From Beroe forskalii (taxonomy: Eukaryota > Ctenophora > Nuda > Beroida > Beroidae): a DNA stretch of 64,000 nt. A program made the translations under genes and the position numbers. The number at the start of each line of letters is the position of its first letter. Within the stretch, counting starts at the first letter, position 1. Below, piece by piece: positions 1-64,000 of this stretch. Where the stretch lies: NCBI GenBank assembly GCA_011033025.1, contig WFMF01000184.1, positions 248,001 to 312,000 on the forward strand. Reading direction: 5' to 3'. Below the pieces are notes generated by a model. That model was given only the letters and a program-made list of their open reading frames with translations, was not told the DNA's origin and ran no database searches.

Positions 1-114
1 AAAATAAAGCTCCGGCAAAACGAGGCAAGGGGCACAATCATTTTTCAATTTTCATGGTTCATCATATTCAAAGCATGGTCCCAATCCTCATTGTTGATCT
101 AACTATAGACTTAC

Positions 115-2372
115 ATGGGCAATGACTGCCTCAGTTGTACTCTTGATCTGCTGCTTAACAACTTCATCATTGTCAGTGTCCTTAATGTCTTCTTCCACTG
201 CTGAGATCAGCTTTTTCAGAGGACCCAGTTTTGCTCTCCCACGCTCAATCTGTAATATTTAATTTAAACTGAGTTATATTTATATCTACATACATCTCTA
301 AAGTTAATAGCTTTAGAGATGTTAAGTGTGGATTTAATTTTATTCATTTTAATAAAACTCATTTTGATACCAATGCAGCTCCATTATTGTAACATACAAC
401 GATGATAATTTAGGCAGTAGATTTAAACCTAGAGAACTATGCCAAATCTCCTCTTGAAGTTTCCTCCTCTTAGCAGCAACACACTCCTGAAGGAAACCGT
501 AGGTGTGGACTTTGTGGTCGATGAGAGTACAGTCCCTGGGGTTAAGATATCAGGAATGAGAATACTGGAACGATATAATGTAAGGAAATATAACTACATA
601 GTATTGTATCTGCTGCATTAATTGTTCATAGGTATCTACTACTAAAAGGGGCCAGGGGATAGATCTGCAAGAGCCTGGTTAATGCTTTGCTGTAGGTTTC
701 AATTCTTAAAGTAGAAAAACGCAGTAAAACAAGAATCTGACTCTAAAACACACATTTTCAGCTCACCTACAAATGAGTTCATCACAAGTCTCGCAGTACA
801 AGTTGAGATCATTGTCCTTGTGTTCACTGCAATGCTCCACCTTGTTGTACACCAACCCCACATTCTCCTGAACCTCATCACGTGTTAGGAGCTTGTGGTT
901 GCTGACTGCTTTGATGTTCAGGTGAACCTTCTTACACTTCTCACAGAAATCAGTCTGACACTCAACACACCTGACAATAGAATAAGATATTGGAGTCTTG
1001 CAATGATTATACACACAGGTTTCAGAAAATAATGTTCCAATTTTAAGCATGTAGACAGATTATGAAACAAAACACATTCTTAATTCTGGATTATTTACTC
1101 CACACACCAGAACAAAGCAGGTTCTTCACAAGTGCTACAATTCTTAGTTTCCTTTTCTGTACTCTCACCAGCCTCAACCAACTTTACAAATTTATCTAGG
1201 ATGTCATTGGTAGGGAGCAGGTCAACTGTTGGCAGGGATAGCTTGATCTGTCTCAGACATATGGGACAGCTTACTCTGTTATCTTCATTGATCTGGAAAT
1301 GTCAGGAATGAATGATATTATGATCATAATCATTTTGGAACTAAAATAACTAACTGATACTTCATAATCAAATCCCAAGTATAATGAAAGGAAATACATG
1401 TGCTCATATTATTGGTAACCATATGTTGTATAATAAATTCATGAGTCCAGTCTTCATTATCAAGAGTGTAAATTAATGTAAGACACAAAGACTTACTCTC
1501 TTCTGAATGCATGAACTGCAAAATGAGTGGAGACATGTGAGCATTCGTGGATGCTGAAATCTTTCACTACAAAGAGGACAATCAAGAGATTTGACACTTT
1601 TCACAGCTTCCATTGCTAGCTGTTTATTCACTTCCATCACATTTTCTTCCTCAATTTCCATACCATCTGAAAAAAGTGATGGCATGGAAAACTATAATAA
1701 TTATTGACCGGTACATTATACCATAACTATACAAAAAATTTCTAGAACTAGTGAATATATTTACCATCAGTGAATATATTTACCATCAGAATTTTCTTCG
1801 ATTGATTCATTTTCCTTGTTCTTTTCAGGATAAACTTCTCTGATATCTGCAAGCTGCTTCTCTATTGATATCACTCGTGGAAAATGACTGGCACTTCTTT
1901 GTATTTCAATCTTCTTGCCTCTGAAAGAGATAAATTCAAAAATTAAATGGTATTTTATATGTAAGTTGCCATCATACAACCAAGCCAATGACAATCTTGC
2001 TTATAATCATATCATTTAAACAGTGCTAACAATAGATAGGAAATCACCATGGCAACTCTCAACAGTGAAGCATTACCTTGTTTCACTGAGAGGCTTGAGT
2101 TCAGGAAGAGGTATTCGAACTGGCTCAGGCTTATGAGAAACTTCAAGAGATTTTGGCTCACTATCAAGTATTCCACCTAGGAGTGCTCCCACACCACGAG
2201 TGTATAGTTTGTGATTATGATTGTTTTCTTCTTCAGTTATTGACTTCTCAGGGGAGCTTTCTGGAGAAACTACAACTGGAGCAACTGGAACAGCCACTAG
2301 AGCTTTAGGTTTCTCAGGAGTTGAATTGATAGTGGGATGTTCACCTTCCTCTAATTCACTGCTTTGAGACAT
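115..2372 (-). CDS. TRIM-family E3 ubiquitin ligase (RING, two B-boxes), 5' part
   Basis: Seen: exons on the minus strand at about 2372-2077, 1920-1784, 1666-1497, 1292-1106, 970-767, 535-429 and 249-115. The Met start MSQSSELEEGEH leads into an acidic, Pro/Ser-rich region of about 145 residues. Then comes a RING finger: CPLC and the C-x-H-x2-C-x2-C core (CLHSFCSSC) in exon 3, closed by CPIC in exon 4. A first B-box spans exons 4-5 (CSTC, CVEC, FCEKC, H). A second B-box spans exons 5-6 (CSEH, YCETC, C, DHKVH). Exons 6-7 are Lys/Glu-rich and probably start the coiled coil. The last visible donor (gtaagt at 114) shows the gene continues past the left edge, so any NHL, SPRY or filamin domain is unseen. 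Family knowledge: TRIM proteins are RING-type ubiquitin ligases. Phases agree across exons 1-6; the exon 6/7 junction does not close in phase with the borders given, so that border is uncertain. Confidence 0.85.
1751..1788 (-). repeat. Tandem duplication of the TRIM exon 2 splice donor (2 x 19 bp)
   Basis: Two perfect 19-bp copies lie side by side. Read on the coding strand, each is TGATG plus GTAAATATATTCAC: the last five exon bases followed by the first 14 intron bases. The upstream donor is the one used in the gene model; using the second would add 19 bases and shift frame. Confidence 0.9.
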
Positions 2373-3079
2373 ACCTAAGGTCTACTTCCCCCTGCTGGTG
2401 CTGGACCTGAATACAACTCATTATGCAAGTTATAGCCTTCAAAGCATTAATTTAATTTGAAGTTTAAAACTCTGCAACAAATATGAGTTTGAAAACAGAA
2501 TATATAATAAAATGTCAGTTTATTAAATCAGATTCTTTTCATTAAAATTTATTCCTTCATTTTGTTGCAGTGATTCAAGAACAACATCAAAACAATCAGC
2601 CAAATGTACAAAATTAACCAACACAAATAAGCATGGGATGGATTTCATCACTTTCAATTCAGTACTTTCAATTCAGTACTTCAATTCAGTACTTCAATTC
2701 AGTACTTCACTGCAAAGATGGCATTCAAACACAACAATTACGTGATCAATCTGTCAAATTACATTCCTGATTGAGCCAAAAAAATTATATGGTGTACCCT
2801 TTCACCATACTATCATAACTCAGAATGTTGTGTCACACTTTGTGGAGCTCCTGAAGAACAAGCGATAATTTTCTCGAAACTGACAGTTAAACAGTGGTGT
2901 AAAGTGTGTATGTTTCACTGAAATGATCAATCACTTCAAACGTATTTTAAAATATGGGTGAGTTTTGGAGAATACTATTTTGCCAATTTTCAAACGCAAT
3001 GATGTTTTTCTTAGGTCTTCAAAGCCTGGCACGTGCGTGCATTTGTCGTGCGATGTACAGCCCGGTGACGCCAGCAGCG

Positions 3080-3325
3080 AAGAGGCTGACGTCAGCTCGT
3101 AGGATGTTACCCTACCCTCGCGCGCGGCGCAACGTTCCACATTTGGACGTCACTTTGCAACCTCGCCATCCAGTCAGAAGAAATAGACGGGGCAACGTCC
3201 GTCGAGACGTCAGCTAGGCGTCATCGATTCCTCGATGAGAATCGGCGGCGCGCGCCCGGCGCTGATTCTCGAGAGGGTCTGTCAACGTCAGACAAGCGTG
3301 CATAAGCAACTATTATTATTGTCTG
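3080..3325. promoter_or_regulatory. Cluster of CRE-like TGACGTCA motifs
   Basis: The segment contains a full palindromic TGACGTCA near 3088 and four or so near matches (GACGTCA, ACGTCAG, TGACGTC) within about 240 bases. Known: CREB/ATF bZIP factors bind TGACGTCA. It lies between two divergent genes, so a promoter role is plausible but is inferred. The surrounding bases are GC-rich and partly repeated at 3500-3580, so chance or repeat origin remains possible. Confidence 0.35.
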
Positions 3326-3386
3326 ACGTCGTCGGACCCATTATTTCAAATTCTTAATTTAAAATTTATTTACGTCATATCAACTT

Positions 3387-3771
3387 TCCTAAGCCCGCGT
3401 AGGTTACTCCATGTTACGGATTTTTTATTTTGCGCGCCGCGCCTCCAGGAAAAGGGCGCGCGAGCGCGAACAAACAGGGACACGTAACAGGTGGTAAATT
3501 ATTTGTCGTACGATATATGACCCGCTGACGCCAGCCGCTGAGAATCGCAGAGCCGGCGCTGATTCTCGAGAAGGTCTGTATTAATATGTAATCAGCCACC
3601 AAAGTCCCATCCCCCTCGATAATCAATCATAATTTCGAAAAATCTTCCTTCCCCTATACAATTACATAACTTGCTAAACACGTATATCCCTGTCTGCGTT
3701 GCGCGGCGCGCTTCCCCAGCACAGGGAAGCGCGGCGCGCGTACGCACACCTATGCGGGCTTAGGAATTACA
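3387..3771. mobile_element. Small GC-rich inverted-repeat element with internal hairpin
   Basis: The ends form a near-perfect inverted repeat: TTCCTAAGCCCGCGTAGGT at the left and the reverse complement with one mismatch at the right (ending GGGCTTAGGAA). The right half, 3673-3771, begins GCTAAACACGTATATCCCTG and folds into a strong GC hairpin around GCGCGGCGCGCTTCCC. The same half-unit recurs at 28992-29053 (hairpin deleted) and, inverted, at about 29318-29388. No clear target-site duplication was seen. Confidence 0.55.
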
Positions 3772-4173
3772 TAACATGTGAACAATCCCTAAAGAATATA
3801 AGTATTTGTGAGTTATTGATCACATTTCTTCACTAAGGTTGCGATTTTCAACAAATCAGTCAATTGTATGAAGCTGATTGGCTAATGGTTATCAAATTCC
3901 ATTCAATCAACCAATGTGTAAACAATGTACCCTAGGCCAAGATTCAATTCTTCATAATTTTAAGGAAAGGAGGGCCATTAAACCATAATCTCAAATATTC
4001 ATATTGTGATTGTTAGTTGTTGAAGTGGTCTTCAATCCTATCTACATTTGTGTCATTAGGTTGGAATGTTGCCAAAATTGGAATTGGTGCTTTTAAATCT
4101 CTTGTTTCATCATTTGAAGCTCGTTTTTGATTCTAAATGATATGAGAATTAAACAACACTTCTTGAATTACAG

Positions 4174-4255
4174 ATTTTTCTTGCTGAGGATGTTATTGAT
4201 TGGTTGAAGTACAGAGACTATGAGCCAGAGCACATCTCCTTATATACATTGTCAG
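4174..4255 (+). CDS. Candidate exon upstream of TFDP, gene assignment uncertain
   Basis: An open segment lies between a good acceptor (tgaattacag) and a canonical donor (gtgagt). It reads IFLAEDVIDWLKYRDYEPEH and a few more residues. Its codon use looks coding. Its end phase (1) does not fit the next recognised exon at 4638, so an unseen exon would be needed between them, or it belongs to another transcript. I do not recognise the sequence. Confidence 0.4.
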
Positions 4256-4637
4256 GTGAGTCAAATGTCAATTGTGTAAGTCCATGTTTTCATCAACAAT
4301 AGAAGTATGTGTTACTCCTACATGAAGAGACCCTGTGATATTACATTTATGCTAATGTGTACTACTGTTTGACTTATGAATAAATTCTAGGAATCTTCGG
4401 ATGTTCATTGAGTCTGGGACATTGATTATACCTAGATGAATTTGAATTTAATTTGAATATCATTTTACAGCACAATTACAATATATTCCCATACACCTTT
4501 GGATTATCCCTAACCCTGAACTTGGACCATGTTCAGTTGCTTATCAATGGATTAATTATCTTCTTTGTAGTACAAATACAGTATTCTTCGTGACAGCCAA
4601 CTACAAATTAATCAATTAACCAATATGCCATGCTCAG

Positions 4638-7600
4638 CAGGTTCCAGCACAACCAGGAATGAGTACTCGTCCACAGCAGCAAGTTCAACAGCAGCAGCAT
4701 CAACTTCAACAACCCATTCAACCTCAAGTTACTCAGCAAGCAGTCCACCAAGGAAATGAGAGTGGACAATATTCTGTGGTACAATCTCCAGCTGTATCTA
4801 CCCCTCAACAAGTATTTACTTCTTCAAAAGGTCCAATGAGGGTGTGCTTAAAGAGACCTGGTAAGATTTCTTGAAATAGACTAGAATAAAATATGATACT
4901 TATAATAACTTTGAATCTTGGTCATTGACATTGCCAAGTATGGATCTTTTATGGAATTCTCATCAATTGTAGTATCAAGTGAGCCATATTCCAAAATAAA
5001 CTTCAGATGGCAGCATGGTTGAGCAAACACACCTCCGAGTATCTCAAAGTAAAGATGGAAAATTTGTCATCAATTCTAATCAAAATCAGGTAGTTAATGC
5101 AGTGTGGGTAGCAATTGGCTACCAAAGGGAATGTCACTTTTATTCAATATTGAAATCATGCATCCTATCACCAATGATATCTGTAATAAATCATTCAACC
5201 ATTCACTGACCTATGTCACTGATATCTTGGATGCTATGATGTACAGCCACAATCCACATGTACAGTGTTTATAATGTACATGTAGTTAGATAGAACCTTA
5301 TCATTAACAAGGAAGAGCCATTTTGCTTATATCTACCAGGGTGAATAATATCCTTATGTATTCAGGCAGGTCAGTGGGTGCAGAGCAATGGGGCACCTAT
5401 CAGAGCTATCCTAATCGACAACAAACAAGGAGGCACTCCCCTCCAACTGCCCCCTGGATCCCGTATTGTATCCCCATCCTCATCCACCCCACACATGATG
5501 GGGAGTGGTCCGGCCAGGGTCTCCCCGACTGTGGGTAGAGTAGGAGCTGCAGCTTACCAGATGAGACAGAATGCTGCTTCACCCAGTGGGATACAGAAGA
5601 TCGCTCCTAAGTTCAGCAGAAGCCAGATTAGCAATGCTAAGTGAGATGAGTTGCTTTCTCCTGTGAACAGTATTGAAATTTTGAATTCATTTAATCATTT
5701 CTCTGAGTTATTTAGGGGGTGGTTGTCACTCTCCGTTTTTTCCAGAAATCGAAAAGTGAAAACAAACAGGGCTTTATCAGATTATTAAACAGACATGTCT
5801 GTTAGTCGAATTTGTCCACTTTGTCTGCATTTCAAAAAGTACCTACAAGAACAAACCTGAGTTGTCCGCTTTTTTCACATACAAACGTATATTGTGGTCC
5901 AATGTTTTGTTCTTTTGTCTAGCAATGATTCAATGCCTTATTAAACTTTTAGAGTTTTAGGGTTCATTTTGGTGTCATTGTGCTATTGTGAACCTATTCT
6001 ATCTCAGAGACCAGCAGCCAATCCGTCAACCCCCACACACCGACAGCAAAACACCTGCCCTGAAAACCGAATACGACCACCAGACAATCAACAATCCTCC
6101 ATCTAGTGGGCCTGTCAGCATCTCCACCTCCATGCCGTCCGTTCAACTTGTAACTGACGGTATCCCTTCTGTCCACCCTGTTATCAACCCTCCCAATTCT
6201 GCAGTCCGGCCTAACCCTCCTCCTCCACGAGCGCTGATGACGTCATCAAACCATCCTGCTCAGTATCAGGACCACCACCAGCAACAACAGCAGCAGCAGT
6301 ACATTGGGGTGAGGCAGGAGTTCACAAGTCAGCATCAACCTCCCGTGCTTCAAGCTGCAAGTATGTTATCTCCCAGGTTGCAGTTTTAGATGTTATCATA
6401 AATGGATATATTGCATGCTTTTTGAAATACGAATTAACAAATGTAACCTGTCAAATTAATTATCCGCCAGTACTCATTTGACACAATTAATTCCAAATTT
6501 CAAAAGGTTGTCCATTTAATTTCAATCCCTCGAATCAGCAGGTATCCACGAAACGGACTACACCTCAACTCTCGTGGAACCCAACAACAATCTCTCCGTA
6601 AAACGAATGATGTACCACACGAACAACAAGACAACCCCCAAGCAACCCCCAATGAACAACCCCCAGACCCGCTCAACTGCCCATGGTAACAGGGGTGTTG
6701 CTATGTCAACAGCAGCAGGGGGTACTACCCCAGCCAGATCAGCTAACAATGCAGCTACAGATCGATGGAACAACTCCGTTCTGAATGGTATATTAAACCT
6801 TGTTTAACAGTACTGAGTATGATGTTAGAAATTTCATAGTAAACCATCTAATTTGTTTCACAGTATGTAGGATGTCAGAAATTTCGTAGTTGACCTTCAA
6901 ATTTATACTAATCACACTGGATTGTAACGATGGAAACATATTCTTCGCAATATATTTCTCTTAATTTCCTGTTCTGATATAACTTCCCATTTTCAGGCAT
7001 CTCGACTATTCGCAATGGAGGGGTAGGTGTGAGTAGTGGCACCAGGAAACGAGCCTCTCCAGTGCAGTTTGATGTCAAACCCACCCCGCCAACTGACAGG
7101 AAATATTGGCTAATCATATTTGGCAAATATTTGGCCTGGATTGGCTTCCGTTTTTGCCAAGGATAATCCTGTTTCACCGAGGCATCGGTTAAAACCTGCC
7201 CTCATTGACTAAGATGGGGGGTTGGTATAAAAATTGGCTATTGGGGGTTTAATGTTTCGGGGTTTATGGGAGTTCTTTGGCATTGTCCCTCCACAAAAAG
7301 TGACTTTACACAGGAAACGGCCGCGGTGTAGCTCTGAACGAGGTGGGAAGGGGCTCCGTCACTTTTCCAGCAAAGTTTGTGAGAAGGTGAAAAGCAAGGG
7401 GGTGACAACATACCTGGAGGTTTCAGAGGAACTGGTGGAAGAGTTCTCACAGCAGAGTGCTATGACTGGTGTCAATGTGAGTTGGTGTCAACGTGAGTTG
7501 GTGTCAATATGGTTGGTGTCAACGTGAGTTGGTGTCAATATGGTTGGTGTTAACGTGAGTTGGTGTCATTATGGTTGGTGTCAATATGGTTGGTGTCAAT

Positions 7601-8578
7601 ATGAGTTGGTGTCAATGTGAGTTGGTGTCAATGTGGACTGGTGTCAATGTGAGTTGGTGTCAACGTGAGTTGGTGTCAATGTGAGTTGGTGTCAATATGA
7701 GTTGGTGTCAATGTGAGTTGCGTCAACGAGTTGTGTCATTGTGAGTTGCGTCAATGTGACGGTGTCATTGTGAGTTGCGTCAACGTGAGTTGTGTCAATA
7801 TGGTTGGCGTCAATGAGAGTTGATTTCGATGTGAGTTGGTGTAAACTTGAGTGGAGAGTGGTATCAATGTGAGTTGGTGTCTATGAGTTGGTGTCAACGT
7901 GAGTTGGTGTCAATAAATACATCCAAATTTATTTTCCACCATCCAAGCCTCAAACTCCTCCCCAGGGCTGCACCCCCATCTCCTTCCATCGCTCAATCAT
8001 TCGACGTTAAGAACATCCGGCGCCGAGTGTACGACGCACTTAACGTCCTGTGTGCTATGAACATCATCAGTAAGGATAAGAAGGAGATCCGGTGGATTGG
8101 CCTGCCTACCAACTCACTTCAGGAGTGCAGACAGCCTGAGGTGAGGACCTGTAACTAAGGTATGTAGACAACGAGATATATTCATTGGGAATGAAAGTTG
8201 GGTATTTTACGGAAAAATTCCATGACCATATTTTCGAGTGGGCGCGAATCGCGCCACATAAAATCTCAATATGACGTCATCATAATACGTTAACATGGAT
8301 ATCTCGTGATATTTCAAAATCCCCACATTTCGTACCCAAAATTTCCTGTTTTAAATACCATCCATAGAGTCAACTTAAAATATGATGTTTGCTCTACGTA
8401 CTTTACGTAATGTGGTTTTCCTCTCAGAAGTACAAGGCCGAGCTGCAGCAGCGTATCAAGGAGAAAAGAAGCGAGCTCAGGAGTTTATGTTACAGTTAGT
8501 AGCCTACAAGACCCTCATAGAAAGGAATAGGAAGATGGAGGAGAGAATGGGGGTCACCCCGAAAACGCCAGGATTCAG
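4638..8578 (+). CDS. TFDP: Transcription factor Dp (TFDP), E2F dimerisation partner, incomplete
   Basis: Seen: exons at about 4638-4860, 5007-5089, 5366-5640, 6008-6360, 6539-6787, 6997-7099, 7314-7476 (or -7523), 7966-8140 and 8428-8578. The first six encode a long Gln/Pro/Ser-rich N-terminal region and join in phase. The next two encode the winged-helix DNA-binding domain, with [20 protein letters not shown] and [33 protein letters not shown]. The last exon starts the coiled-coil dimerisation region ([17 protein letters not shown], then LIERNR). Known: DP proteins pair with E2F to bind cell-cycle promoters; RRRVYD is the family signature. Breaks: a one-base loss near 8478 shifts frame inside the last exon, and the donor at 7100 reads GA rather than GT. 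The C-terminal DP domain is missing, replaced downstream by poor sequence. The extra-long N-terminus is unusual and part could be another gene. Confidence 0.88.
7466..7915. repeat. 16-bp minisatellite built from the TFDP exon/intron junction
   Basis: About 25-28 units of a 15-16-bp motif, GTGAGTTGGTGTCAAT and close variants, fill the intron. The first unit overlaps the exon: the last ten exon bases (TGGTGTCAAT) plus GTGAGT are exactly one unit. Many units therefore carry a good donor consensus (AAT or AAC followed by GTGAGT). Units degrade towards the 3' side (AATATGG, TGCGTCAA). Confidence 0.95.
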
Positions 8579-8619
8579 GTGCTAAGGGTACAACTGTAAG
8601 GGTACGACTGTAACCCCTG

Positions 8620-9480
8620 TGAGAACGTTTTTCGGTAGTTTATAGTCATAGTCTATAGAAAAGACAAAAACAACGTTCCAAAATCCAAGTTGGGAAACCT
8701 TTTGGGCCCTTTCATCCCGAGTTGGGTACAAAGTTCAACTGGTCCTCCCCGAAAGGTAATTCCAAAAAAAAAAAACTTGAAAAAAAAGTAATTTCCCCAA
8801 CGGGTTTGGGAGGGTTTTTTTAAAATTTAGTAATTAAAACACTTTTTTTGAAAAAATTTTTTCAAAAAAAAAAAAAACCCTTGGGGCCTTTTTTTGGGTT
8901 TAAAAAAAAAAATTTTTTTGGAAAAATTTTAAAAAACAATTTTTTTTTTTAAATTTTTATTTTCCCCCCCAAAAACGACAATTACCTATAAATTTAAACC
9001 CCGGTAGTTGTTAAAATTTTTTAATTTTATCCCAAAAAACAAAATCAAAAAGCACAAAATTAAAAAATTGTTAAAAATTCTTAATTTTACCTTGCTTTAA
9101 ATTTTTTTTCAATTTAGTGCGGAAACCCGGCACTAAAAATCCCCGGTTTTTAAATTCTAAGGTAGTTTATGTTTTGCTGCGGGGCAGGTGCCATTTGCAG
9201 TTTGCAGAATCTTTCTTTTTTATGTGTTCCAAGGCATGAAAACTCTCCGTAAACCGTTAGTGGGGGGGTTTGAAATTAGCAATTTCCCCGGAAAAATTTT
9301 CCCCTAGGGAAAAAAATTTTTGGGCGGACATGATGTAACAAATCAATCTAAACATGAACAGCGGCAAACTGTGGGCCAACCCCTTTTTTTGGGTCGTACC
9401 CTTACCGGTCCCTTTAAACCAACGGTACCTTATGAACAACGGCAAAACCGGGCCTTTTAACAACATTATGCCACCCACGG
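8620..9480. other. Probable low-quality or misassembled sequence
   Basis: The stretch is dominated by stepped homopolymers (runs of a, t, c and g, doubled letters such as ggggccc, ttttgggccc). This is typical of an untrimmed Sanger-like read tail rather than genomic DNA. It starts right after the last TFDP exon, where the dimerisation and DP-domain exons should be, and precedes a receptor gene with several frameshifts. I see no gene in it. Confidence 0.6.
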
Positions 9481-9534
9481 GACCCTCTTAACAACAGTAT
9501 CTCATGCTTGACAGTACCTTATTAGCGAATGTAC

Positions 9535-9765
9535 CCCACTTATGACGGGTCTATAAGCATGGTTCGTTATTAACAACAGTTCGTTATTAACATGATTCGT
9601 TATTAACAACAGTTCGTTATTAACAACAGTTCGTTATTAGCAACAGTTCGTTATTAACAACAGTTTGTTATTAGCAACAGTTCGTTATTAACAACAGTTC
9701 GTTATTAACAACAGTTCGTTATTAACAACGGTTCGTTATTAGCAACAGTTCGTTTTGTCGCAAAT
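9535..9765. repeat. 17-bp tandem repeat
   Basis: About ten to twelve copies of AGTTCGTTATTAACAAC, some with AGCAAC in place of AACAAC. Isolated relatives of the unit recur at about 11490-11540, downstream of the broken receptor, so the repeat flanks that receptor on both sides. Confidence 0.9.
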
Positions 9766-10114
9766 TGGAGAAAATATCGCCCCTCTCCAAGATAGGAGAA
9801 CCTTATGACCGAATTCAAGAGTTTCTCGATTAGTCTTAAGGAAAAGTTTTTCCTTGCCTCCGTTCGTGTGGAGCCGCAGTACATTTAAAGTGGCTGATTC
9901 CAGTGGTGGAATGGAACAAAGAGCGCCGTGCAAACAACGGTGCATTCCATGGAATGAATGCTGCTACTCAAATCACAAGTTTATACGGAACTCACAGCGC
10001 GTGACAAAATGAATATCTCTAACATTCAAATGAGCGTGGTTCCTCATTTCAGTACTTCATTTCTTACTAGCGCTACGCCTGTATGCCTCGTTAAACCTCA
10101 TAAACAGGCCCATA

Positions 10115-11010
10115 ATGAACGTCTCCTTCACCAACTACACTGAGTATGGCATCCACAAATCAGGCTGTCCACTACTGCCTTTGATCTCCTACAATATCTT
10201 TTTTACTCCATCCTTTCCTCCTTCTTGGGGGATTCCATACTTAGCTAAAACGCATCCATCCAAATACGATGCTTTCAAGCTCCACAAAGCCATTGTCTCA
10301 CCATCATGCAGCACAAGTGGCAGTGTGTGACCTTCTAACCTCATTCACCTTTGTTCTCTTCATTGTTATTCTGATCTCAGAAGGAATAATCTGGGATCCT
10401 TCCTGTGCAAGTGTGAGGGCTATTTTAATCTACTACACCTACCCGGCTAGCTTCTACTTTACAGCTGCCTTAACCACCATCAAGCTCCTCATAATCCAGT
10501 ACCCAGCCTATTCCGTCTCTGGACTAAATCCAAAGCTCATATCGTCTGTGGAATCATCTGGATCTGTTCCTTGATTGTTCCAATTCTCTTCTTTGTTATC
10601 GATGATGTTGACGTGCAATTTGATTACTTAAGCATGCAGCACTGTGTATATGGTTTTTTCGGCGGAAGCTTGGAGGGTCTGGCGACCAGTTATGGCTGGC
10701 TTATCATCAGTGACACCAACCATCGTTGTCATGGTAACCACTATATGGCTCATAGTGAAAGCTGTGATAGTATTAAATCGATCGGGTAACAAGATTAAAT
10801 GGCAAGGTCTGATGACAGTCATTGCAACAGCTGTGGTGTTTTGTCTGTCTGTACTGCCATTAGGGCTGTACTACATATTGAAGCCGTTCATCCAGGATCC
10901 AATGCTTCTTGCTCGCTTCAATACCGCAACCCATGCCATTGTTCGCATCAATGTCATGGCTAACTTCTATATATACAGCCTCACGGTGCAGAGTTTCAGG
11001 GAGTTCTGAG
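10115..11010 (+). pseudogene. Frameshifted rhodopsin-like 7TM receptor
   Basis: Receptor-like segments run in order but switch reading frame at least three or four times. There is an N-terminal MNVSFTNYTEY, then a TM1-like segment with GDS in place of the usual GN, then a TM2-like VAVCDLL. A TM4-like segment reads HIVCGIIWICSLIVPILFF, a TM5-like one VTPTIVVMVTTIWLIV, and a TM6-like one VIATAVVFCLSVLPLGLYYI. TM7 is followed by NFYIYSLTVQSFREF, an NPxxY-and-helix-8-like end. Frames change near 10250-10290, 10510 and 10640. A TGA at 11006-11008 ends the last frame. It is not a close relative of the receptors at 14886 and 26830. It may be a true pseudogene, but the neighbouring poor sequence means base errors could explain the shifts. 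Confidence 0.7.
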
Positions 11011-11229
11011 GCAAAGAGCTGCACACTTATTTGGGGGAGCAATCTGTGGGATAAGAGGAGGAGGAGGCAAGGAGGGTCCGGTGTGAGGGGAAAGAATACC
11101 ACTTCTATCCCAAAGGAGAGAACAACGTCCACAAGGGGGAAGAAAACCAAATCCACAACTGCAGGGGAGAACGAGCTGTGTCAACTGCCGGAGAACAGAG
11201 ATCTGAAACTCAAGTTTAAAGACTGAAGG

Positions 11230-14200
11230 CTTCCTAAACGCAGCTTTGCGTTTTGTTGACCGGATAATTAAAAAATGACTAAACATAGTTTGTTTTGATT
11301 GGTTCATGGAACGGTCAAGTTTGTTAACTTTACGACGAGAAGTTACCAATAGTGATTTTAATTATTTGGTATGAATCAGCTTTAGCAATCTAAAAAAAGC
11401 ATTACTTAACAGAATTTATTGCACTGTTTCTTAAGTTTTGATAGTGTAGAATACCTCAAGAAATCATTGCCTGTTCCTATCTGAAAAAAGTTCGTTATTA
11501 GCAATAATACGTTATTAACAACGAATCGTTATTAACAACCCAATTTACATCTCCACCACAGGATTGCACTACCTCACTAACAGCATCCACAGGGAGATCT
11601 TGCTAGCAGTAATATACAACATGCATTATACCTCCCCAATCTTGTTTTAGTGACCGTGTAAGTTTGGTTCGGTTAAAATGAAATTTAAGCGTTGAATCCG
11701 GACGAGGGTCGTCAGACCCAAGTGGGAAGAACTACTGATATTTGGTCGGAGAAAGTCGGTCCCGGTCGGGGATAATCCGTTTCCATGATCTCAGGTGTGA
11801 CCGTATACCTTCGATAATGAACTCGGCACGCCTCGTCCATTATCCAACTTACATAGTCTCGGCTGTCCCCTCGACCATGTAAGTTGCGGTATACGGTCAC
11901 CACTTCGACATGTAACTGCTAAGTACAGCTGCTTAATTCAGGGTGTATGTCCGTCGACTGAAACCACGTACATTGCAAGTACGGAGTTTATAGTTCCTTC
12001 AAATCCAGCGGGCTATTCGGGAGTATTGGATACTGGGTATGTACCATGTGTATGAAATAGCTAAATAGCGGGCAGCTGCAGCCTGGTCGACGGACATACA
12101 CCCTGCCGTAAGAAGCTGTGCTGTTTATTGTATAGTGTGACCAGTTTATTTATATTCACGAGGATTCAAGTTAAATTTTACTTAAAATTTAACTTAACAA
12201 AATGAAGTATTTATTATTTACTCTGATCGATCTATTTGAATTTATTATTATATTGCTTGTTATAATTGATTTTTTGCGCCAAAGAATACTATAAAACGTT
12301 TCGCGCGTTACAGAGAAAAGGTGCGCCAGTTCAACTTCACTAGGGCGTGATAAGACCACGGTCTGATGTTTTTTGACGAACTTCTCTCCATAGGATCATG
12401 TCCAAAAATAACTCACACAATCAATAATTATTGCAATACCATGCCTAAAGCAGTCATTCAAATGGTCTGATATTCGACTGATTGTCTCTTGCCACATGAT
12501 TTAACTGAATAAGTGATATTCGTGGTGTTACAGTTTTGTGATAGAAAGATAGATTAACCCACCGCATTACATAAGAGCTGTACCTAACAGAACCGAGACC
12601 ACAGTTCGTTGAGAAAACCTGCGGAACATCTGAGGCAGAACCTGCCGCAGTTCTGTGAATCTGTGGCAGAGCGCGCTGCAGTTCGCTGGCAGAATTACCA
12701 GCTGTTCTATGACAGAACTCGCCGCAGTTCTGTGAACCACGTGTAGAATTGGTCCCGTAGTTCCGTAGGCCCCAAAAATCGTGGCATAATCTTACGCCTA
12801 AATATTTAATTCATTGACTTAGTTGAAAACGCATTATGAATAACTAGGGTATAGGACATTAGGGCATGGAGGAGCCGTAAGCCTAAACATTGGATCATAA
12901 AAGAGACGTTGATTACACCCGCAAACTTCGATGTGGTGTAAATAAGCTTGCAAAGAAAAGGTAGGTAGCAAGCAGACGCACATTCCTACATTGGAACTAA
13001 TTTGATTCATACTTTGTCTTACCTTCTGCAATTCTGAATGATAATTTCTATGTATTGAATCTTACTATATATAATGCGTGTTGTTAATATATATATATAT
13101 ATGTGGCGATTCGTTTTCAAGTTAGCATCAAAATTATTTTTTAATCGTGTTATAAGAAAGTTATAATAAATCAGAAAAATATAGAATTTTTTTGCGGCCA
13201 CCCTGAGGGGAGTGGGGGGGGCCACGCCCTTTTTTCGTCAAATTAAACTTTCGAATTTTTCAAAATTCCTTCGCCATCGAGTTCCTTATGATGAATAAAA
13301 ATTTTGAGAATTTTGTCCGCAATATTGGGTCACCCTGAGGGGCGTGGAGGCCACGCCCTTTTTCAAAATTAAAATTTCGAATTTTTAAAAATTCTTTCGC
13401 CATTGTGTTGCTTATAATGAATAAAAATTTTGAGGATTTTTTCCGCAATATTGGGTCGCCCCGAGGGGCGTGGGGGGCCACGCCCTTTTTTCGGTCAAAA
13501 TTAAACTTTCGAATTTTTTCAAAATTCTTTCGCCATCGAGTTGCTTATGATGAATAAAAATTTTGAGAATTTTGTCCGAATTATTGGGTCACCCTGAGGG
13601 GCGTGGGAGGCCACGCCCTTTTTTTCGCAAAAATTAAAGTTTCAATTTTTTTCGAAATTCCTTCGCCATCAAGTTGCTTATGATGAGTAAAGGTTTTGAG
13701 AATATTGTCGGCAATATTGGGTTACCGTTGGGGGCGTGAGAAGCTTTTTTTTCGCAGAAATTTAAGTTTCGAATTTCCCCTCCAAACTCGCACGGTCAAA
13801 TCACTGTCAAAGGGACATGTGGCCGTTAGCTCATGCGGCTGCCATCATTCGCCGTCCGTAGGACGGGAACCGACTAGTAGTTATAAAGCGTATTCTGGAA
13901 AATTGCTAGAATTACGCCAATTTATCAGTTAAGAGGGAAAACGTGAAATTTTGAAAGTTATTTGAGTGTATTTCAGCAATCTTCCCATCCACTGTTTGTA
14001 CTTCGTGAAGACTTATACCTAAATTTATTATAACCCTCCTTTTCTCTTTATTAATATTCAGTTTTATTTGTATCGTACCGCCCTGAAGTCTAAGGCCATA
14101 ATTAGCTTATCTGAGAGGTTACTTCGTTGCTCCGTATTATGCAAATCGTAGCGCAACTAACCACTTCAACTGGATGCCTAGCGATGTTTCCAGCTTCTAG

Positions 14201-14840
14201 GTGCTTGTCGTTGTAATTCAGAGAGTTAGAATGGTTTTGTTTTCCATTTGTAATGATGAACCTGTTTTACCGGTATTTTGTGATGTTATTCATCAAGTCA
14301 TAATTTCATCAAACTTTATCTTTAATTTCTATTGAAGTGTTGAGTTACCGAATCAGCGCGAGAAATAAAATCCCAGCAGAAATATTCGCAGCCCACATCT
14401 TAACAGATAACAGATAACAAACCGGTTTGACGAGTTTGTGATTAATCAAATTAAGTAAGATTTTGTTCAATAGAAGTGAAATATTGGACAATATACTGGA
14501 ACCACCCACTAACTTTATAAACCAACTTCCATCCGTCACCCTCAGCTGATCATGATTTTCGAAACCTTCTGAATTGACGACCCTTTTCGGGTCAACCGAA
14601 AAGTTTTCAATAATATCAGGCCCAAACCCCCTCTAGCCCTCTCATAAAAACTTTAATATGAACCATTTGTTAATTTTTACAGATTTACTCTTTCCCTCTA
14701 CTTATTAGGAGTATATAGTAGCTAGTATATAGTAAATTAACCGTGGGTCCACAGGGATATTACCAAGATGTACTGGCATGTTTAGTTTCCTGTTTTGTAC
14801 TTTTGTAAAATGAGACTCACCAAAATTTCAGCAGGAACAT
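11230..14840. other. Intergenic region with inverted and tandem repeats
   Basis: No coding exon was recognised. Nested inverted repeats occupy 11790-12107: GTGACCGTATAC near 11793 pairs with GTATACGGTCAC near 11890, and CAGGGTGTATGTCCGTCGAC near 11939 pairs with its complement near 12088. Degenerate CAGTTCTGTG-type repeats lie at 12600-12765. A tandem array follows at 13190-13760, annotated separately. The remainder is AT-rich and featureless to me. Confidence 0.5.
13040..13760. repeat. About 135-bp tandem repeat with GGGCGTGG/CCACGCCC core
   Basis: Four to five units each read roughly GGGTCACCCTGAGGGGCGTG, then CCACGCCC, then a poly-T/TTCG tract and an AT-rich segment with GAATTTT, CGCCAT and AATAAAAATTTTGAG. 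The array is preceded by a unique-looking 150-bp lead with an (AT)n run near 13090. An inverted copy of the lead plus about two units is at 36724-37150. Confidence 0.9.
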
Positions 14841-14885
14841 ATGGACCAAGAGGTATAGCAATATCCCCAGGTACGAAGGGAAACT

Positions 14886-16031
14886 ATGCCACCAATACCA
14901 TTGGCACCGTTGATAAACCAAGGAAGACCAATAATACGAAGACCAATGCTCAGACCATTTATTCCATTAGATATTGCAAATGGTTCGAGACATGTAGATA
15001 TCGTGGCAAGCATTAGAATAGATCCCATGTTCATGCTAAATCCCTATCAGTTAAGTGAGTTCCATCATGACCTTGGAGTAACAATGATAGTTGCTGTTCC
15101 AAGTAACCTCCTACTCCTGTTCTCAACTCTTTTCACGATATACATTGTGTATTCTAACTTTAGATCACTTATGAACCTCTACCTTTCTGTCATCTTCTAC
15201 CTTTTGTCTCAACTCTTTCTCCTGGTGGTTATGATTGGATCATGGGTTTCTGATGCTGTATATGGAGAGGAAACTTTGGGACGATGCCAGGTTAAAATGT
15301 GGTTACATGTATTCTCATTTATTTTGCCAGGTTACTGTATCCTGATCATTACCGCTGTGAGGAGTATCTTTGTGTCCAATCCACTTTGCTACCATGAGTA
15401 CATCAAGAAACATTATCAGTTTGCTGTTTTTGGAGGAATGGTGCTCACAGCAGGTATAATAGCATCTGTTCCATATTTAGGACTTTGTGGAGTTTGCATG
15501 GATAAGGTGATAATTGGTGAAAATTATATCGATGTGTGTTTGTTTGATAATGAAAATAAGATACATTGCATAATGTTTGAGGCAATTTTAGTAGGCTTTG
15601 GTTTCCTGATACCTACTATCTTAATTATTTCAATCTATGTGTTTATCTTGAAGACAGCTAAAAGAGCACAGAGGATCCATGACACTTTATTATTGGAATC
15701 AAGTGGATCAATCAGTGATGGCACGATGAGTGATGGCACAGATGAAAAGACTAACTGTGAAAGAATGACCATTCCTTGGTCCATCCTAACAATCCTAGGG
15801 GTTACCCTTCTCACTACTTTACCATGGGCAGTGGCACTTGTCTACACAACAGAGATTATAAGAATAGTGATGTCTAATAGTGCATGGGCAGTGGTGTTTG
15901 ATGTGGTCTTGGCTTTCATCCATGTTCTTGTGGGATGCTCATCACTGGTTTACCAGTTTTCAACAGTTTCTTTGAGGAAATGTTCAGTGGAAACATTAAG
16001 AAAGTGGTGCTGTTGTTGTTGTAAGCCGTAA
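14886..16031 (+). CDS. Intronless seven-transmembrane receptor, copy 1
   Basis: An uninterrupted 381-residue frame. After about 65 residues of extracellular N-terminus there are seven hydrophobic segments, from VTMIVAVPSNLLLLFSTLF to the last before VYQFSTVSLRKCS. The tail ends in a Cys-rich CCCCCCKP-like stretch that could be palmitoylated. A conserved Cys before TM3 (GRCQVKMW) and one in the second extracellular loop (CLFDNENK) could form the usual disulphide. The DRY motif is replaced (AVRSIF), the TM6 motif reads TTLPWAV and NPxxY reads SSLVYQF, so it is a divergent rhodopsin-type orphan. It is about 90 percent identical by eye to the receptor at 26830. The ancestral start used by that copy survives at 14841 but is followed in frame by a TAG at 14856, so translation must start at the ATG at 14886. 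Confidence 0.85.
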   Translation: MPPIPLAPLINQGRPIIRRPMLRPFIPLDIANGSRHVDIVASIRIDPMFMLNPYQLSEFHHDLGVTMIVAVPSNLLLLFSTLFTIYIVYSNFRSLMNLYLSVIFYLLSQLFLLVVMIGSWVSDAVYGEETLGRCQVKMWLHVFSFILPGYCILIITAVRSIFVSNPLCYHEYIKKHYQFAVFGGMVLTAGIIASVPYLGLCGVCMDKVIIGENYIDVCLFDNENKIHCIMFEAILVGFGFLIPTILIISIYVFILKTAKRAQRIHDTLLLESSGSISDGTMSDGTDEKTNCERMTIPWSILTILGVTLLTTLPWAVALVYTTEIIRIVMSNSAWAVVFDVVLAFIHVLVGCSSLVYQFSTVSLRKCSVETLRKWCCCCCKP

Positions 16032-18670
16032 GGCATGGGGAAGATGACAATAAACAACAAAGGACACTTATTATTTATATTGATTCACAAGGTGAAATGA
16101 ATGTTTTATCTGCAATTATCCTGCATGCAGTCACATACATAAACTCGGATGCATTGACAATTGAGAATGAGAGGGGCGAGGGGGCGTGAACCCACAACCG
16201 TGACCTGCTAAATTTTGACCTTTTTCGAGTTCGAAAATTGTTTTAGCATAAAATAAGCCTTTGCTCGGCTGTCCTTGGCCAGTCAGCTCAAAGGCTCAAT
16301 ATTTCAGTCGAACAGTTTTATTCGTGTGACTTGAATAATAATTAATTTGTTTCCGAATAAACTTGTTCTACCGGTATTCTGAGATAAGAAAATAAGAAAA
16401 TGTTTTAATTTAATCAATCTAGCAATATTAAATTACTTGAGGCAGGAAAAATTGTATATTCGCTAATAAAGTGATAAGACCGGTTCTACGGATAAAGGGA
16501 TGAATAAATAATTAATTCGTTTTCGAATAAACCTGTTTTACAGGTATTCCGAGATAAGAAAATAAAGAAATCGACTTTATTCAATCAATCTAGCAATATT
16601 CAATTACTTGAGGCACGAAAAATTGTATATTCGCTGATAAGGCCAGTTCTACTGATTCAGGGTTAAATTAAGAAATCTTCGTGCAATAATATCAGCTGCC
16701 CAAGAAAATATTCTTGTTTATTTTATTATGAGAGAAATATGAGAAGTGTTTGATTTTTATATTCATGATCCCTGTAAAGCTGTAAGCTGTATGAGGCATC
16801 TTCGGTCCAAAAAGTTTTTATTAAAGTATTATATCAATAAGATGTCAATGAGTAGATCAATGAACCATCGTAAGAAGGTAAGACGACAATTATACTGGCA
16901 CCAGTCACAAGGCTAGAAGTCACGAATGAGATGGCTGAATAGTTCCTACAGCCAGATTAATCCTCTTCTTCACCAACTTTACAATACCGTTACAGACTTA
17001 GCCAACTCATTACTTCATTATTATATTTTTCTATTAGAGTATTAGAGACTTAAAGGGTAAGACTAATAAAATTTTGATTTGAAATAGAATATTATTACCT
17101 CAAACAGCTGTTCTTCATATTTAAGCTGAATTCGTTGTCTTATCAGCACTGCAGTCAGTTTCTACCCAGCAACTTCTTTCTTCGTCCTCCGTTAGTCCAT
17201 TAACTCATTAAACTCGCTACTGAATTCTATTTTTGTTAAGTTTCATTCACAATTGATTTTGGATAAGAGAAATAGGAGAATGTGGTACAGGGCAAGTGGA
17301 CGAGCTGACGAAACATTCGTCACTAATTCGTTCAGTTGAGGAATGTTAATATCCGTAAGCTAGGTAGGAAAAGGAACATGGTGATTTACTGATTAATTAA
17401 GTGGGTGAGATACAAAACCTGAATGAATAAAACAGATGGTGATTGCGGTAAAATTCAAATTTTCGATAAAATACACCAATAATAATATAATAACCCATGC
17501 AGTATTGCAGTATAATCGTATTCCATCCAATTAGCGGCCCTATCAAGAGTTACCTGCATCTGAATTTAAATAGTATTTCACACACAAATACGTCAATAAA
17601 ACAGAACACATTTACACATGCATACCTGCTTTTCCGTCACGTAATATAAATTCTACATTCCATTCCTATTCATTCATAATGATGAGGGACTGTTCTCATT
17701 TAAGAGGTCTTAAGATTAAAACCACGAGTAGTATAGTCGAAGGTCCGGATTTTGTATGGACATTTAAATTGATTGAACGAGGGGTTGGCAAAGACTGACT
17801 GATTAACTGTTGGTGCGAACAGGGAATTGTGTCTACTATAATAGTAGTATAACAATAATTGTATAATCGCAGAAGCTGAAATAAGCGAAGGATATTTGTG
17901 ATGAGAACAGTCCCTAAATATAGTTCATAATTTACTAATTTACAATTTAATAATTTAAAATACACAAAAAAAACATTGAATGAGTCGATGATGTACTCAA
18001 AATTGCACGCTAAGTTCTTTATTCACTCCAAAAATGTGAGTTATGTACCTACTGTGTACAGTAATAAAATTATAATCAGTTAAGTTAAAAAAGTTGCTGC
18101 ATCCACTTTAAAATCACATAATAAATTATTGCTAGATCTTTAATAAAAGTTTAAAGATTGTTGGTTTCCTCATATTGAGGAAGACCAACCTTAAACATTG
18201 TACCTGAAAAGTGAAAACATAGCAAATCTGATTTTCAAATTTTATCCTGAGTAAATGACATTTCTAGTCTCTATTTCTCGTGTAGTGAATTGAATAACGA
18301 AAATAATTTTGTAATAAATTCTTGAATTTACACACAATTTACACAAAAAAGAGTTCAAGGATAATTATGCCAAACAGAGATCATAGTATAGCCAGTTATA
18401 CTTTTATAATTAAAATACTGCTCATTAGAATATTCAGGGGCTGCATATTGCATAATATATCATGAAGTGAAGGGATGGCCAGTATTGTCCAAAAGGCTTC
18501 ATTAATTTATTGACAGTGATCCTAGTTATAAGTAATTACTAAGTACTAAGTTAATTAAGAAATTAATCATTCATCCTTGAGGTGAGCAGACGTGCCCCAC
18601 CACTCAGACACTATCCGCTGCATACCTCTGTCAGACACCACAGTACACAGTCCACAGTCCACACAGACAC
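16032..18670. other. Intergenic, with a two-copy direct repeat and a hairpin
   Basis: Two tandem copies of about 165 bp lie at 16334-16500 and 16501-16665; both contain CGAATAAAC, AATCAATCTAGCAATATT and ATTGTATATTCGCT. A hairpin-like element at about 17665-17935 has ends sharing AGGGACTGTTCTCAT in inverted orientation. The rest is AT-rich with no coding exon that I can support. The 3' end of PSPH (minus strand) is at 18671. Confidence 0.6.
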
Positions 18671-21600
18671 CTAATTCAACTGCAGGATTTCAATGATGGA
18701 CGAGAAACTGGTGACGTACCAATCCGAGGCTTCTCTTACTGCACTTCTTTGCACGTTACCTCCGAACCCGATGAAAATGTCCTGCGAAGAAATGCTTATC
18801 AGATCTAGGTTAGTTTTTTATCTACTAACCACAGTACAGAGATACTTTTATAGGGCGTTATTGTGGCTGTGAAATAGAAAGTAGCTTGCAAGTTTGATAT
18901 GTCCCGTACGTCCAGGGGACCACACATACACGAGACAATTGCAGTTTACCCTCTTGAGAGGTTAAGATAATCCTCAGTAACTTCTTCACAATAAAAACAC
19001 AATCTGGACTTAATTCACGCATCATTAGTGATTGGACACTTACAGCAGGAGGTCTTGCTTCAGCATCCGTCATTCCATCGCCAACCATAATGATCCTACG
19101 AATACAAAATAATAATAATAATAATAATAATATTATAATATAATATACACACACCCCAATCTTACAAATATTCACAATAATAACATCATCAGAAGCAAAC
19201 TGTTTCATTGTTTCAATGTGGCTACACACCTATACCCAAGCGTCAGCAGTCGCCTCTTTTTGGGACCGGTTAATAAGAGGGCCGGTTGAATAAAGGCCAA
19301 TATGAAAACTTAAATCCTGGAAATTTTGACGATTCAGAACGGCATTATTGAAATTAATGAATCTTCTTTATTCGGTACGAACTTTTTGTAGTTGAAACTG
19401 TCCTTTAGAAACTGGACTGCAGTTGCTTTTCCGCCACTTTTGGAAGTGAATGACTCCTTGTCGAACCCTCTGTAGCGTCCTGAAACAAAGAACATAGTGC
19501 CAACTACTAGTTACTACTCTAAGGCTGCATCTAGGGGCGCCCGAAGTGCACACCCTGATCACGGGGTCGTGTGAGAGGCGGTTAGGGTACTAACTACTAA
19601 TGGCATTGGCCGCACAGCTAAGAGCTGAACGCCTTTCAGTGCTTCAGTGCATCATTTAGTGGCAGCTTGATATTAGTACAACTGGAAAAGATTAACAGCC
19701 AAGTTTAGCACTTAGCTCGTTCAGAAAGGATTTATTCAGGTATAACCTTGCACGGTAGGTACGCCACTTTTTCATACACCCACAAGTCACAGTAATACTC
19801 CAGCACAGAAATATATAGTTGCGAAATACACGGGCAAAATTCCAACTTTAATGGCATCAAAAATGAATCTCAGGGCGACGAACCATGTTCATCGAATATC
19901 AGAGTGTTAGCAATAATGTGATCCCGAGGTATTCCACATCTGTTAGCTGCCGGGTCAATGAGACAATGGAATCCGCCTGACACAAGACAAACGTCTATGT
20001 TACGCGACCTCATCACTTCCACCAGCTCCCTGCGAATTGTAGCTTTGTAGGGAGGTGAGAACATGTACACACAGAGTTTAGAGCAGACTTATTGTATCTT
20101 GAAACATTAGGTATCAATAATCACTCTTATCGGTAATCAATAATACAATATAAGAATATAGTTCCTATCTAGTCCTAAGTTCTATTAGTATTGTGGTTAT
20201 TCAAGGAGTTTTTAATTTCATAACATTATCGTACTTGAACCCTGGGGTGAGCGAAGGAGGACTGTTTTGGACCAGGTCTGAGATCTGAAATAGTGTTCAC
20301 TTTAGACTGGCAGACTGCACTATAGCTAAATTACCTATCATAGTAGTACGAGAAAGGTGGAAATACTGAAAGAAACGTTTGGAATTCATTGCTTCACCAT
20401 CATGCTGTCCTTCTGAGTTCTGAGGCACTTACCATCTGCGTGGTCGGTTGGATGATGTTGAGTCTGTCAGTAAGAGGCACCTACCATCTGCGTGGTCGGT
20501 TGGATGATGTTGAGTCTGTCAGTAAGAGGCACCTACCATCTGTGTGGTCGGTTGAATGATGTTGAGTCTGTCAGTAAGTGGCACCTACCATCTGTGTGCT
20601 GTGGTCGGTTGGATGATGTTGAGTCTGTCAGTTAGAGGCACCTACCATCTGTGTGGTCGGTTGGATGATGTTGAGTCTGTCAGTAAGAGGCACCTACCAT
20701 CTGTGTGGTCGGTTGGATGATGTTGAGTCTGTCAGTAAGAGACACCTACCATCTGCGTGGTCGGTTGAATGATGTTGAGTCTGTCAGTAAGAGACACCTA
20801 CCATCTGTGTGGTCGGTTGAATGATGTTGAGTCTGTCAGTAAGTGGCACCTACCATCTGTGTGGTCGGTTGGATGATGTTGAGTCTGTCAGTAAGTGGCA
20901 CCTACCATCTGTGTGCTGTGGTCGGTTGGATGATGTTGAGTCTGTCAGTTAGAGGCACCTACCATCTGTGTGGTCGGTTGGATGATGTTGAGTCTGTCAG
21001 TTAGAGGCACCTACCATCTGTGTGGTAGGTTGGATGATGTTGAGTCTGTCCGTAAGAGCGTCTCGGAAGGATGAATTGCTGCCCATGGCTTTACGAGTGA
21101 GGGCTTTCACTTCCTCTGCTTTGCCAGCATGACCAGCCATCTCGTCTATACCTTCACACGACAACATGGTACTGAGGAGAGAGGGTATTGGAAGGTAGAT
21201 TCAGGAGAGAATGTGAGGTGAGGAGGGATGGTGCTTATACTCTTATAAAGCAACTTCAGGGTTTTACCAGGCAAAATGGGCTTAGTAAACCCATTGGTTT
21301 ATAACCTCGACCATTGGGCGGCCGATCGAAACAGGATACATCCCTCGTGAAGTATCCCAAAATGGACCCAATAGGCGCGTGTCTATGTATTTTCAATCGT
21401 TTAGGTTTCTTACTTTAATAGTTTAATGATACAAATCCTTTTCATGGCATCAGATATTATTGGGTTAACTTCGCAAATGTTTATAAAAAATTAACCCCCC
21501 TTCCCATTATTAAGGTGAAATTAGTTTCATTACTTCAATATATTGGCATATTGTCGCAAAAACTCAAGGAGAAGTCATGAATAGGGTGTTTTACAATATT

Positions 21601-22390
21601 ACTGAATTATGTCTCATTATTCATTATTCATCTCCGACCGCGTTTCATTACGCAATTACGCCTCAGGAGACGAAGAATAGGTCACTATTAGGTGAGGCTG
21701 TGCAAACTTCCAGCTGATATCCTCAATTATGAAAGTGAGACAGGTGTGCAAATCTTTTGTCAATCTGTCTCCTGCAGTTTTCCAGCCAATCAGAGGAGGG
21801 TTATTAATGTCTTAATGGATTATTAAATCTTTTATTGATGATCCTAATCGATAATTTTTTATCCTAATCGATATTCGTTTTGCTCGAGTCCATGAAAGTT
21901 TATCACTTTATATCCTTCATACTTGATACAATACCTATTCATAAGTTGTATACCTCATTAAGTTGCATACACATAGGTACGGTACGATAAGTCGGACTCA
22001 AAGATTGAGGAACGCCATTTTCGTTTAAGTTTGGTTACTTACTTTTTCGATTACTCATGAGTTCATTAAAATAAAAATCGACCTGGATTCCCCTAGACCC
22101 CTTAATAGGTTGACGAATGAAGTAAACAAACCAAGTCAATAGATGGGGTGTATCCAACCCTTGTCGTATGAAAGTAGGAATGTGTACCAAATAATAACTG
22201 ACTCCAGTCAGGGGTAACTGGTGTATTCATTCTTATACGACCCCAACCCTCCATGAGTTCACTGTAGAGTATTAAGTCCAAAATATCACCTGTCAACATC
22301 AAAGCAGATACAGTCACAGCCGAGAAGAGTGTGTCGCACATTCTCAGGAACGGTCTCATCACATGGCTTAATTAGGTCGTGTGGTGCCAT
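18671..22390 (-). CDS. PSPH: Phosphoserine phosphatase, seven exons
   Basis: Seen: exons at 22390-22290, 21171-21015, 20284-20241, 20042-19884, 19479-19383, 19095-19044 and 18781-18671, about 240 residues (human about 225). The HAD nucleophile motif is split across exons 1 and 2: CICFDVD joins STM to give DVDST. Then come GIDEMAGHAGK, RKAMGSNSSFRDALTDRL and the second HAD motif LVSGGF, followed by GFDKES, SGGK, the third motif IIMVGDGMTDAEARPPA, and FIGFGGNVQRSAVREASDWY near the C-terminus. Known: the enzyme removes phosphate from O-phosphoserine, the last step of serine synthesis, in the cytosol with Mg2+. All joins are in phase except exon 3/4, which would close if one G of the GGG at 20240-20242 were absent; this is either an assembly error or a private indel. 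Intron 2 carries a 12-unit array made from the exon 2 end. Confidence 0.93.
20421..21055 (-). repeat. 12-unit, 52-bp array of the PSPH exon 2 end and splice donor
   Basis: Twelve units, ten of 52 bp and two about 5 bp longer (extra CTGTG), run from inside exon 2 into intron 2. On the coding strand each unit repeats the last 44 or so bases of exon 2, encoding LTDRLNIIQPTTQM, followed by GTAGGTGC. Every unit keeps ATG followed by GTAGGT or GTAAGT. Each unit also contains TGACAG, which resembles a 3' splice site. The unit farthest from the exon (near 20432) has the strongest donor, GTAAGT. Fifty-two is not a multiple of three, so retaining units would shift frame. Confidence 0.95.
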
Positions 22391-22836
22391 TTTACAATAC
22401 CTAGAGATAGTATGTGAAGATGATGACGAAATTCATTTGAAATGGATTTCATTGAGCAATATTTTAGAAAAATTGAAACTTTTTCATAATAATGTAGTAT
22501 CAAATTTCAGACAAAATACACGCATTAGATAGTAATCAAATACAATCAAGTAAAGAAATAAGAAATCAGCAAATACTCAAATACTCAAATAGCAACATAT
22601 AGTTTTAACTTCCTCTATGACAGAGTAATTACAGGCGGATGAGTGCCATACAGAATTAAATAATTGAGCTTTACGTTTATCCACTTTTTATGGCACACCC
22701 GGTATAACTAGATAACTAATATTAGGTAATAACTCCTATGTAGTTATTGTAAACTACATTATCATCATCAGACAACTATAACAATCAATATAATTTTATC
22801 AGTACAATGATAATCAAAGAATCAAAAGATTAATCC

Positions 22837-23724
22837 CTACTGTTTCACCCATTTCCCACAACTGTCCATACAATAGACAGCTGGCCTTTTGGTTGGACCG
22901 AACACATCATTACTAGAAGTAGTTGCCCTATAATAGAAAGCACTCCTCACATCATGACAAAAGTATTCTGGTTCGCAATGTGACGATGTGGAACAGTTGG
23001 TAAGGAGGAAGTCGTCTGGGGCCATTGACAACCTTAAAAAGCCAGGTTCGGCTTCAAATGCGAAGTATGGTATTTCAATGCGATGTGAAGTCTGATTGAA
23101 TATGTTTATACTATTACCAGATTTTCTGTACCAAGTTGATCTAAGCTCTAAATCTGGTCCACGACTAATGAAAGATGCTCTGGAAAATGTCCTGTTTCTT
23201 AGATTAAAAACGGCGCCAGATATCAATGGATATTTCAGTTTATCATTGTCGGTTCTAGTGTTTAGTTGTAAAGTTCCCCAATAGATAATATTGAATGTCT
23301 GCTCTGAGCTACAAACATATTTAAGCAATTCTTCAGATATTGGTAATGAATAGTTTTTATCATCTTCGAAACCGCCGATGACACAAAGTGATATTTCACC
23401 AGATAGTTTATCAGCCATAGATTTCATGATGTGAAACACTGATGATTCACCATCGATGTGAGCCAATCCAACAAAACGTTCATCGTACATGGCAACAATA
23501 TGGCAAGTTGTAGCTCCCTCAGTACCAACCCACTGGATCAAGGAGTCTGTTTTCATTTCAAGAGTAGCATATTCTCCTTGGTTGATGAACAGAGAAAAGT
23601 TTTCTACAACAATAAGTGGTGTGTCATTAAGAAGAGAATTCATTTGAGAGATTATGTACTTGTTAGACAAGAGAGCATCAATGCTGAGATGTTCATGGAG
23701 AGTACCTTCAATCAGCACAACCAT
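22837..23724 (-). CDS. NTAN1: Protein N-terminal asparagine amidohydrolase, intronless
   Basis: An uninterrupted 295-residue frame starting MVVLIEGTL and ending GKWVKQ. It matches NTAN1 over its length. ATTCHIVAMYDE carries the catalytic Cys (about residue 93, in the conserved TTCH). GLAHIDG, a CVIGGFEDD motif, ASFISRGPDLELRSTW and a C-terminal LSTSPxxEP-like stretch (NCSTSSHCEPEYF) follow in the family order. Known: NTAN1 deamidates N-terminal Asn to Asp on cleaved or Met-trimmed proteins, feeding them into the Arg/N-degron pathway; it acts in cytosol and nucleus. The length is close to the usual 310. Vertebrate NTAN1 is multi-exon, so the single exon could indicate a retrocopy or intron loss. 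PSPH lies 447 bases downstream on the same strand. This is unrelated in function. Confidence 0.9.
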   Translation of the reverse strand: MVVLIEGTLHEHLSIDALLSNKYIISQMNSLLNDTPLIVVENFSLFINQGEYATLEMKTDSLIQWVGTEGATTCHIVAMYDERFVGLAHIDGESSVFHIMKSMADKLSGEISLCVIGGFEDDKNYSLPISEELLKYVCSSEQTFNIIYWGTLQLNTRTDNDKLKYPLISGAVFNLRNRTFSRASFISRGPDLELRSTWYRKSGNSINIFNQTSHRIEIPYFAFEAEPGFLRLSMAPDDFLLTNCSTSSHCEPEYFCHDVRSAFYYRATTSSNDVFGPTKRPAVYCMDSCGKWVKQ

Positions 23725-25050
23725 TCCTGACCTAAAATTTCCTTGCTCATTACTTCAATATGCATCTCAGAAGTTACAACAATTCATAGTATCATACTAT
23801 CATAGTATAATTAATAAAGTCAACAGTAATTGGATAAGTTACAGAGTTATAGTGGGTGTCATTCAACTCTCAAGAGGAGAATATTCTTCTCAAATAATAA
23901 TTGTTTGTGTTTCTCTTTCTAAGTGTGTTAGTTAACAAGTTCATCTTATATGTTTTCTGCAAATTCATCTAGTTGAAAATAGAAAAAATTAATAAGTACC
24001 TAATATGTGAATGATCCCTTAAAAGTAAGTACCTATATAGAATATTGTAATATAGAATATTGTAATATCTAAATCTGCTTCATAAGGTACCTATGAACAT
24101 ATTTTATTCAAAATATGAGGGCGTCTCTATTGTAGCACCTATGAATTCTCCATGTTGTAGTTGCTGCCTTGATAAAAACCAAACTTTTGGTAATGACTTA
24201 TTAATATATATATATTTGGTATGTTGATCATTAAATATCAATTATTGAGGACCAGGGCATCATGAATAATTCATGTATGTATGCATGAAAATATAAATGC
24301 TGTTAAGTTTCAATTATTCATCATGGATATCAAAGCTACGACTCTGTAAGTCATTATATGAGGTGATACATTACCAAAAGCATCTCTACTAAGCTACTAC
24401 AACAAGTCATTGAGAAAGTATCTTTCGTGGCAGCCTCATACATATTCCTAATAGGCTTGCTCTTGTAATTGTAGACCTTGCAGAGAACATGTAGTGGTAC
24501 CCATCTTTCATTAAGCAGGAACCATGCTCACCATAATTAGTGGCCAACTTGTTAGCATAATTAAGTAATTAGCATATTTGAAGCATTATGATAGTATGTA
24601 AAATTGTCGGCACTTACTAATTAACTACACGGTAACACAGCTAAGTTTCAGTTCAAGGTTCAAGCAAGGATTGTGGTGTGGGCTAACTGCTAAAGCAGTT
24701 GTATTACTTTCATAGTGCTTTTTATAATTGCATGTATTTTCCTTGTTGAGTGCGTTTTATGATAAGTTGTAGCTGGAAGTGTTTTACAACACAAGTTATT
24801 TTGATTTTTGATCGATTTGTTTCAAGATTACGTTCAATATTGAGAATCTCAGGTCAGGAAGGGATCTGATCTTTGTTTATGTGCAACACTTAAAAATGTT
24901 TGTAACATGATCAGATCCAGGTTTTTAATTTGTTTTTGGCAGTTTTCCGAATTTGATGTGTGTAGAGTTTGCAACATAATATATCTGTATCTTTGATATA
25001 TATATCTTATTGTGACACATGCCAGCGCATTGGCATTGACACTTGTTACT
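23725..25050. other. AT-rich intergenic region, no feature supported
   Basis: It presumably holds the NTAN1 promoter near its left end. I see no coding exon, tandem array or inverted repeat in it. A short (AT)n run is at about 24200-24220. Confidence 0.5.
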
Positions 25051-25052
25051 TA

Positions 25053-25391
25053 CCTCGTTGACTAATGTAATAAATAAAATCTGATAGAGAGGATTTGGAT
25101 ATTGCAATAATATTATAGTGGCAGGTTGGTGGCAGGATAGGAGGGAGTTGAAGGAGTGGTGGAAGGACTCCAGGGCGTGAGTGGTGCAGGCTACTACTAA
25201 ATGGGTGATGTATCTACAAGAGATCCAAACAGAAACCCCAGCATGGGACCTCCCACTGGAAGGTCCCACTTGATAACATATCCTAAGACAAAGAGTATTG
25301 TGACGCCTGAACCCTCATTCCCTAACACAGTTGCATAGGAGTTTACTGTGCCTATGGAGGGGATGTTATGTCGGGGGTTCAGATGTCGCAC
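25053..25391 (-). CDS. Possible fragment of a multi-pass membrane protein
   Basis: On the minus strand, a hydrophobic stretch (YATVLGNEGSGVTILFVLGY, then a Gly/Pro-rich VGGPMLGFLFGSL) follows an acceptor-like ctccatag near 25340. A second frame continues with VVACTTHALESFHHSFNSLL and ends at a good donor (GAG followed by gtaagt, about 25053). The first part resembles membrane segments of CPA1-type sodium/proton antiporters, where NEG/NDG is followed by a hydrophobic span and a GGP..G motif, but I cannot confirm it. The two parts are in different frames with no room for an intron, so this is either a decayed gene or chance similarity. Confidence 0.25.
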
Positions 25392-25512
25392 TTAGAGCCC
25401 AGATCAATACATTTGATTTGTGTTTATTAAGTGGGGGATGTAATGTCAGGGGGTCAAATGTTGCAGCAATCATTGAACTGCAGCGTTTGTTCCCCTGCTT
25501 TCTCCTATAGAA

Positions 25513-26178
25513 TTATAGGGGGAGTGTCACTGTTCCAATTGTCCCTGTCCCAATTTATTTTTTGAGTTTGGGACTGGTTTTTGGGACAATTGGGACAACT
25601 GGGACTAACAAAATGTTGAAAAAATCAGTCATTTATCATTTTTACATTGATCCAAGTTTTTTATCATTGAAATGAAACTTATATTCATCATTCATACTAA
25701 TATAGTAAGTACATATTTTGGTCGTGTTTCTTTGTAGTTTTTCAGTGTTCCCACTTCCCTATCCTGAAACCTATGATAGGAAAAAGACAGTGGCAGTTGC
25801 AACACAGCAAGTGTCGCTATGTAACAGGCTGTGAGACAAAAAACACTGAACTGCTGCTAAAAAAACAATTATTTGAGCCCCAGTTGTCTCTGTCACTTTT
25901 GTACCAATTGTCCCAAATGTCCCATTTGTCCCAAATGTCCCATTTGTCCCAAATGTCCCACATGTTCCTGTCCAATTCAGTTTTTAGAGTCCCATTTATC
26001 TCTGTCTCATTTGTCCCAATTGTCCCATTGTCCCATTTTTCCAAAGTGTCCCAGTCCACATTCACTTATAATTGAGTCCCATTTGTTCCATTATCTCTGT
26101 CCCATTTGTCCCAAATGTCCCTGTCCCAATCCACTTTTTCTTGAGTTTGGGACAATTGGGACAGTGACACCCCCTTAT
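25513..26178. mobile_element. MITE-like inverted-repeat element with internal TTGTCCCA minisatellite
   Basis: The ends are inverted copies of about 30 bp built on GGGGG(A)GTGTCACTG and CCAATTGTCCC. The interior holds many copies of AATGTCCCATTTGTCCC-type units on one side and GGGACAATTGGGAC on the other, so the whole can fold. Flanks are A/T (TATA on both sides), compatible with a TA target, but the exact duplication is ambiguous. Reading frames inside are by-products of the repeat. Confidence 0.65.
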
Positions 26179-26800
26179 AGATTTGCATTACTGTAGGCAG
26201 GGATGTAATGTCAGGGGATTTAGTGTCGAGAGGGGGGGGGGAGAGATGGAAGGCAGGGCAATGTCATGTTGGGGGGTTAAGTTTTCCTTTACCCTTGGCC
26301 ACAAAAACACCACATTTTTATTTTTCCTGGGGCTGCACCCTGAGCCCCTGCTGTAGCTTGCTCACTGTGCAGGGTTCCACCTGAACAAAATGCTGGCTAT
26401 GGGCCTGAACCACCCTACAACAAACTACAGCAGAAAAATGAACCTTTTGGGATCAACTTTAAATCTTAAAATGGAGTTTTCAAAATAATCAGGCCCATAC
26501 CCCCACCCCTTCCATAAAATTTATAAAATGAATCTTTGTATATCAGTGGTACATTTAATTAGAATTGGAAAAGGTGGACTACCAAGGTAAGCTTGGCATA
26601 TTTGCTGCTTTTATGAGTGAGGATTTCCCCAAGACTTGAACCCTGGATATCATGAATGACAGGCAGGAATCAAGTCCACTCAACCAAGCACAGCCAAACC
26701 ATAGTGTTCAATTATCCCTGTGTGAATTCTCAGGTCAACATAATATTACCTAAATCCACAGAAATTTTCATTTGTGTGGTTGAGTGGTAAGTACTTTTGT
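26179..26800. other. Intergenic, upstream of 7TM receptor copy 2
   Basis: It contains degenerate GATGTAATGTCAGGGG motifs (26200-26275, with relatives at 25366 and 25440) and, from about 26450, sequence alignable with the region upstream of receptor copy 1 (the ATCAGGCCCA and CCCCC tracts near 14615). The receptor duplication therefore included several hundred bases of upstream sequence. Confidence 0.6.
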
Positions 26801-26829
26801 AAAATAAGAAAAAATTTCAGCAGGAAAAT

Positions 26830-28008
26830 ATGGACCAAGAGGTACCAATACCCAATATTCCAAGACCAATGCCTAGACCATTTGTTCCTTTAGATATTGC
26901 AAATGGTTCAAGACTTGCAAATATCGTGCCAATCACTAGAATGGATGCCATGTTCATACTTAATACATATCAGTTGAATGAGTTTCATCATGACCTTAGA
27001 GTAACAATGATAGTTGCTGTTCCTAGTAACCTCCTACTCCTGTTCTCAACTCTTTTCACGATATACATTGTGTATTCTAACTTTAAATCACTGATGAACC
27101 TCTACCTTTCTGTCATCTTCTACCTTTTGTCTCAACTCTTTCTCCTGGTGGTTATGATTGCTTCATGGGTTTCTGATGCTGTATATGGAGAGGAAACTTT
27201 GGGACGATGCCAGGTTAAAATGTGGTTACATGTATTCTCATTTATTTTGCCAGGTTACTGTATCCTGATCATTACAGCTGTGAGGGGTATCTTTGTGTCC
27301 TATCCACTTTGCTACCATGAGTACATCAAGAAACATTATCAATTTGCTGCTTTTGGAGGAATGGTGCTCACAGCAGGTATAATAGCATCTGTTCCATATT
27401 TAGGACTTTGTGGAGTTTGCATGGATAAGGTGATAATTGGTGAAAATTATATAGATGTGTGTTTGTTTGATAATGAAAATAAGATGAATTGCAGAATGTT
27501 TGAGGCAATCTTAGTAGGCTTTGGTTTTCTGATACCTACTATCTTAATTATTTCAATGTATGTGTTTATCTTCAAGACAGCTAAAAGAGCTCAGAGGATC
27601 CATGATACTTTAATGAAATCCAGCAGATCTGCCGCATCAATTAAGATCAAATACAATGAAAAGACCAACTGTGAAAGAATGACCATTCCTTGGTCCATCC
27701 TAACAATCCTAGGGGTTACCCTTCTCACTACTTTACCGTGGGCAGTGGCACTTGTCTACACAACAGAGATTATAAGAATAGTGATGTCTAATAGTGTATG
27801 GGCAGTGGTATTTGATGTGGCCTTGGCTTTCATCCATGTTGTTGTGGGGTGTTCATCACTTGTTTACCAGTTTTCAACAGTTTCTTTGAGGAAATGTTCA
27901 GTAGAAACATTAAGAAAGTTTCGCTGTTGTGTAAGGCATGGGAGAGAGGGCAACAAACAACAAACTACAATTGTTGAGTTGAATCATAAAGTGAAAATTA
28001 AGAGTTGA
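26830..28008 (+). CDS. Intronless seven-transmembrane receptor, copy 2
   Basis: An uninterrupted 392-residue frame from MDQEVPIPNIPRPMPRPFVP to NHKVKIKS. The seven transmembrane segments match copy 1 (14886) almost residue for residue. The copies differ mainly in the N-terminus, the third intracellular loop (here KSSRSAASIKIKYNEKTN instead of a Ser/Asp/Gly-rich loop) and the cytoplasmic tail (no Cys cluster here). Class: divergent rhodopsin-type orphan lacking DRY and NPxxY. Differences concentrated in loop 3 and the tail suggest altered G-protein coupling or trafficking, which is inference. An acceptor-like aaatttcag lies 8 bases upstream of the ATG in both copies, so an untranslated 5' exon is possible. 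Confidence 0.87.
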   Translation: MDQEVPIPNIPRPMPRPFVPLDIANGSRLANIVPITRMDAMFILNTYQLNEFHHDLRVTMIVAVPSNLLLLFSTLFTIYIVYSNFKSLMNLYLSVIFYLLSQLFLLVVMIASWVSDAVYGEETLGRCQVKMWLHVFSFILPGYCILIITAVRGIFVSYPLCYHEYIKKHYQFAAFGGMVLTAGIIASVPYLGLCGVCMDKVIIGENYIDVCLFDNENKMNCRMFEAILVGFGFLIPTILIISMYVFIFKTAKRAQRIHDTLMKSSRSAASIKIKYNEKTNCERMTIPWSILTILGVTLLTTLPWAVALVYTTEIIRIVMSNSVWAVVFDVALAFIHVVVGCSSLVYQFSTVSLRKCSVETLRKFRCCVRHGREGNKQQTTIVELNHKVKIKS

Positions 28009-28338
28009 ATGTCTTGGAGATTGATGTCTTGAAGAAATTTTTCTTTATATGATTTGAAAAAGACCAATTTTGCGAAGAATTTATTGATTATTTAGACATG
28101 AATGATGTATACCAGCATATACTATATTCAAATGAATCCTATTGATGAGGAAAATGACAAAGTATGTACAATGCTTCAATGTATTCAATACAATTTATCA
28201 TCATGTGTGACCATAATATCACATGGATCAGGTTTAAAAGAAGTTACTTTACAACTTGTGATTCACATGGTAACATTTGAATAGATTCTGTAAAGTGTAT
28301 AAATTAAATTTATTAATTATCTGAATTATTTGTGAATA

Positions 28339-28872
28339 CTGTAAAGCCATATATTTTCGCGGGTGCTATTTTTCGCGTTTCTTTAAAAACAGACTAATTT
28401 CACGGTTTTAATTTTCACGCATTTCAAAATTCCTTAAACATAAACCAGTGTTTGTACGTGGCCATTTATCATTTTCGCTAATTGCTGTACACCTTGATAG
28501 CCGGTGATTGTACCCAGTAATGAGTTGTCTTGTTCGTCTATGTTTACTTAAGTGTGCCCCTGTTTGTCAGACATTACAGCATGTCATTCGTAAAAGATAC
28601 TGCGAACTTAGTAGAGGGCTTAATGTTTCTAATGAGGAACTTTGACTTGAAAAATAATGCCTTGATGACGATCCAATCTATCGGCAAATGAAGCTGTGTC
28701 CTCTCTGCTATACCAACTAACAATGTACAAGTTTCTTCCACTCAAGAAATACGCAGATATAAATTTATCTCCAAGAATTGAAAATTAACTTCACGGCTGA
28801 TATTTTCGCGGATTTTCTTTTCCAAATAAATGCGCGAAAATTAATGCAGCGCGAAAATTAATGGCTTTACAG
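28339..28872. mobile_element. MITE with TA target-site duplication
   Basis: A 534-bp element whose ends are inverted repeats of about 23 bp: CTGTAAAGCCATATATTTTCGCG at the left pairs with the right end CGCGAAAATTAATGGCTTTACAG with two or three mismatches. It is flanked by TA on both sides (28337-28338, 28873-28874), as expected for a Tc1/mariner-type non-autonomous element. No coding capacity. The subterminal TTTTCGCG motif repeats several times inside. Confidence 0.8.
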
Positions 28873-28991
28873 TATATGGCACAATATTACATAGATTTCA
28901 AAATTGAAACATAACTGTGAATTATCATCATGTGTTGCTCAGGAATCCAGAGTCCTGGGTGGCCCAGCCTTGCAGTTGTAAGCTGTGAGGA

Positions 28992-29053
28992 TTGCTAAAC
29001 ACGTATATCCCTGTGTGGCTCGCGCGTACACACACCTATGCGGGCTTAGGAAC
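28992..29053 (+). repeat. Deleted copy of the GC-rich hairpin element
   Basis: It begins GCTAAACACGTATATCCCTG and ends ACCTATGCGGGCTTAGGAA, as at 3673-3771, but lacks the central hairpin. An inverted, more diverged copy lies about 265 bp downstream at 29318-29388, so this pair brackets 29054-29317. Confidence 0.75.
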
Positions 29054-29389
29054 TGTGAGGAGTACATGGGCCGAAACCCCTCCGTTTCCCTTTGTCACCT
29101 GCTGATGGTACACCTACATCGCAGATGGCAGGGAGACCTTACAACTGTAGGGTAACTGCTGATAATTCACAGTTTAGTCTCTTCCGCCTCTTATGCATAT
29201 GTCAATCCTTGAATTCGAAAATCGATATGAAGTATTTTGTTATGTTTGTAGTGTATCCATACACCTCTATAGATAAGACATTGGATTCTGTTTGATATTT
29301 TGCTTTCCCCTAACAAGGGGAGTTCCTGAGCCCGCATAGGTTGTGTGCAGCGCCTTCCCTATCATGATAGCAGGGGTATAGTGTATACG

Positions 29390-29600
29390 TGTACGGTGGC
29401 CGAGCAGGCTCACTTTTTTTTACATAAAAAATTTTTCATAAAAAATTTTTTATGTAAAAATTTTTGAGCTGCCTTTCGTCCAACCCCGTGGCCGAGGAGG
29501 ATCAAAAAATTTCATGTAAAAATTTTTGAGCCTTTTCGTCCACTGCAGTGGCCGAGAAGGATCACTTTATTTCACACAAAATTTTGATCCTCCTCGCTTC
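29390..29600. repeat. Degenerate direct repeat (GTGGCCGAG ... GATCA)
   Basis: Three spaced copies of GTGGCCGAGNAGGATCA with intervening palindromic T/A tracts (ACATAAAAAATTTTT and its complement). Function unknown. Confidence 0.6.
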
Positions 29601-30629
29601 CATAGATCTAATTTCAGCATAATGGCCATTGGCCACGTCGTTCGCACCTGCTGTAGCCGCGCGCGCGTTAGGCGGCCGATCTAGCGCGCGGCGCGCACGC
29701 GCAGATGGAATTCTGACAAATTATTTGAGTCGATTTTTTTGTATTTTTTTATTGAGCAGTAATTATTCAAATTAATTTGATGAAAAGACCGTAGAATTAT
29801 TTTTCCAGCCCTACGAAACCTATGCACTCGTTGGGGCGATTTTTGCGCTACTCGGTGTCAGAACAACCTATGACAAATTATATACCATTCGAAAGGTCTT
29901 GTTCTCAGTAACACAGCGCAAAAAAGATCATGTGATTCTGATGCTCCTATCAAAATTTATGACCAATTTACTGATTTCTGTCAAAATGCGCCGCATAGCG
30001 CGTAAATATCTCATCGTGCCTAAATAACTTTGCGACGCTCGTCTCTGATTGGCTGAACGCTGTGGAGTGCTCTGATGTCGTAACAGCTCATTTGTGCAGT
30101 GCTTCAATTTTGTTCCGTGGTTTCGTTACCTGTGGTTCCAGCTTGTGAGCTTGTTTGATTAACCAGTTATGAGTTATCAAGGTGACGTCATCAGAGGACC
30201 GGTTCTTCTGATTTCAGATTTAATTCTACTGATGCTTCATTTCCCTGTATTTTGTTTTGCGTTATTTTGATCGGGTAATTTTTGCCCATTATTCATTACC
30301 AAATATGATTTTCGAAAGCTCCTGATTTAAAGTTTATCGTATCATTTAAACGTTTTAACTTGCTCTCTAAATTACCAAATATGCACATTGAAGGGAAATG
30401 CATCTCTTGAGCATGTTGAAGACGGCTGGGAGTTGTTGTGGCAAGAGCAATATAAACAGTGCTCTGGCCCCAATCATACAGCTGTCTCTCATCACAGATG
30501 AAGTGCCGAGGTTGAGGTGAATTGTTTGCAGTACCGAGTGAAACAGGCGTCAGATACAGGGCCAACGACATCGTCGGGCCTATTTGAGGCCATCCAGAAA
30601 TGAGCTCATAAAATCGGCCCCCCTTTTTT

Positions 30630-30729
30630 NNNNNNNNNNNNNNNNNNNNNNNNNNNNNNNNNNNNNNNNNNNNNNNNNNNNNNNNNNNNNNNNNNNNNNN
30701 NNNNNNNNNNNNNNNNNNNNNNNNNNNNN
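30630..30729. other. Assembly gap (100 N)
   Basis: Exactly 100 Ns, the conventional placeholder for a gap of unknown size. Both sides (to about 30300 and to 31100) are unique-looking, non-coding sequence. Confidence 0.99.
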
Positions 30730-31099
30730 CATGGACTTTCAATTTCCCCTAGTATTGATCCTGAAAGAGACTGTTGTAGCTGTAGTGGATCGTATCAATT
30801 GATTCCTGCTACCAATGTTTGTCCCACTTCCGAATGATATCACCCCCACCTGGATGTGGTAGACAAATGATAAAACGGAGTTAAAGGGGAATAAACTAAA
30901 TAGCAAAATATGATACTATAGAATAGTCTCAGACATCTGCAGCTAGATGTAGGTAGAACTGAAGGTGTAGCTTGATTCTCTCAGGTAGGTGTAACTATAT
31001 CATAAAGGGCATCCTATAGGGGATGTAGTCTGGTTAGTATCAGGTGAAACAAAGCCTGTCAGCCAGACAGTACTGAAATAGGTTGTTGAAGATGTCATT

Positions 31100-31512
31100 C
31101 AGGAAGACGATTGCGCAAGAATGTGATGATCTTTGTTCTCGAAGAAGAAAGTGAAGAAGATTTGGGTGGCAAGGTAAACGAGCTTCTACAATCTACATTC
31201 ATTGGGAGAGAAACCCCGTGTTGAAGGTTGTCGTGTTGGACAGAGGAAACCCAGTGGCGGAACTGAAAGGCCTGTTTAGGCAACAAAAGCTTCGTCCTCA
31301 GTTGCAAATCAGATACTCGTCAAGTCTAGGAAACTTTCTTTCTTAGATAAGTACTGTGAGAAAGTGTTTATCAACCCGGACAGATCTCCAGAGGAGAAAG
31401 AACTGCGGAGGGAGCTGGTGAAGGAAGTGAAACGCTTGTCAGAAGAAGACAAAGAAAAGAGACACTATCTCAAGAACAGGCATGTTTGCAGTTTTCAAAG
31501 GAGTAAGGGAGG
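31100..31512 (+). pseudogene. Degraded non-LTR retrotransposon coding remnant
   Basis: Several short in-frame pieces separated by stops read EEESEEDLGGKVNELLQS, EGCRVGQRKPSGGTERPV and then FINPDRSPEEKELRRELVKE followed by EDKEKRHYLKN. A charged region of this type occurs in LINE-like element proteins of invertebrates upstream of endonuclease and reverse transcriptase. No reverse-transcriptase motif is present here, so only a 5'-end piece of the coding region remains. Confidence 0.55.
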
Positions 31513-31619
31513 ACAACATAGGGATTAGCGACATGTGTACCATATGACAATCAGCTGGAGACTTGCACGGTGTCATATTCTTGTTTTGAATCTGATTGAC
31601 TCAGTTTGTTTGTGTTTTT

Positions 31620-33170
31620 AAGTTTCTAGTTTCTTGGTGTGAGTAAACAACTTTAAAGGTAGAAAAGGCGATGTCAAGACTAAGGCATATATGATGTCAG
31701 GTAGTAAAGGACGTCAAGGAAGCAAAGCAGTGTCAAATAAGTAGAATGTATTAAAGCGATGCCAAGATATTAAAGTGGTAGTCAAGCATGTAAGATTTGT
31801 GCCTAGGAAGTAAGGCGGTATGATGGTAGTTTAGCGGTGCAAGCAGCTAAGTTAGTAAAGGTAGTACCGTGATATTAGGGCAGTTAACTTAATTTAGAGC
31901 GGTGTCAAGGAAGTGAGGCAATGGCAAGGCGATGAGGTGGTATCAGGTAGTAAACCGACGCCAAGAAAGTGGATTTATAGTGTTATTGAATAGTGTTATT
32001 AGATAGTAATATTTTCAGTAAAACACAAAAACGGTGTCAACGGAGTAAAACGGTGTCAACGTAGTAGAGTAGTTTTAAGGACGTATGTCGTGAGACGGTG
32101 TCAAGGAAGTATAAAGGAATTGTCACGAGAGTTAAGTGGTTCCAGCAGTCACGGTAGTAAAGTTTTAAAGTGGTAGTAAGGTGAGCAAGGTGGTATCAGG
32201 GCAGTTAACTTATTAAAGCGGTGTCTAGTAAGTGAGGCAGTTTCACAGTAGTAAGGCGGTGCCAGGTAGTAAAGCGTAGTCAGAGAGTAAAGCGGTGTCA
32301 AATAAGTATTTTGTACACTGAAACGGTGTCAAGGTAGTAAGGCGATTCAAAGGTAGTAAGGCGGTGCCACGCGGTAGTTAAGCATTGCTGCAGCCAAGGA
32401 AGTAAAGCGGTGTGAAGGTAGTTATTTGTCAATGAAGTAAAGATAAAATGGTGTCAAGGTAGTTAGTCGGTGGCAAGACAGTAAGGGAGCACTAAGGTAT
32501 TAGTAAAAGCGGTTCCAAGGTATTAGAGTAGTGTCAAGGTAGCGAACTACCTTACGAGACATATTTAAAAGGTACGAAATTTGGGGATTTTACGAAAAAA
32601 TCCCCATATTTTCGTTCCCCCAAAATTTCGATCCCCAAAATTATTTCCCCCAAATTAGTTAATTGCGGGTTTGTGATTTGACTAACAGTGCATAAAATAT
32701 GGAATTCCCAGACAAATTTCAATAAGTATATCAGTGCAGAAGAGTTAAAAATATTTCAAATGCAGTGATTCCTAATAAAACCTCCTACACTCGACTCTCG
32801 ATAAAGGGATCTTGTACTGGAAATTCTACTACTTGATCACCTCAGTAATATTGGCCTTTCTGAAGTTCTGATTTATTCCCAAAAGTTACCTTATTTTTTT
32901 CGACTTTGAAAAAAGGCGAAAATCACCTGATTTAATTTGGGGTACGAAATTTGGGGATTTTTGAAAAAAATCCCCATATTTTCGAACCCCAAAAATTTCG
33001 ATCCCCGGAATTATTGTCCCATGTTATTTTGTCTTGTAAGGTAGTTAAGCAGTGTTAAGGTTGTAAAGCAGTGACAAGGTAGCAAAGTGGTGTCAAAGAA
33101 ATAAAGCAGTGTCAAGGTATTAAAACAGTACCAAGGTTAGAAAACGGTGTCAAGGTTCAGGTGGGTACAG
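31620..33170. repeat. Degenerate satellite (AAGGTAGTAAAGCGGTGTC), interrupted
   Basis: Loosely repeated 20-26-bp units built on AAGGTAGTAAAGCGGTGTCAA occupy 31620-32560 and resume at 33025-33170. The interruption, 32566-33020, is bounded by two direct repeats of about 80 bp (GGTACGAAATTTGGGGATTT ... CCCCATATTTTCG at 32571 and 32941), like a short element with direct terminal repeats inserted into the satellite. Each of those repeats itself contains an inverted AATTTGGGGAT/ATCCCCAAATT-type structure. Confidence 0.75.
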
Positions 33171-33670
33171 GTAGATGTACCTGATGGAAATTCACATTTT
33201 TGTTACATGACTGGAATAAAGTCTCCTTGAGTTCCCGACGGGAACTGAAAAATGAAAACCGAACTGAAATATTTGGGGAAATCTGAAACTAAACAAACTC
33301 TGGCAATGGTACCTGATTAATGGAGTAAAATAAAGTAGGCAAATAGGGGTTAAATTTTTCGGGGTTGCCCCCCATATAATTGGGCTTATCCAGGGTATTT
33401 CAATTGATCTCTATTTTTGCCCGTAAAAACCCGTAATATAATTGTGGTTTTAGCCGTGTTGAGTTACTCGAGTTATGTGTTGCAGTGATAAGTAGGAAGT
33501 TCTTACTGTATTCATTAATAATTATATTAGTTGAAATTTTGAAATTCAAGAAAAATAATGATCGGCATTTTCTTCCGAATGACCAGAAACTTGAAAGTAT
33601 ATCATTTTGTTCACAATGTTACTTGTGTGTACGGTGTAGTTTATAATTAATTAAAGTGTATAATTTGATA
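33171..33670. other. Unique AT-rich spacer between satellites
   Basis: No coding frame, inverted repeat or tandem array that I can support. Confidence 0.4.
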
Positions 33671-33689
33671 ATTGATGACGTCATACGGG

Positions 33690-34090
33690 TTTCCACCGTT
33701 TTTTATGGGTTTGAACGGGCCTTCACGGGTTTTTGCGGGTTTTCGTGGGTTTTTATGGATTTTCACGTGTTCTTACGGTCTTTGCGAGCTCTTGCGGTTT
33801 ATCGCGGGTTTTAACAAGTTCTTGCGGATTTTTACGGGTTTCTACGAGCTAATGCGGGTTTTCACGGGTTTTGACGAGCTATTGCGGGTTTTTACGGGTT
33901 TTGATGAGCTTTTGCGGGTTTTTACGGGTTTTGACGAGCTATTGCGGGTTTTTGCGGGTTTTTCGCGAGTTATTGCGGGTTTTCTCGGGTTTTAACCAGC
34001 TAATGCGGTTTTTGCGGGGTATGACGGTTTTTTCGGGTTATTGCGGGTTATTGCGGTTTATTACGAGTTCAGTACGGGTTTTTTCCTAGT
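33690..34090. repeat. Degenerate GCGGGTTTTTACGGGTTTTGA satellite
   Basis: Units of about 21-24 bp with a GCGGGTTTT/ACGGGTTTTGACGAGCTATT theme. The plus-strand frames with repeated GFLRVL residues come from the array and are not genes. It abuts the left edge of the palindromic element at about 34172. A weaker related run (GACGGGCTTTGA, GATGGGTATT) is at 37366-37455. Confidence 0.9.
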
Positions 34091-34171
34091 TGTCACTTTT
34101 TATTTCGAGACACATGCGCTTTTTTGAGATAATTTGTTCAAAAATCCCGGTGTCCGACGTTACTTGGGGCC

Positions 34172-36723
34172 TTTAAACGTTACGGAGAAGCTTAATGTTA
34201 TAGCTCTATTACCTATGTTATAGATCTATGTTATAGCTCTATGTTATAGCTCTCTAGGTACTCGTAGACCTATAACTCGTTGTTAGCAATAATTGTTAAT
34301 CCAACGTCAAGCTTTGAGTGACGATTGGCCGATTGGAACTGAGAGCTAGCGTAGTTTAAGTTTCATTCAAACAGCTCATGTTTTCATAAAATTCCATATT
34401 ACGAAGACCCCTTTATCTAATGGCTAATCTCCATTTATTCTTTTTGGTATGTGGTAGAGAGAGGATTTGGCAACGCAGGTATTGATTGCCTGATTGCCTG
34501 TTATCTATGATCGGAATTCAATACCTTTTTGGCCTTTATTTAGCCGGCCTTTTTTAATAGGCCCCACGGACAAAAATCGAACCAATTTTGAATCCTTTTA
34601 AATATTTTAACGCGCCCTTTGGAGCAAAATTTTTCAAGTAGTTGGCAAAAAGGAAATATTTGCTCAAAAATAGCCACAAAAAGCATCTTATACCTTTATA
34701 CTGAAGTTCTGAGTAGCGATCTAACATCAAGAAGCCCGACCACCATCGCGGAATTCCGCGCGGAATTCCGTGGTAAAATTCCGCGCGGAATCGACAGCGG
34801 AATCAAGGGCGGAATTCCGCGCGGAATTCCGTGGTAAAATTCCGCGCGGAATTCCGCGCGGAATCGACAGCGGAATCAAGGGCGGAAAATTCTGCGCGTA
34901 ATCAAAAGCGGAATCAACAGCGGAATCATGGTCGGAAGATTCCTGGAACATTACCTAAAAGGCGGAACTAGTCAATGCTAAAATCGCAAACAGAAATTAA
35001 GCTGTACTATATACTAGGAGTAGTTAAATTTACTTATCAATATGAATATAAAATATAATCTGAATCAAACGTTAATGTGCTATCGACTACATTGGTAAAT
35101 ATTATATCAATCATTAAAGTTTAAATACGTGAATAAAGCTGAGTAAAGGCAACTTAATCAGTGTCAAGGCAAAGAGAGTCAGAGCAAACAAAGGATCGCA
35201 TGGCAGCATCAAAGAAATGATGTCTACAGATGGGATGGGTGTTGACCCCTATTGAGACCTGGTCACGTGACCCATATGCCTAGCATGCAAGGGTGGACAG
35301 ATGGATACAGTTGAACAACCTCTTACCTTTCTATCGCAAGAAATTCGGGAATGAACAAACCGCGGTACGTACAGTGGTATGACGGTATGTGTCGGGTAGT
35401 TACGACATGTTCCGTGGTACAACTACATACCCCGTAACATATTCATACTAGTCGGCACATACCGCGGTACGTACCGCCTCTGCATGCGCATTTATTCCCG
35501 AATTTAATATTTATTGCGATGGAGAGGTTGTCCTACGTTTTTTAGGACTTATTTTGCACGCGCAAACGCGCGTGTTTAGGGAACACGCGCGAATAGCGCG
35601 AGCGAACAAACAGGGACACATACCAGCATCAAGGAAATGAGATCTGCAGATGAGATACGCCTGGCATGTATAGAGCGAACCAGACACCCAATCAGCACTA
35701 CCAGACTGTATCAATCTGTCCACCCTTGCATGCTAGGCATATGGGTCACGTGACCAGGTCTCAAAGGGGTCAACACCCATCCCATCTGTAGACATCATTT
35801 CTTTGATGCTGCTATGCGATCCTTTGTTTGCTCTGACTCTCTTTGCCTTGACACTGATTAAGTTGCCTTTACTCAGCTTTATTCACGTATTTAAACTTTA
35901 ATGATTGATATAATATTTACCAATGTAGTCGATAGCACATTAACGTTTGATTCAGATTATATTTTATATTCATATTGATAAATAAATGTAACTACTCCTA
36001 GTATATAGTGTACGAGCTTAATTTCTATTTGCGATTTTAGCATTGACTAGTTCCGCCTTTTAGGTAATGTTCCAAGAATCTTCCGACCATGATTCCGCTG
36101 TTGATTCCGCGCAGAATTTTCCGCCCTTGATTCTGCTGTCGATTCCGCGCGGAATTCCGCGCGGAATTTTACCACGGAATTCCGCGCGGAATTCCGCGAT
36201 GGTGGTCGGGCTTCTTGGATACTGCCCAAAATTTAGGTCATTATCTGTTTCTATCTGTGTTATGTAAATTCATTAATTGTACTGTTAAATCCATTTGACC
36301 GTCATTACATTGTAATGACGGTCGACAATTCAATTGAATTTAACAGTACAGAAGCCAAATAATAAAAGTTACTTCGGAACAAAATAAACTGGCCTTTAAT
36401 TTAATCGGTCCCATTTTATTAGACTTTTTACCGGTCCTTTGGACAAAAATTTCCAAGTCGTTTTTGTCTAAATAAGGGCCAATAAAGTATACATTTTTTA
36501 CTTATAAGGGAGCTCTTCCAAGTTCCAAAAGCGAGGTTCTTAGGTCCATCGACTGTCAACGGTCGACAATTCAACGTACAACCTGAATTTTCAATGTTAA
36601 CTAGTGTGATCGGACATGATATGCCAAAAATTGAACGTTGAATAATATTCGCTCTTGAGAGACGTGATCGATGGTTCCTGAAATTTGAGATCGGCGAGTT
36701 GTTGACTGTGTTCTGTCACTGGG
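34172..36723. mobile_element. Copy A of a large palindromic transposon, left end missing
   Basis: This segment is an inverted copy of 39375-41773. It ends at 36723 with the terminal repeat GTGTTCTGTCACTGGG-type end shared with the intact copy. Homology stops at its left end near 34172 inside the element, so the other terminus is lost and no target-site duplication can be read. Inside, 34735-35305 and about 35700-36215 form a long inverted repeat whose outer ends read AAGCCCGACCACCATCGCGG and which is rich in CCGCGCGGAATTCC motifs. The loop carries smaller palindromes (CCGCGGTACGTAC; ACGCGCGTGTTTAGGGAACACGCGCG). No coding frame of note. Confidence 0.85.
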
Positions 36724-37155
36724 CCCCTCACGCCCCTCGGGGCGACCCAATATTGCGGGAAAAAATCCTCAAAATTTTTATTCATTATAAGCAACAAAAT
36801 GGCGAAAGAATTTTTTTAAAATTCGAAATTTTAATTTTTGCGAAAAAAGGGCGTGGCCTCCCACGCCCCTCAGGGTGACCCAATATTGGGGACAAAATTC
36901 TCAAAATTTTTATTCATCATAAGGAACTCGATGGGGAAGGAATTTTGAAAAAAATTCGAAACTTTAATTTTGACGAAAAAAGGGCGTGGCCCCCACTCCC
37001 CTCAGGGGTGGCCAAAAAAAAATTCTATATTTTTCTGATTTATTATAACTTTCTTATAACACGATTAAAAAATAATTTTGATGCTAACTTGAAAACGAAT
37101 CGCCACATATATATATATATTATATTAACAACACGCATTATATATAGTAAGATAA
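36724..37155. repeat. Inverted copy of the 13-kb GGGCGTGG repeat and its AT lead
   Basis: It is the reverse complement of about 13060-13480 with small differences, including the (AT)n tract near 37110 and two GGGCGTGG/CCACGCCC cores. It directly abuts the terminal repeat of copy A, which suggests copy A inserted into this repeat or the two moved together. Confidence 0.85.
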
Positions 37156-37219
37156 CCGGAACTTTTTGCCTTATTGTAACTGGATTTCTTGAGAAATGCT
37201 AACCGGTTGTTTGCTCCAG

Positions 37220-40200
37220 GTGGAGTTGAACAGGACAGTCAGGAAGTTTAAGTCCCATCCCCTCAACAAGCTGCCCCAAATAGGATCCATATTCGGGAGT
37301 TTTAGTTACAGCTCAGTCGCAGAGCACCCCCATCTCATTGGGGGCGAGGGATCAGGTGAGCTATCCTGACGGGCTTTGACGGGCTTTGGATGGGTTTTAA
37401 CTGGTATTTGATGGGTATTTACGGGTTTAGGATGGGTATTAAAGGGTTCTGGCGAGGGATTAGGTACCGTTGAAAGCTAGTGAAAATATGAAGTCTGAAA
37501 AACCTCATTTTTGACGATTTTTGAGACAGGGGCCAACTTTGAAAATTCACATTTCCTCATCTGAGGCCTGATTTTAAAGATCATCTCGATTTTTATTTGC
37601 CAAGTCTCCAAAATTGTGAAATAATTTATGAGAAAAGGGTTTAGTAAAACTGTTGTGACAATTTTGATGCATTAGTACTGTTGACTTATTAATATTTGAA
37701 CACCTATAGATTATAAAATTACTGAAACATCACGCATTATGTGATGCACAATCAACGCTTTTTTCTGTTTTTTAAATTAGAAGTGTAGCGATTGGATAAT
37801 ATGAAAAATAGGGCGTGTTCATTTATATATAAAAAGTAAAAAGTTGTAAATACGATAAAAGCTCAGTACACTCGAGATGATTTAATGTCTTCACCCTTAG
37901 CAGTCTTCCATCATCAAGTTTCTATCACACTCACTTGTCGCACACAGAAAATATAAACAGATGAGGATGACGTCATTTTCATGAAGCATAAATGATCAAT
38001 TATTGACGCCGAACCGCCTATTTTTGCTCGCTACAACTTTTAAAATGTACCATGATACATAGTGTCAATAAATACCATGACTTGTCTTCAAAAAAGATGT
38101 GTTTATATATATATTTGGAAATATACATTATACTATATATCATAGCTCATGCAAAAACACAGCTGATCACCAGAAAGACAACCAGGATGGCCCTTCAACA
38201 CAGTTGATATACTCAGACAGGCTTCTTCGTTTTAATGAATGTTAATTTAATGGTATGCCCATCTGCTAGTTGTGTCTTTGTCTTAGTACAGTCACTGTTC
38301 AAAAGTTATCTGTCTAAGTTGAAATGTATTGCGATAAAAATAGCCAAAAAGCAAAATCACTTTTCTTTTTGAACAGTGACTGAATATTTATAGATGTCTT
38401 AAAGGAATGGTCGATTTGACTCACGCAATTCACCGCTTTAAACTCTAATAGTGACGTCACCAATATGGTTTGCATAGTTTTGTAAGCAAGGTTCTCTGAT
38501 CAATACATTGTTTATCACTCCACACTGATTCCTGCTAAACGTGAAAGCAGGATGATCAATCTTTCCTTGGGAATGTACACAGTTTATAGATCCAGTTTAA
38601 ATTTGGTCAATATTTCCTTTCGCTATGGTATGCTTATGATAAATACTATTTCCGTACACAATTTCTACATATTTTGTATGATCGGCACGTTTATGAAATG
38701 CAACACGGAATGTAGTTTAACAGAACATTATTTTTGTGTATTGTTAAAAAAGCCTGCATATTAGAGCAAACATGAGTGAGTTTTTCTTTGTAATAATTTC
38801 TCACGCTCAATATTTCTATCATCACAGTGATTAATTTCATCGTTTGACTGATCGATTTCTAATTGATTTCTGTTTTGATTAGAAATTTGAATTTCTTCTT
38901 CTTACTTTCTTCGGTGTCGGGAACGACACTTGTTCAACGTATTGATCAACTACAGTGCATGTAATCATAACTTTTTGTTATTAAGGTGCGTGAAATCCAT
39001 TTTTTGTCGCCCCAGGGCCTTATTAAATATAAGCTTAATCCCTTAATTTCAGAGCCTGGAGAGTTCCGGTTCCCTACAGGACTAGCGTTCCACCCGAGTG
39101 GGTATGTGGTGGTGGTTGATCGGGCTAACACACTCCAAGTCTTCGAGATGACCGGATCTGTTGTCAAAGAAATCACACGGGAAAATGACCTTGGAACGCA
39201 AGGAAATGATTTCCTTGGACTAGCAAAACCGGGCAAAATAGGTGTTATGCGGGTAAGTAAAGTGGATACCTATGGAATGGTTTTTACTCATAATATTGAC
39301 TATGGTTTCATTAGATCCCCATTTCCCCATTGTTCCCGTTGATTTCTGGCTGGAAAGACGTGAATCATTGATTTCCCAGTGACAGAACACAGTCAACAAC
39401 TCGCCGATCTCAAATTTCAGGAACCATCGATCACGTCTCTCAAGAGCGAATATTATTCAACGTTCAATTTTTGGCATATCATGTCCGATCACACTAGTTA
39501 ACATTGAAAATTCAGGTTGTACGTTGAATTGTCGACCGTTGACAGTCGATGGACCTAAGAACCTCGCTTTTGGAACTTGGAAGAGCTCCCTTATAAGTAA
39601 AAAATGTATACTTTATTGGCCCTTATTTAGACAAAAACGACTTGGAAATTTTTGTCCAAAGGACCGGTAAAAAGTCTAATAAAATGGGACCGATTAAATT
39701 AAAGGCCAGTTTATTTTGTTCCGAAGTAACTTTTATTATTTGGCTTCTGTACTGTTAAATTCAATTGAATTGTCGACCGTCATTACAATGTAATGACGGT
39801 CAAATGGATTTAACAGTACAATTAATGAATTACATAACACAGATAGAAACAGATAATGACCTAAATTTTGGGCGGAATCAACAGCGGAATCATGGTCGGA
39901 AGATTGAACATTACCTAAAAGGCATTGAACTAGTCAATGCTAAAATCGCAAATAGAAATTACACTATATACTAGGAGTGTTACATTTATTTATCAATATG
40001 AATATAAAATATATCTGAATCAAACGTTAATGTGCTATCGACTACATTGGTAAATATTATATCAATCAGTTTAAATACGTGAATAAAGCTGAGTAAAGGC
40101 AACTTAATCAGTGTCAAGGCAAAGAGAGTCAGAGCAAACAAAGGATCGCATAGCAGCATCAAAGAAAATGATGTCTACAGATGGGATGGTGTTGACCCCT

Positions 40201-43200
40201 ATTGAGACCTGGTCACGTGACCCATATGCCTAGCATGCAAGGGTGGACAGATTGATACAGTCTGGTAGTGCTGATTGGGTGTCTGGTCTGCTCTATACAT
40301 GCCAGGCGTATCTCATCTGAATCTCATTTCCTTGATGCTGGTATGTCCCTGTTTTATTCTCGCGCTATTCGCGCGTGTTCCCTAAACACGCGTTTGCGCG
40401 TGCAAAATAAGTCCTAAAAACGTAGGACAACCTCTCCATCGTAAATATTAAATTCGGAATAAATGCATGTGCAGAGGCGGTACGTACCGCGGTATGTGCC
40501 GACTAGTATGAATATGTTACGGGGTATGGTACCACGGAACATGTCGTAACTACCGACACATACCGTCATACCACTGTACGTACCGCGGTTTGTTCATTCC
40601 CGAATTTCTTTGCGATAGAAAGGTAAGAGGTTGTTCAACTGTATCCATCTGTCCACCCTTGCATGCTAGGCATATGGGTCACGTGACTGTAAGGTCTCAA
40701 TAGGGGTCAACACCATCCCATCTGTAGACATCATTTCTTTGATGCTGCCATGCGATCCTTTGTTTGCTCTGACTTTCTTTGCCTTGACACTGATTAAGTT
40801 GCCTTTTACTCAGCTTTATTCACGTATTTAAACTTTTGGTAATGATTGATATAATATTTTACCAATGTAGTCGATAGCACATTAACGTTTGATTCAGATT
40901 ATATTTTATATTCATATTGATAAGTAAATTTAACTACTCCTAGTATATATACAGCTTAATTTCTGTTTGCGATTTTAGCATTGACTAGTTCCGCCTTTTA
41001 GGTAATGTTCCAGGAATCTTCCGACCATGATTCCGCTGTTGATTCCGCTTTTTGATTACGCGCAGAATTTTCCGCCCTTGATTCCGTTGTCGATTCCGCG
41101 CGGAATTCCGCGCGGAATTTTACCACGGAATTCGCGGGCCCCGCCTTGATTCCGCTGTCGATTCCGCGCGGAATTTTACCACGGAATTCCGCGCGGAATT
41201 CCGCGATAGGGTCGGGCTTGATGTTAGATCGCTACTCAGAACTTCAGTATAAAGGTATAAGATGCTTTTTGTGGCTATTTTTGAGCAAATATTTCCTTTT
41301 TGCCAACTACTTGAAAAATTTTGCTCCAAAGGGCGCGTTAAAAATATTTAAAAGGATTCAAAAATGGTTCGATTTTTTGTCCGTGGGGCCTATTAAAAAA
41401 GGCTAAATAAAGGCCAAAAAGGTATTGAATTCCAATCATAGATAACAGGCAATCAGGCAATCAATACCTGCATTGCCAAATCCTCTCTCTACCACATACC
41501 AAAAAGAATAAATGGAGATTAGCCATTAGATAAAGGGGTCTTCGTAATATGGAATTTTATGAAAACATGAGCTGTTTGAATGAAACTTAAACTACGCTAG
41601 CTCTCAGTTCCAATCGGCCAATCGTCACTCAAAGCTTGACGTTGGATTAACAATTATTGCTAACAACGAGTTATAGGTCTACGAGTACCTAGAGAGCTAT
41701 AACATAGAGCTATAACATAGATCTATAACATAGGTAATAGAGCTATAACATTAAGCTTCTCCGTAACGTTTAAACTTGACAAAGGACAGTGTTTAGTTTA
41801 CTGATCGGATTTCTCATGCTGGGTCCATCGAAAAGCCAAGCAATCCAACAGCTAATGCACTATGTAGAATGTAGATTGAAGCTGAGGGAGACATTGCTAT
41901 TTTTTGTTAATTGGGAAGATAAATCAGGTAAACTGCCACGTCCGCGTCTACAGCTGAACGAAAAATACCGAGTATTTAATTTAAGCATTTTAAGCAAGCA
42001 GGTAAGAAGTTTTAGGAATGTTATTTGTCTGGAAAAAAGAGGTTTTACGCATATTTCCGACATTAAGCGAGTATTGCAGTTAATAGAGGCAAAGAAAGTA
42101 AGTAGGTTTCACAGACTGCAAAGGTTAAAAAATTAAAGCAGAAATAGAAAGGTACAAAATAGCCATACTCCAATACAGGAGTTGGAGCACGGGGTGCTGG
42201 GTTCGGTCAAGCTCTAATCCGAGTCTGGAGCTTGCTTGTCCCGTGTCCCTGGGCACGGGTTGTTCGATCTTTTCATGACTCTAGTCTGAGTCCTGTCCTG
42301 ATTTAGCGTGGGTACACACAACAAAACAAAACAATTCTATCAAAGGCAAGTCTGAAATGAGAGGATGTAATACTGTTCATATCACAGAACACCTCTTATT
42401 CATAACAATGTCATATATCATGTACTAACATGTAACACGATTGAAGAGCTCTTTAATGTGACGTAATTATTATAGACTAGAATGTAGTATTGGTGATACA
42501 AAAGTGCCTATTGAACGAACATGTGGTAGTAACAAAATAGAAACAGGCAACCGGTGTAATGATGATATTTTAATTACGGAATACCATTCGGATCAGAGAC
42601 GTGATTTCAGATCACGTCTGCGCGCTCAGATCAGCATTTTGCCACGCTCAGCGCGGAGACGTGATTTTCAGATCACGTCTGCGCGCTCAGATCAGCATTT
42701 TGCCACGCTCAGCGCGAAGACGTGATTTTACATCACGTCTGCCCTCAGAGATCATCATTTCGCATTTCTTAGCTCAGAGACGTGATTTTCTTTACGTTTT
42801 CACTTCAGATTGATTTCAGCTTATGCTTGCCGCTGAAATATCGTTACCATAGCCGAGCCTTCAATCTGAACCATGATTAAATGCGTTCAAATTTGTTATC
42901 AGCACGAGTTTTATTTGATGGCATGAATATTCAAGTTCTCAACCGCATATTTAATGCTTCTGTGATTTTATGATAGTTTTCAAAAACATCGTCAATTTAT
43001 ACAACTTTATGGTCAATTTTTCACCAAAATCACGTCTCGAGAGGCCGACTTCTCGCCACGCTGAGCGTGGCAGATCAGCAGTGTTCTGTCACTGGGATTG
43101 ATTTGTGAAATTATTTTGTTGTTAAACATCATTTCGCCCAAAATTTTGTGCGTGTACACTGTACCATCATTTTCTGCCAATTATATCTCGGTAAACAAGC

Positions 43201-46200
43201 AATTGAAATTTACCGGTTGTAGCTGTGTGTGTCCAGCGCATAGACATAGATAAAATACAAAATATAATATTTAATTACAGTAATTTTCCTGATTACATTT
43301 CCCTGTACACAATATTTTATGATAATATGCCCGCAAGTGTACTGTAGAGTAAATAGTACACGTCTTGTATTATATTGTGGGTGTACTCTGTACAGCACCG
43401 TGTAGCAGATGTAAAGTCGGCTGAGAACGGTCCAAAATATCATCTGATCATATTTTGGACCATTCTCAGCCTGGATGATCAATTCTTTTTGTGTGAGCAA
43501 TATATATTAATTAATACGACAAATAAATTTAGACTCAAGCCGACTCAAGGGTACTTTCATCTACAAACTACAGTACAGAAGTGCTGTAGTTTGGGACCGT
43601 GCATATCTCAGGGTTAGAAAAGGCCGTTGACTTCAATATTTGACACGGGAAAATGACGGGATTGGCAAGTTGAAGAACCCTAACGGGGTTGCTGTGGATA
43701 ACAATGGTTACTTTTACGTGGCTGACAGCTCCAAACATCGAATAGCCGTCTACAACCCAAGTTAGTTTTACAACCCAAGTTAGTTTTACAATCCAAGTTA
43801 GTTTTTACCTGTTAGTTTTTATAGTTAGTTGAATAATTGATACAGCTATTTGCTACAGAACTTAGTTGATACAGTTAATACAGCTGTTGGATGGATTCAG
43901 CAAAAAGTGAAAGTACCACCCCTTCTTTGGGCACCGCCCTACTCTCAGTCTCCTTTCGGACAAAATAATCTTCTATTGAGTATATTAATGTCTGTCGCTA
44001 TATAATGCCGTTCTTTGTGCAACCGAGAATTGTGCAACTTCTTAGATTGTAATTTTTATCTCGTCCCCCTTTTTCATCCGATTTCTTCCCAATCCAAAGG
44101 GGAAGTTCTCCCATGAGATAGGAGCTAAGAAGAGTGCCAACGCCCTCAAATCCCCAACTGTTGTGTCGCTAGATCACAGACTCGCTCCTAGTTCCGGGGA
44201 AACCTCGCCAGCCAGCCCAGCACTTCCTAGACGACGGGTGAGTGGTCACGGACGATGGTCACGTGGTAGATAACGATTGATTTGATTGGTTTGTTAGATC
44301 AGATCACCAGAGATTATGACCATGCAATTTCACTCCATCAATGCTAAAATGACAACATCATGACACACGCCGCCAAGTGCCTTCACAGTACACTGAGAAG
44401 ACTGACAGTTGTCAACAAAAAAAGAAATCAACACACCCTGACAACACCATGACAACACCATGACAACACCCTGACAACACCTTGACAACACCCTGACAAC
44501 ACCACGACAACACCTTGACAACACCCTGACAACACCCTGACAACACCCTGACAACACCCTGACAACACCTTGACAACACCCTGACAACACCTTGACAACA
44601 CCTTGACAACACCCTGACAACACCCTGACAACACCCTGACAACACCCTGACAACACCCTGACAACACCCCTCAGGATGAGTATGAGAGCAGTAGCAGATC
44701 ACGAGATTACAGGGCCTCCCCCTACTCTGACCCCCACTACTCATCTTCCTCTTACTACTCATCCTCTCACAGATACTCCTCCCATTACAGTACTATCACC
44801 TTGACAACACCCTGACAACACCCTGACAACACCCTGACAACACCTTGACAACACCCTGACAACACCCTGACAACACCTTGACAACACCTTGACAACACCC
44901 TGACAACACCTGACAACACCCTGACAACACCCTGACAACACCTTGACAACACCCTGACAACACCCTGACAACACCCCTCAGGATGACAACACCCTGCAGA
45001 TCACCCTGACAACACCCTACTCTGACCCCCACTTACTACTCATCCTCACAGATATTCCTCCCATTACAGGGCCTCCCACTCTGACAACACCCTACTCATC
45101 TTCAACACCCTGACAACATCCTGACAACACCTTGATACAACACCTGACAACACCCTGACAACACACCCTGACAACACCTTGACTGACAACACCCTGACAA
45201 CACCCTGACAACACCCTGACAACACCCTCAACACCCTGATGACCCTCAGGATGATGAATCACGGATTACAGGGCCTCCCCCTACTCTGACCCCCACTACT
45301 CATCTTCCTCTTACTACTCATCCTCTCACAGATACTCCTCCCATTACAGTACTATCACCCTGACAACACCCTGACAACACCCTGACAACACCCTGACAAC
45401 ACCCTGACAACACCTTGACAACACCCCTCAGGATGAGTATGAGAGCAGTAGCAGATCACGAGATTACAGGGCCTCCCCCTACTCTGACCCCCACTACTCA
45501 TCTTCCTCTTACTACTCATCCTCTCACAGATACTCCTCCCATTACAGTACTATCACCTTGACAACAACACCCTGACAACCCTGACAACACCCTGACAACA
45601 CCTGACAACACCTTCACACCTTGACAACACCTGACAACACCCTGACCCCACCCTGATCTTCCTCTTACAATATCCTCTCACCTGACAACACCTGACAACA
45701 CCTTGACAACACCCTGACAACACCCCAACAGGATGAACACCCATCAGGAGTAGCAGATGGCAGATCACAGGGCCTCCCCCTACTCTGACCCCCACTACTC
45801 ATCTTCCTCTTACTACTCATCCTCTCACAGATACTCCTCTCATTACAGTACTATCACCTTGACAACACCTTGACAACACCCTGACAACACCCTGACAACA
45901 CCCTGACAACACCCTGACAACACCCTGACAACACCTTGACAACACCCCTCAGGATGAGTATGAGAGCAGTAGCAGATCACGAGATTACAGGGCCTCCCCC
46001 TACTCTGACCCCCACTACTCATCTTCCTCTTACTACTCATCCTCTCACAGATATTCCTCCCATTACAGTACTATCACCTTGACAACACCCTGACAACACC
46101 TTGACAACACCTTGACAACACCCTGACAACACCTTGACAACACCCTGACAACACCTTGACAACACCCCGACAACACCCTGACAACACCTTGACAACACCT

Positions 46201-49200
46201 TGACAACACCCTGACAACACCCTGACAACACCCTGACAACACCCTGACAACACCCTGACAACACCCCTCAGGATGAGTATGAGAGCAGTAGCAGATCACG
46301 AGATTACAGGGCCTCCCCTATCACCTTGACAACACCTTGACAACACCATCTTCCTCTTCATTACAGTACCATCCTCTGGCAGATACTCCTCCCATTACAG
46401 TACTATCACCTTGACAACACCCTGACAACACCTTGACAACACCCTGACAACACCCTGACAACACCCTGACAACACCCTGACAACACCCCTCAGGATGAGT
46501 ATGAGAGCAGTAGCAGATCACGAGATTACAGGGCCTCCCCCTACTCTGACCCCCACTACTCATCTTCCTCTTACTACTCATCCTCTCACAGATACTCCTC
46601 CCATTACAGTACTATCACCCTGACAACACCCTGACAACACCCTGACAACACCCTGACAACACCCTGACAACACCCTGACAACACCCTGACAACACCTTAC
46701 AGTACTATCACCCTGACAACACCCTGACAACACCTTGACAACACCCTGACAACACCTTGACAACACCTTGACAACACCTTGACAACACCCTGACAACACC
46801 TGACAACACCCTGACAACACCCTGACAACACCATGACAACACCCCTCAGGATGAGTATGAGAGCAGTAGCAGATCACGAGATTACAGGGCCTCCCCCTAC
46901 TCTGACCCCCACTACTCATCTTCCTCTTACTACTCATCCTCTCACAGATACTCCTCTCATTACAGTACTATCACCTTGACAACACCTTGACAACACCCTG
47001 ACAACACCTTGACAACACCCTACAGCAGTCACCGGGATAGAGACCGTGAGTATAGTATTAGGGGAAACGTTGTGACAGATACAGAAGTACATTTTAATGC
47101 ATTTTCATCCTCATTGGGGCAATGCAATAGCTCAATAGGTGCAGGAAAGTGCCCCATTTGGTTGCATTTGATTGCATTTGGTTGCATTTTGAATTAATTT
47201 AGCATTAAGGAATTTTCAAGGGCCTGGGTATTGACCGATCAACGTTTGCCACTGCAGGCGACTACCGAGACTACCGGGACTATCACAGAGACTCCTCCCG
47301 ACGAAGGGAGTCTTACGAGAGACGACCTGAGAGGGTGGAACACGAATATCCTGCCAAGAAAATGAAGAGTATATTTAAAATATAAATGTAGAAATGTAAA
47401 TATCTAAAGTGGTTCAAGTCCGTGCTCGTTTTTTGTCCGATAAAGGGGAACGCAGTCACCAGCTCTTTCATTAGGTCCTTACTAGCCAGGAAAATTAATA
47501 ATCATTCTGCATGTACTAGAACAAAATTTAGAATTATGACAGTTTGTTTGTTGTGAATTTATTATCAAGAATAAATGTAATTAATTGTTGGTGTCACACC
47601 GCCTATTTTTCGTGCGCATGGGTTTAGAACTTTGACGGTTTGTAGTGACTTTTTGGATTCAGGGATGAAACGGGTCAATAATTGATGATGTCTTAATTCC
47701 GCCTATTATCTTCGTGTAGAGTGGTGGTAGGTAACTTTGTTGGTGCCGAGGCTTGGTTTCGATTGTCACAAACAAATTACGGCTACATTGTCTCTACAAG
47801 GCGTGAGCACACACTTTCTCTGTCAAATTAAAATCTGTCAATAATTAATGGGTTTTATTAGCCGCAGTGATGTTTATTGTCAGTTATGTGGTTTTACATG
47901 TACTGACAAGTATTGGTTTGTTTCGGATCTCTCTTTAGTTTCGTATGTTTGAAGATATACCTGAGTCCAGCCTTTGTTGTATAATATGGTCTTTGAAGGC
48001 TTGAAAAGGCCTTAAATTTTCCTGATTAGAAATTATCTACGGACCTGAACATCAATTCATATTATTATCTCGAGGGGGAGGAAAATAACTTAGTACACGA
48101 TTTTCAGTAAAACTTAGAAAATAAGAGGTTTATCTGAGTCAAAATTAGGAAATAAAAGGCTTTTCTGAGCCAAACATATTATGAAATGATAAGGTTTTTC
48201 AAACTTAGAAAATAAGTTAATTTCTTTCAGGAAGATGAATCCTGCTGACACAGAGCTGAATGGGCCCCGAGGAGTGGAGATCAGTTCCGCTGGTTTGGTG
48301 GTTGTGGCGGACACTACCAACCACTGCGTGAGTCATAGTTCTTTTTGTGAAAATTATTTATCTGGAAAATTAGTTCTTACACCGCCTGCCGACGACTAGC
48401 ACGCATGCTATTCGAAGGCTCCTGTTTTTCAAACTTTCAGTTTTTCAACTTGCTCCCTTGTGGAAATTTTAGTCATTGGGTGAAGAACCCCCTGAAATTT
48501 GCGATGAATTCCTCTAAATACATAAATTCTACAACTTCTGTTTTCTATCACGTTTCAATATTAAATTTTCCTCCCAACACCACTTGAAGTGAAATGTGAA
48601 AGCTTAGAATATAATATTGAACATATAAAATTGACGAAAAGAAACTAAATTGTTTTCTCTATTAGAAAGGATAAAACGAAATTATATGGAATCACTGCGT
48701 GAATTTTATAGGTTTTATCCTACCGTCGGTTTGTCTAGACCATGTATCGCTAGCAATTGACCTAATTGTTGACCTTAGTCCGGTTTTTTTCGTTTATTGC
48801 TGGAAATTGCGTTCTGTAATCGATTTAGGCTTTTTTCTTTGTCCTTCGGGTGACACTTAGTATTGTGTAACTAAGCGAATGTATAGATCTTGCTTCCTTA
48901 TATTTGAACAGTTTCTTTGACAAATCTGATTTGAACTTTTCCGTTTTCACTGGTTTATATAGTCTGAAATTTGTCGATTGATGGAGGCAAAGCATGTATC
49001 CCTGGCTTGAGACCTCCTTGTGTCTTGCATACTTTGTCTCGTTTTATGTACTGTGAAATAACTTGCTTCGCCGAAACCTGTTTTGCCATTCAATCTAATT
49101 AGCAATTCAATCTAATTAGCATTTCAATCCAATTTGAAACACAAGGAAATTAATTGATTGCCCTGAAGCGCTGATCATATATAATTGGGCTTACTTCTCA

Positions 49201-52200
49201 GATGTACATTACATAATGGACTTCCTATCTTCTATAACACATTACCAGTGTCAAATTTCAATGGTAATATCGTCATGTTAAATTCTTGACAAGTGTATAT
49301 TGTCATGTTAACGTGATGCGAGATATCTGACACCACCGTATAAGGTTATTTTTTTGAAAAACCTATCATTGTATAATAATATGATCTCAATTCTCAATTT
49401 CTTTATCTGATGTTGTACAAATCCGAAAATTTTATGTCTCAAGTCTCAACATTAATAATTAATCAAATTAAGGCTTTCTTTCATTGTTTGCTAATTGCTG
49501 TGTTGCGGGGGTTTTGATTCTCATTAATCTGATTAAGCATTTTGGAATGATCTTAACTATTCGCATGATTCAATCAAGAATTAGTTTAAATTTGATTGAT
49601 TTCGAGCTAATTAAACACCTTACCTTTTTGCATGCCTGCAGTTTGCAGGATTTAGAAATCCCAAGGAAGGCTCCATATTTGGGATTATATGCTGAATTTC
49701 ATTTCCTGATATCGTTAAACCTCTATTAGTTTCAGCCACTCTTCTGCCACCGATCTAGGTGTTCAACTGTGGTCTAAGCTAGAAGCGGTAGAGTCATTCT
49801 AGAGTCACTAGAGGCACTCTAGAGTCATTGGTGAAATGGCTTTCAAAGTACTGAAGATCAGATCCAGATCTCAAGACGCTATATAGTGCCCAGTGCTTGC
49901 TTCGGAGGTGGAGAATTCGTAGAAAATCTCTAGTATTTTCAGCACTCTTTCGAAAATTCACCCTCCCCTCACCGCCAAAAGAACGATTAAAAGTTCCATC
50001 TGAGATGGAAAATTGTATCCGTCATATGTTGTACATCCCCGAATCGCCGAGATGTATCGTAGAAACTAGAAATGTGTTTCTCGCTTGCTCGCTCGCTTGC
50101 TTATTTTACAGTTTTGCTTAGCCCGTTCAGTTTAGTGCTGTTTAATATATAGTGTTAAATAGTTTGTTGTTCTGGTTCTGATGTAACTTGTACGGTTTTT
50201 TGGAGCACAAGTTGTGATTGCACAGATATCAAACTTGTCCGGATTTGATTTTGCTACGAGTCGTTTGCTTTGAAACGTCGGCTTTAGCATGACTTTTTCA
50301 TCATTTATTCATTCACAATCAAATTCAATGTCACTCGTTAATTAATTAATCTTGAAAGCTTCTGTTTTGATCTTGATGCCTTACAAGGGGCAAAATTACG
50401 GCATTGGAAATTTCGTTGGGGTGAAAAAGTGGGATTTTTTTCTCGAAAAATCCCCAAATTTTACATACTCAGTCGTTATTTAATTTCCACGCTCAGGTGA
50501 AGCTGTACTCACGTGAGGGAAATCATATCAGAACTGTTGGACAGGAAGGATCAAAGGCTGGACAGATGAGACACAGCTAAATTTATCGATAACTTCCGGC
50601 CGGGGTTTTTTTTCGAGTCGCCAACGAAAAATTGATTCACAATACTAAACCATTATATTGATCGGCAGTCCCAACTCCCAATCATCTTTGCCATTGGTGA
50701 GAGACATTAAGCTATATGGGGACTGGGGAAGGCAGCCATAAAGTACCTTTGCAGAGGAAAAATAACGGAAGTATCTGCCAAAAATACGTAGATTCGTATT
50801 TTTGCCGCATTTTAAATAAAATACCACTTTCAACAACCTTACAGATGCGGACCCCGAGTGGTGTGTCTCTTGACACGGCTGATAACATCTACATCACTGA
50901 CACAGAGCTACACCGAGTTACTGTGTTCTCTGTGAATGGGGAGTACCTCCACCACTTCGGGAAAAAGGGTGAGGAATTTGAAATAGTACTAATAAAATAC
51001 ATGACTTAGGCAAAAAGGGTGAGAGGGATTTAGTGTACAAAATATTACCAATATTGGCGGAGTTATTACCTCACCCTTTTCCAAATACCCACTTACCCAC
51101 GAGTTTCTTGGGCCTTCGGCCGCTCGTGTGGTTTGTACTTTGTAGTTCACAAGTTCCTCAGGTGGTTTGTACTACTTTTTACTCGTTACTGTTCCCTTCA
51201 ATCGGGGTGTCTGTATGAGCCTCTTGTAGAATTGTAGATCCGTCCCACGTTTAGCAGTAGTGGTAGAACCCTTCATTGTCCATTGCGCCCTGCAATACCG
51301 TGCACCTCTCTTTAATTCCCATATCTATTGACATAGACTTCAAGTTATTTCGCGTATCAGCTTTCATACAATCAGTGTTCTCAGTACTGTATTCACTCTA
51401 TGACGCTGAACAGGTGTGCGTATTATAATTTGTCAAATTTTCCTGAATTCTGCACTTTGTAAATGAGTAGTGAGTGCTAATATGCCAATAGTTTGTTGTG
51501 CTGTACAAATATTGTACAATGTACGAATGTACATTCGTAGTATGATACCAGAAAATTTAAAAATTACAGTTGTTATTTTGGATTTCTTTTCCCTCTGGTT
51601 TTAGTAAATGAAGGTTTCATCTCAGTAGTCGGTTTGCACATGTATTGACAATTGTCGGAGGTTAACCGGTTATGTCTTTTTTGAATTGTGGTGATGAAAA
51701 GTATACCTAGACGTTAATATTTTTCACTTCAAATGACTAATGTTCAATCTACATATTATATTTGAATTCGTTGTACAAACGGACTGTTTGCAAAATTCAA
51801 TACCAGATCATGTATCTCGTACATATTACATAACCATAGCTTTCATATTAATGATCTTGGGCATGTTTTGAGCCAAAATCTTCCGTAGAATCAAGAATAT
51901 AGTACATTTTGTGTTTGAAATGTATAAAAAATGTATGGAGTCACTGTGCATCTGAATTCTCGTAGGTATAAACTCCTTCCGTAATTTTCACGTCTATAAC
52001 ACCGATCATTGACTACAACAAACGTGCCCTGAATGCAATAGGCGTTCAACTTGTGACATCATCATGATGGTTTAGAATGGTGAGTTGATTACGTATTAAA
52101 TCGCCTATGTTTTTCGTCAAGGTTTTATAGTTTATACTTGCAGATGTACCATGCGTTTCTGTAAGTCCAGCTGTTGTTTCCTGTAATATCTCTCACTAGT

Positions 52201-53221
52201 CACTGTATATTGCTGCCAGTGCTGTTTCAACGATTATGTTAAACTTCTATGAAATACATTGACACGCGCTTCAGGATCCGAAGTTTGGGATACTGATACT
52301 TCCCGAGGGATGTATCAGGTTTAGACTCGAGCCCGAAGAGTGAGGGTCCAAACAATGTATGGTCTCGATCAGGCAGTTGCCTATGTATTGTACGGGCCGT
52401 GAATAAATCAATTTGAATTTGAATTTGGTGAACTCTCGCAGGTTCTGAAAACGGAGAGTTTCTCTTCCCCTCCGACGTTGCAGTTGACAAGTGTAACAAT
52501 GTCTTTGTGGCTGACTGTGACAACAACAGAATCCAGGTATGTGTCGATATGGTTGACTTCGAGAATTTGCAGATTTTAGTGGTATTTTAAGAATGTTATG
52601 GGAATTTTCAGAATATTAGTTTCGTTCCCCGAGGCATTTCATCTACCTACCTAGCTTCGTTTCCGAGGGGTGCAATCCCCCGATTCGAAGATTTGAAGTG
52701 CTGTAATTTAGCATATTTATAAAATGGATTAATATTAGATCTACGAATTAGTTCTTTGTGTTGATACACTGCCTTCAACAATGTAATCGGCATAGTTTTA
52801 GGGATTCTTTGTTGACTGTCAATCTAACTGAAGAATGTAAATGTTGAGTGTTATCAAGATAATCATGAGTCTAATAAGTTCACACTTTCCAGCTCCTCAA
52901 ATCCAAATTCTGCAAAAATCTCAAGAATTGCATTTTCCTGTGAAACATCGCTATTCGCTTATTCGCTGAAGTTTTTGGTTGGGCAATTTAGGTTTTCCGA
53001 CTTTTGAATTCTTTAGTCTCCTCATTGAATGGTACAAGTTTTATATAATCTCTATCTTTTATCTGCTTCATCAGGTATTTGACAAAGAAGGCCAGTTCAT
53101 CAGATCAATCAATCTGGACAAAGCTGGTACAACCCTAAAGAAACCTCTAGCTGTTGCTGTTGATATGCATGGTAATGTTGCTGTGTGTGATACAGGTCAC
53201 CACCGAGTTTGGTTGCTTTAG
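37220..53221 (+). CDS. NHL-repeat beta-propeller protein (TRIM-NHL-like), N-terminus not found
   Basis: Exons at about 37220-37355, 39053-39252, 43658(or 43670)-43760, 44100-44237, 46850-47045 (earlier copies upstream), 47258-47368, 48241-48327, 50497-50567, 50845-50968, 52442-52536 and 53075-53221. Blades recognised by P-x-G-V-A-V-D ... VAD..N.R..V: FRFPTGLAFHPSGYVVVVD, LKNPNGVAVDNNGYFYVAD, LKSPTVVSLD, LNGPRGVEISSAGLVVVAD, MRTPSGVSLDTADNIYITD, FLFPSDVAVDKCNNVFVAD and LKKPLAVAVDMHGNVAVCD, ending HHRVWLL. Between blades three and four sits a Ser/Tyr/Arg-rich insert (DEYESSSRSRDYR ... DYRDYRDYHRDSSRRR). Known: NHL propellers bind RNA or protein, typically in TRIM-NHL or LIN-41-like regulators. 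No RING or B-box was found upstream. The 3' joins are in phase, but exon 3/4 and the join at 47368 are not, no donor is visible after 50567, and a 15-bp duplication splits the first two blades. Either the gene is decaying, or the assembly has indels. Confidence 0.75.
37356..39052. other. Intron of the NHL gene
   Basis: AT-rich. A short GGGTTTTGACGGGC-like repeat run is at 37366-37455. A matched pair of inverted segments (ACAGTCACTGTTCAAAA near 38288 and TTTTTGAACAGTGACTGAA near 38366) gives a hairpin of about 95 bp. No exon supported. Confidence 0.5.
41789..42136 (+). CDS. Short basic frame inside the transposon, unidentified
   Basis: 115 codons, MFSLLIGFLMLGPSKSQAIQ to RFHRLQRLKN, with many Lys/Arg and a hydrophobic start. 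It is the only sizeable plus-strand frame in the part of the element missing from copy A. I do not recognise it. It could be a remnant of a transposase or accessory protein, or chance. Confidence 0.25.
   Translation: MFSLLIGFLMLGPSKSQAIQQLMHYVECRLKLRETLLFFVNWEDKSGKLPRPRLQLNEKYRVFNLSILSKQVRSFRNVICLEKRGFTHISDIKRVLQLIEAKKVSRFHRLQRLKN
42595..42795. repeat. 60-bp tandem repeat with AGACGTGAT/ATCACGTCT arms
   Basis: Three units, the last diverged, each with AGACGTGAT, then ATCACGTCT and GCCACGCTCAGCGCG. The same motifs recur near both transposon ends (GATCACGTCTCTC near 39428; CACGTCTCGAGAGG and GCCACGCTGAGCGTGGC at 43030-43070). This is the usual arrangement of subterminal transposase-binding repeats. 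Confidence 0.85.
43420..43470. repeat. Near-perfect 50-bp palindrome
   Basis: GCTGAGAACGGTCCAAAATA pairs with its complement ending TTTTGGACCATTCTCAGC around a short CATCTGATC centre. One mismatch in the stem. It lies in the NHL intron just outside the transposon. Confidence 0.85.
43751..43804 (+). repeat. Triplicated exon end and splice donor in the NHL gene (3 x 18 bp)
   Basis: Three consecutive 18-bp units TACAACCCAAGTTAGTTT (third with one change). The first ten bases of the first unit are the end of the blade-two exon (VYNP) and GTTAGT is its donor, so the donor exists in triplicate. Reading into the second unit meets a TAG in frame. Confidence 0.9.
44440..47025. repeat. Amplified Ser/Tyr-rich exon mixed with a 10-bp CTGACAACAC minisatellite
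   Basis: Six good copies of an exon start (acceptor cccctcag, then GATGAGTATGAGAGC) begin at 44675, 45432, 45953, 46272, 46494 and 46850. More fragmentary copies lie near 44980, 45243 and 45729. Most encode DEYESSSRSRDYRASPYSD, then PHYSSSSYYSSSHRY. Between them run long arrays of CTGACAACAC or TTGACAACAC. On the plus strand the array contains TGA in every frame each 30 bp. The long Gly/Cys/Val frames on the minus strand are artefacts of the 10-bp period. The genuine exon end is probably CAGCAGTCACCGGGATAGAG followed by ACC and gtgagt (47045), which joins in phase to the exon at 47258. Confidence 0.92.
47369..50496. other. Introns of the NHL gene around the blade-four exon
   Basis: AT-rich, with no repeat array or exon except 48241-48327. 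The frame following the exon at 47258 runs to a TAA at 47383-47385, so read-through there would end the protein. At 50410-50465 there is a GAAAAAGTGGGATTTTT/AAAAATCCCCAAATTT motif related to the element repeats at 32571. Confidence 0.5.
50969..52441. other. Intron of the NHL gene
   Basis: No exon, repeat array or inverted repeat that I can support in this stretch; moderately AT-rich. Confidence 0.5.
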
Positions 53222-53605
53222 AGTATGTTGCTAATTGTTGGTTGCTATGTTACAATGGTTGCTATGTTACAATGGTTGCTATGGAAACTGGCACAACCCT
53301 AAAGAAACCTCTAGCTGTTGCTGTTGATATGCATGGTAATGTTGCTGTGTGTGATACAGGTCATCACCGAGTTTGGTTGCTTTAGAATGTGTTGCTAAGT
53401 GTTGGTTGCTATGTTGCAATGGTTGCTATGGAAACTATGACAACCCTAAAGAAACCTCTAGCTGTTGCTGTTGATATGCATGGTAATGTTGCTGTGTGTG
53501 ATACAGGTCACCACCGAGTTTGGTTGCTTTAGAATGTGTTGCTTAGTGGTGGTTGCTATGTTACAATGGTTGCCATAGAAACTGAAAGAAACCTCTGGCT
53601 GACTG
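53120..53605 (+). repeat. Tandem triplication of the terminal NHL exon and 3' flank
   Basis: The coding sequence from about residue GTTLKKPLAVAVD to HHRVWLL and stop at 53221, plus some 60 bases of TTGGTTGCTATG-rich flank, is repeated at about 53290-53400 and 53437-53545. Spacings are about 165 and 147 bp. A fourth fragment (GAAAGAAACCTCTGGCTG) is at 53582. Both extra copies keep the same frame and stop, but lack an acceptor consensus of their own (the exon start CAGGTATTTGACAAAG is not included). Confidence 0.93.
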
Positions 53606-53609
53606 AGTT

Positions 53610-56158
53610 GCTGCATTTCGTATTCATGATGGAAAATTCTCTGACAACATCACCTACAAAGAGACCGGTTGGTTTTCTCGTATATCCAGAAATCACCAAT
53701 CGATGGTTAGACACAATATCATGCAATTTAAATTAATTATTTTAAATTTGTAATGGATTAAATTTCTATTGTATTTTCAATTATATTAGCTTATTAGTTA
53801 TCATAATAATCTTTTGAATAAGAACTGCGGAAGCTTTTTTAAATAAATTATGCAAGTAGTTTTACGTTTTTTGTTTGATACGGAGTACAATTACACCCTA
53901 CAGTATTGGACATATGTGCACTCTACCAAATCGTTGAATCGGCCAATCCTACGCTGATCAGCTTTGATCAGAAATAGTTGGCGCTAATCAGCGCCGAGTC
54001 AGCGAATTGGCGAAGAGGCAAGAGCTTATTTTGCGCTGTTAAAAATAAAGTTTTAATCGACAAAGTGCTCTTTTTGCATTATCAGTACTAATGATGGACT
54101 AGATTTAGGACTTTATCAGATGTTGGTAAGCCAAGCTTCCATCGTAAACTTTCGTCGTAACTTTTGAAAAATCCAGTTATTATAAAATTCTCAAAATGAG
54201 AAGGTTTTAATCTTTATTTAAAATTATCACAGTAAGTATCATTATTCAATTTAATGGGGCCGGAGGGTCCAATGTCGATTTTCAGGGTTTTTTATTGCTC
54301 ACCTCTGAGACCTAAATCGCTGATTCTTGTAATTACAGGCGAATCCGCAATTCCAAAAACTTAGGTCAGGGTTGACATTTTTTATGGGGTAAAAACTTAC
54401 TGGTAGCTGGCGTTCTGCTCTATCGACTGTCAGAAATACCAAAAACTAGAAATCGACCTAGAACCCCGGCCTGCTTAATATTATCAAATATAATACTATT
54501 AAATTTAATCTAGTTATTTTTTTACAGTCAGTAATGCTGCCTGATATTTTTCGTTATTATGATAAATTTCCTTGTATTGAATGCTTGAAGAGGTGAGACT
54601 TGGGAATGAATCAATTCAGTCTCAACTTTTCAATGATTCGTTTTCAATGATATTATTACCTAAATTGCAATATTTTCTATTTTTCACATTTAATTTATTA
54701 CAATGGCCGCCTATTTATTCAGCGTCTTTGTCAATCATAATGACACACTGTATCATGTATTAATTTTGTAATCTGTATGTACATTTATACACTTAGAGTT
54801 TAGACACTCATGTACGTACTATCCTCTAAATGTACTCGTACACTGTACAATTGTATACTGTTGTACATTTTATACACTGACATAAAATATTATTCTGCAT
54901 TAACATTAATTTTACACTGTGTTCTTTTTGTATTCTGTACTCTCCACAATTGTGTAATGTATACACTTTTCGTGTCGTGGATGACTGTGTACACCAGTCG
55001 AATTAAATTGTACTTTTTACAACGTTGAAGGATATATTAGATACATTTTAACACAATACAACCCATCTAAGTAAACTGTACAACGTTAAAGGATACACAC
55101 ATTTTAACACGGGCAATGACAGCATATCACGGCACATGAAAGAGGAAAAAACAGTACACTACGTCATATGGAGAGGAGGATATACAAGTTTATTTTGATA
55201 TATTTATTTGAGGAAAACCGTCAACAACATTTCATCATCACACATAAATCACATCATTTCTAAGTCTATGACTTATTATATTCCACTGTATATATTTTGT
55301 ATGATTTGCTCTACGGTTTTAGTCAATAAATGTGCACTGCAGGGCAATGAAGTACTCAACAATTCAGTAGTATAATCATACCGGAAGTTTTGCCCGCCCT
55401 ATATATATATACTATTTTACGTTATATCGTCATTTTCCGAGCACTACTATATGTCACGCCTTCCTTGTAGTGCTATATATAAGTAGTGGAGTCAATTTTA
55501 TATGTTAAGGCGTAACTTGACTGATTTCATATATCCTCAATCTTTCAATCATGTCATTCATGTGAATTGTAATTTGTTTGTTGATTGATTCATCAGGAGC
55601 TTTTTGTTCTATAGTTTGTTGATTCACCAGTTTGTTAATCTAAATTTGCTGTGTGATTTAGTGTGGTTTTCATGAATTTATGCGAATTCTGCTTACCCAT
55701 GCAATGGTTGTACAACCAGGCAGAAAATTCTCTGTACCGTAATTGTTATATTTTCAAATTTCCCTCGACCATATCCCTATTTCCCGCCTCTCCTTCTACT
55801 ATTCATACAGTTTTACCTCTCCCTTTTCTCTCTTCACTTCCCAGTTCCTGTGAATGTAGGTACTTATCACAGACACTGTCACAGAATAACCATTTATCTC
55901 TGATGCGCCCTATTCGAGATGAATCATTGCTAATTCTATCCCATTTGAAAACCTTTCATCTCCTCCCACCCCCCCCCCCCCTTGGCATCTCAATGTTCAC
56001 GTTATGAAATTCGAACGATCCAATATTCCCATAGAAAGCTTCATGCCTCAAAGTTTCATCCTATTTAGTATTTACCCAATCACTTCACTAACCGCCTCCC
56101 CTAACTTCCTCACTACCTAACTTCCTCACTTACCTGATCCCCTCACTATTTCAATAAC
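53610..56158. other. Intergenic between the NHL gene and the Rap2-like gene
   Basis: Palindrome-rich patch GATCAGCTTTGATCAG and GGCGCTAATCAGCGCC at 53955-54000. AT-rich with many TGTACA-type motifs at 54780-55090. Pyrimidine-rich segment with a long C run near 55970, followed by CT-rich sequence up to the Rap2 start. No exon supported. Confidence 0.5.
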
Positions 56159-56188
56159 TTGATCAATAACCCTACCACTTTGCCTAGG

Positions 56189-56758
56189 ATGCCACGTCGG
56201 GAGTATAAAGTAGTTGTCCTCGGTTCCGGGGGAGTAGGTAAGAGTGCCCTTACCGTGCAATACTGCTGCGGTACCTTCGTCGAAAAGTACGACCCCACCA
56301 TCGAGGATTTCTACCGAAAGGACACGGAAATCGACAACGTTCCGATTACTCTCGAGATCCTCGATACAGCAGGGACCGAGCAGTTTGTCAGCATGAGGGA
56401 TTTGTATATTCAGAACGGACAGGGGTTTCTGATCGTGTATTCGATAGCGAACTACCATTCACTGCGGGATGCTTCCGGACTCAAAGACACCATCCTGAAC
56501 ATTAAACACTTGGACGAAGTGCCGATAGTTCTGGCGGGAAATAAGAAGGATCTGGAGGACCAGAGGGAGGCTTCCCCGCAGGATGGTAAGGATTTGGCGA
56601 AGGCGTGGGGATGTCCGTTCTTTGAAACTTCAGCCAAACAGGAGGTCGGCATTCCGGAGATTTTCACGGCGTTGGTTAAGGAAATGGATAGGATACCGTG
56701 TCAGAGTCACGGTAGACATAGGCGAAGGGGCAAGAGATCGAAGTGCACCATTCTGTGA
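56189..56758 (+). CDS. Rap2-like small GTPase, intronless
   Basis: A 189-residue frame from [20 protein letters not shown]; an in-frame ATG ten codons upstream (56159) is less likely because homology begins at the second. G1 GSGGVGKS; effector region [11 protein letters not shown] with the Phe that marks Rap2; G3 DTAGTEQF with Thr in place of Ras Gln61, typical of Rap; G4 NKKD; G5 ETSAK. A polybasic [10 protein letters not shown] tail precedes CTIL, a CAAX box whose final Leu predicts geranylgeranylation. Known: Rap2 proteins act at membranes in cytoskeletal and adhesion signalling through TNIK/MAP4K-type effectors. Codons are visibly more GC-rich than neighbouring genes. Vertebrate Rap2 genes are also largely intronless, so this may be ancestral rather than a recent retrocopy. 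Confidence 0.93.
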
Positions 56759-59335
56759 GGAGAAGCCGAGGTAGTCTCTGAGACGAATAGAGGCAATGTA
56801 TGATGATATCTGGTGTCGTCAACAAGGGCCCTAGGATTGATCCTTGAGGAACTCCAGATCTGGAAGAGAGACAATGAGTAGTGCTCCAGGGTGTTTTTAG
56901 AAAAGTATTGTTTTGTACAGATTATTATTCTACTTCCGAACTTCTTCACGCGTTATGTTCGATGATTGTAGACATTGGATTTGCACGCGTAATCATCTCA
57001 AATGGAATGTACAACTTTTACGTGAACTTGTACATGTACAATGTACATAGCGCAATGTGCAATGTACAATGTACAATATTTTGCGTGTATGATGGAGACA
57101 GTTTTCAAGCGAACGTGCTAAGTTCTGTTTGCTCGTGCAGGAACTATTTGCACGTGCAAAGCTCTGTTTGCACGTGCAGGCTCTCTTTACTCGCGCCAGG
57201 TTTTGTTTGCACGTGCCAAGTTCTGTTTGCACGTGCACGTTTATGTACAGCTGTGACGCGTGTCTATGATCATGGATTTAAAAGACTTGAGACATTATTT
57301 TTAGGGATTGCTCTGGACTTTTATTATTCTCACAGCAAGCTGCTTTAACTGAGTTCGAGAGATTTTGGCGGCACTGACTGCAAATTGTCTCGTAGTTTCG
57401 ATGCGTCACCTTCCCAATATTTCACAACTTATTCCTGAAAAATTGTGGTTGGGTTTATTGCTATCATAACGTGCTACTGCGAAACCCCTAGATGATCTAC
57501 GAACTTATTTAACTCATATTTTCTTTATATTTTGCTCTTACTCTTAAAGGAGGTTTTAAGCACGTCACAAGCTGTGTAACCTTCATGTTGTATAATTATA
57601 TTTCTGAAATAACGCATAAATATGCATAATATGTAATACATGGATATTAGTAATACATGGATCGATTGAATTGGGATCGATAAAGACGCCAAATACACTG
57701 TAAATCTTTAACAGAAATTCTATCGAAAGAAAGTGTCCCATTATCAAGCCCCTTATTCAATCGATCTGTGTGCACCTATTATGTATGCGTTTATACGCCG
57801 CGCGCGAGAAATAGGCTATTCAACGTCATCAACTCACTACATCATGCTTTGATAATGACGTCATCAAAACCGCCTATTTCTCCTGCGCGGGGTTTAATAT
57901 ACATCTGGTACAAGAGAATAAATCGTTATTTCATATCTTGTGAGCGCGCAGTGCGGTTTTTTATGATGTATTGGGTAATTTTTGCTAGTTTATATCAAGT
58001 AGAAAATTTGAAAAACATCATAATTATCATAAATATTTCTTGGTTGATTTAATAATATAGATCATTTTCTATCTGTTTCTTGTTTGAACAACATACATAT
58101 CGGTAATGTATAAGCCGACCCGTAAGATCCTGAAATTGTCAGAATATTGACGCTTGAGCAGTGATCCCCAGATTATTGTTAAAAAATGAAATTTGAATCT
58201 TATTAAATTCAATATTATGAACTTATGAAAACACCAAAAAATGATTATATTCAATTTTAAATATAAAATTTCCTTATAATTAACCTGAGGTTTCTTTTTA
58301 ACACGAAAACTTATGATTTTGCCAAGGAAGAAAAAAATGGTTTATGATTAATTTTGATAAAAAGTTTATCGAATCTTCTTTTTTGTTTAATAGTTTAATT
58401 AAAGTTATTGTAATTTTAATGGCGAACTGATCAATGGAAATATGATGTTATTAACCGATGATTAATTGGGCTCAGGTTTTGGTGAGAATAAGAAGTCATG
58501 TTACTCTTGAAATTGAGCTCTAAGATGTCAAATTCTTGATCGTTTGAACTTGGGAATGCGATTTCAATCTTCATTTTCATAACAATCAATCAACCACAAA
58601 TTATTTTCAATAATTCAGCAATCCATTTAGGATTAAACAAGCGATATATTTATACCACTTTTATACATTAATTATAAATCGTCGTATAAAAACTTAAGAA
58701 AAGTGGAAAATATGAATGAAGATATGAACGAAGTTTGTTTCGTTTTAATTATGCTTAGTTATCTTACGACAGGATGTTGAAAACATAAATTCATGAATAC
58801 GGTTGGTATTTTGATCTCAATCGAATACTTATTGAGTGTTGATATGTTGCCTTGTTTAAGTTGCCTGTTGCCGGCTCAAATGTCAAAGTTCTCCACTCAT
58901 TCACAAGCAAATTGTCACTTAAATGATCACAAGCGATATGATTTCCTCAATTATCGTCACACTATCAATGTAGTCTGAGAATTTGTAAAAAAATGTGTAC
59001 AACTTCAAGCCTGCGTATATAATGAATTATTTGGAATATTTCTGTTATTTTTGAAGTTTATTGCCGCATTTTAAAATCGCGTGTAAATATATCTCGATTA
59101 TTACGATATGAAATTTCCACTATAATGTAAAATGAAGTGTCTTATTGACTACATCAAATTGAGCTAAATTCACTGTTCGATTGTGGGACTGGTGGCTAGT
59201 TGGGAATTCCTATTGAAATTCTGCGTATTTCTATAAAAATTGATCACATGACATAACCGGCCAAAACTTATTACGCCGAGTTTAATGTACATTAATTATG
59301 CATATATCTATGGAATTAAGTGAATTTTCTGACAG
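56759..59335. other. Intergenic between the Rap2-like and KH-like genes
   Basis: A degenerate repeat of about 22 bp, TTTGCACGTGCAxxxTCTG, is at 57110-57240, and short GTACAATGTACA repeats at 57028-57080. The rest, 57300-59330, is AT-rich with no supported exon. Frames there encode low-complexity or unrecognised peptides. Confidence 0.5.
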
Positions 59336-59358
59336 CTTCAATCCTGCTGAGAAGGTCT

Positions 59359-62300
59359 ATGATAAGGATAAAGGAAGAACCAGTCGAAGTTATCGAAATA
59401 AAGGACGAATTAGAAGACCCGCCAGAAGACTGTTTTCAAAGTGTAGCTCCTCCTGAAATACCAAGGGAAAATAATCCCTACCTTTCCTTGCAAGATCCTC
59501 GTTGTCATGGAAGCCACGATGTTACGTCACGTGCTAATCGTCAGTCACGTGACAGCGATGCCCAGTCACGTGACGATCAGTACTTGTCTCAGCTGACCAA
59601 CTTTAGCTTTTCGGAAATAATGGAAGATTCGAGAACTTTTGATATTTCGCCCCAACAACACCGAACCCCGCCAGTAAGACGGAGTTCTTCGACCTATTCT
59701 CAAGTGGCTGAACTTTCACAAAGACAAAATATATGATATCCACATCAACACCATCTTTAACAACAGCCACTCAAAGCCCCACTCAAAACCCCACCCAAAA
59801 TCCCACCCAAAACTCGACTCCCACCCCTAATCCCACGCCACACTTCTCTGCACCGGCAGTCATTAAGCCATACTCACACACCACCATCCCTAAATACGAT
59901 AGTCGGGGCAGGGTACTTACCTTAGGCCAGAGGTTGGAGCTAATTCGGCAGAAGAAGGAAGAAGAGGATGAAAGAGGAGGGCAGCAGTCTTCCCCGGTTC
60001 AGACTTCCCCGGTTCAGGTATTGGGCAAAGTTAGAATTTATTCGTATTTGGGGGCAGGGGTGCCAGTATTCAGTAAGCTAAAGCTGTCAATAATGACAGT
60101 AGTGTAAAGGCAGCGGTAACCGATATGAATATGCAACGATGCATTGAAGGATTGACTCAGAGTAAGAACCGCACCTTGTAGTACAAGCAGTTTATTTTTC
60201 ATTGAAGTTCTCTTACAGTATTTTAGGCGTTTTTATCGATCGATTCATGTGCACACATAGGCCATAGGGGTTACTATGCCAGTCATCAATCTCTTGGTCC
60301 TCAGGCCCCTGGTTCAGCCGGTATCCCCTCTTCAAGCCCCACCGGAGAAAACACCTCGTCTGACACTGACACGGCCCGGCACTGTGCAGCAGATAGCAGT
60401 GGTTCAACAAACAAGTTAAAAGAGACAACAAACAATGGGACAGGAAACAGCAACAAGACAGAAAACAGCACGGCAGAAAACAGCAGGACAGAAAACGGCA
60501 ACAGGACTGAAAATCAGACGAACAACAAATCAGAAGAGTCCGGGAACGGTTCTAACTTGGAGATGTTTGCCGGTGAATTGATTATTACATTAGTTGGTTG
60601 AAATCACATCTACTTGGGCTGATCAAATCTGAAAGAATCACTCGCTACGTTCGTTCGGCATTTTATGAGGTGAAATAATTCACTCGCTCCGCTCGTGCAT
60701 TGTTTGAAATTTATAATAAGATGATAATAAAATACCCCAAGATATAAACTACAAGGTAGCTCTGAAGGTCCTGGTGACGGATCAGGTCCAGAACGTCATG
60801 TTCAAGAGAGGCAGGGACCACTACGAGAAAAACGGGTACGATTCCTGGAGAAATGGACATTCCAAATGAACATTCTAGTAGAGTATGATTCCATGGTCCC
60901 CAAATAAACATACAGTTTTTGCCCCGAAAATTTGTTTACGGTAAAGCAGACATGGGAATTTTCCAATAAATCTTCAGCAGACAGGACACTTTCTGAAGGC
61001 ATCTCAGCTTTAAAACTCGATTTATTCCAGGTTACGGATAAGGATCACCAGAACGAAGTTCCCTGAGTACGACGAATGTCAGATTTACACCAAGGGTTAC
61101 CCCAAAGAGGTGACTTGATTAATTTCCCTGGAGGATTTGATGATTTTCCACTCAGTATTATGAGAAACTTTATGTTTGTACCATAGATTCTCAACAAATC
61201 CGGTTACGGTTAGACAAAAAGTGCCGTTTAACCGGTTTTTCGGTAAAGAATTTGTTAATCAACCAGAATCAAAGTATTCGGAATAAAAATATTCGGAATA
61301 AAAATATGCGGAATAAAAATATGCGGAATAAAAATATTCGGAATCAAAATGTTCGGTTTAGTTTCCGGTTTAGTTTCCGGTTTATTTTCCGGTTTAGTTT
61401 TCGGTTTAGTTTCCGGTTCAGTTTCCGGTTTAGTTTCCGGTTCAGTTTCCGCTAAAATGCCCAGTTAACCAGTATTTTGGTCTCGGATAGGTTAACCGGT
61501 CATTTCCTACGGCAGGTCCTGGAAATTCTGTACTCTATCACAGAAGACCTCCGCCAACATTGCAGTCGTGTTCAGTTCTGTCAACCGGACGCTTCAGCCA
61601 GAGACGAAACTATGTTACTGGTGGTTGACAGTCGGATTATTCCTGAGGTAAGAGCAGAATGCCTGAATTGAGATGAAATTTGAGGGAATATGGGAAAATT
61701 AGCAGTTGATTTGATTGAAATTCCCCATGATTTTTTCTCATTGCCAAGACTGAAACACTTCGCTCATTTTTGGATATATTGTGCCAGTTGCTTCGTCACA
61801 TTGCATGCCATAACATTACCCTACACCTTTTATTTTGATTTCCATCATCGTATTTGACATTTCTACAAGAGTACAAGAGTACAAGCTCGTCACCTTTGAT
61901 CAAAATGTTATTATGGTATCAAATTCCTTGCTGAGTTGTTCCGGTGGAGGAAAGGTAAGCGAGTTATCCAGGATATCGAGCAGATGAGTTCAGTTTGGAT
62001 CCGAGTCGAGGATTGGATATCCGAGAACGAGACTGTTGTCAGTGTGACGGGTCACTTGAATCAGATGCGAACTGGACTCAGGTTTTCATAAAAAAAGAAT
62101 AATTTTAGTATTCTGCACGTGCATCGATCGATGAAGGGATCGATATTCGATAAAGGCACACATTTTGCAGCGTGCACAATTTACATTTCATCTTTTCATG
62201 TAGATTTTCTTCGAAAGTGCAGTATTTTCACGCTTTTTTATCGATTCAATTACACGAACTCAAATGGGTCATTCTAGCTCCGTTTCAGTCAGCTGATCGA

Positions 62301-62806
62301 AGTGATCGTTCACTCCGTGCACGCGGAATCCCTCCGTCCCCTCTTCCACTTCATCCCTTCTCCCAGTTACCATGGCAACTCTAACAACAGTAGTCCGTAT
62401 CACGTGATGTCTCGTCATGTGACCGGGCAGATGATCTCCCCCCGCAAGTGGTAAGATATTACAAATCGAGGAATTAGCCGAGTGGGATAATTATCGATCG
62501 ATGAAGGGATTGAAAAAGATTAAAGACGCCAATTTCACAGTGCGTGCCTTTAAATTTTCATACAATTTCCCTCAAAATTGCAGTAATTTTACGCTTCTTT
62601 CCGAAATTGCGATCAATCCATGTGCTCACACATTATAGGGTTATGGGTAACCTGCGGTCCTTGGCAGGTTGCCGTGTGACAGAATGGACTTCCACCACTG
62701 GATGGCGTTCAGAGATTACCGGGTCCTACAGAGAGTACGCAGTAATACGCCTGTCCGTCAGAACTACCGGTCTAGAGACAAGAGTATGAATAGGACGGCT
62801 TACTAA
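59359..62806 (+). CDS. KH-domain-like protein with SUMO-motif N-terminus, eight exons
   Basis: Exons at 59359-60017 (start could lie further 5'), 60305-60572, 60742-60835, 61031-61109, 61516-61647, 62293-62450 and 62668-62806. All joins from 60017 on are in phase; I count seven, or eight if exon one is split. N-terminus: MIRIKEEPVEVIEIKDELED with two psi-K-x-E SUMO-type motifs, then Ser/Pro/Thr-rich sequence and a Lys/Glu-rich helix (TLGQRLELIRQKKEEEDE). Exon two is Asn/Thr/Ser-rich. Exons three to five read like a KH fold: INYKVALKVLV, FKRGRDHYEKNGLRIRIT, EYDECQIYTKGYPKEV, LEILYSITEDL. The canonical GxxG loop is replaced by KRGR. The C-terminus is basic (VRQNYRSRDKSMNRTAY). A one-base break lies at 59712-59735: the first frame stops at 59734-59736 and the second opens at 59733. 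RNA binding is inferred; I cannot name the gene. Confidence 0.72.
59988..60017 (+). repeat. Duplicated exon end before a splice donor (2 x 15 bp)
   Basis: TCTTCCCCGGTTCAG is followed directly by ACTTCCCCGGTTCAG and then the donor gtattg. It encodes SSPVQ-TSPVQ, and 15 bp keeps the frame. This matches the pattern of exon-end duplication seen in other genes of the window. Confidence 0.85.
61255..61460. repeat. Two adjacent tandem repeats in an intron of the KH-like gene
   Basis: First, about six units of 15 bp, TTCGGAATAAAAATA; then about eight units of 12 bp, CCGGTTTAGTTT. The flanks carry TTAACCGGT/ACCGGTT motifs in opposite orientation (61200-61245 and 61462-61502), so the tract sits inside a loose inverted repeat. 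Confidence 0.9.
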
Positions 62807-63008
62807 GATCCCCTGACACAAGCCCCCCCCCCCCCAGGATTAACGTTTCCTAAAACCGTAACACTGAATTCTGATCATGCGAACCCTAGACCTAACTCTA
62901 ACACAAACTGATGTACATGTAGATGCTTATGGGGGGGGGGGGAGCAATACGCCTGTCCGTCAGAACTACCGGTCTAGAGACAAGAGTATGAATAGGACCG
63001 CTTATTGA
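62741..63008 (+). repeat. Duplication of the last coding segment of the KH-like gene
   Basis: The final 66 bases, encoding NTPVRQNYRSRDKSMNRTAY and the stop (62741-62806), recur at 62943-63008 with four or so changes and an intact frame ending TATTGA. Between the copies lie a C run (about 62823-62837) and a G run (about 62932-62942), which are complementary and could pair. Confidence 0.93.
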
Positions 63009-63446
63009 GGAAGGGCACATTATCGTAGGAGCCCGAAATCGTCATGACATTGACCAATCAGAGCGCGAGTTAAGGGCAAAATTCAAATAATAGGATTGTT
63101 TTAGTTTCTAGGTTTGAAATTATTTTGTTCGGATTGGGGATACCATCGTCCATATTTAACAGTTCAGTTTGCCATGTTCGTAACTTTAGTTTACGCGTTT
63201 TTACCATATTTGTTTATTTGTTGTTTCCAGAACTTGAATACTCGAATGTTCAATTTTGAATGTTAAATTTCATTGAATTTTGTAGAAAAAGTTCATCATG
63301 ATGAGCCTAATAAAACCGACTATACTTGATCTAAATTTTTGCGAGAGTTTAAATTTTCTGCTTTTCATAACATAGATTACCCTTCATTTTTGTTTCTTTT
63401 TACCATTATTTGTTATTTAATAACATAATTTTCTCCAGAATAGAGC
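63009..63446. other. Short intergenic stretch or untranslated leader
   Basis: AT-rich, no repeat. An acceptor-like tttctccag at 63431-63439, ten bases before the next ATG, suggests the downstream gene has a 5' untranslated exon. Confidence 0.45.
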
Positions 63447-64000
63447 ATGTCTAAGTTCCCCAGAAGTCGCTTTGAATTCATGTTATATGGCAACACGGCA
63501 GCGGAGTTCCAGAGTCCCAATGAAGGCAAGCTCCCTCGCCCTATCTCTGAACAGGGAAGTCTTCATTTGGCTGGCGACAAGAAACGCAGGAGTCAAAAGA
63601 TGGCTGAGTTGTTTCCTTTCCGCTGCTTTTTCTTCTTGAGGGAGAATCACAGGACAAGGAAAAGAAAAAGGGCTGCGAAGAGAAACCATTGTCCTGACCT
63701 TGATTCGACTGTGAGTGTATCAGGTGACACGACAATACCAAACTTATTTCATGATGTGGCTATGGTGGCTCCCGAACCTGATTCGACTGTGAGTGTACCA
63801 GGTGACACGACAATACCAAACTCAGAATGTGGGTTTATCCTGAAAGTAACTCCAGTGTTACGTGAGGAAACTGGTAAGTTTAACATTGAGTTATCAGTGG
63901 ATGATAAGGACTACCCTGCTGACTTGCACTGTCACAGGGATGTTATCAGCAGTGCTAACATGCACCTTGTTATTGAGGAGAGGTTTGGGAGTGGTAGATG
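63447..64000 (+). CDS. N-terminal part of an unidentified protein, runs off the window
   Basis: An open frame of 184 codons without stop to the window edge, from MSKFPRSRFEFMLYGNTAAE. It contains a basic patch (RTRKRKRAAKRNH, nuclear-signal-like) followed by an internal 17-residue duplication, PDLDSTVSVSGDTTIPN and PEPDSTVSVPGDTTIPN. A more structured region follows (CGFILKVTPVLREETGKFNI). I do not recognise a domain. The tandem repeat of residues comes from a DNA duplication of about 51 bp with a spacer (63700-63823). Confidence 0.6.
   Translation, partial: MSKFPRSRFEFMLYGNTAAEFQSPNEGKLPRPISEQGSLHLAGDKKRRSQKMAELFPFRCFFFLRENHRTRKRKRAAKRNHCPDLDSTVSVSGDTTIPNLFHDVAMVAPEPDSTVSVPGDTTIPNSECGFILKVTPVLREETGKFNIELSVDDKDYPADLHCHRDVISSANMHLVIEERFGSGR

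What the first reader, a model, noticed from the sequence alone, without database searches (positions are those of the whole stretch)
1751..63008. Recurrent tandem duplication of exon ends with their 5' splice sites across five unrelated genes
Eight arrays in this window are centred on exon borders: TRIM exon 2 (1751-1788, 2 units), TFDP (7466-7915, about 25-28), PSPH exon 2 (20421-21055, 12), three in the NHL gene (43751-43804, 44440-47025, 53120-53605) and two in the KH-like gene (59988-60017, 62741-63008). In four of them each unit holds the last exon bases plus the GT donor, so donor sites are stacked in series. Chance placement of so many minisatellites exactly on exon borders seems unlikely. 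Known background: tandem duplication of an AGGT-containing exon segment is a proposed route to new introns. The inference is a genome-wide amplification process at exon ends, with effects on splice-site choice.
Basis: partly seen in the sequence, partly recalled or inferred. Interest (0 to 1): 0.86.

Follow-up and report, generated by a model that had tools for sequence, protein, structure and literature searches.

The report
Minisatellites straddling exon-intron borders
Short DNA repeats in this animal genome sometimes run across the ends of exons and copy the splice site many times over; such repeats are already described in lancelets, and a small sample here finds them about as often as random duplication in a repeat-rich genome would give.

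Summary
The arrays are real. In four genes (TRIM, TFDP, PSPH, NHL) each repeat unit holds exon-end bases plus a GT donor. The claim of eight exon-border arrays is too high: one is an in-frame coding repeat beside a single donor, one an array of repeated exon-like segments, and two do not fit.

An exon-end amplification process is not supported, though a modest one is not excluded. In 53 kinesin and myosin introns, random segment duplication predicts 2.3 border-spanning arrays; 3 were seen, 1 at a donor and 2 at acceptors. Stacks of a strong donor word: 15 against 14 for a matched word in contigs C1-C77. Only the first of 12 PSPH donors and of 2 TRIM donors keeps the frame. Such structures are published as 'mirages' in lancelet genes.

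TFDP differs: its array belongs to a dispersed 15-16-bp minisatellite at 38 other places, oftener near coding-like segments than other arrays (9 of 28 against 2 of 34). One orientation abuts donors, the other acceptors (11 loci, post hoc). That is the lead worth following.

The parts
1750..1789 (-). TRIM gene: 19-bp unit x 2.1, each full unit with GATG|GTAAAT; first intron bases at 1783 and 1764
   Evidence: TRF; of the two donors only the first gives an open spliced frame into the RING exon, acceptor near 1667; RING and B-box matches on neighbouring exons; one match in the genome search
7231..7476 (+). TFDP open frame holding the exon that runs into the first unit of the array
   Evidence: joined to the next exon it matches DP-2, E 1.1e-32
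7467..7914 (+). TFDP 16-bp minisatellite, 28.6 copies, filling most of the intron; member of a dispersed family
   Evidence: one search lists 60 matching stretches: the window, the second TFDP copy on C278, and 58 stretches that I merge by hand (within 2 kb) to 38 places
7966..8158 (+). next TFDP exon (open frame; exact 3' end not fixed)
20240..20284 (-). small PSPH exon beginning ISDLVQNSPPSLTPG that follows the array intron (acceptor CTATTTCAG)
20422..21058 (-). PSPH array: 12 units of 52-57 bp, each with exon end plus CAGATG|GT; last true exon base 21015
   Evidence: human PSPH alignment; one match in the genome search
43751..43805 (+). NHL gene: 18-bp unit x 3.1, CCAA|GTTAGT; last exon base 43760
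   Evidence: (NHL repeat, E 6.2e-9); one match in the genome search; following exon not found
44433..47019 (+). 11-bp satellite with six copies of an SR-rich exon-like segment (115 bp in 5 of 6) preceded by CCCCTCAG
   Evidence: no Pfam match
53124..53583 (+). 147-164-bp repeat of an NHL-coding piece plus flank; not shown to be a splice border
59985..60017 (+). 15-bp in-frame coding repeat ending at a single donor CAG|GTATTG
62741..63004 (+). two 62-bp copies about 200 bp apart, not a tandem array by TRF

Best explanation
These are minisatellites that happen to lie across exon-intron borders, in a genome whose sampled introns are about one sixth minisatellite. Shown: the units, their presence in several genes, hits on both donors and acceptors, and a frequency that fits random segment duplication in a small sample. 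Inferred: a short segment spanning a border is duplicated by slippage or unequal exchange. It survives because the outermost splice site (first donor or last acceptor) still joins the exons in frame, so the further copies fall inside the intron and are neutral. The array then grows and homogenises like any minisatellite. The TFDP array is a separate case: a dispersed 15-16-bp minisatellite that sits in a number of introns.
For: Null test on 53 introns: 18 arrays (score 50 or more), 17.5% of intron bases in arrays, expected border-spanning 2.33, observed 3 (1 donor, 2 acceptors) (other score cut-offs gave 2.72 and 1.87 expected, the same 3 observed). Distinct stacks of a donor word 15 against 14 for a matched word in contigs C1-C77 (single-word totals 16,902 and 16,650). 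Other arrays of 100 bp or more lie within 40 bp of coding-like segments in 2 of 34 cases against 4% of random slots. Only donor 1 of 12 (PSPH) and 1 of 2 (TRIM) keeps frame. The PSPH, NHL and TRIM stretches matched only themselves in the genome search, so they look local (that search skips very common words). The first PSPH unit, the coding one, carries two bases that the other eleven lack.
Against: The sample is small: 3 events against 2.33 allow 0.27- to 3.8-fold. Raw pair counts of the donor word (1,585) exceed the matched words (568 and 561), though two large arrays supply most of the donor rows listed; and 6 of the 14 control stacks are one recurring sequence, so by kinds it is 14 against 8 (p 0.14). 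The reversed donor word (6,452 pairs) is microsatellite-like and a poor control. The 2 of 34 misses the true PSPH border array, which passes only at the laxer threshold (5 of 34). Four donor arrays in one window is lopsided; I did not seek acceptor arrays there. No RNA data.
Confidence: 0.68

Rival explanations
1. A process that specifically amplifies exon ends with their donors, for instance tied to splicing or R-loops at the 5' splice site.
For: Four donor arrays in one 64-kb window; donor-word pairs exceed the matched controls in raw number, and kinds of stacks are 14 against 8.
Against: Acceptors hit 2, donors 1 of 53 introns, total as expected at random; equal numbers of distinct stacks, 15 against 14; one of the four, TFDP, is a dispersed repeat.
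Confidence: 0.12
2. The dispersed 15-16-bp minisatellite (GGTGTCAAnGTGA) spreads into introns, or makes introns, because one strand carries a donor (GTGAGT) and the other a pyrimidine-rich stretch ending in CAG. It would act like an introner with no body other than the satellite.
For: 38 places beside the two TFDP copies (merged by hand). Near coding-like segments in 9 of 28 arrays against 2 of 34 others, p 0.009; without TFDP itself and the seven loci of the 15-bp subfamily, 7 of 20, p 0.009. It takes up much of introns in ASF1, PDE6-delta and UDPGT genes, whose joined exons match those families, and of a myosin intron. GGTGTCA-sense arrays abut donors in 3 of 3 and TGACACC-sense arrays abut acceptors in 8 of 8 loci counted by hand (p 0.006).
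Against: Intron ends outside the satellite share no sequence by eye, unlike introners. The polarity was seen after the fact and weakens to p 0.055 with three ambiguous loci; in ASF1 the array is near both ends (28 and 17 bp), and in UDPGT one lone core lies at the donor. In three of the eight (L012, L016, L027) the upstream exon was not located. The 15-bp subfamily sits in longer repeats with shared flanks, so ordinary element spread is possible.
Confidence: 0.15
3. Assembly artefacts: collapsed or expanded copies at repeats.
For: No reads could be examined.
Against: The TFDP array with the same borders is on two contigs with differing internal units; border arrays occur on three other contigs.
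Confidence: 0.05

Closest known systems
[quoted passage not shown] tandem repeats over splice sites in PGBD5), PMC3087553 and PMC3902484 (passages read; Canestro 2002 known only through the citation, not held)
   Same: Tandem units spanning the border, both donor and acceptor sides, units of about 10-160 bp, many units with AG/GT signals, a cluster-edge copy left out of homogenisation (PSPH unit 1 here).
   Different: Probably another animal lineage (mitochondrial code and contig suggest a non-bilaterian, ctenophore-like animal: inference). No RNA evidence here, and no two haplotypes of one border array.
[quoted passage not shown] ATP2A1/ATP2A2; fission yeast 24-bp repeats; potato RdRp), PMC4974935 (passages read)
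   Same: Tandem duplication multiplies splice signals.
   Different: Here the segment spans an existing exon-intron border; no new intron is shown.
Internal tandem repeats at exon-intron boundaries in human segmental duplications, PMC2812944 (passages read)
   Same: Minisatellites of about 30-bp units at borders, with effects on intron structure.
   Different: Those are recent primate paralogues with transcript support.
Introners (recalled; no paper read, listing only)
   Same: Dispersed family occupying introns of unrelated genes in both orientations (TFDP family only).
   Different: No shared element ends found by eye; no intron presence/absence comparison possible here.

Membership tests
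Mirage (border minisatellite) | tandem units that span an exon-intron border | tested here: met
   TRIM, PSPH, NHL; kinesin C212 and C897, myosin C225
Mirage (border minisatellite) | both 5' and 3' borders affected | tested here: met
   1 donor and 2 acceptors in 53 introns
Mirage (border minisatellite) | regular splicing not disturbed | not testable with these tools
   no RNA; only the frame argument
Mirage (border minisatellite) | length instability between haplotypes | tested here: inconclusive
   TFDP has two genomic copies with 28.6 units each but differing internal units, and it is not a local border duplication; PSPH, NHL and TRIM gave one match each
AGGT tandem-duplication intron gain | new intron at a position formerly exonic | not tested
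   no related genome available
Introner-like element (TFDP family) | many near-identical introns in unrelated genes | tested here: inconclusive
   same satellite in introns of TFDP, ASF1, PDE6-delta, UDPGT and myosin genes, but at 65-83% identity among the 58 other stretches listed
Introner-like element (TFDP family) | shared element ends including splice sites | tested here: not met
   by eye, the sequence between satellite and exons differs from gene to gene; the donor lies in the satellite in TFDP and apparently in L005 and L019, the acceptor apparently in L016 and myosin C225

The most novel reading that the evidence does not exclude
A dispersed 16-bp minisatellite acts as a two-way splice-signal cassette. 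Read one way it supplies stacked GTGAGT-like donors and occupies the 5' end of introns; read the other way it supplies a pyrimidine-rich, CAG-ending tract and occupies the 3' end. Its spread has built or rebuilt introns in dozens of unrelated genes.
Probability: 0.12. Interest if true: 0.8.

Novelty: new member of a known kind. Interest (0 to 1): 0.45.

Why it matters
Border minisatellites were described in lancelet genes; finding them at a few per cent of sampled junctions in what looks like a distant animal suggests that they are a normal by-product of minisatellite-rich genomes rather than a lancelet oddity. They give natural series of duplicated splice sites in which first-donor use can be tested directly. 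The dispersed 16-bp family, if its strand polarity holds, would bear on how repeats enter or create introns.

Tried and rejected
Donor-specific amplification: not supported by the null test and the stack counts, though not excluded at a modest level. The reversed donor word as control was set aside because it resembles a TGGA microsatellite; it gave more pairs than the donor word.

First splice readings for PSPH with a later acceptor gave no open frame; the missing small exon was then found. For the window copy of TFDP, the strong first donor is out of frame with the CCCCAG acceptor and open only with an AG at 7904 at the array's end; a weak unit-boundary donor or a third-unit donor would be open with CCCCAG, while the C278 copy is in frame with its first donor. 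Unresolved.

Dropped rows: 7 of 33 kinesin exon pairs gave no consistent splice pair, and 1 of 28 myosin pairs was dropped for a bad score. Two myosin stretches on C173 are close paralogues, so not all introns are independent. In one search the 9 of 28 counts TFDP itself and one locus (L009) of the 15-bp subfamily. Other thresholds gave 12 of 28 against 5 of 34 and 8 of 28 against 2 of 34; L007 and L008 were left out as duplicates of L012 and L019. The figure 9 of 21 printed rested on a wrong guess about which loci were hit; the right figure is 8 of 21 (p 0.004).

Pfam gave nothing for 4 of 10 proteins, and for 4 of 10 (from L005, L019, L012, L027); one in each had only matches below the curated cut-off. 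Family searches for PF00176, PF00118 and PF00133 did not complete.

Print: of the papers found by searches, those that I opened (passages of PMC3087553, PMC3902484, PMC4974935, PMC2812944, PMC6991124) report border repeats in lancelet and human genes; this is no proof of absence elsewhere. PMC4039745 (C. elegans intronic minisatellites) was seen as a listing only.
Full report
What is there. TRF finds the arrays named, except the pair at 62741, and they are far beyond chance: ten first-order Markov simulations gave 0 or 1 array each, while arrays cover 13.1% of the window. Reading the sequence and testing frames confirms four arrays whose unit carries exon-end bases plus a GT donor: TRIM, TFDP, PSPH and NHL. 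In PSPH the border is firm. The exon aligns to human phosphoserine phosphatase, a small following exon lies at 20284 with a good acceptor, and of 12 stacked donors only the first gives an open frame. In TRIM only the first of two donors does. For NHL the following exon was not found. The other four do not fit as described: 59985-60017 is a coding repeat next to one uncopied donor; 44433-47019 holds six copies of an SR-rich exon-like segment within an 11-bp satellite; 53124-53583 is an NHL-coding repeat without an established donor; and 62741/62943 are two copies about 200 bp apart.

Is it specific to exon ends? I built a sample that did not depend on repeats: consecutive exons of kinesin and myosin genes, with splice sites set by frame and profile continuity. 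26 of 33 kinesin pairs and 27 of 28 myosin pairs were usable. Of these 53 introns, one donor (C212, unit with CTACTCCAG|GTTT) and two acceptors (C897, a 30-bp unit x 15; C225, a 34-bp unit x 8) lie in arrays. If the founding segment of each intronic array is placed at random over the intron and its borders, 2.33 border-spanning arrays are expected; 3 were seen (P(3 or more) 0.41; 95% limits 0.27- to 3.8-fold). So the phenomenon recurs, is two-sided, and needs no special process, within the wide error of three events.

A second test used word counts over all 216 Mb. The donor word AGGTRAGT occurs 16,902 times, with 1,585 close pairs; the composition-matched TGAGRTAG occurs 16,650 times, with 568 pairs, and its reverse 13,076 times, with 561 pairs. 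Grouping the listed rows by place, by hand, gives 15 distinct donor stacks and 14 control stacks in contigs C1-C77; two large arrays (C1:1947819, C77:417549) supply most of the donor rows listed. Against my reading: 6 of the 14 control stacks are the same 11-bp sequence, so by kinds it is 14 against 8 (p 0.14). The reversed donor word had 29,409 singles and 6,452 pairs but is microsatellite-like. A large donor-specific excess is thus unlikely; a modest one is open.

TFDP is a different thing. Its array matches 58 stretches, at 38 places when merged by hand, besides a second TFDP copy on C278, whereas the PSPH, NHL and TRIM stretches match only themselves (that search skips very common words). 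The family is a 15-16-bp minisatellite, GGTGTCAAnGTGA. A 15-bp subfamily sits in longer repeats with shared flanks. Family arrays lie within 40 bp of coding-like segments in 9 of 28 cases, against 2 of 34 other arrays of 100 bp or more and 4% of random slots (p 0.009). Leaving out TFDP itself and the 15-bp loci it is 7 of 20 (p 0.009). The measure is rough: it misses the true PSPH border at this threshold. Pfam supports spliced exons across such introns for PDE6-delta, ASF1 and UDPGT, and an Rrp44-S1-like exon beside a fourth; a myosin intron carries the satellite too. In 11 loci with a flanking exon, counted by hand with TFDP counted once, GGTGTCA-sense arrays (TFDP, L005, L019) abut the donor, and TGACACC-sense arrays (L012, L016, L020, L021, L022, L026, L027, myosin C225) come within about 45 bp of the acceptor, Fisher p 0.006; adding three loci (L013, L024, L028) with weaker exon evidence on the donor side gives p 0.055. 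Not all are clean: in ASF1 the array is near both ends, UDPGT has one lone core at the donor, and L005, L012, L019 and L027 rest on coding score without a Pfam match. The rule was noticed after the fact. The strand reading GTGTCAATGTGAGT offers donors and the other strand offers CACCTTGACACCAG-like tracts, which may explain it (inference).

What it is. The lancelet literature describes such border minisatellites as 'mirages' at donors and acceptors of globin, Adh and TnC genes, with similar repeats in PGBD5, reported not to disturb splicing (passages of PMC3087553 and PMC3902484). The window arrays meet the anatomical features tested; splicing could not be tested. The animal here is probably not a lancelet: COX1 sits on a 13,339-base contig, has four in-frame TGA, and uses AGR at seven sites read as arginine (that arginine is expected at several of them is recalled), as in the table that a ctenophore paper names. 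'Ctenophore-like' is an inference only.

Mechanism. Segment duplication across a border, survival because the outermost site still splices in frame, then ordinary minisatellite growth. The frame results support neutrality; the mutational step is inferred. I rate this 0.68, the dispersed-satellite splice-cassette idea 0.12-0.15, and a directed exon-end process 0.12.

Noticed in passing
window 44433-47019: Six copies of an SR-rich exon-like segment (115 bp in 5 of 6), each preceded by CCCCTCAG and followed by GTACTATC (5 of 6) or GTACCATC, inside an 11-bp satellite; could be a series of alternative exons.
   Followed up: partly
window 7231-8158 and L002: The TFDP stretch has a second, about 89% identical copy over about 1.9 kb on C278; a one-base difference in the downstream exon puts the window copy out of frame for its strong first donor with the CCCCAG acceptor.
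   Followed up: partly
window 9562-9754, 11492-11539 and L026:291-571: Another apparently dispersed 17-bp minisatellite (GTTCGTTATTAACAACA and its complement).
   Followed up: no
L006, L009, L010, L014, L015, L017, L018: A 15-bp subfamily (ATGGTGTCAATCTGG) in repeats with shared flanks, several on contig C647; looks like a longer dispersed element.
   Followed up: partly
L069 (C1134): 13.3-kb mitochondrial contig with a derived COX1, in-frame TGA and AGR read as arginine.
   Followed up: partly
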